Of a stretch of DNA of 64,000 nt, positions 1-64,000 are shown piece by piece. Location of the stretch: NCBI RefSeq assembly GCF_026151205.1, contig NC_087082.1, forward strand, positions 20,112,494 to 20,176,493. Reading direction: 5' to 3'. Source of the stretch: Bolinopsis microptera (lineage: Eukaryota; Ctenophora; Tentaculata; Lobata; Bolinopsidae). The translations under genes were made by a program, and so were the position numbers. The notes beneath the pieces were generated by a model. It did no database searches. It saw only the letters and a program-made list of their open reading frames with translations, and was not told the DNA's origin. Numbering within the stretch: position 1 is the stretch's first letter; each line of letters begins with the position of its first letter.

Positions 1-267
1 GCCAAATTTGAAATGTAGCTAATCAAATTTTTAAAAGGTTATAACATTAATTAATCTCGTCGTTAAAAAAAAAGAAACGCACATCGAGATATAATATCAT
101 CTGAAACTGACCTCAGTTGATAAATAAGTACACAACTGAATTATGTGTATATAACAAGTACACTGTGTTTACACTGTTCAGTTGGTAAATAAGATAACAC
201 TAAAATAATTCGGACAGAATTTCCAATAATTTTAGTTTAGAGGTCAGATCTGCCTAATTTACATAAA
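1..267. repeat. non-coding segment shared by three places around the BTB genes
   Basis: This AT-rich stretch lies 3' of the BTB gene. It closely matches 62174-62440, in the same position relative to the second BTB copy. It also matches, in shortened form, 2314-2450 on the 5' side of the first copy. All three share the start GCCAAATTTGAAATGTAGC. A BTB gene flanked on both sides by the same direct repeat suggests the gene sits in a tandem array, part of which has been deleted. Confidence 0.75.
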
Positions 268-2185
268 CTAACCGACCGTATTTAAAACAAGTAAGTCATC
301 ATAATGATTAGAACGTTTAAAAAGTCTTATTTTCGTGCACCTTTTCAACCAAACCTGGTGACTATTCTCACAAAGTTTGTAGTCAGTAGCAAAGTTGAAA
401 TTGAGAACTCTCCTCCTGTTACATACTAACTTTAGGTGTGTAGAAGTTTTGGTTATTATCCAGTGTTTGAATTTATCTGCTGGTACATTGTTTAGAAACT
501 GTGTATTGGAACTGATTGGAGTACATCCCGCAATAAAATAACTCCACCGATAAGGTGACGTTGCATCTCTATAAATCACAACTGCTTTCTCACTACTCCC
601 ACCTTCTCCAGGTAGAGTATAATACACAGACATATAGTTCCCTGACTGTGTAGTGTTAGTTATCATCTGTACTGGTTCGTAGTGTGACAGGGTGTAGTAT
701 GTGTTCCTTACACACTGTATCCAACCTAGAAATATATTAAATATTATATAGTATGGAACAATTGATTGATACGACGTGTAAATAGCCGATAACGTGTCAC
801 TAACTACGCATAAGAATAAAGAATTGTGAAAATTTAAATTGTAAAATTACCTTAATTAACCTATTACATATTATATCTCTTACTTGATTTTATTTCAACA
901 GTTTGATTAGCAATATCTTTACAGTCCTTACCATCACTGTCTTGTACATCTTCAGTATTTTTATCAACTTCTAGCTCTTCTTTAGAGCTACTTACATCTT
1001 CACTATTCCTCCCTTCAATAGGTACTGGAAGATCAGCATTGAACTGAGAACAAATATAACAAATGACAAATTCTGAGTTTAAATTGTAAAAATACCTTAA
1101 TTAACCTATTACATATTATATCATATACCTGATTCTATTTCCTCAGTTTGATTAGCAACATCTTTACAATCCTCACCATCACTGTCTTGTACATCTTCAG
1201 TATTTTCATCAACTTCTAGCTCTTCTTTAGAGCTACTTACATCTTCACTATTCCTCCCTTCAATAAGATTCTCTACACAAGATTTCACTTCAGCACATTC
1301 ACAATCTCCGGTGACAGCAGCAATGAAGTCCGTCAACTCATTTAATTCAGAGGGAAAAGTACGGCGGAACTTTTGGACATCCAGCTTTTTCAGAATGTAC
1401 AGAGAATTCTCATCTAATCCCTTGCATTTTAAGGCTAAGGAAACGTAGGTAATAAGGCAATTACCTATGATGTTTAAATCATTTGCAGCGATAGCTAGGG
1501 ACATGTCAATCCGATGTTTAGGTAGTTCAGCAAAACCAGCCATGTATCTTTGTAAGAAGACAAATTTTCTATTTCCACCGAAAGTAACATTCTTCACAAA
1601 GCAGCTGACGTATCTGCTGTCTTTCAGATTATAATGAGCCCTGCTAGCAATCTCACAAGCAAACAACATCTCTTCGTACGAGTTGTTCTCAAACTTTAGT
1701 ACTTCTGCTTTATAAAACTTCAGGCACCTCTTAGTCAACCAGGACACATCGAATACATGTGCCATTTTGTTTACTTCTTCAAAGATGTCTTTTTCCAGTT
1801 TATCAACTTCACCAGAGTACATCGCTTCAACAAAACAGTCGACTGCTGGCTTTGTAAAATCATCCACCTCAATAGACGACTGAAATGTGCCAGATATTAA
1901 TTATTATAATAACAATAAGTTTAATATCGCCTATAGTAGACATTTTATTGCAAACACATAATTGTACAGTCACTAATTTTACTAAAAGTATTGTCCTGCT
2001 CTTAATATTTTTACCTGAAATAAGTTGGTGGTCAGTTTGTCAATAACAGGACTGTTATAGGACATGATCATGGAATTAGTTCTGATCTCTTGTCCATCTC
2101 TCAGCTTCAGAAGCAGATTTCCGTGTACAGGAGAGTTGATGTGTTCTACACCAAAGTTGGCTGGTACTTTAATTTTTGAAGCCAT
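268..2185 (-). CDS. BTB-domain protein with acidic linker and unrecognised C-terminal domain (copy A)
   Basis: Three exons join in phase: 2185-2015, 1879-1129 and 725-268 (171+751+458 bp, 459 aa). The ATG at 2185 is preferred over an upstream non-ATG codon at 2191. Residues about 15-120 look like a BTB/POZ fold: GNLLLKLRDG, then SPVIDKL, then FVEAMYSGEV across the first intron. Such domains mediate dimerisation and often recruit cullin-3; no Kelch or zinc-finger region follows. An acidic Ser/Glu/Asp-rich linker ends exon 2. Exon 3 encodes about 150 residues with WSYFIAGCTP and KHWIITKTSTHLKLVCNR motifs, which I do not recognise. An optional extra exon lies at 884-1024. The gene is read opposite to the phosphotransferase gene and probably sits in its intron. 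A closely similar copy lies at 62444-64000. The BTB call is firm in shape but made without a profile search. Confidence 0.8.
884..1024 (-). other. candidate in-frame cassette exon of the copy A BTB gene
   Basis: This 141-bp stretch duplicates the end of exon 2 (the acidic linker). It has its own acceptor (GATCTTCCAG before 1024) and donor (GTAAGA after 884). Both boundaries are phase 1, and 141 is a multiple of 3, so inclusion adds 47 residues without shifting frame. Flanking intron sequence is duplicated too. The segment just 5' of the acceptor (about 1023-1069) resembles the membrane-span coding region of the SRCR gene at 2836-2882. Copy B has no such exon. Whether it is spliced in is unknown. 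Confidence 0.55.
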
Positions 2186-2450
2186 AAGCAACTGCTAAAA
2201 CGTAAATTTCGAATTCAAAGCTCGTAGAATTAAAGTCTATAATATAATACAGAATTAAAATAATCTTTAACATGCCATAAAAATATGAATGTGGCTGCCA
2301 GCTATCTTCAGTGCCAAATTTGAAATGTAGCGAATAAAATTTTTTAAAGTTATAACATTAATTAATCTCGTCGTTAAAAAAAGAAAACGCATATTGAGAT
2401 AAATCACACTTAAATAATTCGGAAAGAATTTCCACCAATAATATGCATAA
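2173..2450. repeat. upstream copy of BTB-locus non-coding repeat
   Basis: The first part matches about 61930-62160. From 2314 the sequence matches the 3' flank at position 1 and at 62174. It therefore looks like the tail of a further, largely lost, BTB gene copy. The plus-strand ORF that follows (2459-2695, 78 codons) is unrecognised and I do not call it a gene. Confidence 0.6.
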
Positions 2451-2737
2451 TATATATAATGTTAATTATGAATACCTCTTACCTGGACAATATGATTAAT
2501 AAGAAGACAGAGAAAAACAATTCAAAAGCTGCATTTCACACGGTAACAAATAAACCACTGTTAGAAAAACACTATAATTTTAGTTTAAATAGTCGTAACA
2601 TGGATGATTTAGGCGACTTATTCACTGCCAGTCTAAATCTCATGCTGTTAGATCGTGTTTTAGGTGCTAATGAGTTGGATCATTTTATTTTTTAAAATCA
2701 ACTTTGTTTCATTACACTGTCAGTACACGGTGTGCTG

Positions 2738-4253
2738 TTAATTAAAATCATCTATCACTAATCGTAGAACAGAATCTGTTTCTGCTCTGTTGTACAAACA
2801 TTTTATTGTTTTCCTTTCTTTCTTCTGTGTTCTGTACTGGAAGATCACCACTGAACTGAGAACTAATATAACAAGTAACAGCAGCACTATAACAACATAA
2901 ATAGCAGATACTTTTATTTGCCCTTGAGTATCAATACTCTCACATGATCCTATCCCGTATAAATCCCAACTCCAAATCTTCCCTTTTGGACAATTACACA
3001 AGGAGTAGTTTGTGAAGGAGTAGTTTGTGAAGGAGTAGTTTGTGAAGGAATACTTTGTGTCAGCAGCTGATTCTAGAGGACAAATTTGACACTGAAGTGC
3101 ACCCTCCTGACTCACAGATCCCTGCTTACAGTTGAGACATGTAGTTTTGTTCCAGAACATTCCAGCTGGACAGATACAGTACTCCGAGCCCACTCTTGAT
3201 GAAGCGTATCTTGGACACGGCTCACAAGATGTCACGTGTGTGTTAGTGTAAGACCCAGGTGAGCACATCCTACAGTAACCACCTTCTGAGTAACATCTCC
3301 TTATTTGGGAATCACGTGGTCTTACCTCCCACTCCCACCCGTTACCTGGGGGACAGCTACAAGATGTGCTGTTATTGACTGCAGAAGAACCTGGGGGACA
3401 CTCCACACATTTTAGAGAACTTTGTTGACTCACAGACCCACTGGAACAAGGGTTACACCTTCCTTCCTTCCAGAACATTCCAGCTGGACAGGAACAGTGG
3501 TCAGAGCCGGGATCAGAAGTAGAAGAGTCCGGGCAACTACTGCAAGATGTTTGGAGGTCAACTGTGTCTTTAAAGGTGTTTGAAGGACACTGGAAACACA
3601 AGCAATGGTCACGGTAGTATCTTCCTTTAGGACAGGAAGATTGGTGATGACAGTTGCAACTTAGAAACACGTCTTTGCCATGATCAGCACAATATTTACT
3701 GGACTTCATTTCGTAGCTGCATGAGGACCAACTAAACTCGTTTGGGCATGAAATCTTCTCAAGACTGCTACGAAAGCTTTTTTGTAGGAACCACTCCATT
3801 GTTTCATTTGCAACCCATTTATCTGCTGATGAGAATCCCATGTCTTTGCAGATGGCATTGGCAGCATTTTGGTCAACAGACCTAGTACTATCACATACTG
3901 TCCCGTTATTATAAAGGAGCAGACCTATTTCTCTGTGTGCTATTGTTTCGCCCAATCTGTCAACCAGTTCAAATGACGTACCTACTGAAAGAGTTTTAAA
4001 TAATAGCATTGTAATACCTGTTAACTGTAGTCCACATAGATACGATTTTCTTCGTGTTACTAGTATTATATTTTGTATCTCGGACTATTCTCAATTAAAA
4101 GAAAGAAATTGAAATTTGAAGACAGTGTCAATAGTACAGTAATAGTATAGTAGAAGTACAGTAGAAGTATAGTATAGAGTATACAGTATAGTACGTCTTA
4201 CCTGCACATTTCACCATCACTATAATAGCTAGAACAGAATGGAAAATAAACAT
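2738..4253 (-). CDS. type I membrane protein: SRCR domain plus ephrin-receptor-like Cys-rich repeats
   Basis: Two exons join in phase 1: 4253-4202 and 4017-2738 (52+1280 bp, 443 aa). Exon 1 encodes a signal peptide, MFIFHSVLAIIVMVKCAG. Residues about 40-135 form an SRCR-like domain: GLLLYNNGTVCDS, then ANAICKDMGF, then the closing CADHGKDVFLSC. Then come three or four Cys-rich modules of the ephrin-receptor-like (GCC2/GCC3) type, each with a CPAGMFW or CPPG signature. A hydrophobic span (YVVIVLLLLVILVLSSVVIF) precedes a basic stop-transfer segment and a short tail ending VIDDFN. It is probably a cell-surface receptor or adhesion protein; the ligand is unknown. No kinase domain is present. The stop is the TAA at 2740-2738. 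Confidence 0.82.
3000..3056 (-). repeat. in-frame 15-bp coding repeat (YSFTN x3-4)
   Basis: A 15-bp unit is repeated inside the SRCR gene and yields YSFTNYSFTNYSFTNYS in the last Cys-rich module. The unit length keeps the frame. Copy number probably varies between alleles. Confidence 0.85.
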
Positions 4254-4613
4254 TTGAACGGTAGTCAAGCAAAACCACTGTCAGAATATCAAGTAAATGT
4301 TAGTTTAACTATATTAATACGTTAAACCTGACTATTTATGAGATCATGTGATTCTCTGCGAAAATAACGACTACTTCTTTTTGTGAACTTTGATCAATTA
4401 GTCAACATTAGTCAACATTAGTCAACATTAGTCAACATTAGTCAACATTAGTCAACATTAGTCAACATTAGTCAACATACTTACTTTGAGAAGGGATAAC
4501 TTGGAGTAATAATAATATGTTACATAATAACAACAGATAAGACGTTTTGAAGCAGCTGTTTGAAGAATTTGCCAGAATTAGCGTACCCAATAAGAACGGG
4601 GACACCTGTATAG
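4254..4613. repeat. spacer with a 10-bp tandem repeat
   Basis: The spacer lies 5' of the SRCR gene. Eight copies of GTCAACATTA occupy 4401-4480, the last degenerate. I see no coding exon. Confidence 0.8.
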
Positions 4614-5365
4614 TACAGGTTGGGCCAAAAGTCAGTACCCATACGTTGGCCTTAATAGCTCAGTCACTGAGTGCCCAATTGAAATAATTCTTTCTGGTAT
4701 GACTTACTACCACCACTGGTTCGAGGAATTTGTCAAATCGATAAATATTAGAGTTCATTTTTTTCAAATGAAGGTTCATTTTTGCATTTATTTGATAGTT
4801 TGGATAGTCGGATTGAGCTAAATTTTATTGAATTGTGTTTGGCCATTCGAATTACGTTTAAGTCGTGAAAAAAATAGATCTGTAGCTTCTCAGATGACCG
4901 AGATATGAAGCATAACTAGTTTATTCATTACGTGTGATCACGTGATTAGGTGACCCCGTTAACCACCCCGTTAAACATTATGGGAATTGTTAAGGGTGCC
5001 CAATTAAGGTGTCGTGTCACGGTGTCACATAATCACCCAGTCAATGTTGTTAACAAGATACAGAAAATGCTTGATAACTTCGTCATTTCTAATCCGTTTT
5101 GCCTCATGTTTTCAGATCATATGCAACATTTAATAATCTACCGTCTCTGAAAAAAATTAGGCACTCATATGTTCAGAGAAAACAATATAAGTGTTTTAAT
5201 ATTGAATGGGCGTGGTCTAAAATATTCGAATTTTCAAATTTTGACGACTGAATCCTCGAAACAGTAAGTACAGTATGCCATCTGCAAAGCAACAGCTCTC
5301 AAATATAAAGCACGGCGGAGCTATTAAGGCCAACATATGCCCACTGACTTTTGGCCCACCCTGTA
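4614..5365. mobile_element. MITE-like DNA element with about 48-bp terminal inverted repeats
   Basis: The left end begins TACAGGTTGGGCCAAAAGTC. The right end finishes with its near-exact reverse complement, ending GGCCCACCCTGTA. The inverted repeats extend about 48 bp with a few mismatches. Each end has TA, consistent with a TA target duplication as in Tc1/mariner-type transposition. The internal 650 bp holds only a short ORF (4950-5150) without transposase similarity, so the element is non-autonomous. It sits between two minus-strand genes. Confidence 0.85.
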
Positions 5366-6210
5366 TCATAACGACACTTTATCGTATTACCTAGCTACCT
5401 TGTAACTTGTAAGAAGGTTCACGCCTGCACGATTTCTTTTAAATCACTTAACAAAATCAGAAATATTCTGAGGTTCAAATGTAGTGCCGTGATAATTATT
5501 AATTATACGTACGATAATTATTAATTGTAGGTATTTTTACAATGAATGTTCATCTCAGATCTGGAAATGGGTCATTATATCAGCACCGATATTCGATATG
5601 ATCTGTCTAAAAGATCAGCAGTATTAAGTTAATCTCTTTACTACGAATTTGGCTGTGAACTGGACAAATCGTTTCATTTAGTGACGCACTCCGGCACTCA
5701 TGTTTACGTGTTACTTTTATCAGTAAACGGTACCCGGTTTGTACCTAATTATATCAGTTCACGGTTACAAGACATTGCCATTTTGAACGTGTGTAAAGTA
5801 ATAGGGACCGGGTTATTATACTTACAAACTGGGGTTCTAGTATTAAACTGGTAGAATATAATATAACTGTGGTACTTGTAGATTATTCTCGGTACACCAG
5901 GGATATCATGATGTTTACATGTTGGTGAAACTTTAGAATATTAAACATACGTTTAAGATTAAAATATTATCATATTCTTACTGCGTTATACTTAATACTG
6001 TTTAAATAGATATTCCCAAATTCGTCTTCAAAATTCAAATAGGATTAAAGTCTCAATACTAAAACACAAAAAGTCATTAATAAAATCATAAATAGATCAT
6101 GTTTAGTATTTAAAACATTAAACAAGTCATTAATAAAATCATAAATAGATCATGTTTAGTATAAACAGTAAACGAGTCCTTTGTTCTCCAAACTTAATAT
6201 CCTCGCTGTT
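5366..6210. other. non-coding spacer
   Basis: AT-rich sequence without a supported exon. At 6072-6170 a segment of about 40 bp containing AAGTCATTAATAAAATCATA is directly duplicated. Confidence 0.6.
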
Positions 6211-6821
6211 TTAAGGGCAATATCGTCCACCACAGTCATCCTCGCGAGTACAGTCCCAGTAACAGCTGTTAGTACAGACGTTAGTGCAGCTAGGTCTGCA
6301 CCTCCGTACGCAATTTGGTGGGGGGCCGGGGGGAGCACGTGCACCCTCTACCTTCTTTACCAGCGCCTGCCAGTCACTTTCCAACAGCAAGGCTGCTAGT
6401 TCCTCAGCCAGTTCTTCAGTTAAGTCTGTCAGGGTGATTCGCTCGTTGTTGGAACACTTGTTTGAGGTTATCAGGTCTCTCAGCGTCTCTCTATGTTCTG
6501 AAAACGGTAGTAGATGAGAGATGTTCACAATAAATTGCTAGTCATCACAATATCACCAGATAAATATTGTTTAATAAAATATTGCAGAGGAATCTCAGTT
6601 AAAAGATTACCCAAGTGATAATAATAATTAAGAAATATCTAACCAGGGCAAATACTAAGCTCTGTAGTAATAGACTCTGCCTTGTCTGCCTTGTCTGCCT
6701 TGTCTGCCTTGTCTGCCTTGTCTGCCTTGTCTGCCTTGTCTGCCTTGTCTGTGTTGGCTCCGACATCTTGTGTCATACCCACTCCAACCAAAGTTAATAA
6801 CAGTACAAACAGAAACACCAT
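6211..6821 (-). CDS. small secreted Cys-rich protein with KAD repeats
   Basis: Two exons join in phase 1: 6821-6644 and 6497-6211 (178+287 bp, 154 aa). The acceptor is CGTTTTCAG. The N-terminus MVFLFVLLLTLVGVGMTQ is a clear signal peptide. About eight ADK tripeptides follow, encoded by a 9-bp minisatellite. Next comes a Leu/Glu-rich helical stretch (TEELAEELAALLL). The C-terminal tail begins PNCVRRCRPSC and has Cys at every fourth position six times, ending GGRYCP. I do not recognise the family. A secreted peptide, matrix or defence role is possible but unproven. The splice model rests on phase agreement and on the good signal peptide upstream of an otherwise headless Cys-rich exon. Confidence 0.65.
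6677..6750 (-). repeat. 9-bp coding minisatellite (KAD repeats)
   Basis: About eight copies of GCCTTGTCT. Read on the minus strand they give Ala-Asp-Lys repeats in the secreted protein gene. The frame is preserved whatever the copy number. Confidence 0.85.
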
Positions 6822-7107
6822 ACTATCGAGGCAGCAATATATATGAGTAACTATGGTAACCGTACAATATATGAGATTTAAACAAGGTTTTATTATATTG
6901 AATAATGGATTACCACAGTGGCCGGTTCTTTTATACTCATGTTGGTTCATTAAGTATTTATAAATATAGCATCTCTATTCTTACTAATCTCTAACGTACT
7001 ACTACTTCTACTTCTTATCAGCCGGATTTTCTAATTAAATTGTGTATAATATCAGTGTTATCATGGTAACAGTGTATAATATCAGGCAATATTCCTTGAT
7101 AAGCGGG

Positions 7108-7415
7108 TAGTTTAATGCTGAACTCCACTGGCCTAGGAATTTAGGACTCCTGCCCAGAGGCGACCGGATGGGGAGTTTAATGCTGAACTCCACTAGCCTA
7201 GGAATTTAGGACTCCTGCCCAGAGGCGACCGGATGGGGAGTTTAATGCTGAACTCCACTAGCCTAGGAATTTAGGACTCCTGCCCAGAGGCGACCGGATG
7301 GGGAGTTTAATGCTGAACTCCACTAGCCTAGGAATTTAGGACTCCTGCCCAGAGGCGACCGGATGGGGAGTTTAATGCTGAACTCCACTAGCCTAGGAAT
7401 TTAGGACTCCTGCCC
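7108..7415. repeat. 65-bp tandem repeat, left block
   Basis: About 4.7 copies of a 65-bp unit containing TTTAATGCTGAACTCCACTA and CCAGAGGCGACCGGATGGGG. The same unit resumes at 9395, so the array was split by the LINE between them. Confidence 0.9.
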
Positions 7416-8713
7416 AATAATATCTTATTATAAGCCGTATTAAAATTATTGAACTGTTCGTTGGCATCATTGGTATTGTTAAAAATTTCTGACCAACTTT
7501 CATCTATAATTAAGTCTCTGAATTTTTGATTGTTGGTGTCGTTAAATCTACGTGTTTCAGTTTGAGATACATTTTGTGAGTTAGACGCAGAGCGGTAGCT
7601 GCTGGTTGGCGTGTTATCAAGATTTATTGTAGTGACTATTGCTAAGTGATCCGACATATCTGTCGTTAAGACATTACAGCTTATTGTATCCTCAAGATTG
7701 TTTGTGTAGATGTGGTCAATAAGCGTGGCACTATGGTCCGTTAGGCGAGTTGGGCGTGATACAATTTGAATAAAACCGTAAGAGGAAGCAATATCTATAA
7801 TGTTCTGACATGCTTGGTCGCTGCTGTGCTTCAGTAAATCAAGGTTGAAATCTCCATGAAGCGTCATATGTTTACGGGTGTGTCTCCCTAGGTTGTGCAG
7901 CGTATTTTTCAAAATTTCTAGAAACGCTTCAGGTCTCCTAGCGGGAGAACGGTAAACATTGCCAATTATTTTCGTTCTGTTGTATCCTTTGCACTGATGG
8001 AGCTTAATAAATTGGAATTCGCCACTAGTATTAGTTGGTTCAGGGTTTGGAGTGAAAATATCAATTTTATCATAATCGACTACACGTTTGTGTACATAAA
8101 TGGCTAGCCCCCCACCTTTTCCAGATGGGCGAATTGGATCCTGGATAAATGGTTCATGAAATCCATCTAAGGTAACGTCGTTTATTCCGTTCGGTAATTT
8201 CCCTAAAGTACAATTAGTTTCGTTAAAACACAATATATCATACTTATCATAAGTCTCAATATCATCACGTAGTTGATCTATATTCTTAATAAGGGATCTT
8301 ATGTTCATAGAAAATGTTTTAAGTTGAGAGCAGGTAGATTTTTTCACGTTACGTTGTTGTTTGTACTGACAACTAGTTAGGAAAGATGAAATATTGCTCC
8401 AAGTTGAATCTTGATGCTCTTCGTTGGTCATGGCGTCGCCAATAAGATTAAATCGACTATTCTGATCGTACGGATTAAATATGTCACTATTAAGATTACT
8501 GTAGTCGTCATAGATTTCATAGTAGGTTGCGTGAAATCCAGGAATGATACTTTCACAGCAACTCGTACAGCCTAAATTATCCTTAAAACATTTGACATGG
8601 ACATTACTTTGGCACCATGAGCATGTGCGAATATTTTTAATAGAGTAACACCAGCCGCTGCAGCTTGAACATTTGATCTTGACTTTGTTTTCAGATGTAA
8701 CAGTGGGTTCCAT
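7388..8713 (-). pseudogene. LINE ORF2 N-terminal part: zinc-finger-like domain and AP endonuclease
   Basis: A 441-codon open frame starts at the ATG at 8713. Residues about 14-55 form a Cys/His cluster (CSSCSGWCY, CSWC, HVKCF, CTSC) like a PHD or related finger. From about 135 comes an endonuclease/exonuclease/phosphatase fold: MNIRSLIKN, LCFNETNC (catalytic Glu region), GGGLAIYVHK, VYRSPARRP, LHGDFNLDLL (Asp/Asn pair) and the closing DMSDHLAIV. It nicks target DNA in LINE retrotransposition. The frame then runs into the flanking array (last residues from about 7415) and stops, so the polymerase is absent and the copy is dead. Confidence 0.85.
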
Positions 8714-9394
8714 TTAGAGCTAAATATTATGATTGTGATACCGATAGTATATAAAACTATAGTTCAAATCAGATTCTTTCACGAGAACCGGAGGTCCTGT
8801 ATGCTACAGAATCGTGATATGATTTCTATCTAGATCTAAAAGTAAATTATATTATTATTTTAAGCTAAAATCGGATAATTAAGTGAAATAAAGTGTACTT
8901 ATCTAGGGCCTTATCAGTATGATTTAAATAACTGATTTGGCTAAAAAATAGAAATCGAATAAAGTGGTTGCTTTTGTGTTGTGTAGTTTTGTGAGGTGTT
9001 ATTTATATTTAATTTGTTTGTAGCGTTTACGTAATAAGGGACTATCGCACTGAGCTTGAGTAATACTGAGGAGAACGTACTTGATTATTTATAGATTTGT
9101 ATGTGAATTTTGAATTTTGTATAGAGTAATGAAATCTCATAAGAGATCACGGCATGGGCATCGAAAAAACTCAGATTTGGAATATCCTTAGCCAGGTTCA
9201 ACATCATGATATTAAAAGCGTCAATCTCTGCATTCAACCAGTTAAATTTAGTCATAGATAAAGCACAAAACATAAACTCGGTATTCTTGTTATTGTTACA
9301 AGAGTCTATAAAACGGGGACAGAAATTGTCCGCTAGACTCCTGGCCGACTGCCCATACCTAGCTAGGTCATTAATGCCGCAGGAAATTACGACT
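7416..9394 (-). mobile_element. CR1/L2-like LINE fragment inserted in a tandem repeat; reverse transcriptase missing
   Basis: The element lies between two blocks of the same 65-bp array. Both junctions carry TAGGAATTTAGGACTCCTG, which may be a target-site duplication but is also part of the array unit. Reading right to left it holds the end of an esterase-like ORF1 (9394-9085), about 370 bp of spacer, then the start of ORF2 with an apurinic-type endonuclease. The sequence stops before any reverse transcriptase. Loss of the 3' half is unusual, since LINEs normally lose their 5' end. Confidence 0.8.
9085..9394 (-). pseudogene. LINE ORF1 fragment with SGNH/GDSL esterase-like segment
   Basis: The open frame from the right-hand junction reads VISCGINDLARYGQSARSLA and later PNLSFFDAHAVI, then stops at 9085. 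GxND and a later D-x-H are the block III and block V signatures of SGNH hydrolases. CR1-type LINEs often carry an esterase in ORF1. The N-terminal half, including the catalytic Ser block, is missing. The assignment rests on two short motifs plus position just 5' of ORF2. Confidence 0.5.
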
Positions 9395-9925
9395 GCTTAG
9401 GAATTTAGGACTCCTGGCCTAGGAATTTAGGACTCCTGCCCAGAGGCGACCGGATGGGGAGTTTAATGCTGAACTCCACTAGCCTAGGAATTTAGGACTC
9501 CTGCCCAGAGGCGACCGGATGGGGAGTTTAATGCTGAACTCCACTAGCCTAGGAATTTAGGACTCCTGCCCAGTGTTACCATGGTAACTCCTGCCCAGTG
9601 TTACCATGGTAACTCCTGCCCAGATGCGACCGGATGGGGAGTTTAATGCTGAACTCCACTAGCCTAGGAATTTAGGACTCCTGCCCAGTGTTACCATGGT
9701 AACTCCTGCCCAGTGTTACCATGGTAACTCCTGCCCAGTGTTACCATGGTAACTCCTGCCCAGAGTTACCATGGTAACTCCTGCCCAGAGGGGACCACTA
9801 GCCTAGGAATTTAGGACTCCTGCCCAGTGTTACCATGGTAACTCCTGCCCAGTGTTACCATGGTAACTCCTGCCCAGTGTTACCATGGTAACTCCTGCCC
9901 AGAGGTGACCGGATGGGGTTTTGGT
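9395..9925. repeat. 65-bp array, right block, mixed with a 25-bp X-box-like repeat
   Basis: The 65-bp unit continues for about three copies. It then alternates with a 25-bp unit whose core is GTTACCATGGTAAC, a perfect palindrome, present about ten times. The 25-bp unit borrows the CTCCTGCCCAG segment of the longer unit, so it arose inside this array. Confidence 0.85.
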
Positions 9926-9968
9926 TTTGAGGATAAAATGTGTCCAATCACAAGTTACTTCAGCAGGA

Positions 9969-10022
9969 TTATCAGATCCAATTTGCATGCTCTGATAAGC
10001 TCATACAAATTGGATCTGATAA
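9969..10022. repeat. 17-bp inverted repeat (hairpin)
   Basis: TTATCAGATCCAATTTG at 9969-9985 is followed, after 20 bases, by its exact reverse complement at 10006-10022. The surrounding 9926-10699 is AT-rich and has no supported exon. Confidence 0.8.
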
Positions 10023-10699
10023 CCTTACTTTCCTAGTTCATGTTCCTGTCATTAATAAATAAATTTAAAAGTTATTTAAATTAGTTAATTAATTATGAAT
10101 TAACCTATATTATGTTACACACCGCCGCAACAAAGTGTCCTCCAACTTTACCTTAGTTTACTGTTGTCATTGCTTAGTATCTGAAGCAGTGGAAACAGTG
10201 ACACTGATAAATCTACTTGAGTGCTCCATACATCATAGCATGATAAAATTAGAAGTATTCTTCTTAAATAAATATGATTACTCGCATTATATTGTGGACG
10301 ATGATATAATAACTTCAGAAGTGTACATTTGTCGTTATTTATAAGCCACCGCTAAATATTCTAATACCACACAAAAATGACGTCATATTCTATCGATCAA
10401 TCAGCTCTAAGCTTTCACGTTGTGTAATAATGGTGTTGTCTATGAGTCTATGAGTCCATTAAAAGTAAAGTGCCTCAAGTATTGTAAAGTTGTAAATGCT
10501 ATTCAGGATTATGTTCGAAATGTGTATAATAATTAAAGTTGCTGTCCGTTGTAATGTCGTTCTGAATTTTAGATTTAGTTACATACTGTGTCGTGTTTTT
10601 AAAACTTGTCCCAACATTGGGAATACCTCAACTAGGGTCGATATAATATAAACTTACCATGACAATACTACCATATAAGGTAATATCAACACACCCCAG

Positions 10700-13600
10700 T
10701 TTTTCCCGACGTGGGTGGCTCCTAACGTGATGACGTTTGCTGGCTACATATGTCTACTAATTGACTACTGTCTTCTAGCTCACTACGATTGGACCTTTAC
10801 TGCTGAGAACGAGTCTAGTCAGGTAATATTTGTGTGAACATGTTACCATGGCAACACTGGTGTGAACATGTTACCATGGCAACACTGGTGTGAACATGTT
10901 ACCATGGCAACACTGGTGTGAACATGTTACCATGGCAACACTGGTGTGAACATGTTACCATGGCAACACTGGTGTGAACATGTTACCATGGCAACACTGG
11001 TGTGAACATGTTACCATGGCAACACTGGTGTGAACATGTTACCATGGCAACACTGGTGTGAACATGTTACCATGACAACACTGGTGTGAACATGTTACCA
11101 TGGCAACACTGGTGTGGACATGTTACCATGGCAACACTGGTGTGGACATGTTACCATGGCAACACTGGTGTGGACATGTTACCATGGCAACACTGGTGTG
11201 AACATGTTACCATGGCAACACTGGTGTGAACATGTTACCATGGCAACACTGGTGTGGACATGTTACCATGGCAACACTGGTGTGGACATGTTACCATGGC
11301 AACACTGGTGTGAACATGTTACCATGGCAACACTGGTGTGAACATGTTACCATGGCAACACTGGTGTGAACATGTTACCATGGCAACACTGGTGTGAACA
11401 TGTTACCATGACAACACTGGTGTGAACATGTTACCATGGCAACACTGGTGTGAACATGTTACCATGGCAACACTGGTGTGAACATGTTACCATGGCAACA
11501 CTGGTGTGAACATGTTACCATGACAACACTGGTGTGAACATGTTACCATGGCAACACTGGTGTGAACATGTTACCATGACAACACTGGTGTGAACATGTT
11601 ACCATGGCAACACTGGTGTGAACATGTTACCATGGCAACACTGGTGTGAACATGTTACCATGGCAACACTGGTGTGGACATGTTACCATGGCAACACTGG
11701 TGTGAACATGTTACCATGGCAACACTGGTGTGAACATGTTACCATGGCAACACTGGTGTGAACATGTTACCATGACAACACTGGTGTGAACATGTTACCA
11801 TGGCAACACTGGTGTGAACATGTTACCATGGCAACACTGGTGTGAACATGTTACCATAGCAACACTGGTGTGAACATGTTACCATAGCAACACTGGTGTG
11901 AACATGTTACCATGGCAACACTGGTGTGAACATGTTACCATGACAACACTGGTGTGAACATGTTACCATGACAACACTGGTGTGAACATGTTACCATGGC
12001 AACACTGGTGTGAACATGTTACCATGGCAACACTGGTGTGAACATGTTACCATGGCAACACTGGTGTGAACATGTTACCATGGCAACACTGGTGTGGACA
12101 TGTTACCATGGCAACACTGGTGTGAACATGTTACCATGGCAACACTGGTGTGAACATGTTACCATGACAACACTGGTGTGAACATGTTACCATGGCAACA
12201 CTGGTGTGAACATGTTACCATGGCAACACTGGTGTGAACATGTTACCATGGCAACACTGGTGTGAACATGTTACCATGGCAACACTGGTGTGAACATGTT
12301 ACCATGGCAACACTGGTGTGGACATGTTACCATGGCAACACTGGTGTGAACATGTTACCATGGCAACACTGGTGTGAACATGTTACCATGGCAACACTGG
12401 TGTGAACATGTTACCATGACAGCACTGGTGTGAACATGTTACCATAGCAACACTGGTGTGAACATGTTACCATGGCAACACTGGTGTGGACATGTTACCA
12501 TGGCAACACTGGTGTGAACATGTTACCATGGCAACACTGGTGTGAACATGTTACCATGGCAACACTGGTGTGAACATGTTACCATGGCAACACTGGTGTG
12601 AACATGTTACCATGGCAACACTGGTGTGAACATGTTACCATGGCAACACTGGTGTGAACATGTTACCATGGCAACACTGGTGTGAACATGTTACCATGGC
12701 AACACTGGTGTGAACATGTTACCATGGCAACACTGGTGTGAACATGTTACCATGGCAACACTGGTGTGAACATGTTACCATGGCAACACTGGTGTGAACA
12801 TGTTACCATGGCAACACTGGTGTGAACATGTTACCATGACAACACTGGTGTGAACATGTTACCATGGCAACACTGGTGTGAACATGTTACCATGGCAACA
12901 CTGGTGTGAACATGTTACCATGGCAACACTGGTGTGAACATGTTACCATGGCAACACTGGTGTGAACATGTTACCATGGCAACACTGGTGTGAACATGTT
13001 ACCATGGCAACACTGGTGTGAACATGTTACCATGGCAACACTGGTGTGAACATGTTACCATGGCAACACTGGTGTGAACATGTTACCATGGCAACACTGG
13101 TGTGAACATGTTACCATGGCAACACTGGTGTGAACATGTTACCATGGCAACACTGGTGTGAACATGTTGCCATGGCAACACTGGACACTTTAGTTGTTAG
13201 ATAAAAGTACCTTTAAGTTCGCATGGGTGTAATATATCTACTATACTATGTGTACTATGGGTGTAATATATTCTCATATTCACATGTTCACAGTGGTATT
13301 CATAGTGTATACTCCTAAGTTATAAAAGAAGTACTCTTTACACATACTAGACTGTAACATGTTACTCACTGTAACATGTGACACACTGTGACATATGACA
13401 AACTGTCACATGTGACACACTGTAACATGTGACATAATTACAGGCTAATATACCTCGGTGGGTTTGGTTTCTAGTTGCTGTGTTACACGCTGCTTCTCAC
13501 CATCTGGACGGTATGGACGGAAAACAAGCTCGGCGTACAGGTATGTTACTTTGTTTAGGTATGTTACTTTTTTAAATTTTGGTATGTAACAGGTTGTAGT

Positions 13601-16600
13601 TGTTTTAGTACGTTATTGTTTGCAATAAATATTTCAGGTTCTTATCTTACTTAGTTTAGAGTAGGAACTTGAGGATTGTTAGAAGTGGTTTTTCAGTGAA
13701 AAAACGAAAACTTTATGGAAAGGAAAAAACAGATTAATTTCAGACAACAAACTGACTGTAATAATATAATATACTGAACAATATCAAAGAATGTGATGGA
13801 GACCAAAACCAAATTATCAACAAACAATTATAAATCTAACAAACATCCTTTTTAAAAAACTATTCTATTCACTGAGAAACTCATCAAAACAGGACACCCC
13901 CGATTTAGAAATCTCTCTTAACTTCCCGCGCACAATCTCCATCTGTTTCTCTGTAAAGTAGTTCAAGTAATCTCCCACCACTCCCTTCCTGATAAAATCA
14001 AACCCCTCGTTGCACAGGAACTTGTTCCACTGGAAGTTAGCTGTAGGGTCTTTCTTCATTTTGTTAAATGTGGTGAGTTCTGCTATTTCCGCTGCTCGCC
14101 CTTTTGAGATGGGGATGTCGAGGAAGGAAGCTATTTTTTGGACGGTTCCGGTTTCGTCTGCTTTCATGTCTTTGTATCTGTAATAAGGTTGTTTTAATCC
14201 CAATTTTAGACTTTAAATTCTATTTTGATCGTTTGCATCACAGTTTTATCAGACGTTTCACTAGATTAAGAGATTAGTTTCTAATAAATGAAGTGTTCTA
14301 CGCTCCACCCAAACCACATGCTTAATTGGTTTTATTACAGAACCCAAGTACACGTTAGTTAGCCCCCCCCCCCCCCCCCCCTGCTACTAATGCACTTAGT
14401 TAGACAACTCCGTTACAATTACAACTCCAAACTACAATTTGACTTGAAACTTAGAGCCATCAGTGAGGTATTACTTTAAAAACAGAGCGGGTAAGTTACC
14501 ATGGCAATACTACCATAATGATATTACACAACTTCACCTCAAAAAGAGAGTGTTAGGATCGCTCTGTGCCTTGTTCCAGCCCTGTTTCACGTGATCAAAC
14601 CAGCTACCGAACAGTATGTCTCCCTCCAGATAGAGATTTAGATATTTCTCCCAACTCATATCTAGGGTGGATTAGTGTTAGTGTTACCATGACGACACTA
14701 CCTTATTTGGTAGTGTTACCATGACGACACTACATTATTTGGTAGTGTTACCATGACGACACTACATTATTTGGTAGTGTTACCATGACGACACTACCTT
14801 ATTTGGTAGTGTTACCATGACAACACTACCTTATTTGGTAGTGATACCATGACGACACTACCTTATTTGGTAGTGTTACCATGACAACACTACCTTATTT
14901 GGTAGTGTTACCATGACGACACTACCTTATTTGGTAGTGTTACCATGACGACACTACCTTATTTGGTAGTGTTACCATGACGACACTACCTTATTTGGTA
15001 GTGTTACCATGACGACACTACCTTATTTGGTAGTGTTACCATGACGACACTACATTATTTGGTAGTGTTACCATGACGACACTACCTTATTTGGTAGTGT
15101 TACCATGACAACACTACCTTATTTGGTAGTGATACCATGACGACACTACCTTATTTGGTAGTGTTACCATGACGACACTACCTTATTTGGTAGTGTTACC
15201 ATGACGACACTACCTTATTTGGTAGTGTTACCATGACAACACTACCTTATTTGGTAGTGTTACCATGACGACACTACCTTATTTGGTAGTGTTACCATGA
15301 CGACACTACCTTATTTGGTAGTGTTACCATGACAACACTACCTTATTTGGTAGTGATACGATGACGACACTACCTTATTTGGTAGTGTTACCATGACAAC
15401 ACTACCTTATTTGGTAGTGTTACCATGACGACACTACCTTATTTGGTAGTGTTACCATGACGACACTACCTTATTTGGTAGTGTTACCATGACGACACTA
15501 CCTTATTTGGTAGTGTTACCATGACGACACTACATTATTTGGTAGTGTTACCATGACGACACTACCTTATTTGGTAGTGTTACCATGACGACACTACCTT
15601 ATTTGGTAGTGTTACCATGACGACACTACCTTATTTGGTAGTGTTACCATGACGACACTACCTTATTTGGTAGTGTTACCATGACGACACTACCTTATTT
15701 GGTAGTGTTACCATGACGACACTACCTTATTTGGTAGTGTTACCATGACGACACTACCTTATTTGGTAGTGTTACCATGACGACACTACCTAATTTGGTA
15801 GTGTTACCATGACGACACTACCTTATTTGGTAGTGTTACCATGACGACACTACCTAATTTGGTAGTGTTACCATGACGACACTACCTTATTTGGTAGTGT
15901 TACCATGACGACACTACCTTATTTGGTAGTGTTACCATGACGACACTACCTTATTTGGTAGTGTTACCATGACGACACTACCTTATTTGGTAGTGTTACC
16001 ATGACGACACTACCTTATTTGGTAGTGTTACCATGACGACACTACCTTATTTGGTAGTGTTAACATGACGACACTACCTTATTTGGTAGTGTTACCATGA
16101 CGACACTACCTTATTTGGTAGTGTTACCATGACGACACTACCTTATTTGGTAGTGTTACCATGACGACACTACCTTATTTGGTAGTGTTACCATGACGAC
16201 ACTACCTTATTTGGTAGTGTTACCATGACAACACTACCTTATTTGGTAGTGTTACCATGACACCACAGTATTGCTATTGTTTCGATGGAAACTTCAATAA
16301 ATGAGGAGTAACTTAGTTACAATTTCACTTTTTCTAAGTTTAAGCTAATATTTAGTTGACGAATAGTCTTATTTACAATAATATAAATGTTCAAAAGCAG
16401 CCACACGGACATGACACAAGTTGTAAGGTACTGTGATGCACATTGCACGCATAACATGTCATCAGTCTAGAGTTCGGGCTGAAAAATGTAAAGAATTCGT
16501 TATCATGTCAGAAACCTTCAGCTCCAAATGTGCAATATCCTTTGACGATCTCAAAGTTGGCTACACAGTTATCAAATGGGTTCCGTGCTATGTAGATCGT

Positions 16601-19600
16601 CTTGGATTGTTTTGGTAGCTTATTACAACGCAGACTGAAATAATTAGATGATAATTGTTAATTCACTAATTGGGATGCCAATTAACTACCTTGAATAGAA
16701 ATATGAAATGTATGTCAGATTTGTGGCGGCATTTGCTAAACGTTTAGATATCTATAGCCTATTTGAGAAGTCTGAGATTGAGATAAAATAAAATGATGTG
16801 TACGTGTGTATGTATACTTTATGAATCATGTATTGATAATGTACAAATAATGTACAAATAATGTATAAATAATGTACTTAATGAATTATATCGCACCACA
16901 ACTTACTGAGATTTGAATATTCTTGGAGACTCCAACTGTTCAAGTTGTGTGTTGGTGTGTCCCTCAAACCATTTCACTAGGTTTATTATTATCTCCTCCT
17001 GGGGTACTCCCTTTATGTGTTTTATCATGTTCTGCGCCCAGTTCGACCCTGTTTGATATTTGACAATTGTGTCACACTGTGACACACTGTGACACACTGT
17101 GACAAGTGACACACTGTGACACACTGTGACAAGTGACACACTGTGACACACTGTGACAAGTGACACACTGTCACACACTGTGACACGTGACAATTGACAC
17201 ACTGTGACAAGTGACACACTGTGACACACTGTGACAATTGACACACTGTGACACGTGACAAGTGACACACTGTGACACTGTGAAGTCTGTGGTTTACATG
17301 TTCAAGTTACGAACCTGGGCTAGTTTGTAACAATATGTGATGTTTCTGTTACAGCGGAGTTTACAAAAAACTCATTAGAATTTAGTTTGTAGAGATTCAT
17401 GTGTTTGGCTTACACCATTGAGATATTTAATATGTCATACGAATATTAAAACAGTAACAAAAGGACTATAATGAATGAGGAAAGTAATATTCTTAGAACA
17501 CGTGTCAGAACAATCACCCCACGTGTCAGAACAAACCCTCCACGTGTCAGAACAAACACCCCACGTGTCAGAACAAACACCCCACGTGTCAGAACAAACA
17601 CCCCACGTGTCAGAACAAACACCCCACGTGTCAGAACAAACACCCCACGTGTCAGAACAAACCCCCCACGTGTCAGAACAAACCCCCCACGTGTCAGAAC
17701 AAACCCCCCACGTGTCAGAACAATCACCCCACGTGTCAGAACAAACACGTGATTCACAAACTACCTGATCTGGGAACACAGCAGATAAAGAGGTCGTCTG
17801 GTCTAGCCACGAACTGGTCACATGACTTTATTCTATCCACCCATCTCCCTCCGTGATAGTTGTATTGAGGGTAGATCATTCCGTCTTCTCCTGCCAGATA
17901 CCAACATTTTTATATCTTATTTTATAAGGTTTAACATTAATCTGCGTAGCGTGGTCATACCACAATTTAAAGGGAGAGATTCTCGGCCAATAATAGGTAC
18001 AACAGAAAGGTGTGTGAAGTATGTACTTACTGACAGTGTGACAGAAAGGTGTGTGAAGTATGTACTTACCTACAGTGTGACAGAAAGGTGTGTGAAGTAT
18101 GTACTTACCGACAGTGTGACAGAAAGGTATGTGAAGTATGTACTTACCGACAGTGTGACAGAAAGGTGTGTGAAGTATGTACTTACCTACAGTGTGACAG
18201 AAAGGTATGTGAAGTATGTACTTACCGACAGTGTGACAGAAAGGTATGTGAAGTATGTACTTACCTACAGTGTGACAGAAAGGTATGTGAAGTATGTACT
18301 TACCGACAGTGTGACAGAAAGGTATGTGAAGTATGTACTTACTGACAGTGTGACAGAAAGGTATGTGAAGTATGTACTTACCTACAGTGTGACAGAAAGG
18401 TATGTGAAGTATGTACTTACCGACAGTGTGACAGAAAGGTATGTGAAGTATGTACTTACCTACAGTGTGACAGAAAGGTATGTGAAGTATGTACTTACCG
18501 ACAGTGTGACAGAAAGGTATGTGAAGTATGTACTTACTGACAGTGTGACAGAAAGGTATGTGAAGTATGTACTTACCGACAGTGTGACAGAAAGGTATGT
18601 GAAGTATGTACTTACTGACAGTGTGACAGAAAGGTATGTGAAATATGTACTTACCGACAGTGTGACAGAAAGGTATGAGAAGTATGTACTTACCGACAGT
18701 GTGACAGAAAGGTATGTGAAGTATGTACTTACCGACAGTGTGACAGAAAGGTGTGTGAAGTATGTACTTACCTACAGTGTGACAGAAAGGTATGTGAAGT
18801 ATGTACTTACCGACAGTGTGACAGAAAGGTATTTTATCAGTTCTCTCCACAAAGTCAGGATCCTCCTTGTTTTGAGAGAGTAAAGCTTGGTGAGATTTGA
18901 GTACTTTGTTCATGTCCATTTTCTTGGGAGGAGAATCTGCCCTTCTCTTCATGCTAGTGAGTAAAATAGCAAGTTCGGGAGGGCTAATAGCTAATAGATA
19001 ATAACGTGATGAAATCAGATTGCACATGAACTAATATAATAATATGAGAAGAATGTGTTTATTATAATATAGATGTTACAACCAAACTCCATAATACTTT
19101 ATGTTATGTTTGGGACAACTGTGTGGTCTGTTAGTGATAATGTCTTCGTAAACCTCAAGCCATGATAAGAGGTATCATAAGAGTCACTGCAACATTCATC
19201 TACCTAGTAAGAATTTCAACATTCTGCAGAACAAGCAGCCTGAATAAGAACAAGAACAAACAGTCAGCTAAAATACCAATCAAAAGAACAGCTTGACCAC
19301 AACACTCCTCTTCTGTAGCTCTTTGTTCTGTGTAATGGGGTGTATTGTGTATTGTGCACTAGTAGTGTATTGTCACTAGTTGTGTGTATCACACAATACT
19401 AGTTGTGTGTATACACACAATACACCTGATACAACCCTCTTCCTGTATTTAGGTTATTTTGGTAAATACTGGGGTAGAATGTGTGTAGTGTTAGTCAATG
19501 TGAAGGTAAAGCTGCAGAGATGCTGCTGCAGTAGTGTGGTATATAGTGTGTATACAATATGTACTGTAGCTGTGTACTGTAGCTGTGTACTGAACATTGT

Positions 19601-22447
19601 GCAGTGTATGTAGCATTGCAGAGGGGAACAGTGAGATGCTACTGAAGGATCCTGATAATTGAGAGCCTCTAAGTACAATATGTACTGCTGTGTACTCCTC
19701 TAAGTGGGCCTCCCAGTGAGATAATGGAATCAGGTTCATAAACACAAATTATAGTGAACAAGTACGAGTTTATAATTGTAATTTATTCATTATTATTTAT
19801 TGTTGATTACCAAGTCAAGTATACAGTTCATTATACTTTACACTTTTACATGCTGTTCTGAGTGGTGTAAAACTATTATACATTATCCTGCCTACCTAGG
19901 TCGATCCAGATGAAATCTGGAACGAGTTTCGTGACAGCGCTTCTCTCCATTTATCTCTATCACTCATGAGCCAACGTAACTTATCAGGATCCAATCTAGT
20001 ATCTTCTAGTAGGACGTCCGGAAAGGTCTTATGTGGTCGTCCTCAATACCGATGGCCATAGGAGTGTTGCCAGAAAAGGAGTTGCTGAGCAGGTTGGTCT
20101 TGTAGCCGGTACACATGTCCTGCAAAACGAAGTCTTCGTGTTTTGATGGTATCAGTCACCGGTGGAATCTTTCCGTATAGAACGGAGTTTGGTGTGTGAG
20201 ATTTCCACGAGACACCATTATCAAGAGATATTTATTATATTGGTTTTACATTGTGTCAAGTTCTTACGCATAAAATAAGATGTATTTTAATAAACCTTAC
20301 ATTTTTCAGGATGTATTTTAGGTCCTTACATACATATTTTGCAAACTTGAGTGATATATGTTATTAGTAGTATAACTATGGTAACTAACTTGAGTGATCC
20401 GTTTTAAACTATCTGGACATCGCCGCAATTAATTATTAAGTTTCGTTACAATGGATTGAGTAGCTAACTCAACAGTCTATAATAGACATGCAGACCAATG
20501 AGACAGACCAATGAGGTGTATAGTAGACGATGTGTCTATCATCTGAAGATGGTGTGTCAGTTTACACAATGTGTCACATACTGTCTAGTAGTGTCTACTT
20601 AATGTTCGGTTCACAAATTGTTGGCATCTTCAGTATGGTACCTTCAGATAGCAATGGAATCCAGCTAAGAATTCTCTAATCTGCTCTCTAGGTTTTGTGA
20701 TAAAAGCAAAATTATAAGTTTAAGTGGGAACAGGGATTTCAATAAGGTTAAAATATAATCCAATAAAGTATAACCACTGAAACAGCCCCCGCCCCCTTCT
20801 CTTTTTTCAATATATTCAAGAATTAACACACAAACTTTAGGATAATTAAAACAACAAACATTAAGATTAATATTAAAACAACAAACCTCAGGACAATTAT
20901 TGAAACTACTCTGGGAAAACAAGATTAAAGTTGGTTCTGACACTACTTAGCCTGTAATATAAAGCTTCACTATTTCAATTATATAATATAATTTCAGGAT
21001 CTGGAAGTCCTCTGGGCGAGCTTATGGACCACGGTATTGATAGTAACTGTATGTGGATGCTTCCAATCTCTCTTATGAGTAAGTATTGCACTTTACACCG
21101 CACTTTACACCACACTTTATACCGCACTTTACACCGCACTCTATACCGCACGTTATACCACACTTTATACCGCACTTTACACCGCACTCTATACCGCACG
21201 TTATACCACACTTTATACCGCACTCTACACCGCACTTTATACCGCACTCTTTACACCGCACTCTTTACACCGCACTTTACACCGCACTCTATACCGCACG
21301 TTATACCACACTTTATACCGCACTTTACACCGCACTCTATACCGCACGTTATACCGTACTCTATACCGCACTTTATACCTTTACTCTTATCTATCATTAA
21401 GTTATTTAGCACATTCTTGTACGACGGACAGCGCTTATCATTGTTATTTAGAGCATTCCATGTGGCTAATAGCGGTGGTTAAGAAGAATGCGCTGATCCC
21501 AATATCCAACGTATTAAGTTTCATTAATACAAATTGCGATATGTTCTGGCACCATGCCAACATAAGTGGTACGTGTTTAAGAGAGTAAACTAGTAGGATA
21601 TAATATGTTTTATAATGTGTGATGCAAGTACAGCAGTTGCAGAGTATATTGCAAATATAAGAGGAAGTGATTCATGATAAGTGCAGTTGTGCTGCTTGTA
21701 TATGCTACGAGAGTGGCTATAAGTTATATCTTAGAAAGTCAAATATTTAAAATAAAAAATATCAGTTTATCCTGAAAGTTATAGATTTTAATTAATCATT
21801 ACTACATGAGTAGCAGTAGAAGATAAGAACATTGTCTCGACAAGTTCAGTAATCAAAAGTCGCAGAGCAGGTGTAACTAAGAAAAAGGAAAAGAAACCCA
21901 GACCACTTTTACCCCATCATATAGCGTGTTATCGACGACCACCACTAGGATCATACGTGTCACCAGTAACAACTGACTCATCAGATTGTGATGGATAGAC
22001 AATTAAAAATGTTGGCCCCCCATTTTCAAATTTGTTATTATAACTGGGTTGATTTCTGAGTGATAACGCTGCTTATCTTTTAACAGCAATACATTTTCCG
22101 GGTTACATGACCGATAAGAAGTTTGTTAAGTAGATACATATAACGGCTCATTGTAGCAGTATATTTAAGATTTTCATCATCATACTACATGAGAATTTCA
22201 GATTTCTCGTCATCCATTACCTTGCTAAATTAATTACGACAGAGAATTATAATCATTACCCCGGAATAACGACACTATTACAGGTGTGTTTGGGAGTAAC
22301 CCTGCTACGGGAGGTATCACGATGATGTTTGCTCCTCTCCTCATGTTAGCACTTACCTTCAACTTCTGGGTTAACCACTGGGAGAAGTATAATACTGGAG
22401 TTCTATACCTTCCCTGGATGTTCGACATCGCTCAAGTGGTACGTTCC

Positions 22448-22479
<32 letters not shown>

Positions 22480-24140
22480 CCTCTACTGTGGAAATTGAGT
22501 TAATTATCCACCCCGCTCCCATTAAGTCCGAATCTACTGAAAATATGTTGAAGCAGGGTTGAATACACTTGATAGGATAACTTGATTTACATTTTAACCT
22601 ACTATAATTTACTAACAAGATGTTATTTAGACGGTTGTACTAGTGTTCCTGGCGGCTGGTATCATGACTCCAATGGGTCTGAGAAACTTAATCGCAGACA
22701 ACTTCATTCCTTTCAACCAGATTATGTACATAATTATACCGAGTAAGTCTTATTTAATTTTAATTTATTTTAATTATCAAATTAAATGTAACTACCTAGT
22801 TTGTGATCAAGAAGATTTTTAAAATTTTGATAATATTTCTTAGTATACCGATAGAAGAATTTATATATAAATTCTTCTATCGGTAGCTTAACGTTCGATT
22901 CTTAACAGTCGAATGATTCTCAAATTCATAATTTGTTCTAGAGTAATTTGAGTCCCTTCCTGAGTTACTAAATTACTTCACAATCGACACGAATGACGTC
23001 ATAGAAATTCGTCTCTCTAACCACATTTGGCATTTCAGTTGGATTCACCGGTGCAATAGGACTCAGTATCCTCAACATCCGTTTGTGAGTTATAATTTAA
23101 TTGCCATTAAACTAGGACCCCCTGAGATGATCCAGTAGAACTTCTACATCTTAGCGTGCTCTCGGTGCAACAATACAACAATTAGATTCCTTGCGGAAAA
23201 GAGGTCTACTTTAAAATATAGCTGGATGGCGCGCCAAAATATTTGGTGTATCTTCCGCGCGCACGACAATATAATTTTGGTATCGATTAGATTCGACGAA
23301 GAAATTATCTTTCTAAAGTTATCATCAGATCCATTATCAGCTCATTTGAAGTATCGGCCTTCATTTACTGTCGAACGTATGATAGGTGATACTATGTTAG
23401 CGGCGTGATTATGTACTATCCAACTATGGAGCAGATACGATGAACATTAGTCTGTTAACATAATACAGAACCCTTTGCCCTCATTCCTGTCTATGCGATT
23501 TGCTAACGAAATAAACGACTTATAGTACAATTTATTAATTGCTGATAGGCAGAGAATGCTAATACGACATTACCTCTCATCTATCTTTTAAACTTATAAA
23601 CTTTGCAGGTCGTATCAGTCTGGAACTAACAGGTATAACTCATTTGGGGAGATGATGCGACCCTGGGTATCCTACATATTGTTTAACTTTCTGTGTCTTA
23701 CCTTCCCCTACTTCTGCCAAGAGGACTATCTGAGCAACCCCAGAGTTTGGACTATTGCGTACGGGTTCACCTTCTCCAACATCGTGGTAAGTTTGTTGTG
23801 AACTTACCGTATATAGTGAGATAGTGGGTTATGGCTCATGTAACGTTATATCTGTTACAGAGCGTGAGGACTTTATCTTGTAATTTTTAACACTATCACT
23901 TTAAATAAGCGATGACGATAAAAATTAAAGTATAACCTTGCTAACATTTGATTTACATTTCAGTGCAGACTGATGATTAATCAGATGAGTCACACTCGAT
24001 GTGAGCTGATAGAACCTCCCATTATCCCACTCTTCTTAGCCTGGTTCCTAGCGGTGGTTCTGCAGATATCTCCAGCTACCATCATTACTTTATACAGTGT
24101 GTTCTCCATGTTCTCCTTCACGCACTACTGCTATGTTGTG
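10700..24140 (+). CDS. ethanolamine phosphotransferase (EPT1/SELENOI-type), exons 3-10
   Basis: Eight exons join without a phase error: 10700-10822, 13444-13540, 20998-21078, 22284-22438, 22631-22742, 23039-23084, 23609-23786 and 23964-24140 (969 bp, 323 codons). The family transfers phosphoethanolamine from CDP-ethanolamine to diacylglycerol in ER/Golgi membranes. The CDP-alcohol phosphotransferase motif is complete: DGKQAR, eight residues, G, three, D, three, D, split over exons 4 and 5. Other family hallmarks are FPTWVAPNVMTFAGY, NHWEKYNTGVLYLPW and QMSHTRCELIEPP. Several hydrophobic spans are visible. The resemblance is closer to EPT1 than to CEPT1, judged by eye. The two N-terminal exons are not found upstream in the window; matching ones occur at 60594-61103. 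The exon ending at 24140 has 72 alternative donors in the array that follows. The C-terminus is treated separately. Confidence 0.9.
10831..13181. repeat. 28-bp minisatellite with X-box core, about 83 copies
   Basis: It starts 8 bp after the donor of the 10700-10822 exon. Each unit contains GTTACCATGGCAAC. Unit variants (GACAAC, AGCAAC, and GGACATG for GAACATG) are single transitions scattered along the array. The core satisfies the RFX X-box consensus RYYNYY-N(1-3)-RRNRAC, and the common variants still do. Confidence 0.95.
13340..13440. repeat. short TGTGACA/ACATGTGAC tandem motif next to a splice acceptor
   Basis: Irregular repeats of ACATGTGACACACTGT run up to the acceptor of the exon at 13444. 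Similar motifs recur at 17060-17281 in the sulfotransferase gene. Confidence 0.7.
13865..18952 (-). CDS. cytosolic sulfotransferase (SULT family), complete six-exon gene
   Basis: Exons, all phase-consistent: 18952-18811, 17890-17765, 17048-16907, 16634-16516, 14661-14538 and 14177-13865 (966 bp, 321 aa plus stop). The enzyme moves sulfate from PAPS to hydroxyl or amine groups of small molecules in the cytosol. The 5'-phosphosulfate loop is PRSGSNWAQN, formed across the second intron. SPRIFKSH carries the catalytic His, also formed across a junction. The 3'-phosphate site is IYIARNPFDN. The C-terminal signature RKGVVGDYLNYFT is intact, and GSWFDHVKQGW is typical. The length fits the family. 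The substrate cannot be told. The gene lies wholly inside the 13541-20997 intron of the phosphotransferase gene, on the other strand. Three of its five introns hold minisatellites, one of which includes the exon 1 donor. Confidence 0.92.
14345..14383. repeat. poly-C tract
   Basis: A run of about 20 C lies in the last sulfotransferase intron. Confidence 0.8.
14664..16262. repeat. 32-bp minisatellite with X-box-like core, about 50 copies
   Basis: The array lies in sulfotransferase intron 4, a few bases from the acceptor of the 14661 exon. Units hold GTTACCATGACGAC, less often GACAAC, and both fit the RFX half-site consensus. GGTAGTGT and ACACTACC flank the core, so each unit is also an imperfect hairpin. 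Confidence 0.95.
17060..17281. repeat. GTGACACACTGTGACA-type tandem repeat
   Basis: About 15 irregular copies of ACACTGTGACAAGTGAC sit just upstream (minus strand) of the acceptor of the sulfotransferase exon beginning at 17048. The short minus-strand ORFs here are partly this repeat and partly the real exon. Confidence 0.85.
17503..17755. repeat. 21-bp minisatellite with CACGTG core, about 12 copies
   Basis: Units contain CCCCACGTGTCAGAACAAAC. The array starts about 10 bases inside sulfotransferase intron 2, next to the exon 2 donor. The unit is a multiple of three without stops, so open frames of 90-130 codons appear on both strands; they are by-products. CACGTG is a palindromic E-box. Confidence 0.9.
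18002..18830 (-). repeat. 39-bp minisatellite duplicating the end of sulfotransferase exon 1 and its 5' splice site
   Basis: About 21 units. Read on the minus strand each unit is coding IPFCHTV, then the donor (G)GTAAGTAC, then more sequence that stays open. The unit is 13 codons, so skipping the first donor adds IPFCHTVGKYILH blocks in frame. Variants alter the base next to GTAAG (CGG, TAG or CAG). The ORFs of 353 and 383 codons over this array are by-products. Confidence 0.92.
19030..19900. other. intronic spacer with palindromic short repeats
   Basis: No supported exon. Around 19340-19430, CACTAGT and TGTGTGTATACACACA-like palindromes cluster. Confidence 0.5.
19905..20225 (-). pseudogene. 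fragment of a retroelement reverse-transcriptase C-terminal tail
   Basis: Minus-strand translation gives LYGKIPPVTDTIKTRR, then RLRFAGHVYRLQDQPAQQL, one in-frame stop, then GRPHKTFPDVLLEDT and LMSDRDKWREAL. This order is typical of the tail downstream of the polymerase in LINE-like elements. Only the tail remains, inside an intron of the phosphotransferase gene, so it is dead. Confidence 0.75.
20240..20990. other. intronic spacer
   Basis: AT-rich and without supported exons. It ends in the acceptor ATTTCAG before 20998. Confidence 0.5.
21086..21385. repeat. CGCACTTTACAC-type minisatellite next to a donor
   Basis: About 25 irregular copies of a 12-bp motif (CGCACTTTATAC and variants such as CGCACTCTATAC or CGCACGTTATAC). 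They begin 7 bp after the donor of the 20998-21078 exon. The spacer from 21386 to 22283 has no supported exon. Confidence 0.9.
22449..22487. repeat. poly-C tract beside a splice donor
   Basis: A run of about 35 C starts roughly 10 bases after the donor of the 22284-22438 exon. Such runs are error-prone in sequencing. Confidence 0.85.
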
Positions 24141-27100
24141 GTATGTAGTTTTACTTTATACAGTGTGTTCTCCATGTTCTCCTTCACGCACTACTGCTAT
24201 GTTGTGGTATGTAGTTTTACTTTATACAGTGTGTTCTCCATGTTCTCCTTCACACACTACTGCTACGTTGTGGTATGTAGTTTTACTTTATACAGTGTGT
24301 TCTCCATGTTCTCCTTCACGCACTACTGCTATGTTGTGGTATGTAGTTTTACTTTATACAGTGTGTTCTCCATGTTCTCCTTCACACACTACTGCTATGT
24401 TGTGGTATGTAGTTTTACTTTATACAGTGTGTTCTCCATGTTCTCCTTCACACACTACTGCTACGTTGTGGTATGTAGTTTTACTTTATACAGTGTGTTC
24501 TCCATGTTCTCCTTCACGCACTACTGCTATGTTGTGGTTTGTAGTTTTACTTTATACAGTGTGTTCTCCATGTTCTCCTTCACACACTACTGCTACGTTG
24601 TGGTATGTAGTTTTACTTTATACAGTGTGTTCTCCATGTTCTCCTTCACACACTACTGCTATGTTGTGGTATGTAGTTTTACTTTATACAGTGTGTTCTC
24701 CATGTTCTCCTTCACACACTACTGTTATGTTGTGGTATGTAGTTTTACTTTATACAGTGTGTTCTCCATGTTCTCCTTCACACACTACTGTTATGTTGTG
24801 GTATGTAGTTTTACTTTATACAGTGTGTTCTCCATGTTCTCCTTCACGCACTACTGTTATGTTGTGGTATGTAGTTTTACTTTATACAGTGTGTTCTCCA
24901 TGTTCTCCTTCACACACTACTGTTATGTTGTGGTGTGTAGTTTTACTTTATACAGTGTGTTCTCCATGTTCTCCTTCACGCACTACTGCTATGTTGTGGT
25001 ATGTAGTTTTACTTTATACAGTGTGTTCTCCATGTTCTCCTTCACACACTACTGTTATGTTGTGGTATGTAGTTTTACTTTATACAGTGTGTTCTCCATG
25101 TTCTCCTTCACACACTACTGCTATGTTGTGGTATGTAGTTTTACTTTATACAGTGTGTTCTCCATGTTCTCCTTCACACACTACTGCTACGTTGTGGTAT
25201 GTAGTTTTACTTTATACAGTGTGTTCTCCATGTTCTCCTTCACACACTACTGCTATGTTGTGGTATGTAGTTTTACTTTATACAGTGTGTTCTCCATGTT
25301 CTCCTTCACACACTACTGCTATGTTGTGGTATGTAGTTTTACTTTATACAGTGTGTTCTCCATGTTCTCCTTCACACACTACTGCTACGTTGTGGTATGT
25401 AGTTTTACTTAATACAGTGTGTTCTCCATGTTCTCCTTCACGCACTACTGCTACGTTGTGGTATGTAGTTTTACTTTATACAGTGTGTTCTCCATGTTCT
25501 CCTTCACACACTACTGTTATGTTGTGGTATGTAGTTTTACTTTATACAGTGTGTTCTCCATGTTCTCCTTCACGCACTACTGCTATGTTGTGGTATGTAG
25601 TTTTACTTTATACAGTGTGTTCTCCATGTTCTCCTTCACGCACTACTGCTATGTTGTGGTATGTAGTTTTACTTTATACAGTGTGTTCTCCATGTTCTCC
25701 TTCACACACTACTGCTATGTTGTGGTATGTAGTTTTACTTTATACAGTGTGTTCTCCATGTTCTCCTTCACACACTACTGTTATGTTGTGGTATGTAGTT
25801 TTACTTTATACAGTGTGTTCTCCATGTTCTCCTTCACACACTACTGCTATGTTGTGGTATGTAGTTTTACTTTATACAGTGTGTTCTCCATGTTCTCCTT
25901 CACACACTACTGCTATGTTGTGGTATGTAGTTTTACTTTATACAGTGTGTTCTCCATGTTCTCCTTCACACACTACTGCTATGTTGTGGTATGTAGTTTT
26001 ACTTTATACAGTGTGTTCTCCATGTTCTCCTTCACACACTACTGCTATGTTGTGGTGAGTAGTTTTACTTTATACAGTGTGTTCTCCATGTTCTCCTTCA
26101 CACACTACTGCTATGTTGTGGTATGTAGTTTTACTTTATACAGTGTGTTCTCCATGTTCTCCTTCACACACTACTGCTATGTTGTGGTGTGTAGTTTTAC
26201 TTTATACAGTGTGTTCTCCATGTTCTCCTTCACGCACTACTGCTATGTTGTGGTATGTAGTTTTACTTTATACAGTGTGTTCTCCATGTTCTCCTTCACA
26301 CACTACTGCTATGTTGTGGTATGTAGTTTTACTTTATACAGTGTGTTCTCCATGTTCTCCTTCACACACTACTGCTACGTTGTGGTATGTAGTTTTACTT
26401 TATACAGTGTGTTCTCCATGTTCTCCTTCACACACTACTGCTATGTTGTGGTATGTAGTTTTACTTTATACAGTGTGTTCTCCATGTTCTCCTTCACACA
26501 CTACTGCTACGTTGTGGTATGTAGTTTTACTTTATACAGTGTGTTCTCCATGTTCTCCTTCACACACTACTGCTACGTTGTGGTATGTAGTTTTACTTTA
26601 TACAGTGTGTTCTCCATGTTCTCCTTCACACACTACTGCTATGTTGTGGTATGTAGTTTTACTTTATACAGTGTGTTCTCCATGTTCTCCTTCACGCACT
26701 ACTGCTATGTTGTGGTATGTAGTTTTACTTTATACAGTGTGTTCTCCATGTTCTCCTTCACACACTACTGCTATGTTGTGGTGAGTAGTTTTACTTTATA
26801 CAGTGTGTTCTCCATGTTCTCCTTCACACACTACTGCTATGTTGTGGTATGTAGTTTTACTTTATACAGTGTGTTCTCCATGTTCTCCTTCACGCACTAC
26901 TGTTATGTTGTGGTATGTAGTTTTACTTTATACAGTGTGTTCTCCATGTTCTCCTTCACACACTACTGCTATGTTGTGGTATGTAGTTTTACTTTATACA
27001 GTGTGTTCTCCATGTTCTCCTTCACGCACTACTGCTATGTTGTGGTATGTAGTTTTACTTTATACAGTGTGTTCTCCATGTTCTCCTTCACACACTACTG

Positions 27101-28838
27101 TTATGTTGTGGTATGTAGTTTTACTTTATACAGTGTGTTCTCCATGTTCTCCTTCACGCACTACTGCTATGTTGTGGTATGTAGTTTTACTTTATACAGT
27201 GTGTTCTCCATGTTCTCCTTCACACACTACTGCTATGTTGTGGTATGTAGTTTTACTTTATACAGTGTGTTCTCCATGTTCTCCTTCACACACTACTGCT
27301 ACGTTGTGGTATGTAGTTTTACTTTATACAGTGTGTTCTCCATGTTCTCCTTCACACACTACTGCTATGTTGTGGTATGTAGTTTTACTTTATACAGTGT
27401 GTTCTCCATGTTCTCCTTCACACACTACTGCTACGTTGTGGTATGTAGTTTTACTTTATACAGTGTGTTCTCCATGTTCTCCTTCACGCACTACTGCTAC
27501 GTTGTGGTATGTAGTTTTACTTTATACAGTGTGTTCTCCATGTTCTCCTTCACACACTACTGCTACGTTGTGGTATGTAGTTTTACTTTATACAGTGTGT
27601 TCTCCATGTTCTCCTTCACACACTACTGCTACGTTGTGGTATGTAGTTTTACTTTATACAGTGTGTTCTCCATGTTCTCCTTCACGCACTACTGCTATGT
27701 TGTGGTATGTAGTTTTACTTTATACAGTGTGTTCTCCATGTTCTCCTTCACACACTACTGCTATGTTGTGGTATGTAGTTTTACTTTATACAGTGTGTTC
27801 TCCATGTTCTCCTTCACACACTACTGCTATGTTGTGGTATGTAGTTTTACTTTATACAGTGTGTTCTCCATGTTCTCCTTCACGCACTACTGCTATGTTG
27901 TGGTATGTAGTTTTACTTTATACAGTGTGTTCTCCATGTTCTCCTTCACACACTACTGCTACGTTGTGGTATGTAGTTTTACTTTATACAGTGTGTTCTC
28001 CATGTTCTCCTTCACGCACTACTGCTATGTTGTGGTATGTAGTTTTACTTTATACAGTGTGTTCTCCATGTTCTCCTTCACACACTACTGCTATGTTGTG
28101 GTATGTAGTTTTACTTTATACAGTGTGTTCTCCATGTTCTCCTTCACACACTACTGCTATGTTGTGGTGTGTAGTTTTACTTTATACAGTGTGTTCTCCA
28201 TGTTCTCCTTCACACACTACTGCTATGTTGTGGTATGTAGTTTTACTTTATACAGTGTGTTCTCCATGTTCTCCTTCACACACTACTGTTATGTTGTGGT
28301 ATGTAGTTTTACTTTATACAGTGTGTTCTCCATGTTCTCCTTCACACACTACTGCTACGTTGTGGTATGTAGTTTTACTTTATACAGTGTGTTCTCCATG
28401 TTCTCCTTCACGCACTACTGCTACGTTGTGGTTTGTAGTTTTACTTTATACAGTGTGTTCTCCATGTTCTCCTTCACACACTACTGCTACGTTGTGGTAT
28501 GTAGTTTTACTTTATACAGTGTGTTCTCCATGTTCTCCTTCACGCACTACTGCTATGTTGTGGTATGTAGTTTTACTTTATACAGTGTGTTCTCCATGTT
28601 CTCCTTCACACACTACTGCTACGTTGTGGTATGTAGTTTTACTTTATACAGTGTGTTCTCCATGTTCTCCTTCACGCACTACTGCTATGTTGTGGTATGT
28701 AGTTTTACTTTATACAGTGTGTTCTCCATGTTCTCCTTCACACACTACTGCTATGTTGTGGTATGTAGTTTTACTTTATACAGTGTGTTCTCCATGTTCT
28801 CCTTCACACACTACTGCTACGTTGTGGTATGTAGTTTT
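24087..28838 (+). repeat. 72 x 66-bp array duplicating the end of a phosphotransferase exon and its 5' splice site
   Basis: The span is exactly 72 units. Each unit holds 54 bp of coding sequence (TLYSVFSMFSFTHYCYVV) and 12 bp of intron starting GTATGT, or in a few units GTGAGT, GTTTGT or GTGTGT. The first unit is the true end of the exon beginning at 23964. With 22 codons per unit and no stop, reading through is in frame until a unit with TTA changed to TAA near 25410. Variation is confined to a few sites, mostly silent in this frame. The ORFs of 479, 653, 685 and 1164 codons are products of the array. Confidence 0.95.
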
Positions 28839-30080
28839 GGTTATTTTACACTTACTGTAACCATGGTTATCCCCATTCCTGAATATGATGTCAGGTATTT
28901 CTGCTGTGAATGATAATAATAAACATTTCAGGTGAATGATTTGTGCGATCATTTGAACATTTGCGCTTTCAGTATAACTTCTAAACGAAGATAAGCCTCA
29001 GTAGGTAAAGTAGTTTTATTTGTTTAAAGTTTTGGCAGCGGTGCCTCCAATTGTTTAACCAGTTGATAATTTACTATTTCTGCCCTTTTACATCTCCAAA
29101 TGTGATTACAACTAAAGCAAACATTTAACAGGATTTGAAAAGACCAACAACTAAATAATGGAGCTGTTCTTTATTTTGTAAGTTCTGCGGAGGAACACAT
29201 CTCAAACAGGCGAGGGTCTCAGGACTGCACAATGATACTCCTTTTAAACGTTATCATATGCTAGTTCTAAACCACGTGATATTGTTAGTCTTTTCAAAAG
29301 AGATTTCGTTAAAGTGTGAACAACTGGCTTGTTAACATTTTTCTGGGTGCAGCTAGTTTAACCCCATATAATAAGCTCTTTAAATTGGATTTCTTCACAG
29401 TATTACAACCATTTATTTGGAAAGAGACTTGCAACGACCAAATATATTATGATAACTATTATCCTTACTCAATAGCTAACTTCTAGCTCCAAATGTGTCT
29501 ACTACATTTCAAGCTTGGTTATTTCCACGATTTTGTTGAAATATGTTATATTGCACCATGTAATGATAAAGGCCTGTGGTCGATTTAAAGTTCTACGAAA
29601 TTAAATTATTTAACATCTAGAATAGATTTTAGTTGTCGTTGTATGTTCGATTAACCTTAAAATAGTTATTTGTGCTAGTTATGGTATTCGGCTTTTTCAG
29701 GTACAGGAAATTAAATTTGGGGAGAATCAAAACACGTTGACGCCAAATTTTATCTTAATTATTAATATCACAAAATATTATCTATCTGAGTGGATTGGTG
29801 GATGATTTAGCTGTTGTAATTTTAATGACTGTATTTAAAGATGTCATGTTATAGAATATTTACTGGTGTGGAGAGTGTGCTATTTTGATTGCTTGCGGAG
29901 TGGAGAGCGTGTTATTTTGATTGCTTGCTGATTGTGTATTTACATCGTCTAATAATTGTTATTATATCTTATTGTAAAGTTAATGTAATAATGTTAAATT
30001 TTAATTTTCTGATAATTACTTCTAGTTGTCATGGTTACTTCCAGAAACTGTGCTCATTTTTACACCATCATGTTCGGCAC
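28839..30080. other. intronic spacer
   Basis: No exon or repeat family I can support. It would lie in the last large intron of the phosphotransferase gene if the 42-kb exons belong to it. Confidence 0.5.
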
Positions 30081-30084
30081 AGGT

Positions 30085-30225
30085 GGACTATAATGCAAAG
30101 AAACTGCTGCTAACTGCTGCTGTCGCGCGCGCGCCATTTGCAGCAGTCATGCAGCAGCAGTTTCTTTCTACGGCGGTCGCGCGCTACTGCAAGTTTCTTT
30201 ACACTATAGTCTTCCTGTGTCGGAT
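30085..30225. repeat. imperfect inverted repeat, interspersed family
   Basis: GACTATAATGCAAAGAAAC near 30088 and its near-complement GTTTCTTTACACTATAGTC near 30195 flank GCAGCAG and CGCGCG segments. Related pieces (GCGGTCGCGCGCTACTGC and the CAGAGCCCTCTCGCTTGCAG box) recur near 30560, 53340 and 56480. Confidence 0.6.
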
Positions 30226-31429
30226 AAGTGCGCGGCGTCAGACTCAAAATTGGATGATTATTGATCACTCTACACTTGTTACCACGTGACTAGCTTTATA
30301 ATGTTCCCGATAATGTGGCTATGTCCTACAATCCAAGGAACATCTACTCAGACTCTGACTCTACAACTTCAACATCTGCCAAACCCCTAAGTGATGAATT
30401 ACATAAAACAACTTACTTATTTTGGCGTGTCACGAGATCAAATAAGCTTTTTCGCTCATAACTCATGGAAGCATTTTCATGCCCTGTATTATAATTAAAT
30501 TGGGTATAAGACATTTTGACGGAAGTCACGAGGGCGGAAGTTTCCTACAAATAACTTGCTCTAACCAGAGCCCTCTCGCTTGCAGTAACAAGTATTCTAC
30601 TTGTGAAACAAGCGCGTCACGCAGTACGCGTAGACACATGGCTATGTGAAACAAATAACAAATGGTGTGGATAAAAATGTGACCCGTTGCCTGACACCCA
30701 CATAGGTTGTCACTTGTCACAAAAATTCCGATGTCACTGGTTTCGATACCCTGAGAGAATTGGACCAATTTCTCAACAAGTTACTTCGCAAAGGAAACGT
30801 CATAAGTTGCGGTGTTTAAAGGATGAGGGGACCTTAGAAAAAGTTTTTTTCTCGTGCAAATCATATTATTACATTAATCGTAAAAACCACTTTAGTGAAA
30901 TCCGCAAAGTTGTATTTCATTCGCGCGCCGAGATATCCAGCCAAAACAATTTGAACCTGTGACGTCAATTATGTGAGTTGCTCTGATCCGCGCATATAGA
31001 AATACAGGTAAAATGAGCGTGCGGGCTGACTAAATTACTAATTAAGAATACATAAACAATTTACAATACTAACAAGCCTATAACCAATGGAGAGGAGACT
31101 TTTTATGACCGGTTGAAAAAAGAATTATCACCCTACGATAACCATGAGCCGAGATACACCTGAAATAAGATTGAAGTCACACAGAAAGGCATGTAAATTA
31201 TGTATATTTATAGCTCCCAACGTAACACCTAGCAACTCCCTGTATCGTACCACAGTTGATATATCAACATGTCATATCAACACAACACGGTCCTAATAAA
31301 AACGGATCGGGTAGGTATGAAATGCATGTCTTCATTCCAGTTGGACAAGCACCAAGCACCAAGCTTTTAAGTTCTAACTCACTATGTGATTGTATCACGT
31401 TGTGACACCCACGGTCGTTTCACTAGGTA

Positions 31430-31497
31430 TCGTACTGACGATACAGGGGGAGCCGCGCACTTCGTGCGCGGCGGGTCATACAACGTATGACAACTAT
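31430..31497. repeat. three-hairpin interspersed repeat (copy 1)
   Basis: About 100 bp is shared with 58590-58690. It contains consecutive hairpins: GTATCGT/ACGATAC, CCGCGCAC/GTGCGCGG and GTCATAC/GTATGAC. Confidence 0.75.
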
Positions 31498-31972
31498 GTG
31501 ACACTATTTATAACGTAAGCAAGATTTGCAACTATTACACCAAGCAATATTATACCAAGCATAGCAGACGAACACATCCACATTCGTTACGCTTTACACT
31601 CAAGTCACAGCAAACTAAAACGGTAAATTATAAATGAGTGTACAACTAAAGGCCGGTACACGCGCAGTGCCAAACCGCACGTGCGCACTCAGATAGGACT
31701 AGAGGCGCCAAGGGCCAGCTAGTAAAATGTATTCTACTACATCATACATTCAATCGATTTTTAGATCTTCTGTTGCGGCGCTTTGCTGTCTTAAAAGTTT
31801 GTTCATTTGAAAGCTTTTTCACTATAAATATAAAGAGTGTCTTTATACATCCAATTATAAGCCACCCATATTTTAAACTGTACTTTCATCTGGCATTTAT
31901 ATTTGGTTTTTGATCAATTATCATATTTCAATGTACAAATAAGATACTATAATTCATTGAGATAATAATTCT

Positions 31973-32215
31973 GTGAATCGGAAGGAGTTCCCGGAAAAGG
32001 ATGATGTTGAGAAAAGGAACAGGCTATACCGTTTCGCTGCTTACAGAACATTCTTTCGGATACTGGAGCTGAACGGACTGGGTAAAGGACGGCGCTTCAG
32101 ACTACCACAGTGTGTGGTGAGAGTTATCCGCAGAATGTACCCCAGCAAGTCAGGCAAATATGTCGGATTTAAATCACTAAACGAACAAGTTTCGGAAAAG
32201 CTAAACATATATTAA
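31973..32215 (+). CDS. P2X7 C-terminal-domain-like ORF, probably an exon or element-borne domain
   Basis: The frame reads RLYRFAAYRTFFRILELNGL, then RLPQCVVRVIRRMYPSKSGK, then YVGFK, and stops at 32215. The order and spacing match the zinc-binding C-terminal (ballast) domain of P2X7-like proteins. That domain is widespread as a free-standing repetitive sequence in invertebrates. There is no ATG at the start; the first in-frame codon is GTG, so an upstream exon is likely. No channel region is nearby. The enclosing inverted repeats suggest a mobile element rather than a host receptor. Confidence 0.55.
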   Translation: MNRKEFPEKDDVEKRNRLYRFAAYRTFFRILELNGLGKGRRFRLPQCVVRVIRRMYPSKSGKYVGFKSLNEQVSEKLNIY

Positions 32216-32249
32216 GTGGGTCGGTCAACATATCTTCTATTTCATATGT

Positions 32250-32310
32250 ATTGTGCTCTGCCAATTGCAACACTTGATTTGATTGTGCTCTGCCGATTGC
32301 AACACTTGAT
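32250..32310. repeat. short interspersed box TGTGCTCTGCCAATTGCAAC
   Basis: The box occurs twice here in tandem, again near 52616 and, altered, near 60035. It lies close to mobile-element-like ORFs in the first two places and may be an element end. Confidence 0.6.
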
Positions 32311-32999
32311 TTTATATTGTTCGTCGCACATTTCATATGAAAATACATTCCTTTATTCTTGTATAAAGAAATATGCCGATTTTTAATTGTGTCCATATCG
32401 GGTTTCAAACAAGTCAAAACAAAATAGCAGTTTGTGGTTTAGTTAGCGGATGCTACTTATCTTAGCTATTTATAAATAGAAATACCTACTACAACTACAA
32501 GAAAGCCTTTCTGAGTTACATTTAACTATTAAAGAGAATTATTCGTAACTTAGACTAATTCAGTGCAACCAAAGATACCGCTCTCGCAAACGCCAAAGGT
32601 AACACGACGTAAGTAAAACAGAACAGGACAAAATGTTGACACGAGCGAAGGGTGTGCGCGCACGTTGGTCTTCACACATAATTGACGTCACAGCCCAAAA
32701 TTGCTATCAGCCAATAGGAGCGCGGCGTGATATTGCACGAATTATCGATTTCACAGTCCGGCGTATTTTTTGATTCTACACACTTTCACAGGACTTAAAC
32801 GCGAATATTTGAAAGTAAATTCTAAGGTCCCCTCATCCTTTAATGCACGTATTGGACACCAAATTGACTTCATTAAAGAGGACAACCTGAGCCTGACGAC
32901 TACATTCCCCATGACCTGCCAACTAGAAACTCTAGGGAATAAAGTACGAACAGTTATAAGAGACCCTTTTTGGACATACTTATTAAAAATCAGATTCAC

Positions 33000-33960
33000 G
33001 TACTAAATGGACGAACACTACGTGACTTGTTAATGTTTGGCGATGTATACAAAAAAGTGGAGCCAGCCCTGTCATGTTGACTACTTCATCATATCTCCAA
33101 ACTGCAATAGATATATTTGCCTTATGTCAGTCCAATCTTTCACATGATCACGTGACCGCGCACTTACGCAAAATAGCTGATAAATGCCTGAAAAAAAAAC
33201 GAAGCACTCCTCTGTCAATAATAATAATATGTAATAACTAGTTTACCCGTGTGTTATCCGTGCGTTATTAAATGTGTACGGTGCATAAACTTAAAGTATC
33301 GTTAAATTACCGAATCACAAGCACCCATAAGTACTGGTAAACTGGTAAGACCTTTCTAAACACGCCTTGTCCTTAATCAAGATTCAAGCAAGAGACAATA
33401 TTATCGTTTGAGTGGGAGCATCATGGATAATAATTGATTGATTGACAATGCCAACCTTGCAGAACATAATATTCCTAACCTTTTACAGCTTTTAGTTTTA
33501 CTGTGTCCAACATTCAGTTACATAATTGCTCTCTTACAACTTTACAAGAAAATTACCTAGTTGCGATGCCATACACCTTAATAAATTCCTGTTGCCCAAG
33601 CAAAGATTCTCGGCTTCCCCCTTTAATCACATAATCCCTTATAAAACAATGAGTGAACAATAAGCGCTCGCGCTACAAGGAAATGGAATAAAAATAGAAC
33701 AGCTATTCGGTAAATCTCGTAAGCAATTAGGCTGTCCCATTCCATACTTCTACAGCTAATGGCAATGCTATTGTCACTGGTTCACTTAATTGAACAGTTC
33801 GTTTGCTTTTAGTTTATCAGAGAGAAATCCAAATAGCACTTATAGGTCAAAATGTCTATTAGCACCCATACTCATAGAGGTCTGAGGACGGTTTTTTGTA
33901 TCTGTCATTAAATGTTTTATATTATATAATTAATGAAAGGCCGGGGTCACAGGGAGGAGG
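33000..33960. other. spacer
   Basis: AT-rich; no exon, RNA gene or clear repeat supported. Confidence 0.5.
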
Positions 33961-33969
33961 ATAATAGTT

Positions 33970-35340
33970 GACCATTGTTAATGATCTGACCCGGCGCGCG
34001 CTACTTCGAAGAAATTTAGAAGAGTAACATTCTATAAGTATATTCGTCAAGGATAATAGTAGTAGTATTTTTGCCTTTTTTTTGTGTTTTTGATGGTCAG
34101 TTTTTATTATCGCATCAAAAAAAATCCCGTCATACAAACAGGCACTTAGCCAGGGGGGCTAGGAGTAGGGGGCTGCATAAATCCAAATTTATGCACGTTC
34201 GCGTTCCAACACCGTTACCATGGTTACCATTTAACTAGCTTCCCATTTCTCATCTAATTTGCACGTGGACTGTCGTACATACAAAAAGAATCTTTCGAAT
34301 TATAATATAGGAGTAGAAAGCTTGTATGTTGTAGGTTTAAAACCTACCAGGACGCGCGCCGAGTTGGACTCGTCGACGGTCCTAATAATTGGAACAAATA
34401 TTTTAAGAGTATCACCCGTTAATAAAAAGCCCGTGGTTGGTGGTAACAGAGATGAAGCTAGTAGGTGTTTATTGTATGTTTACAACCTACCAGGACGCGC
34501 GCCGAGTTGGACTCGTCGACGGTCCTAATAATTGGAACAGATATTTTACGAGTATCACCCGTTAAGGTTTTTATAGCATCAAAAAATATCCGTCATAATC
34601 GAGTATACAGTTGACGGATGTTACTCGTCTAAATTTCTTCGAAGTAGCGCGCGCCGCTTTCTTCTCGAGATGGCACTTATATTACTGGGCCGCGCTCAGC
34701 CTGTCATTCCGCCGAATCTCTATTATGTTTATAAACATAATAGCCTGAGGTCCCCAGGTAAGATGGCACGTGCCATGCTACGAAGTACAAAGTAGCGCGC
34801 GCCGGGCCAGATCATTAACAATGGTCAAGTATACAGCCCATTAAAATGTAGCTTGCACTGAACACAACGTACCTAATTATATTACCACAAAACCGATCAA
34901 AATGATGTTAAAAGTAAAACAATCATTGCACGTGCAAATAGATTGCACGTGCAAATAGATTGCACGTGCAATCTATTTGCACGTGAGCTGTCGTACATGA
35001 CAGTGTACAAAGATAATTCTCTGAATATTATAAGTAAGACTAGAAAACCCGTGGTCACAGGGTGGAACCTAATACTAATAGTATTCTTTGGAAGTCAGTT
35101 TTAATCGTGTCAAAAAGTATTCATCCCCACCGAAGATACGGCCAAACAAAATGTTACTCGTACTAAACACAGCGTAATATCAACAAAACCGATTAAAATG
35201 ACGTTAAAACAATCATTGCACGTGGGTGTAACAATCCTCGTTACTATGGTTACTACGCAAGTTCATATTTTTCGTTTGATTTGCACGTGGGCGGTCGTAC
35301 AGACGACAAAGATAATTCTCTGAATTATAAGTAAGATTTT
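33970..35340. repeat. fold-back region of nested direct and inverted repeats
   Basis: The arm at about 33972-34040 (TTGTTAATGATCTGACCCGG, then CTACTTCGAAGAAATTTAGA) recurs inverted in two pieces near 34617-34660 and 34793-34830. Within it, an 89-bp block containing GGACGCGCGCCGAGTTGGAC is directly repeated about 142 bp apart. A block with TTTGCACGTG and AAAGATAATTCTCTGAAT appears near 34250, 34975 and 35280. At 34948-34986 lies a palindrome centred on TGCACGTGCA. It looks like a foldback-type element or a stack of insertions. Confidence 0.7.
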
Positions 35341-35344
35341 ATTG

Positions 35345-36160
35345 TTTTTTAAAATCAGGACATTATTTTTGAAACACCCTGTATTGCACGGTAGCATATA
35401 TTGTAATGCGCAATAGTCGATAAAGACACCGTGGTTGTTATAAAAAGGAGATGATGAAGCAAGTATTCAGGAACATAGGCATGACACAAAGAAGAATGGT
35501 CGGTGGGGATTGGGACCCACTTAAATCACCTTAACACAGTGCCCCTCAGTAATCCATCCTGTCACTCAAATAATTTGTTATATAGTAGTGTTGAAAGTAT
35601 TAAAACAGACAAAATAAAACACCGATATATTAACTTAAATTTCTGTCATAACACAGACAACCTTTGGATGAATTGTCACAAAAAATCTAAGAAATTAGGA
35701 TTCAGATCAGAAGAATATCCTGGCAATATGATTTTTTAATTAGATTTTTTTACTACGTACACGAAATTTCATGCATTGTTTTTCTTTCATAATATTACAT
35801 ATATTCATGAGCAGCAATCAGGAATAATCATCGAGCAGGCATCGGTCATTATAGATGTCCATTTTCATTATCAAAAATATTAAAAATCGAGTGATTTCAA
35901 TCAACGATTTTGGCATCGTGAACATATTAATTAAGCATCTTTAAGTAGCTTTTCCAGAGTTCTGATGTAATCAGATATTATGTTCTGACTGTTACCGGCC
36001 AGAATGGGGTGGATAACTGATAAGGGCAAGATACTGATAACGTAATAATATGTACACAATCTCTAATACTCCTATATAACTACGTTTACATTTTATAATG
36101 CACGTGTAACGCAGTTTTATTTAGCGTTTTGCTATTTTCTGATTAATACCGGGTCCACGG
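35345..36160. other. spacer
   Basis: No supported gene. The open frame at 35503-35739 has no recognisable content. Confidence 0.5.
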
Positions 36161-36372
36161 TAACAGTACCACGGCCACAGCTAGCTGTTACCACGGTAAC
36201 AGCTAGCTGTTACCACGGCCACAGCTAGCTGTTACCACGGCCACAGCTAGCTGTTACCACGGCCACAGCTAGCTGTTACCACGGCCACAGCTAGCTGTTA
36301 CCACGGCCACAGTACCACGGCCACAGCTAGCTGTTACCACGGCCACAGTACCACGGCCACAGCTAGCTGTAC
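36160..36372. repeat. 22-bp minisatellite with X-box-like and AGCTAGCT palindromic cores
   Basis: About nine copies of GTTACCACGGCCACAGCTAG(CT), some shortened. GTTACCACGGCCAC differs at one position from the RFX half-site consensus. Confidence 0.85.
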
Positions 36373-37863
36373 CTAGGCCCAAGGTTATTGGACCACAGTA
36401 GAATAGCGTAAACATGGTTTTGAAACCACGCTAAACTTTCATTTTCGCTCCAAATATAAAATAAAATCATACTGTAATTCACCGTAAAATATTGTTAAAC
36501 TTTAACAATTTGATTTGTGACGTTTCACAGCGTATTCCTCGAATCTAGATAAAATCAAAGTTACATTAACTGCCACAAAAGTTAAATTTACAAAACGCAG
36601 TCCCTTACAAAAACTCATACTTCTCAACTTCAATATGTTTCGTTTAGTATTTAGGTAACAAATAACTGAAAAATTAGAAAAACCTCATCAGATTGTGTTT
36701 CAAGTATCACCAGCAAAAAATCCTGTCGTAAACGCACTAAAATCTCTGTTATTTGGGAGTGATCCAATAAAACAAATTGCTACTAATTCTTACATCTTTC
36801 AATTGAGTAGAAATTACGTCTTGAATGTGGAAAATGTATTTGAACGAGCTGTACAATTTGGAACGCCACTTTTACAAGCTTCAACTTCTGCTTTTATTTT
36901 ATGAAATCAACTATTATTATAGTATATATGTATATATCTCATTCTCAACAACTAATAAACCTAAACACTGTCAAGTCTAACAATGGCAGTAATTCTAAAA
37001 CAATCTGTAGCCTCATCAAACTAGTCAATGTTTGACAATTGTTGTCATGGCCTTATAGTTATATGTATGTACTAGAACCTTACTGCATTCAGGGTAAAAG
37101 GGATTCGTCATGATTCAAGAGGCGTTAGTTATATTTTTTATTAAGATCATTATTCAAAGAACAAAGATTAGATTTTACTCGAATAATATAGACTCACACT
37201 CTAATAATCTTAATTGACTTAATAAACATAATTACTTTAATAACCTTACACCCAGACTATAAATCCAACATTCCATAATCCATACCAATCTTCAGATGAC
37301 AAGAGAATTAACCCACATACATAATTATATCAAAAACATAATTATCAAAACAAACTTCCTTCAGCTGCATAGTTCGTATAACATCAAGTCACCTTCGTTT
37401 TAAAAATCAATAAATTACAAAAAACTTTTTATACTCTCGAAGAAATCGAATAGTTCGGGACTCTGAGAGCCCTTGCTGAATCAAGTCTGTTAATATCCTG
37501 TGAACTTGTCACGTGCGAACTTGTCACGTGTGAACTTGTCACGTGCAAACTTGTCACGTGTGAACTTGTCACGTGCTAGAGAGAGATCTTGTCGGAGAGA
37601 ACGAGGCTAACTGTTACTTAGTACACCAATCTGAAATAAATTAGGGTTAGAATATTTAAAATATGTTTGAGAATTTGCTCTGGGGAACGTGGTCATGTTC
37701 ATGTTAGTATTATGAATTTATTAAATTCATTTAAGAAATACGTCAATAAGATTCGACAGAAAAATTCAGAGCTGAACAGCGAACAAATATTTTTTTAAAA
37801 ATATTAATTACTTTTTATAAATTTTTGAGTATTTTATAAGCCGTAGTACATACATATTGCATT
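36373..37863. repeat. AT-rich spacer with a 15-bp CACGTG repeat
   Basis: Six copies of GAACTTGTCACGTGT (or variant) lie at about 37497-37577. The open frame at 36695-36904 lacks an ATG start and is unrecognised. No other exon is supported. Confidence 0.6.
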
Positions 37864-37963
37864 NNNNNNNNNNNNNNNNNNNNNNNNNNNNNNNNNNNNN
37901 NNNNNNNNNNNNNNNNNNNNNNNNNNNNNNNNNNNNNNNNNNNNNNNNNNNNNNNNNNNNNNN
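37864..37963. other. assembly gap (100 N)
   Basis: Exactly 100 N, the usual placeholder for a gap of unknown size. Anything linking the two sides, including the phosphotransferase 3' exons, depends on the join being right. Confidence 0.99.
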
Positions 37964-40806
37964 CCTGCCTTGGAAAGAAAATTATTTTTCCCCCTAAATA
38001 CTATGATCAACTTATCTCCTCTGCTAACTTTTAAAGACCGTCCACACAGTAACCTTCCCTGATAGACGTCTGTATAACGAATATTAACTGCTCCTTTATA
38101 ATATTAACGTATTAAGGTGTCTGGAATTTACACTCCGTAATTTGTGAGGAATGTGAACCTTTAATTTCTTGTATGTGGATTTACTTCTCCCTCCTCATCT
38201 ACAATCTACATCCCCCCTCGTACCTGTCACTCTTATCTAGAAACATGTTGCAGTATCCTGTACACTTTCATATGCTTTTATCGTTGGATTATTGTCAAAA
38301 GTACAAGGAGGGGTGAGAATCGGTTGAAAAAAGAAGTGTAACTTATTTTGATCTTTAACCAATCAATTACAGTAAGAATTAAGGGTCTTTCAGTAAAATG
38401 TTGAGTTACAGTACGAATGTTATGATTCCTAGTAGTTGTACAGTGTACACTGATCACTAATAGGAAAATGAAACCTTTTACTATAGCTATACTTTAGTTG
38501 TAAAGGAAGACTTATAATAGTTACCGCTAGTGTTACTATATATCTACTACTACCGCTGTCACAAACAGACGCGTTTCTCATCAAGTTAAACAAGTTTTTA
38601 ACTCTAAGGTGTTGAATAAGGGCGTGGCTGAGACTAAATATCGTACCCTGCCAACATTGACAATGTTTCATAGATTTTATATTTATGTTTAGATAAAGAT
38701 TAAAGTAGTTTGTGTAAGCTTTATCTGACGATCTTAATGCTGTACGGATCTTTGAAGTTAAAGAATTGACATGGTAGTTAATAATTCAGTGTTATACAAG
38801 TGCGAAACCGCCAGATATTAACTAATAACTGCATTCTTAACAGGATTTATTAAATTACTTTCAAGGTTTTACATTTATTATTTAACCATACCATGTCTAT
38901 CATAATCTCACACTATCATCATACAATCCACGTGCTTTACAAGACATATCATATCAGTTAATAAACTGGTAAACCTTACAACTGTGACATTTAGCGTGTC
39001 ACTTGTTACTCTTAGTAACTGAACTGGTGACAGTTTGTAATTTTCTTAACCAAGGTGCAGGGTTGGTGGAGAAGTTAAATAGTTCTTTAATTTTCTGTTT
39101 AAACATTAATTAAAACAAATACAGACACCGCACATACACGGTGTCTTACTCTAGTAGCAGGGAGTAAGACACGGTCTATGTATTATTATGATATTTATTA
39201 TGATATTCGAATATTTTAATAATATTATATTTATCATGATATTCGAATATTTTAATAATATTATATTTACATGGTATTCTAATATTTTAATAATATTATA
39301 TTTATCATGATATATTCGAATATTTTAATAATAATATTATATTTACATGGTATTCTAAAATTCGAACACAAACCTTACTAGTTTTACATAAACTTTGGTA
39401 TCTCACTTGATTACAATCTAATTCCGATTGCAATTTCAAAATAAAAACCTTTTTGAAAGTTTCATATTATTAAGTTTAAAATTTTCACGTTATTCAGTTT
39501 AAAAGATGAAAATTATTTAGTTTAAAACGTTTCAAATTGTTCAGGATATCAGATGGATATTTTGTGGTAGATGACGAACTTTCTTCCGCTGCAAGCTCCA
39601 TGCAACAGTTAGTTACCATGGTTACACTACTAGTTACCATAGTAACATGCAACAGTTTGTTTCTCACATAATCTTACGCATATTTTCCACATTTTTCTTT
39701 AATTACGAAAAGACAAATATGGGTATCATCCTCCAATACTTTTTATTCGAAACTGATTAGAAAAAGGGTCAGCCCAAATATTTGTATCAGATAAATTCTG
39801 AACAGAAATAACATGATCCACCACGATAACCAATTAATTAAAATATTACCAGATATTATCTAAAAATAGTTGTTAACAGAGATTGTTACACACAGCTGTT
39901 CCGTCTCATTTTATTCCTAATTTAACTTTAATTAGTTTAATTACTAGATCTAATTGGAACCAATCATTCCGCACACAAATGAAGCTGATTATTCCACAAT
40001 TGTACAAAAATCAAGTGTAAATTTGTCCGAACACTGCAATGCAGATCTCCCAAAATACCGTGCTAACTTTCCGATTCCTGTGTCCGGCCTGGGATTTTCC
40101 GTATCAAGTTTCATAATAAACGCTCTCGATCTAATTTAGGGGACAATACTGTCGGTAATGTTGTACCAATGCTGTCGGTAATTGTAAGGGATTTAATACC
40201 GTACAGCTGGATATAGCGCCACTTTTAGAGTTGATGAAAGGTTGCAAGACACTACCTAGAAATTACCATCGTTGTGGATTGTGGATCAAGTCACGCGCAA
40301 TTTAGGGTCACGTGCACTTTATGACTTAAGGCGGCTGCACTTTATAGTGTAGCTTTAACTTGTAAATGCACTGTTCGGGATAGCGATGTACGTGATAGCT
40401 GTGACAATCACTAACTGTAACTATAAGGACTAAATACATTGTACGACTAAGACTAATGTACATTATACATTATATTATTAGATAAGAGTTACAGTGTGTA
40501 TATTGTATAAGTTCCACCTTATCTCCCTTATACAACTGTTACTTTGCAGGGGGAGGGACCATCCAACCATTCAGTATCATGTTGTACTATCCAACATTTA
40601 ACCGTTTACCAATTTAATTGACAGCTGTAACTAAGAAACATTCAACCCACGATTGTAAGTTTTCTCCACTCTGAGGTAGCCTGTGTTTTAGTACACCAGC
40701 AATAACAAGCATTACAAGTCCCACACATAATTAGCACACCCCACACTCTGAACTTCTGAAGAAGAAGCCCCGACACTATCTGATAACCACTCCCCGAACC
40801 CTCGTC
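37964..40806. other. AT-rich spacer with a 54-bp AT repeat
   Basis: At 39181-39360 there are three to four copies of an AT-rich unit holding TATTCGAATATTTTAATAAT. A well-formed acceptor (ACTTTGCAG) at about 40550 precedes a short open stretch that could be an alternative last exon of the phosphotransferase, but there is no similarity to support it. Confidence 0.5.
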
Positions 40807-41961
40807 TCTCATTGGCTCCCACCCTCCCCTCTTCGTCTTTCATTGGCTCCCACCCTCCCCTCCTCGTCTCTCATTGGCTCCCACCCTCCCCTCCTCGTCT
40901 CTCATTGGCTCCCACCCTCCCCTCCTCGTCTCTCATTGGCTCCCACCCTCCCCTCTTCGTCTTTCATTGGCTCCCACCCTCCCCTCCTCGTCTCTCATTG
41001 GCTCCCACCCTCCCCTCCTCGTCTCTCATTGGCTCCCACCCTCCCCTCCTCGTCTCTCATTGGCTCCCACCCTCCCCTCTTCGTCTTTCATTGGCTCCCA
41101 CCCTCCCCTCCTCGTCTCTCATTGGCTCCCACCCTCCCCTCCTCGTCTCTCATTGGCTCCCACCCTCCCCTCCTCGTCTCTCATTGGCTCCCACCCTCCC
41201 CTCCTCGTCTCTCATTGGCTCCCACCCTCCCCTCCTCGTCTCTCATTGGCTCCCACCCTCCCCTCCTCGTCTCTCATTGGCTCCCACCCTCCCCTCCTCG
41301 TCTCTCATTGGCTCCCACCCTCCCCTCCTCGTCTCTCATTGGCTCCCACCCTCCCCTCCTCGTCTCTCATTGGCTCCCACCCTCCCCTCTTCGTCTTTCA
41401 TTGGCTCCCACCCTCCCCTCCTCGTCTCTCATTGGCTCCCACCCTCCCCTCCTCGTCTCTCATTGGCTCCCACCCTCCCCTCCTCGTCTCTCATTGGCTC
41501 CCACCCTCCCCTCCTCGTCTCTCATTGGCTCCCACCCTCCCCTCCTCGTCTCTCATTGGCTCCCACCCTCCCCTCCTCGTCTCTCATTGGCTCCCACCCT
41601 CCCCTCCTCGTCTCTCATTGGCTCCCACCCTCCCCTCCTCGTCTCTCATTGGCTCCCACCCTCCCCTCCTCGTCTCTCATTGGCTCCCACCCTCCCCTCC
41701 TCGTCTCTCATTGGCTCCCACCCTCCCCTCCTCGTCTCTCATTGGCTCCCACCCTCCTCTCCTCGTCTCTCATTGGCTCCCACCCTCCCCTCCTCGTCTC
41801 TCATTGGCTCCCACCCTCCCCTCCTCGTCTCTCATTGGCTCCCACCCTCCCCTCCTCGTCTCTCATTGGCTCCCACCCTCCCCTCCTCGTCTCTCATTGG
41901 CTCCCACCCTCCCCTCCTCGTCTCTCATTGGCTCCCACCCTCCCCTCCTCGTCTCTCATTG
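40807..41961 (+). repeat. 31-bp pyrimidine-rich minisatellite, about 37 copies, ending at a splice acceptor
   Basis: Units contain CACCCTCCCCTCCTCGTCTC followed by TCATTGG, and lack AG dinucleotides. The array ends directly at the acceptor GGAGGACAG before 41970, so it supplies a polypyrimidine tract over 1.1 kb long. All three plus-strand frames are open (376-410 codons) because the unit lacks stops; none is a gene. Confidence 0.93.
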
Positions 41962-41969
41962 GAGGACAG

Positions 41970-42146
41970 CTCTACAAGCTGCACTCCTACTGGTCAATGT
42001 GTGAGATACTATCTTGTGATTGGTCAGCAGTGTGTGTCACGTGACACACGCTGTGTACCGTGTTGACAGGAGTGGTGTTTGGCAAGAGGGAAGAGGTCTA
42101 CTCCCACCTCCGCAAGCGTTTAAAGTCTAAATATAACACACTGTAA
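41970..42146 (+). CDS. candidate C-terminal exons of the phosphotransferase
   Basis: Exon 41970-42000 (LYKLHSYWSM plus one base) follows phase 0 from the 24140 donor. It resembles the conserved end of EPT1, where a Leu/His-containing segment follows the last membrane span. A 69-bp GT-AG intron precedes 42070-42146, which reads VVFGKREEVYSHLRKRLKSK then YNTL and stop, a basic tail typical of a membrane-protein C-terminus. The problem is the junction: T plus GA makes TGA. Either the protein ends there, TGA is read as selenocysteine (as in some SELENOI proteins, but at another position), or the splice model is wrong. The link across the N gap is also unproven. Confidence 0.4.
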
Positions 42147-42449
42147 TGTGATACCCAGAACGAGATACCCCATATCTGCACAATATCTGCTGTGTCACAT
42201 TCTCCCAGTGTAAAGTATAACAACAGGATGTAATGTTAGTAGATGTGAAATATTACTAATCACTATATTGTAGTGATGACTATTCATTAATCTGTAACAA
42301 TCTGTGTTAGGGCTATGATGCGTATCCTCTTACGTTAATACGTTAAATCAGAGAAATTTTCACTCAGATATTATCCGTTCCTTCCGGGTCGCGACCACGC
42401 CTATAACAGTCAAACATTCTTAAGTCACAACTGAAACGATTACCACTGT

Positions 42450-43066
42450 TAACGTTACCGTGGCAATGTTGACGTTGCCGTGGCAATGTCGACGTTACCG
42501 TGGTAATGTCGACGTTACCGTGGCAATGTCGACGTTACCGTGGCAATGTCGACGTTACCGTGGCAATGTTGACGTTACCGTGGCAATGTCGACGTTACCG
42601 TGGTAATGTCGACGTTACCGTGGCAATGTCGACGTTACCGTGGCAATGTCGACGTTACCGTGGCAATGTCGACGTTACCGTGGCAATGTCGACGTTACCG
42701 TGGCAATGTCGACGTTACCGTGGCAATGTTGACGTTACCGTGGCAATGTTGACGTTACCGTGGCAATGTTAACGTTACCGTGGTAATGTTGACGTTACCG
42801 TGGCAATGTTAACGTTACCGTGGCAATGTTGACGTTACCGTGGCAATGTTAACGTTACCGTGGTAATGTCGACGTTACCGTGGCAATGTTAACGTTACCG
42901 TGGCAATGTTAACGTTACCGTGGCAATGTTAACGTTACCGTGGCAATGTTAACGTTACCGTGGCAATGTTAACGTTACCGTGGCAATGTTAACGTTACCG
43001 TGGCAATGTTAACGTTACCGTGGCAATGTCGACGTTACCGTGGCAATGTTAACGTTACCGCGGCAA
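42450..43066. repeat. 20-bp minisatellite, about 31 copies, X-box-like core
   Basis: The unit is GTTACCGTGGCAATGTCGAC, with TCGAC alternating with TTGAC and TTAAC. The core differs at its last position from the RFX consensus. Toward the right end TTAAC units become fixed, showing local homogenisation. Confidence 0.92.
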
Positions 43067-43346
43067 CCGTACTTTTTACTGCAGAGAGAAGTTAAGTAGT
43101 GGTTATATGGCTTCTTATCTGGTGAAGTAGCGTGGGAGCGTGTCAAATAACATAAAGATAACATGTACTAGTAGTAACACTAGTTAGGTACATGATACAC
43201 ATGATAAAACACAGCGCACACAGCTGTAGTACTCAGATTACACTTCTACTAGAGTACTACACGCTGAACTGCCTCATGTACTATTTTAGTGAACTGACTG
43301 AAGAGTAAAGACAGACTTTTGTATTTGTTAATATTTTTACTTTCAG

Positions 43347-45800
43347 AAACGTCGTATTTAGTCCGACATATTGATACTGACTTACTTATACTGATAGAAT
43401 GTAAAGAACTGCTCAATATCCAATTTATCAGTGAACTACGTGTACCAACCCCTCCTCAAGTATCAATAACCACCCTGATAATATGATATTTACTCAAAAC
43501 AAATCGTCAGATTCTTATTCTGACTCAGCAAACTTATCTACATGACTTGAATCAGCTAAATTGGTCTGGTTTGTATTAAAATAAGGCAGTGTATTTTAGC
43601 TCCAGCTCCAGTTGGCAGGTGTTCACGTTGAAAATAGTGCCAACAGTAGCGGTAACAATTATATAATATAGAGACACCAGACTTATTCAGCGGTTACAGT
43701 AAATTCCCATTTTGTCGCTACACACTGCCCAGTAATTATAAATTAACACAGTTAGAATGCAGTATCCTTTATAAATTATCACTAATTATGTTCGGTTGTA
43801 AAATAGAGATTTTAGAAAATGTCGCTATTATAATAGCTGTGAGTTATCCCGAATTATGGGAAATATTAATACGGAAATCAATGTGGGAAAAATTAATTTA
43901 ATGTTTTAAAAGTTTGAACGAATTACAGTTCGAGCTAAGTACTTAAATAATACTTGAATCAGGTTACATAATCATTAAACATAATTATTGTAATACACTT
44001 AAGTTAACGCGAAAATTGATACGAATTTTAATTTTGTCATCCTCGTCCTCTCTTAAAAGGTGTCCCCTCGTGCCCATTACCATCTTACCCCGCTTAAAAC
44101 ACTCTTCTCAGTCCCTTTCTTAACATTAATATTCTGATTTTCTAAACATTAATATTCTGATTTCTGATTTTCTGAGCATTAATATTCTGATTTCTGATTT
44201 TCTGAGCATTAATATCTGATTTTCAGTTACAGGTGTAGAGAGTATTCTATTGTATAACGCTCTGCTAGATGAACTGTAAGTGGGGCAACAACCACGGTAC
44301 AGCAGTTATTATCACACATTAGTTGTACAATAGATTATAAAGGTAGACTATACAATATCAAACAGGCACCACCTTGTATGGTTACTTGGTACTCTGGTTA
44401 CTAGCAGAAGTAATATAGTAGGCTGGTTATGTACACCACTAAAATATGTTAAAGCAGATTATGTAAATATCTGTCAGTCTGACAGCAAAAAATTACCTCC
44501 CACTCACCCTTCTACAATCTTTACTACAAGCTTAACTGCTATCTCACATACGTGATATACAGTGTGTATACATATAGACTACGTGATTAAATATAGCTGT
44601 GTCTTATTTGCAAGGGGCTGAAGTTCTATCCTTTGCGTAGGGCAGACTGTAATTACACAGCACACATCATATTGTTATCACACTGTACTGTACTGTAGAC
44701 AGCTGTAGACTGTAATCACACACATTACGTTTAACACACACACACACACACACACTAGGATCACGATATGTTCTCATTTATTAGAGCAATGTACGAAGAG
44801 ATTTGACGCATATTTCACTACATGCTACAGCAGGATATAAAGATATTGTCATAATAACGTACGTTAATAATACAAGAGCTGAACGCTCTGTGCCCTTACA
44901 TTATCATGCAATGTAAGGGCACATTAGATGTACCATCAGTATTCAGCCATGTTCACCAAGCAGTCTCCTACCAGATTTGTGAGGTAGTAAAAGGTTTATT
45001 TAGTCTGACAACTAAAACACGTATGAAATAATAGACCCCACCCACCCTCCCAAACCCCTCCCAGAACCCCTCCCAAAAACCCTCCCAGACCTTCATCCAC
45101 GTCCCCTCCCAGACCCCACCCCACCTCCCAAAACCCCTCCCAGACCCCTCCCAATAACCCCTCAGACTCTCCCAGGACTCCAGACCCCTCCAAGACCCCT
45201 CAAACCCCTCCCAGGACTCTCCCAGACCCCTCCCAAACCCCTCCAGGGACCCTCCACAGACCCCTCCCGACCCTCCCAGACCCCTCCCCAGACCCCTCAA
45301 AACCCTCCCAGACCCCTCCCAGACCCTCCGACCCCTACCAGGCCCCTCCCAAACCCCTCCTACCCCTCCCAGAACCTCCCAGACCCTACCAGACCCCTCC
45401 AGCCCTCCCAGACCCCTCCGGTTTGTTACTGTTAAAACTCTTTCTTGGACTTGTTCTGACAACTAGCTTGTACTCGTATTTCTGTGTAGAAAATGTGAGT
45501 TATTCGTAGATATTATTAGAAATTGTCAGACTTTCTCCTCATAAAAGCAAAAAGTTCGGCCAGTGATTACTGAAGTATTATATTTACATGTATTACAGGG
45601 TGTACCACAGTACTAGCAGTTACTACAGCTACTTACTATTAGATATAGGTAGGTGTATTCGTGTACCACCCCCTTTATTCGTTAGTAGGGCGTGTTTAAC
45701 GTTCTCTTCCTTAATATTGACAGAGAGAATAATTATAATTACCAGTTTGTCAGATGTATTATTATGTAGTGTTTGGAGGACAGGTAGTATTAAGGAGTAG
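43347..45800 (+). CDS. unrecognised gene, last four exons
   Basis: Exons 43347-43400, 44233-44275, 45599-45648 and 45724-45800 are joined by GT-AG introns whose phases agree at all three junctions (1, 2, 1). They give 73 residues ending at TAG: TSYLVRHIDTDLLILIE, then CVESILLYNALLDEL, then VYHSTSSYYSYLLLDI, then ERIIIITSLSDVLLCSVWRT. The last intron is 75 bp with a good pyrimidine tract. The product is Leu/Ile-rich and probably helical; I do not recognise it. Upstream exons were not found. Short exons make a chance match possible, but three successive phase agreements argue for a real gene. Confidence 0.45.
44280..45598. repeat. intron of the unrecognised plus gene, with CCCTCCCAGACC low-complexity tract
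   Basis: At about 45041-45425 an irregular CCAGACCCCTCCCA-type repeat gives a Gly/Trp-rich minus-strand ORF of 164 codons, which I reject as a gene. A (CA)n run lies near 44735. The spacer at 44890-44930 holds a hairpin around GTGCCCTTACAT and ATGTAAGGGCAC. Confidence 0.7.
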
Positions 45801-46700
45801 CATTAAGAGGTAGTATATATTTATGTTATTATATATTAGTAATATATCAGTGTTAAACTGTTAGAACATTATACAACAAAGGGGTGTCCATGTATTTTAG
45901 TCGAGGATCTAGGGCGTAACAACTCCAGCTAGATGCTTTTATCCTCTCGTTTTGAGCGACATGAAAATATTTTCCATTACAATTAACAGGTTGACAGGTA
46001 GTGGGTATACACAAAAAGGGTGCCCTAAATACTACGAAAATTAGGAGCAAACCACGTGGACATTGTGTGGTAAAACACGTGACATGACACGTGTATATTG
46101 TCATGGTAACTCGTGACATTGTCATGGTAACACGTGACTTGGCTGGTCAGGTGTAAGGTCTTGCTGAAAACAATGTAAATACTTGTACATACTCCTTCAC
46201 ACAATGCAGCCAATTACTTTTGGGAATAATGATGGATAAACCTAACGCACCTGATGGCTGTTGTCGGGAAATGAGAGATTCTCATTGGCTGAGAGCGGTC
46301 ACGTGAATTAGTGATCCTGGGATAATTCGATTACTCGCAGGCAACAGCGCGGGTATTATCGCTTATAACTACGCAAGCAGCTGATACATGTAAGATTATT
46401 GAGGTTAACTGGTTTATACAGGAGGGAGTGAGATAATAATATACAGGGAGGAGTGAGATGATTCTTATTTAACACCTGTTACCATGACAATGCCACGTGT
46501 CATGTCACGTGTTATCATGACAATGTCACGTGTCATGTCACGTGTTACACAGTGTCAAGTATCTTTTTAGCAAACATAATCAGGCTAAAAAATTTATTTT
46601 CGTCAACAGTTTATAATACATAACAACTGAGGTCATTCAGAAAATACGCTCGACGAAAAAGTAAGAATGTTTCAAAAACGCAACAATTGTCGTGACAGAA
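45801..46700. repeat. spacer with CACGTG / GTTACCATGACAAT motifs
   Basis: Clusters at 46050-46135 and 46475-46555 alternate CACGTG with GTCATGGTAAC or TCATGTCACGTG. No exon is supported. Confidence 0.6.
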
Positions 46701-46729
46701 TTCAAACTATGAGTAGAATGAGTAGGTTA

Positions 46730-48250
46730 AGAATCAGTTAAAAACGTTAAACTCAATATATAGAGCCAAAATGACAATGAAAACAGGGTCTTCAAAATGA
46801 ATGAAAAAAACATAGAATAAAGAACAAAGGAAAGTGGAGTAAGACTAAAAAGTGAAGACAAAGACAAGGTAAAAAAAAAAAGATAAAACAAAAAGTAAAA
46901 AACAAACACAAAAATTACAAAAAAAAAAAAAAATAAAAGTGATGAATAAAGTGTAGAGATAGATGAACAATAAAGAGCAAAAAATACTATAGTGAAAAAG
47001 AAGAAAAAAAAAAGTAAAGTTAAAAAAAAAAAAAAAAGTACAGAAAAAAAGAAAAAGTGAAAAAATTACAAAAGAGAAGTAAAAATAGAGTAAACAGTAA
47101 AAATAAAAACAAACGTAAAAGTAAAATGAAAAAGTAAACAAGTATAATAAGAAACAAAGAAAATTCAAAAAAGGTCAAAAGTGAAGTAAGTAATTCAAAA
47201 TAAAAGAAAAAGAGAAACAAGTGAAAAAGTATAAAAACCATAAAGTATCAAAAGTATTAAAAAGTAGAAAGAAAAGGAAAATAGTAGAACCACATTCAAA
47301 AAAACAAAGTGAATTCTCAAAAACAAACTAAAAAAAGAGTACAAGTAAAAATGAAAAAAAAAAAAAAAAAGAACGAACAAAAGTCAAAATAAAGTGTAAA
47401 AAAAAAAGAAAAAAAATAAGAAAACGTCAAGAAAAAGAAAACTGAAAAAATGAAAAAAAAAAATAAAAGATGTGAAATATGAATAGAAGAATAAAATCAG
47501 TTGTTATAGGCAATCAAATAATAAAAAATAAAGAACGAATAAATATAAAGAAAAAGAATCAACAATAAAAAGTAGAAAAAGAAGAAAATAAAAATAAGAT
47601 AAAGAAAAAAAAAAAAAAGTAGAAATGAAAGTAAAACAAAAAAAAAGAAAAAAAAAAGTAACCAAAAAGAAAATAAATTCTATATAAAACCAAACAACAA
47701 GAAAGAAAAAAAAAAAAATCATTAAAGAAAAAAAAGTTAAAGAAATAATATGTAGTGTAAAATAAAAACAAAAAAAAAGTAAGAAAAGTGAAGATATAAA
47801 CTTAACTTCTAAAACAAAAAAAAAAAGTATAGTAAGAAAAAAAAATCCATAAGTGAAATGTATTAATAAAGTAAGTAGAAGAACAGGAAAAGAAAGAATA
47901 AGTAAACTATAAAAAAGAAAAAAAGAGTAAGTAATTAAAAAAAAAAGTGAAAAAAAAAGTAATATAAAAAAAAGACGATAGAAAATAAAAGTGAGAAAGC
48001 ATGAAAAAGTAATAAATAAAGTAAAAATAAAAAAATAAGAAAAAAAAAATATTAAGAAAAATAAAAAAGAAAAAAGTAAAAGAAAAAAAAAAAAAAAAAC
48101 AAAAGTGTTAAAAAGAGTAAGATACTATGTCAAAAGTTTAAAAGACAAAAAAATATCCAACAAATAAAGAGTAAAGTATACAGTTAGTAAAATAATAGTA
48201 AAAAAAGAAGAAAGGTAAAAAGAGTTAAAGTGAAGCAAAGTTAGACAAAT
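46730..48250. repeat. 1.5-kb A-rich low-complexity tract
   Basis: The plus strand is almost only A with scattered G, T and rare C, built from AAAAAGTAAA-like words without a fixed period. The Phe/Leu-rich minus-strand ORFs here are artefacts of composition. Confidence 0.9.
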
Positions 48251-48960
48251 TTGAGAATTCGTTAGAAACCGGGAGTATTTAACATTATATTATTAGAGGT
48301 AACCACTTACACGTACTTTCAACTACTAATCGTTATTCGTACGTGATAGCAGAAGGTCTGGCTAAAGTCGCTAAAATGGGCAGTGGGCTGATATGAAGCT
48401 GGATGTCTATTCTCAGTGCTAGTTTCAGCTAAGTCAATTTCTTTCGATTATAAACGGACGTTAAATAACGGATGCATATTTTCAAATCGAATAACACATC
48501 TACAAGGAGAGAGAAATGGAGATAATTGAAGGTTTGAGAGGTTTCACACTCAAGAACCTTACAAGGTCAAGCAGTACCATGGACAAAACAAGACGACGCA
48601 GCAAGCTCCTTAACACCTCTTGTAATAAACATTAGAGCGCTGTATTATACAACCCTCCCATGGTATAATAGCCTTAGGCAACAACTCCAATCAGAGCGGC
48701 CTAACTAGTGTTCACGTGTCATATTAGCCATCAGTGTGATGGTACTCGTCCTTTGTATTGTGACCCTGTGTGGAGGTGGTGCTGGTTGGTCCCGATTATA
48801 CCTCTCTCTGATAGTCTGATTGGTTGTTAGACAAGTCACGTGATATGTTGGCACGATGCCGGATGTTGGGTGCAGAGGGAGAAACGAAGTTAGAGTTATA
48901 TACATTGTTTAACATATATTCTAGCACAGTCTGTAATTGATCATTGAGTAACGAGTCAGC
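48251..48960. other. spacer with a short ORF
   Basis: A 38-codon plus-strand ORF starts at the ATG at 48516 (MEIIEGLRGFTLKNLTRSSS...). It has ordinary composition but no neighbours or similarity; I leave it unassigned. Confidence 0.3.
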
Positions 48961-48963
48961 GAG

Positions 48964-49120
48964 GTAGGAGAGAGAGAGAGAGAGAAGGAGGAGAGAGAGA
49001 GAGTGAGGAGAGAGAGGAGAGAGAGAGAGAGAGAAGAGAGAGCGAGTAAATGTGAGAGGAGGGAGAGAGAGAGAGAAGATGTGAGAGAGATGAGAGGAGA
49101 GAGAGAGAGAGAGGAGTAAG
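48964..49120. repeat. (GA)n-rich microsatellite
   Basis: Imperfect GAGAGA runs with interspersed GGAG. The Ser/Leu-rich minus-strand ORFs are by-products. Confidence 0.9.
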
Positions 49121-49388
49121 TGGAGGCGACTGAGTGGAAGGTGTGCTCCATGTTACCCTCAGGGTCGACAAGGTGAACTGAGCAGAAACTTTGGCTACAA
49201 GACTTAAGACGGGGCTACTTCTGTAACTGGATTGTAACGTAGTTCACGAAGGGGGCTATGTGTTGGTTTTGTGGCTTGGATGACATTTTTAGTATTGAGT
49301 TTGAAAGATGTGAGCACAATTCTACACACAATCAGATAAGAATTGTGTGTAACATAATATGAGGTGAATTAAACTTAATAATATCAGG

Positions 49389-49665
49389 TTATCAAGCTAA
49401 GATACAGTACTTATTGTTTTGGTAGACTAAGATACAGTACTTATTGTATTGGTAGCTAAGATACAGTACTTATTGTATTGGTAGCTAAGATACAGTACTT
49501 ATTGTATTGGTAGCTAAGATACAGTACTTATTGTATTGGTAGCTAAGATACAGTACTTATTGTATTGGTAGCTAAGATACAGGTACTTATTGTATTGTAG
49601 CTAAGTTACAGTTTACTATTATTGTATGGGTTGCTAAATACAGTACTTAATTGTATTAGGTAGCT
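49389..49665. repeat. 29-bp minisatellite, about nine copies
   Basis: Units contain AGATACAGTACTTATTGTAT. Copies decay toward the right end with single-base insertions. Confidence 0.9.
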
Positions 49666-49924
49666 ATCATTATGTTGTAGAATCGTTTTGATTTAATCTC
49701 TATCTGGGCAGACATTTTGCTTTTAACCTGCCTTAGATCTAGAAAAAAAGATAGGAAACGGAATAATCTAAACAATGAAAGATGGTTATGATATAAATAG
49801 AGCAACTTAAATTCAAAGATTCTCCTAAGATAAGCACTAAACATGATATTATTACATTGCAAACTGTAAAGGAAAAGCAAGTTGTTAGACAAGTAAATAG
49901 AGTGTGAGTAGTTGAGGAGACAGA

Positions 49925-51289
49925 TCACCATGTAACTGTGAATGGAACTAGTTCTAAGTAGCCATATTGTGTTCTCATTGGTCGGAGAAGGGATTTCTGT
50001 GATCTGATGGTTGGTTTAATCGCAAAGACCTGAAAGTGAATTTGTTTGAGTTCACCAGTATAGTTTCTGTTGTAAGTTAGTAGAGGTACTAACTACGATG
50101 ATAAAACTTAACATAAGTGGAGGATATAAGACGACTAAACACCTTTCCAAAAACATTAAAGTAAGTTGAATACTTGATTGCAGATGGATATTATGATGGG
50201 GATAGGTATGATGTTGTTTGTATAGTTTTATAATATTATTGGGCCGTTCTTTATCTATATAAAAAAAACGTTTTATGTACTTTAAGCTCTTTTCGTTTCT
50301 TCATATAAACATAATTTTAACTATCATGATACTAGCAACCCACACAAACTTACATGGTTAGAGTAGCTATTCATGAATGCCATGGTCTGTGAGGACTTAG
50401 TCAAGTGTGACAATCGATACTCGCCAACCATTCCGACAAACTTTTGGTCACTGTCAAACTGAAAGTAAGCAATTAATTAATTAATTCTTACAATAAAGAT
50501 TACAACTAACAAAAGTTTCAAATAAGATGTTTCTGATGACAAATACCCACAGCAGGTTTAATGAAGAATGGCTGTCTCAGTTGAATTAAATTGTTCATTG
50601 CAACAGAAGCCATTAATAAGAATTCTTGGTATGCAATTGGCAAATGATTATTGTGTAAATATATTCGATCACATGCATTAGCATTGTGAAATTTTTACAT
50701 AGCAAATATTTTAATACATATTTGAATGTATTAGATGTAAATTTGACTAGTTGATATGTTTAGTGAGAAAAGAAAGCAGAGCACGACACAGCAGATAACA
50801 AGACCACAACAAAACTTTACATACTAAGCAAATCCATTCAAGCTACAAAAATCCTGAAGACAAACGTTAACCACGTTTTGAGGCTCTTGAATGGTTGCGA
50901 TGCATTGTGCATATATAGATTTTATTCAATTTCAATCAATATAAGAAGGTAGATACATTCAGTGCTTTTCATGCCAAAAGCTGTCAACTTTTTAAACACA
51001 GCAAAACAAATCAAACTCAGAGAATTTAGTTTACCTGATGAAGTGTCGAAAGAGTCTGTTGAAATAGCTGAAAGTCGGTTTTCTGCACGAGGACATCAAA
51101 TAAGCTGGCAATATGAGTATTAATTTTAAATTGGGGATTATACTTTGAAACTTGCCTCTTAGTCTCTGCGGAAGGCAAGAAATGCCTAGAAAATGCGATT
51201 TAATGCGAAGTAGGATTACATAATTATTTAACGTTGGGAGTGTACATACTTGAAAATAGGGCCTTTATTATATATCCAGCCTGCGAGGC
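49925..51289 (-). CDS. unrecognised gene, last four exons
   Basis: Exons read on the minus strand: 51289-51250, 51185-51035, 50458-50354 and 50029-49925. Phases agree at each junction and there are canonical acceptors (TTTTCTAG, ACTTTCAG, CTTTCAG) and donors (GTATGT, GTAAAC, GTAAGT). They give about 132 residues: LAGWIYNKGPIF, HFLPSAETKRQVSKYNPQF, KINTHIASLFDVLVQKTDFQ, FDSDQKFVGMVGEYRLSHL, and the end YGYLELVPFTVTW before TGA. Composition is typical of a soluble helical protein. I do not recognise the family. The first exon listed (40 bp) is the least certain, and upstream exons were not located. Confidence 0.55.
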
Positions 51290-51299
51290 CTGATATTAT

Positions 51300-52273
51300 G
51301 TGTTAATGAGAAAAATGAAGGGCCCGCTGACCCTGCGTCCGGGGGGTGCATCATGGGGGGCGCAAATTCTCGTTTGAATGTGGGACAATTTTGAAAAACT
51401 TAACTGGGGTACTAGCAAAACTGTGCGTTTTGCTCTAGAAACACACTTTTTTAGAGATTTTAACGGCGTATCCTCTAAAATCACCTAATTTGTTCAATTT
51501 TACCTAATTTGTTCAATTTTAAGGAGGGGCGCCAAAATGGGATGGGGCACAAACAGGGGGCGCATTTTTGGTGGGGGCGTCAACAGGCAACGTTACCCCA
51601 CTGCTTACAATGCAAGAGATTATAGGAGGGAGATTTTAAGAAAAGCTTGGGAAAATGGATATATCTGTTTTCAATTACCAAAGAAAAATGGTTTCAAAAA
51701 AGGAAATTTCTGGGACCAACATTTTATCTGGCACTAAACTCTGGTGAAAACCTTTTTAAAAGCTGCAAAAGCTTGCTTTCATTTTGAGCAGAAAAAGTTG
51801 TCCGATAGTTGCAACCCAACTCCACATACAAGAAAAATGTTCATCCTATTTCACATGAAATGATCAAACAGATTATTTTTGATGCCTAAGTGTGAATGAT
51901 ATCGCTCTAGACCAACCCAAATTGTGCAACAACATCATAAGCTTCTTAAAAATAATTTTTTTTAAAATGAAAAAGCTTCTTTAACAGGTCTGCGATTGAG
52001 GTGTAGGAAAATAATTCTTAAAATTGATTTGTATTATCACTACAGTGAAAAAAAAATGGACAGCAAATATGAGACACCACTATCAGAAGTCTCTTATAAC
52101 CTCATCCCTGCCCCTATGATGGAGTAGATGTGTATATATCTGATTGTTGATATTTAATTTTTTTTTTTTTTTTTAAATATAAAATTATTCAAACAATATA
52201 CACATAATATAGCAATGACCCTATATAAAAACAAACCTTTAAGAATATAAAAAATTCCCTAAACACTCAAAAA
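51300..52273. other. spacer, possibly element-derived
   Basis: A plus-strand ORF at 51537-51737 (RQRYPTAYNARDYRREILRK) has plausible protein composition but no recognised domain. A poly-T run lies near 52160. Confidence 0.35.
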
Positions 52274-52560
52274 TTACCCTTGGCCTTGTGGCTCCAAGTT
52301 AAGATCTAGACTGTTTATATTAACAATGTTTTTTCTCGCACCTCTGTCTCCACGGAGAGAAATCACTGTTGTTCTTAGGATTTCAAAGCGAAGGCGCTTT
52401 CTGATGTAACCTATAGCATCCGAGTACCTCTGGCCAGTGTGGTACTCCATCTTACTGGCCAGCTTTTTTACCAGTCTTTCAGCCTCACTACCCATTCCAC
52501 CAGAAGTCGAGAACACTAAAGGTGTGAAGCTTCCTTTCTCCACTTCAAGAACCCTTGTTG
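52274..52560 (-). pseudogene. fragment of a repetitive-element ORF
   Basis: The minus-strand frame reads RVLEVEKGSFTPLVFSTSGG, then MGSEAERLVKKLASKM, then LRFEILRTTVISLRGDRGA, and stops. I associate this segment with repeat-family proteins common in invertebrate genomes, but cannot name the element class. There is no ATG, and an in-frame stop lies just upstream. The box TGTGCTCTGCCAATTGCAAC lies about 60 bp away. Confidence 0.45.
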
Positions 52561-52649
52561 ATATTTAATACTATATAATATTGGTAACAGTGGAAAATTT
52601 CCGTTAACTCTGTATTGTGCTCTGCCAATTGCAACACTTGAATTACTTT

Positions 52650-53764
52650 ATTGTATGTATACTGTTTGACACTTTTTCCATATTATCACTACAGTACAAG
52701 GGCGATTAAATCTCGCTCATTTGATCATGTATCCACCTAAACAAAACCAATATTCTGTCCCAACTAAACTCGAGTAAGTGCAGCTGGATTGTGTTCGTGT
52801 AATGATGGCTTTGAAAGTTTGTCATCGGTGACAGAGATCATTTATCTACAATCAAATAATGAAGCTGAGACACCTCACAGCAAGAAGACCAAAGTGGCTC
52901 TTGCTTGTGGACAGTGCATCAATCAAATAATCAAAAACTACGAAAAAAATTAGTAAGCTTCCGTGTTAACAATGACACCATTACAAAGGTACCCTCCAAT
53001 ATAATACATAAATATTTTATAGAACATAATATGGTATTCTGTAAACAGTATTCGAGACTAAACTCTAAGCTGTCCTGCTACAGGTAAACTTGGGCAAAGT
53101 TATCGAGTGGCGTGTGGTGGTTATATTAGCCTATTTGCTCGTCGACGAGTCCAACTCCACAAATTGTTGCTGAACAATTTAAATTGTTGCTGAACAATTT
53201 AAATTGTTGCAAAACAATTTAAATTTTCGGATTCAAAATTCTTTTCAAACCTAAAAATTTAAATGTTGAAATCCAAAAATCAACAACTGTTTTATGCCAG
53301 AACTCTAAATTTTGGATCTACAGGGAGTTGCTCAAACCAGAGCCCTCTCGCTTGCAGTAGCGCGCGACCGCCGAAGGATGATAATTAATCACTCTACAGT
53401 CGACTGTCACGTGACGAAAACGCCGTGATTTCATTGGTTAACCTGATAACGCGCCGCAGATCTCTATAAACACAAATTATTCATCGCGCGTGCAGTAAAC
53501 TCAAATTAAGTCCTAATTTGTTACCGAAATTTGGCAACTATCAACATCATGGCACAATTAAGTCGCATGCCCAGTAAATTGCTAATCAAATGTACGGCAC
53601 TAATAATACAGTCTACACTTACAGTGTATGAATTCATGAACGAATTTATTAAGGCAGATTGGTAGAACAACGATCGTAAATGATAATTTGTATTAACAGT
53701 GGAAAGTGTTCTTAAGGGAGACTGTTGTGCAGCCATGTCGGGAGTTATAAAACACCGAACACGA
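52650..53764. other. spacer with interspersed repeat pieces
   Basis: It contains three tandem AAATTGTTGCTGAACAATTT copies (about 53160-53222), the CAGAGCCCTCTCGCTTGCAG box near 53340 (also near 30560), and CGTCGACGAGTCCAACTC near 53140, which recurs inverted in the 34-kb fold-back region. Confidence 0.55.
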
Positions 53765-54575
53765 CATTAAAAACACTTTCCAACTACAAAACTTAACCAC
53801 AAAACCAGCTCTGAGCACTATTTCTAGGTTATGAGACGGCTAAATGATGCGAATAATAAATCCTCAGAGCTCCCAGTACTCTACATTAAAAACACTTTCC
53901 AACTACAAAACTTAACCACAAAACCAGCTCTGAGCACTATTTCTAGGTTCTGAAACGACTAAATGATGCCAATTATAAATCCTCAGAGCTCCCAGTACTC
54001 TACATTAAAAACACTTTCCAACTACAAAACTTAACCACAAAACCAGCTCTGAGCACTATTTCTAGGTTATGAGACGGCTAAATGATGCGAATAATAAATC
54101 CTCAGATCTCCCAGTACTCTACATTAAAAACACTTTCCAACTACAAAACTTAACCACAAAACCAGCTCTGAGCACTATTTCTAGGTTATGAGACGGCTAA
54201 ATGATGCGAATAATAAATCCTCAGAGCTCCCAGTACTCTACATTAAAAACACTTTCCAACTACAAAACTTAACCACAAAACCAGCTCTGAGCACTATTTC
54301 TAGGTTCTGAAACGACTAAATGATGCCAATTATAAATCCTCAGAGCTCCCAGTACTCTACATTAAAAACACTTTCCAACTACAAAACTTAACCACAAAAC
54401 CAGCTCTGAGCACTATTTCTAGGTTATGAGACGGCTAAATGATGCGAATAATAAATCCTCAGATCTCCCAGTACTCTACATTAAAAACACTTTCCAACTA
54501 CAAAACTTAACCACAAAGCCAGCTTTGAGCACTATTTCTAGGTTCTAAAACGACAAAACGATGCGAATTATAAAT
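53765..54575. repeat. 119-bp satellite, seven copies, in a 3-unit higher-order repeat
   Basis: Units start at 53765, 53884, 54003, 54122, 54241, 54360 and 54479. Diagnostic differences (TTATGAGACGGCT versus TTCTGAAACGACT, and CAGAGCT versus CAGATCT) give the order A, B, A', A, B, A', C. Units 1-3 and 4-6 are therefore copies of a 357-bp block. Confidence 0.9.
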
Positions 54576-56820
54576 CTCCCACTGCGTAAGCCGGTAAACT
54601 AATTAACCGGCTAAAAAAGCTGAGACGGCTATTATGTATTATCGTAACGACATGATCACGGTCGTTAAATGGCTATTAGTTGACTGTTCATAACAGCTGC
54701 TCTATATTTGTGCGCTCTATCATAAGGTTGTTTCAGAGCTGCTAAACTCCGGCTAATATAACAAGCCTTTTTATATAGCCATTTAAGAAGGAAAAATACT
54801 TAGCACTTTACAACCAACAATCACTCATGTTTTAAACCTTTATAGCGAGTCGGCATATTACAATTTTACCGAAGTCAATTATTTTTACTTGAAAAGTATA
54901 AGAGTTAAGACTGCAGAATCTTTAGTATTATAAGTATAAAAAGCAGAAAAACACGCCACATGAGGTCTCAAAATATAGATAACAGTAAGATTTTTAATCT
55001 GCCTGCACGTGAGATGGGGGGAATGTTTTTTATTCTTCTTCTTTGCAGGAAGTGGTAACCTGTTCTATCCCTCTAGTTCTTTTTGTTGTTACGCCACTGC
55101 TTGTTGTATTTCCTGCTATCACTGGTTTTGTGTTCCGGCCCTGTTAGTGTTCTTGTTAGTGTTCTTGGACAGCCAGGACTGTTTTTCTTTGCTCCTGATA
55201 AGATATTTATGATAAGATATTTATGAAAAATAAAATAAGGAGGAAAGGAATTATTCAACGTTTCAATGTGACAACATCGTAATCAAACGTGGGATCAACA
55301 GAAATTTGACTCTCATAAATAATATTCAATTCGGATTTCAAATATAATAATTACAAACCTTGCTTTAAAAATGATATTGTTATTCAAGTTAAAAGCCTTC
55401 GAAGTTTTTTAATGAACTATCGCATGATATTGTATATCAATCAAATTGCAACTCTTAAGTTAACTTGTTGTTTAATTGTATTACTGAGTCATAAATGAAC
55501 ACTTGTAGTACGTACCTATATATGGCGGTTGATCTGCAACTTGTCCCATGCTGATGAACCTGATAATTAAAATATTTGTTGTAAATATCTATAATATTCA
55601 CACTAGATTCTAGACGACAAAGTTCGAATTGCAGTCGGAACTGCAGAGTGGAGACGTACATTTTGTTAATTTACTAAAGTAACTGGTAAAAACACTTCTA
55701 TGGAAATAAAACCAGGTTATATAATAAATTTATAGTCTATTAAACTACATCGATAATAGTATATTATATGGATAACAATAATAATAATATCAGTTTCGGC
55801 TGCTCAGGTCAAAATCCGAAAACCTATCATTTTATGCAGCCTAGATTTAATGATTCAAATAAGAAGCGCAGTGTTTCTAAAGTAAGACCGTAGACTTTTA
55901 CAATAGCTGGATCAGCTGGCTTAAGGAAAAACAATATATGCTCTTCGCATAAAAAAAACACAATTAAAACGAATGCAAAATTTGTGATTCTACTTCTAGG
56001 ATGACATATCAAAAATATTTTTAAATAGGACTCAAGCAATCAGGCGTAATCTAAACTAGTTTATTGATACTTGGCTTTGCTTTATATTAAAATCTCAGCA
56101 TTTTGATCCAGCGAAAAATTCTATTTGTACCTCGACTCATATGTCATACGAAACAGTACACTAGAAAATACGGCTCAACAATTTTAACTTCTGAAGGCGG
56201 CTCTGTATCATATTTATACATTCTGACAACAGTCCTTCTATGCTATGTCAACAATTTAAAAACCTATTCATTCAACTTATAGGATTTCAAGGTATTACAC
56301 AAGTGGCAATGGTGAATCATGGATGATAATTGATTATTGACGAAAACTCGACAAGCAAGTTTGAAACCCAAAGTAAGAAATCGTCGGGATCAAATATGAT
56401 TGACACGTAACGCGCGCGTATAACATGTGCTTATCCAATGCGAAACTAAAAGTGGTGAAAATGGAAGAATCGACTGTAGAGTGATTTAGCGCGACCGACC
56501 GCCGAAGGCGGTGAAACAAGCGCGTTACGCAGTACGCGTATACACATGGCTATGTTTTGTTGGGGACCGGCCCGAAGTACCAGCCAATGTTTACTCAAAA
56601 AATAATATATATAATAAGTGTTATCAATTCAAACTCAAAACTCACTAAAGATTAGATCTCATTAAAACGATTAATATGTATATCATGGAGCTTGTCGAAC
56701 AAAGCATAGCTGAGCACATATAAAGTTGCCTTTAATTAAAATTATCATATTAATGCCCTTTTATAGTTGTAGAGTGGAAACAGGCTCATAGCTACGGCTA
56801 GCTAGCTATTCCAAAATTTT
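54576..56820. other. spacer
   Basis: No gene supported. A strong acceptor (CTTCTTTGCAG) at about 55048 precedes hydrophobic open stretches in two frames, which may be an isolated last exon. At 56465-56560 lie pieces of the 30.1/30.6-kb interspersed family (CCGCCGAAGGCGGTGAAAC and CGTTACGCAGTACGCGTA). Confidence 0.4.
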
Positions 56821-58110
56821 TTAAAATTTAACGACTGTTATCAGTCGCATAGCGTCATGCCGTTATTGCTGGCGAATTGATGGCAGTGTAACTGAGATGG
56901 TATGCAGTGAAATTGATTCTGTGATGGCGTGCTTATGAGACAGAGATATTATTAGCATTGCGGTTGATGTTGCGCTCTGATTTCCTTAGTCCCGTTATAT
57001 TGTACAACATAAAGTTGGGCCATTCGTCTGCAATGCCCTCGTTTTGTTGATCAATGAGCATGTTTTTTATGCACCTTTTGTAGATGTTAAGGTTGAATAG
57101 ACTTGGCAAAGAAGTTGCTGCGACACTATATCTGTTTATTGCTAGTAGTGGACCTTTGTAGAATACTGAATTATTGTAAGGGTATTTACCATATTCATCT
57201 GACCATGTAGTTGTAAGACTTGAATCCGGATTGGCGACGTTAAATATTGGTGCACTGTTAGGTATTGTTTTCTTTATAGAGGGAGGCACTAAACTTGGGA
57301 AGTTTTTCAGCTTATGTATAAAAACTAATGCGTTCTTTACGATGATACTATGAACTGTCAATATTTTGTGTACATAGAAACCAGACTTGGTACTTGCTGG
57401 TGGTGTACCATCTTTGTACCAGTAATTAACAAAACCTGGTAGTATTGCTCTAAGACCCATTTTTTGTTTTACAAATAGTGTTTCTATATGGGATTTGGCA
57501 GCAAAACCCCAGACGAGGGAGCAGTAATTAAGGTGAGACTGCACAAAGCTGTGATATATTTGTAAACGTGCTTCCAGAGGCAAATATTTTTTAAGTTTGT
57601 ACATGACTCCAATGTATCTGGCCATTTTCATTTTCATGGCAGAAATATGTTGCGACCAGTTCAGTTTGTTATCTATTATAACTCCTAAGAAACGGGCTTC
57701 TGTTTTTCTTTCGATTGTGACACCAGAGATTACTACATCGCGATAAATAAGGTTTCTTTGCCGAGAAAAGATCATATAATTCGTTTTTTTAAGATTTAGA
57801 GCTAATCCGTTGTTATTTACCCATTTTACTAAGACATCGCTAAGAATTTTGAGCTTATCATAAACCTCGTTTATATTTTCTCCTGTTAGGAAAATGTTTG
57901 CATCATCTGCGTACATGATGAAATTAGCTATTTCGGATATTTGAGGAAGATCGTTTATGTAGATTATAAAAAGGAGAGGTCCCAAAATTGAACCTTGGGG
58001 TACACCGTAAATAATGGGGTTTGCTGAGGATTCAGAGGATCCAATTGATACATACTGGTTTCTGTTCATAAGATATGATGTATGTGAAGATACAAAATAT
58101 TTTGATGGAG
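56821..58110 (-). mobile_element. 5'-truncated LINE, reverse-transcriptase half
   Basis: The minus-strand frame runs from about 58110 to the TGA at 56933. It contains the polymerase palm motifs GVPQGSILGPLLFIIYINDL and FIMYADDANIF, then LKKTNYMIF, FLGVIIDNKLNW (thumb region) and HSFVQSHLNYCSLVWG. It starts in the SYLMNRNQYVSI segment, so the fingers, endonuclease and ORF1 are lost. Truncation at the 5' side is normal for LINEs. The family is compatible with the endonuclease half at 7416-9394, but the two pieces do not overlap, so shared identity cannot be shown. Confidence 0.85.
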
Positions 58111-59519
58111 CAGTTGCTAAAAACTTTTCATCACATTGTGTCACTAGGTGTCAAATTTATGCAAACCAAATTTCAAATCCCCATCAATTTTTTATTTCTC
58201 ACAAATTGCTAGATTTTGTTACTGTCACCAACATGTAAATCAGTAATGGTGCTAATTTATAGGGACTTGAGGTTGCTGTAATTAAGGGGTCTCAATTAAA
58301 AATTTCGAAATCAACATTTTAGCTGTTTTTGACAGTAAAGAGTAATGTTTATCATTTGCTTCTGTATTCCTATCAATAATTTTGTTTCTAGCCAAAGATA
58401 TCGCTGGTCAAAGGTCAGCGCTCATAAAATTGCGCGAGCGATTTTCTATCGCGCGTAGTGCATTAAAATCGAGTTTATGGTTTATCTGGCGTATTGAAAA
58501 TTTAAATTGACGATGTCAAACCGTTACATCAAAATTGTTGCTCTGCGAAGCAAGAATGCTAGTTTGCGCGGCGCAGCGAAGTCCTTCGTATCACGTTGCG
58601 ACCCCCACGGTCGTTTCACTATATCGTCCTGACGATACAGGGGAGCCGCGCACTTCGTGCGCGGCGGGTCATACAACGTATGACAAGAAGTCCTCCAATG
58701 AAAATCGAGTCTAAAACTATTTTTATCCGACTGTTTTTGATTAATCACCCCGAAACTTTCAAAATATGTGTTAGGGATCATTTCACATTTATGATTTAGA
58801 AAAGATTGTCCGGGCCCGGACAATCTTTTCTAAATCATAAATGTGAGGCAGAATTTTTAGGAAAATCTTTAAAACGTTTTTATTCGATTTTGAAAATTTT
58901 GGACCTCAGCCATTGCATGAATAATGTCAATTTCAGACTAAAATATTCAATTTTTGGGAAGGCCGAAGGGTGGCTTTTTTTGGAAGGTGCTTAACAATTA
59001 ACCATATTTTTGTTTTTTTATCAATTCAACTATATTTCTGACAAAATTTAGTTAAAAATAACCGTGAAATTTAATTCTGTCCAAAACTATTAAAGTGGAA
59101 AAAAGTCACACTTTATACAGTACACTCTGTATATGCTTTGCAGAAACATTCATTACAATATTTATATATTGACTTCATTGAAAATGTCTTGTTTCATTGA
59201 TACTTTTCTTTGTTGTCTGTACTCTAAATCTTTTCTACAGAAGACCAAGAACAAAGAAAATGGTGTATGTGGTCTACTGTGTACTGGGTCGATTAATCAA
59301 ACTGATGGCGAAGAAAATCGCCTGTGAAGTGATGAATTTCTAGCTTCTTGGATGTTGGACTTTATGGTTGTAGCGCATTGCGTGGCTAAGCTTTGCATGC
59401 AGCCTATTCATGCACTCGGGCAGCGTATAATAATAGTTATTAGATCGTTTATATTAGTTTTATGATGACTGTACACTGTTCACAAAAGCTATTATGAACA
59501 GTGTTATACTAGTACCATA
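58111..59519. repeat. spacer with three-hairpin repeat copy 2 and a perfect palindrome
   Basis: Positions 58590-58690 match 31415-31497 (three hairpins). Positions 58784-58845 form a perfect 62-bp palindrome. The ORFs at 58524-58823 and 58806-58994 read across it and are not genes. Confidence 0.7.
58784..58845. repeat. perfect 62-bp palindrome without spacer
   Basis: Two 31-bp arms meet at GGG/CCC. The left arm begins CACATTTATGATTTAGAAAA and the right arm ends with its complement. Symmetry stops abruptly on both sides. Confidence 0.9.
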
Positions 59520-59938
59520 TCTTAGTGGCGCAGTTCGTTATTCGACCTGCCTTACTCGTGATATGCTGCTCAATCACGAGGTTGCGGGTTCGATCCCCGC
59601 CTGTGCCACTAGCCATGGGGTGAGCGGCGTTGCCGTTCAGCTAAGGGTTCCGATGGACCTATGCAGCCCCCGGTCTACTCAGCCGAATGCTCGAGAAATC
59701 GTGTGTGAGGGTTAAATGAGGAGCTGTACATGATCTATACAGCGGAGCCACGGGCGAAGAAAGTGTGATATAATACCTTAACCGTCGCTGGCCTTAGTTA
59801 TCGATCCTTCGGGTTCCTGTAAGTGCTGGTGCCAGCCATGGTTGTCCGAAGTAAAAGAAAAAGGGTGGTTTTCATAGATGGCTTTTGCTGCCTTGCAGCT
59901 AAACAACGTAAAGTAAAGTAAAGTAAAGTAAGTAAATA
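59520..59938 (+). mobile_element. tRNA-derived SINE
   Basis: The head at 59525-59609 is tRNA-like. A 7-bp acceptor stem pairs GTGGCGC with GTGCCAC, there is an A-box-like TGGCGCAGTTCG, and a T arm GCGGGTTCGATCCCCGC contains the B box. The middle folds as one 8-bp hairpin (CTCGTGAT/ATCACGAG) rather than normal anticodon and variable arms, and no CCA follows. About 320 bp of body follows, ending in (AAAGT)n. That layout is a SINE transcribed by RNA polymerase III, not a functional tRNA gene. Confidence 0.75.
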
Positions 59939-59939
59939 A

Positions 59940-60593
59940 TCGTTAGGGCAATGGGGGACTTTTTTGATCAAAGTCGAGCTTGATCTTACGAATTTACCGT
60001 TTTGGTAGCAACATACCTTACTTCGCTGCTTACTTGTGCTCTGCCAATTACATAGCATGATTCAATCGAATTGAATATTTTTTTCTCTTTCTCAAAAGTT
60101 AAGTGGTTCCTTTGCTCGTTCACAAAAGATGAGTACATCAAATATCCACTGTATCTTCACATTGGACACCGAATTTATGTTTGATGCAAATTTATTTAGT
60201 TGAATCATTGTAATTGTTATTACTCAATGGATATTATCTAAATTGTCTGGTTACAATTGTACAATGCAATAATTCCAAGGGGGATCCTAAATAAATGCTA
60301 TTTATTAACATATCCGCCACTAGACTATATTTTTCTATAAATTAGTGGAATCCCTGCATGGTGAAAATTTGTAGTTTGCTTGACCAGTTTAGTGCCACTC
60401 ATTGGCAGTAGATAACATAACTTTGAAGAACTTGAGTCTGACTTTTTTTTCTTCAAACAGGACAGTTACACAACAGTAAGACTTGGTTGGAACTACAAAT
60501 AACAATGGACATTGGCTAAGTAAAGCAACCATATTCAGTTCTATATTTTTTATTTGTGACACTTCACGTAATACAGTATGATAAAAAACTGCA
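59940..60593. other. 5' flank of the second phosphotransferase copy
   Basis: AT-rich; no exon seen. It presumably contains the promoter, but I cannot point to an element. Confidence 0.4.
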
Positions 60594-61103
60594 ATGAGTA
60601 GTGATGTCGAGCAGCTGCTAGAAGCACCAGAAGCCTCCAGTGACAGGGAGACAGTAAATAACGGAGAGAACGTCAAACGTGGTATCTGGAACTACATATA
60701 CCTGTATAAGATGCCTCAGCTATCACCTGATACACTTGTTGGATTTTCCACCAGATACAAGGTATCATCATGTCTATTGTTGTGATTTGTGTTAATTATA
60801 GTTCATTGTCTTGAAAACAGTATGAAATTAGATAGTTTTGTACCTAAAATGCTTGCTTGCTTGGAGATGACACATAATGTTTGGGAATTATGAGTTGTAA
60901 TTTTACTTGTGGCAGCACGCGAGATATCTTATATATAAATGACCAGGAGGAAAAGGTGTTCTTAAAAAGTCTGTGGTACATGATATCTTCTTTATAGGAG
61001 TTGTTTTACATACTTTTAACATGTATAATTTCAGTATTCGGCGATTGACACATCCCCTCTTTCAAAGTATGTGATGCACCCTCTATGGAACTGGGGTGTT
61101 ACA
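60594..61103 (+). CDS. ethanolamine phosphotransferase, exons 1-2 of a second copy
   Basis: Exon 1 (60594-60761, 56 codons) begins at an ATG: MSSDVEQLLEAPEASSD, then the N-terminal helix region ending LVGFSTRYK. Exon 2 (61035-61103, 23 codons) reads YSAIDTSPLSKYVMHPLWNW, the conserved YKYSAxDxSPLS..V..P.W segment of EPT1/CEPT1 just before the first membrane span. It ends in phase 0 and fits the phase-0 start of the exon at 10700. The next exon is not found before the window ends. The second BTB copy follows, on the other strand, as predicted for a duplicated locus. Confidence 0.85.
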
Positions 61104-61930
61104 GTAAGAAAATGTCATTTCTTATCTTTCAAATTTCAATTGGCACCATGATCTCGATAGGGGTAATTCATATCAAATTGTGTTCCTTGAATTTTAAGTC
61201 CGTTTTGTCCACCACACTCTCTCTTTTTGTGTTGTTATCTACACAGTAATTGTAGCATGTCATTTATATTGATGGTATTACAAGTAATCCGATATCCTGA
61301 TTAAAAACTGATGTAGGCAGAGTCAAATTCCTTTGTAATGCAATTAGCTTCCCTTTGTTCCTGAATATTGCTGTTAAATTTTTGTTAAAAGATGTACTGA
61401 CATACCACCAACTTGTTATCATAGCATGAAGCTGACGTCAGTACTGAAATTACTGCTTATCTTTAATACCTCCTTTTACAGTTTTACATATATTATGTTA
61501 TAGTCAGGTGCCTTATGTTTCTTAAAATTAAGAGAAATAAATCATACCATATATTTTACTACATAACCAAGGCACGATTTCAGAAATAAGAGTATCTGTA
61601 GTTTGCAAAAAATGTATCATAATTAATTTTTGTTCTGTTATACCTACATCGCATGAAGCTGACACCATGTATCCTTAATCAACCTGGCATTCCAAGTCTG
61701 GATCAAAACGCTAAATGTATTTATGTGTTGAAACTATTTATCGTTAATCTCAGAACAATCCAAACAAACATGGATAGAATGATATTCAATATCGTGGATG
61801 TAATATTAAAGTTGAATTCATTAAGTGAGTGAACATACAATCTGACGACTGACAATCATGTTAATGAAAAATACTCTTACATGATACAGGATGATCAACT
61901 AATAATCTGTAGCTATAGACATAGTCTATT
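61104..61930. other. intronic spacer of the second phosphotransferase copy
   Basis: No supported exon or repeat family. Confidence 0.5.
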
Positions 61931-62443
61931 TGCTAAAACGTAAATTGCGAATTCAGAGCCCATAGAATTAAAGTCTAATTGATAAGTTTAGCGTGTAGAA
62001 CAATCCTTATTTGATAATGTGTTTATAAACAGTAATTGGTAACAATTAAACATTAAAAAGGAACTTTTCCTTCAAGAGGTCGTGAAGAAGAATCAAATTA
62101 AAACAATTAAAATAATCTTTAATATATGCCATAAAAATATGAATGTGGCTGCCAGCTATCTTCATTCCTCAGTGCCAAATTTGAAATGTAGCTAATAATT
62201 TTTTTTAAAGTTATAACATTAATTAATCTCGTCGTTTTTTAAAGGAAAACGCACATTAAGATAAATCATCTGAAACTGACCTCAGTTGATAAATGAGTTC
62301 ACAACTGAATTATGTGTATAATGTATATTACAAGTACACTGTGTATACACTGTTCAGTTGGTAAATAAGATAACACTTAAATAATTCGGAAAGAATTTCC
62401 ACTAATTATAGTTTATAGGTAAGATCTTCCTAATTTACATAAA
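61930..62443. repeat. BTB-locus non-coding repeat (copy B)
   Basis: It matches 1-267 (from 62174) and 2173-2450 (from about 61930), with small indels. Confidence 0.75.
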
Positions 62444-64000
62444 CTAACCGACCGTATTTAAAACAAGTAAGTCATCATTATAATTAATAAGTGTTATTTT
62501 CGTGCACCTTTTCAACCAAATCTGGTGACTATTCTCACAACCTGGTTTGTATTCAGTAGCAAAGTTGAAATTGAGAACTGTCACTCTGTTACACACTACC
62601 TTTAGGTGTGTAGAAGTTTTGGTTATTATCCAGTGTTTGAGTTTATCAGCTGGCGCATTATTTAGAAACTGTGTATTGGAACTTTTTGGAGTACATCCCT
62701 CAATTACATAACTCCACTGATCGGTTCTTTTTCTATAAATCCCAACAAAATGCCCCCAACTCACTCCAGATAGAGTATAATTCACATCAATAAAGTTCTC
62801 TCGCTCTGAAGTGTTAGTTATCATCTGTACTGGTTCGTAGTGTGACAGGGTGTAGTGTGTGTTACGAAAACACTGTATCCAACCTAGAAATATATTAAAT
62901 ATACAGGTCACTTAACAGATACGTGTCAATACTAGTATTTACTACGTAACTATTAGTTACTACTAGTAGTTATTACGTTTGTTTAAGAATAAAGAATTGT
63001 GAAAGTTTAAATTGTAAAAAAACCTTAATTAACCTATTACATATTATATCATTTACCTGATTCTATTTCCTCAGTTTGATTAGTAACATCTTTACAATCC
63101 TCACCATCACTGTCTTGTACATCTTCAGTATTTTCATCAACTTCTAGCTCTTCTTTAGAGCTACTATTCCTCCCTTCAATAAGATTCTCTACACAAGATT
63201 TCACTTCAGCACATTCACAATCTCCGGTGATAGCAGCAATGAAGTCTGTCAACTCATCCAATTCAGAGGGAAATGTACGGCGGAACTTTTGGACATCCAG
63301 CTGTTTCAGAATGTACAGAGAATTCTCATCTAATCCCTTGCATTTTAAGGCTAAGGAAACATAGGTAATAAGGCAATTGCCTATGATGTTTAAATCATTG
63401 GCAGCAATAGCTAGGGACATGTCAATCCGACGTTTGGGTAGCTCAGAAAAACCAGCCATGTATCTTTGTAAGAAGACAAATTTTCTATTTCCACTGAAAG
63501 TAACATTCTTTACGAAGCAGCTGACGTATCTGCTGTCTTTCAGATTATAATGAGCCCTGCTAGCAATCTCACAAGCAAATAACATTTCTTCGTACGAGTT
63601 GTTCTCAAACTTTAGTACTTCTGCTTTGTAAAACTTCAGGCACCTCTTAGTCAACCAGGGCACATCGAATACATGTGCCATTTTGTTTACTTCCTCAAAG
63701 TTGTCTTTCTCCAGTTTATCAACTTCACCAGAGTACATCGCTTCAACAAAACAGTCAACTGCTGGCTTTGTGAAATCATCCACCTCAATAGATGACTGAA
63801 ATGTGTCAGATATTACTTATTAGAATAACAATAAGTTTAACATCGCCTGGAGTAGACATTTTATTGCAAGCACTTAATTGTACAGTCACTAATTTTACTA
63901 AAATTATCGTCCTGCTCTTAATATTTTACCTGAAACAGGTTGGTGATCAGTTTGTCTATAACAGGACTGTTGTAGGACATGATCATGGAATTAGTTCTAA
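62444..64000 (-). CDS. BTB-domain protein, copy B (5' end beyond the window)
   Basis: Exon 3 is 62883-62444, exon 2 is 63795-63057, and exon 1 ends at 63930 and runs off the window. Phases match copy A (exon 2 ends in phase 1). The protein is nearly the same: the BTB half differs at few residues, the acidic linker lacks about four residues (SEDV), and the C-terminal domain is more diverged (WSYVIEGCTPKSS versus WSYFIAGCTPISS). The cassette exon of copy A is absent; only one acidic linker is encoded. All frames are open, so both copies look functional. Confidence 0.85.

Follow-up and report, generated by a model that had tools for sequence, protein, structure and literature searches.

A palindrome resembling the RFX X-box is the shared core of otherwise different minisatellites in Bolinopsis microptera

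How do tandem arrays that differ in unit length and in most of their sequence come to hold one and the same short core? The birth of minisatellites is an old question; that a common core might act as a signal is a notion from human DNA fingerprinting, the human core being G-rich and non-palindromic. In a 64,000-nucleotide stretch of the B. microptera contig NC_087082.1 (hereafter 'the window', whose coordinates we use), several arrays share a 14-bp palindrome-like sequence, GTTACYATGGTNAC, which looks like an RFX X-box. The original prediction proposed that this motif seeds tandem expansion, is retained in it, or acts as a sink for the factor.

A common core in arrays of different unit length

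All five arrays of the original prediction are present, with the cores and at the positions ascribed to them. The 25-bp array (9562–9902) contains nine exact copies of GTTACCATGGTAAC, the remainder of the unit being CTCCTGCCCAG. The other four lie on the forward strand: 84 units of 28 bp (10832–13184; core GTTACCATGGCAAC), 49.5 units of 32 bp (14679–16261; core GTTACCATGACGAC together with a CArG-like CCTTATTTGG), an array of 22-bp units (36167–36370; core GTTACCACGGCCAC, in some units GTTACCACGGTAAC) and 31 units of 20 bp (42447–43066; core GTTACCGTGGCAAT). Two shorter arrays combine the core with CACGTG, namely 2.4 copies of a 21-bp unit with an X-box-like core on the reverse strand (46087–46138) and 2.3 copies of a 33-bp unit with GTTACCATGACAAT on the forward strand (46473–46548). 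The latter had been listed as a single copy near 46480. The single copy at 14495 stands (GTTACCATGGCAATACTACCATAATG, 14495–14525, forward strand) and is retained in the paralogous segment L085, while 34214 belongs to a dispersed repeat (34192–34321, with GTTACCATGGTTAC and TTTGCACGTG, matching L059, L060 and L016), a second copy of which, with GTTACTATGGTTAC, spans 35048–35329 and includes the near-match at 35240. Beyond these, single near-matches occur at 6847, 7057, 20372, 30025 and 39633.

Chance and base composition as the source of the core excess are ruled out by shuffles and reversed controls. The window holds 301 motif matches, as compared to a mean of 1.7 in its dinucleotide shuffles; genome-wide, GTTACCATGGYRAC occurs 1245/1140 times (reversed pattern: 1/1), and tandem pairs of GTTACCATGG number 1394/1535 (reversed control: 0/1). 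About 195 array copies in the window are within three mismatches of GTTRCCATGGYAAC, so the predicted figure of over 200 sites was roughly right. On chromosome C1 at least 23 unit types carry the core within otherwise different sequence, related units having been merged beforehand. The AC at core positions 13–14 is retained in 21 of these 23 types, although the search used the first ten bases only, and the commonest array variant is GTTACCATGGTTAC (11 of 23). Units and lengths thus differ while one core recurs at many loci above chance, as in common-core minisatellites: the presence of the core in unrelated-looking arrays is real and genome-wide.

X-box arrays on C1 are clustered towards one chromosome end, while the feature itself is found genome-wide. 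A telomere-type repeat can be discarded, as the contig ends read (C1, C2, C3, C5 and C11) carry no telomeric repeat. Among these ends, only that of C2 begins near an X-box cluster. Nor does the core, as a rule, exceed the other unit positions in conservation: compared with the remainder it is more variable in the 28-mer and 32-mer arrays but less variable in the 20- and 22-mers, and the suggestion that the motif is retained during expansion is not supported as a generality.

Direct repeats around solitary sites and the length of paralogous arrays

Several X-box-like sequences outside the arrays are bracketed by short direct repeats. In the window, the palindrome TGTTATCATGGTAACA is flanked by two 14-bp copies of GTGTATAATATCAG (7042–7085), the X-boxes at 39612 and 39633 together by two copies of CATGCAACAGTT (39599–39657), and ATAACTATGGTAAC by two copies of AACTTGAGTGAT (20344–20398); around GTAACTATGGTAAC the bracket is weak, with two 9-bp copies of ATATATGAG (6838–6874). 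The direct repeats immediately adjoin the insert and are 9–14 bp long when exact, or 28–29 bp when near-exact (L089 and L090).

Counting direct repeats of at least 11 bp, we found brackets at 7 of 28 solitary sites, that is, sites outside arrays, as compared to 86 of 15461 control positions (0.56%; p=2e-10) and 8 of 1310 nearby positions. Palindromes in general are ruled out as the explanation, since none of 193 others was bracketed and reversed controls were low. In the reverse test, X-boxes lay within 5 of 33 brackets, as compared to an expected 0.05 (0 of 4000 permutations), and with the window left out the figures were two against 0.03. The evidence consists of few events, five independent ones in 279 kb of blind DNA, and many solitary X-boxes have no bracket.

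Paralogous segments provide a second line of comparison. Where the window has nine units of the 25-mer, the paralogue (L088:821-857) has one, an X-box between two copies of ACTCCTGCCCAG; alternatively, this could be a collapsed array. Between paralogous segments, the only setting in which length variability was measured, arrays differ by 1 versus 9, 8.4 versus 49.5 (32-mer, L085), 26 versus 84 (28-mer, L084) and 21 versus 31 units (20-mer, L087), and the 22-mer array is matched by about four units of a 36-bp form (L086). What looks like a founder of the form repeat–spacer–repeat occurs at the 25-mer locus and is in excess at solitary sites, whereas the edges of the 28-, 32- and 20-mer arrays misfit: they show no extra non-core copy at start and end, contrary to a simple bracket model.

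Binding factors, trouble spots and common descent

That the arrays serve as RFX binding platforms, with occupancy driving expansion or selection preserving them as a sink or as a homotypic cluster of regulatory sites, strikes us as distinctly improbable. The genome does encode RFX DNA-binding domains (PF02257) at two loci; one of them, close to human RFX1, aligns at E=5e-25 to the RFX1–DNA structure 1dp7. As checked by eye, three window cores, among them GTTACCATGGTAAC, fit the X-box consensus RYYNYY-N(1-3)-RRNRAC, and the other two miss it by one base, just as predicted. However, the dominant array core, GTTACCATGGTTAC, is off the consensus, with one poor RFX half-site. An excess is also seen for GTAACCATGGTTAC, in which neither half is good; arrays seldom contain GTTGCC cores, and no consistent advantage in conservation sets the core apart from the remainder of the unit. 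Since other dimeric-factor sites recur as array cores too, RFX is a possible binder of the core, not a demonstrated one, and support for the predicted RFX reading is partial.

These other sites are the E-box, the CRE, for which arrays were tested because M26/CRE marks recombination hotspots in fission yeast (PMC6827382, PMC11352267), and the CArG box. Tandem pairs of the E-box GTCACGTG number 7712/6912 against 447/819 for the reversed pattern (approximately 12-fold), those of the CRE TGACGTCA 5979 against 404 for ACTGCAGT (approximately 15-fold), and those of the CArG box CCATATAAGG 276/253 against 0/2 (more than 100-fold). For the ETS site, which is not a palindrome, tandem pairs show no enrichment (1/1 against 1/0), so that the notion of any strong transcription-factor site serving as an array core is rejected for ETS. 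Such a pattern is what one would expect if dimeric transcription-factor sites caused trouble in recombination or replication and left minisatellites as scars; we regard this as rather unlikely, given that strong bracketing by direct repeats is confined to the X-box, and that in some E-box, CRE and CArG arrays a single unit recurs at several loci, which is why their counts overstate the number of independent origins. A GTNAC pentamer as what X-box, E-box and CRE have in common is not convincing either: in array units it ranks top among 16 gapped palindromes (4.2x), but so too are ACNGT, CANTG and TGNCA raised.

Common descent accounts for part of the sites, and the arrays are accordingly less unrelated than had been predicted. 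The window 32-mer agrees at 29/32 positions with a dispersed CArG plus X-box module, which many chromosomes carry singly or in multiple copies and to which the single copy CTTACCATGACAATACTACCATATAAGG (10653–10684, forward strand; 24/32) is related; the 20-mer family is contained, together with a second, 33-mer array, in a dispersed element common to two C1 loci (L002/L044); 34214 and 35240 share one dispersed repeat; and the 25-, 28- and 32-mers have in common an AGT beside the core. It is nonetheless doubtful that the core is mostly a part of old dispersed short repeats (CArG plus X-box modules, E-box plus CArG modules, arrays internal to mobile elements) that were amplified locally. Merging related units still left 23 otherwise different types on C1, the flanks of the window arrays match local C11 duplications only and, as far as tested, no dispersed element, and where perfect direct repeats enclose short inserts such as TTACCATAACAA, these contain nothing beyond the palindrome.

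A possible route to new minisatellites

The genome-wide excess, the brackets at solitary sites and the one-unit 25-mer paralogue make the palindrome look like a nucleus of minisatellite birth, and lend support to the proposal that the motif seeds tandem expansion. We give roughly even chances to the 14-bp core being a recurrent nucleus of new minisatellites whose unit is the palindrome plus captured local DNA. As the bracket statistics suggest, a single palindrome would end up flanked on either side by a short direct copy (9–29 bp) of local sequence; the block of local sequence and palindrome would then expand into an array, a direction that we infer from the paralogue comparison at one locus. 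Because the expanding block includes local sequence, arrays would have a common core, each with its own remainder and unit length. Array length changes quickly, as the paralogues differ, and some modules spread to many loci. The trigger might be an event in which the palindrome inserts and its target is duplicated; alternatively, DNA may break, or its copying stall, at the palindrome, perhaps while a protein is bound there. A more specific version, in which X-box-type palindromes of about 10–35 bp, as a micro-element or templated break filler, insert at new places with 9–29-bp target duplications and so can found a minisatellite, new arrays arising again and again around a transcription-factor-like site, seems unlikely to us. 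No empty site (one target copy, no insert) was found, the one stretch checked as a paralogue of 39612 proving non-homologous, and the order of events is therefore unproven.

Founding by a spacer between short direct repeats, the unit being repeat plus spacer, was reportedly proposed by Haber and Louis in 1998 as a slippage origin of minisatellites; the spacer is arbitrary there, whereas here one palindrome recurs as the spacer. Mobile elements with internal minisatellites resemble the dispersed element that holds the 20-mer family, while the window's own arrays lie outside any such element as far as tested. Otherwise different arrays with one short core, many loci and quick length change recall the minisatellites of Jeffreys (Nature 1985, as cited in PMC3880010), with the difference that here the core is palindromic and X-box-like, and solitary bracketed copies can be seen. 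In fission yeast, the M26/CRE, CCAAT and Oligo-C hotspots are likewise short factor sites that mark DNA exchange (PMC6827382, PMC11352267), and the CRE is an array core here, although the minisatellites here would be putative scars of exchange. Literature searches returned no relevant paper with the 14-mers, none on RFX/X-box minisatellites and, under the terms used, none on decoy arrays.

The B. microptera genome thus offers a clear palindromic core at many loci, with the one-unit state and its direct repeats visible, which makes the birth step directly testable across individuals and sister species. Its many tandem clusters of regulatory-looking sites also matter for counts of X-box, E-box, CRE and CArG motifs in this lineage.

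An X-box core in arrays of different units

All five window arrays of the original prediction (units of 25, 28, 32, 22 and 20 bp) are present and share the X-box core, a 14-bp RFX X-box-like palindrome, while the list of further sites fell short: the small arrays at 46087–46138 and 46473–46548 had been omitted or called single, and several single near-matches in the window had been left out. Base composition does not account for the frequency of the core, since 301 matches with up to two mismatches are found in the window versus 1.7 expected from shuffles. Genome-wide, GTTACCATGGYRAC yields 1245 forward and 1140 reverse matches as compared to 1 and 1 for the reversed pattern, a control that preserves base composition and, with the palindromic form, palindromicity. 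The same holds for GTTACCNTGGNNAC (3928/4510 on the forward/reverse strand versus 26/31) and for tandem pairs GTTACCATGG-N(1-30)-GTTACCATGG (1394/1535 versus 0/1).

Arrays were counted from match lists, mainly for contig C1, and from samples totalling about 290 kb. Among the matches listed, C1 tandem pairs occupy 29 places, which reduce to 23 unit types of 16–40 bp when near-identical units are merged; 10 of these fall within the initial 1.9 Mb of the 26.2-Mb contig (p=2e-6). The query fixed only the first ten bases of the core, and AC nevertheless stands at positions 13–14, which were not searched for, in 21 of the 23 types (p=3e-24), so that the whole 14-mer is the shared element; position 12 is T in 14 types, A in 5, G in 3 and C in 1. 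No X-box array was found among 36 arrays in 120 kb of motif-blind samples of chromosome interiors, and X-box arrays are therefore regionally concentrated. The assembly totals 264.65 Mb, with 13 chromosome-size contigs (C1–C13, 15.2–26.2 Mb) and the 198-kb C14; a published comparison of the 13 Bolinopsis microptera chromosomes (genome 265 Mb) with Mnemiopsis and Hormiphora also describes a tandem repeat, TACATGGAGTTACAATGT, on an unplaced Mnemiopsis leidyi scaffold (PMC11797021), and we note that this repeat, too, includes GTTAC and CATGG.

Duplication, descent and length change

The window (C11:20112494–20176493) lies 0.65–0.71 Mb from the end of C11 (20.83 Mb), inside a local segmental duplication (C11:20.087–20.24 Mb), and its first 2 kb (1–2083) recur at 62174–63998 with ~94% identity, in part 81%. 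The array flanks match only these local C11 duplications, at C11:20.19–20.23 Mb (82–98% identity) and at a second, partly inverted place, C11:20.087–20.098 Mb (84–88%). Paralogous arrays change length fast: the window has 84 units of the 28-mer versus 26 in the paralogue, 49.5 versus 8.4 of the 32-mer and 31 versus 21 of the 20-mer, and the 25-mer array has nine X-boxes versus one. The 25-mer paralogue reads ACTCCTGCCCAG-TGTTACCATGGTA-ACTCCTGCCCAG, one unit plus a second non-core copy, and could represent either an array seed or a minimal collapsed array. An ORF with an endonuclease domain (Exo_endo_phos) occupies 7388–8713 on the minus strand, between 65-bp repeat arrays (7105–9573); this LINE-like stretch is absent from the paralogue L088, where the sequence passes from the equivalent of 7157 directly into the array at 9.5 kb. 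Elsewhere, 46870–48110 is A-rich over more than 1 kb with strong strand asymmetry and adjoins GA-rich repeats (48966–49116).

The units had been called unrelated, which stands in so far as 23 C1 types remain after merging, while part of the sharing goes by descent. The window 32-mer matches a module at C4:4119168 at 29/32 positions and other modules at 24–27/32 (maximum of 21/32 in 2000 shuffles); such modules combine a CArG box with the X-box palindrome and are present on many chromosomes, as single copies or in larger numbers. The 20-mer GTTACCATGGTTACTAACTA lies at two C1 loci whose flanks are 92–93% identical over more than 2 kb and which both contain a second, 33-bp array; judged by sequence they are a dispersed element with internal arrays. 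The single window sites 34214 and 35240 lie inside another dispersed repeat, one with E-boxes.

Variation in the core as compared to the rest of the unit is 1.28% versus 0.77% in the 28-mer array, 1.75 versus 0.68 in the 32-mer and 1.4 versus 13.4 in the 20-mer. The core is thus not consistently the most conserved part, and selection to retain binding sites finds no support as a rule.

Direct repeats around single X-box sites

Given the one-unit 25-mer paralogue, we took all the X-box-like sites of motif-blind DNA (the window and 16 sampled stretches) that do not belong to arrays and examined them for brackets, that is, exact direct repeats that are 11 bp or longer and recur at a period below 70. 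Seven of 28 sites are bracketed (two in one common bracket, and one, 35240, within a dispersed repeat) versus 86 of 15461 control positions (p=2e-10), 8 of 1310 positions near the same sites and none of 193 other GC-matched palindromes (p=2e-7). Examples are GTGTATAATATCAG-TGTTATCATGGTAACA-GTGTATAATATCAG at 7042–7085 and CCAATAGCTGG-TTACCATAACAA-CCAATAGCTGG in the stretch L079. In the reverse test, 5 of the 33 brackets that reach 11 bp or more at a period of 18–59 have an X-box in the middle versus 0.05 expected, a number reached in 0 of 4000 random placements; without the window there are 2 versus 0.03 expected. The top-enriched 6-mers in bracket middles are GGTTAC, ACTATG, ACCATA and GGTAAC. 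The modules in stretches L089 and L090 are flanked by near-exact direct repeats of 28 and 29 bp, respectively; that of L089 (C3:20614500-20614760), a two-copy CArG+X-box module, lies in a putative C2H2 zinc-finger exon (read by eye), of which the 28-bp repeat is a part.

Candidate binders and the proposed founding of arrays

In favour of RFX binding platforms, the genome encodes two RFX DNA-binding domains, one of which aligns with human RFX1 (1dp7; 61 residues, E=5e-25). However, the right half of the main array form, GTTACCATGGTTAC, is off consensus, and GTAACCATGGTTAC, in which neither half-site is good, is nevertheless present 212 times versus 0 in the control. Vertebrate RFX proteins like GTTGCCATGG at least as well, but it seldom forms a tandem core (270/238 pairs, of which C1 has none and, among the matches listed, most lie in one tract at C2 21.79–21.89 Mb), in contrast to GTTGCCATGGTAAC, a common form at the single mid-chromosome sites that were read. 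Furthermore, other factor sites are likewise array cores, as a general effect of dimeric-factor sites would have it: tandem pairs exceed controls for the E-box GTCACGTG (7712/6912 versus 447/819), CRE TGACGTCA (5979 versus 404) and CArG CCATATAAGG (276/253 versus 0/2), while the ETS site shows no tandem-pair excess (1/1 versus 1/0). When 6-mers were counted blindly in 81 array units, CACGTG came out most enriched, with GGTAAC also near the top. Bracketing of E-box (4/75, p=0.06) and CRE-like (1/58) sites is slight. The RFX reading of the core is therefore supported only in part: the core is probably not simply an RFX site, and RFX or another protein may be involved.

CACGTG also recurs in small arrays whose units otherwise differ, at 17499–17748, 34925–34971, 37499–37576 and 46087–46548. 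The composite CACGTG-ATGC-CCATATAAGG, in which an E-box and a CArG box keep a fixed distance and the linker varies, looks like a dispersed regulatory-type module, often tandem, at many loci on C1–C6 (C1:1400261, C4:11878628, C6:17359326). The 31-bp array at 40800–41962 (37 copies; CCAAT box, CTCATTGGCT, and CACCC run) is, judging by its unit, another array of promoter-type motifs. One motif-blind 8-kb sample, L076 (C2:500001-508000), consists entirely of tandem copies of a 43-bp unit that contains GTTACCTTGTTACC.

The core occurs genome-wide, in many unit types and between direct repeats, and the 25-mer array has a one-unit paralogue. We suggest that the palindrome is a recurrent nucleus of new minisatellites: the founder state would be a single bracketed palindrome, and its expansion into an array would explain one core with differing remainders and unit lengths. 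The 28-, 32- and 20-mer arrays have no extra non-core copy at start and end, which argues against the simple version of this founder. The bracket itself could be the target duplication of an insertion, or else the product of a duplication made locally where DNA breaks or copying stalls. In the slippage model of Haber and Louis, a repeat-spacer-repeat reportedly founds an array, and the likeness lies in that founder. Factor sites including CRE, which is also an array core here, act as recombination hotspots in fission yeast (PMC6827382, PMC11352267). These arrays would also work much like the human common-core minisatellites of Jeffreys (cited in PMC3880010); unlike in those minisatellites and in the slippage model, the recurrent spacer in B. 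microptera is one palindrome of transcription-factor type.
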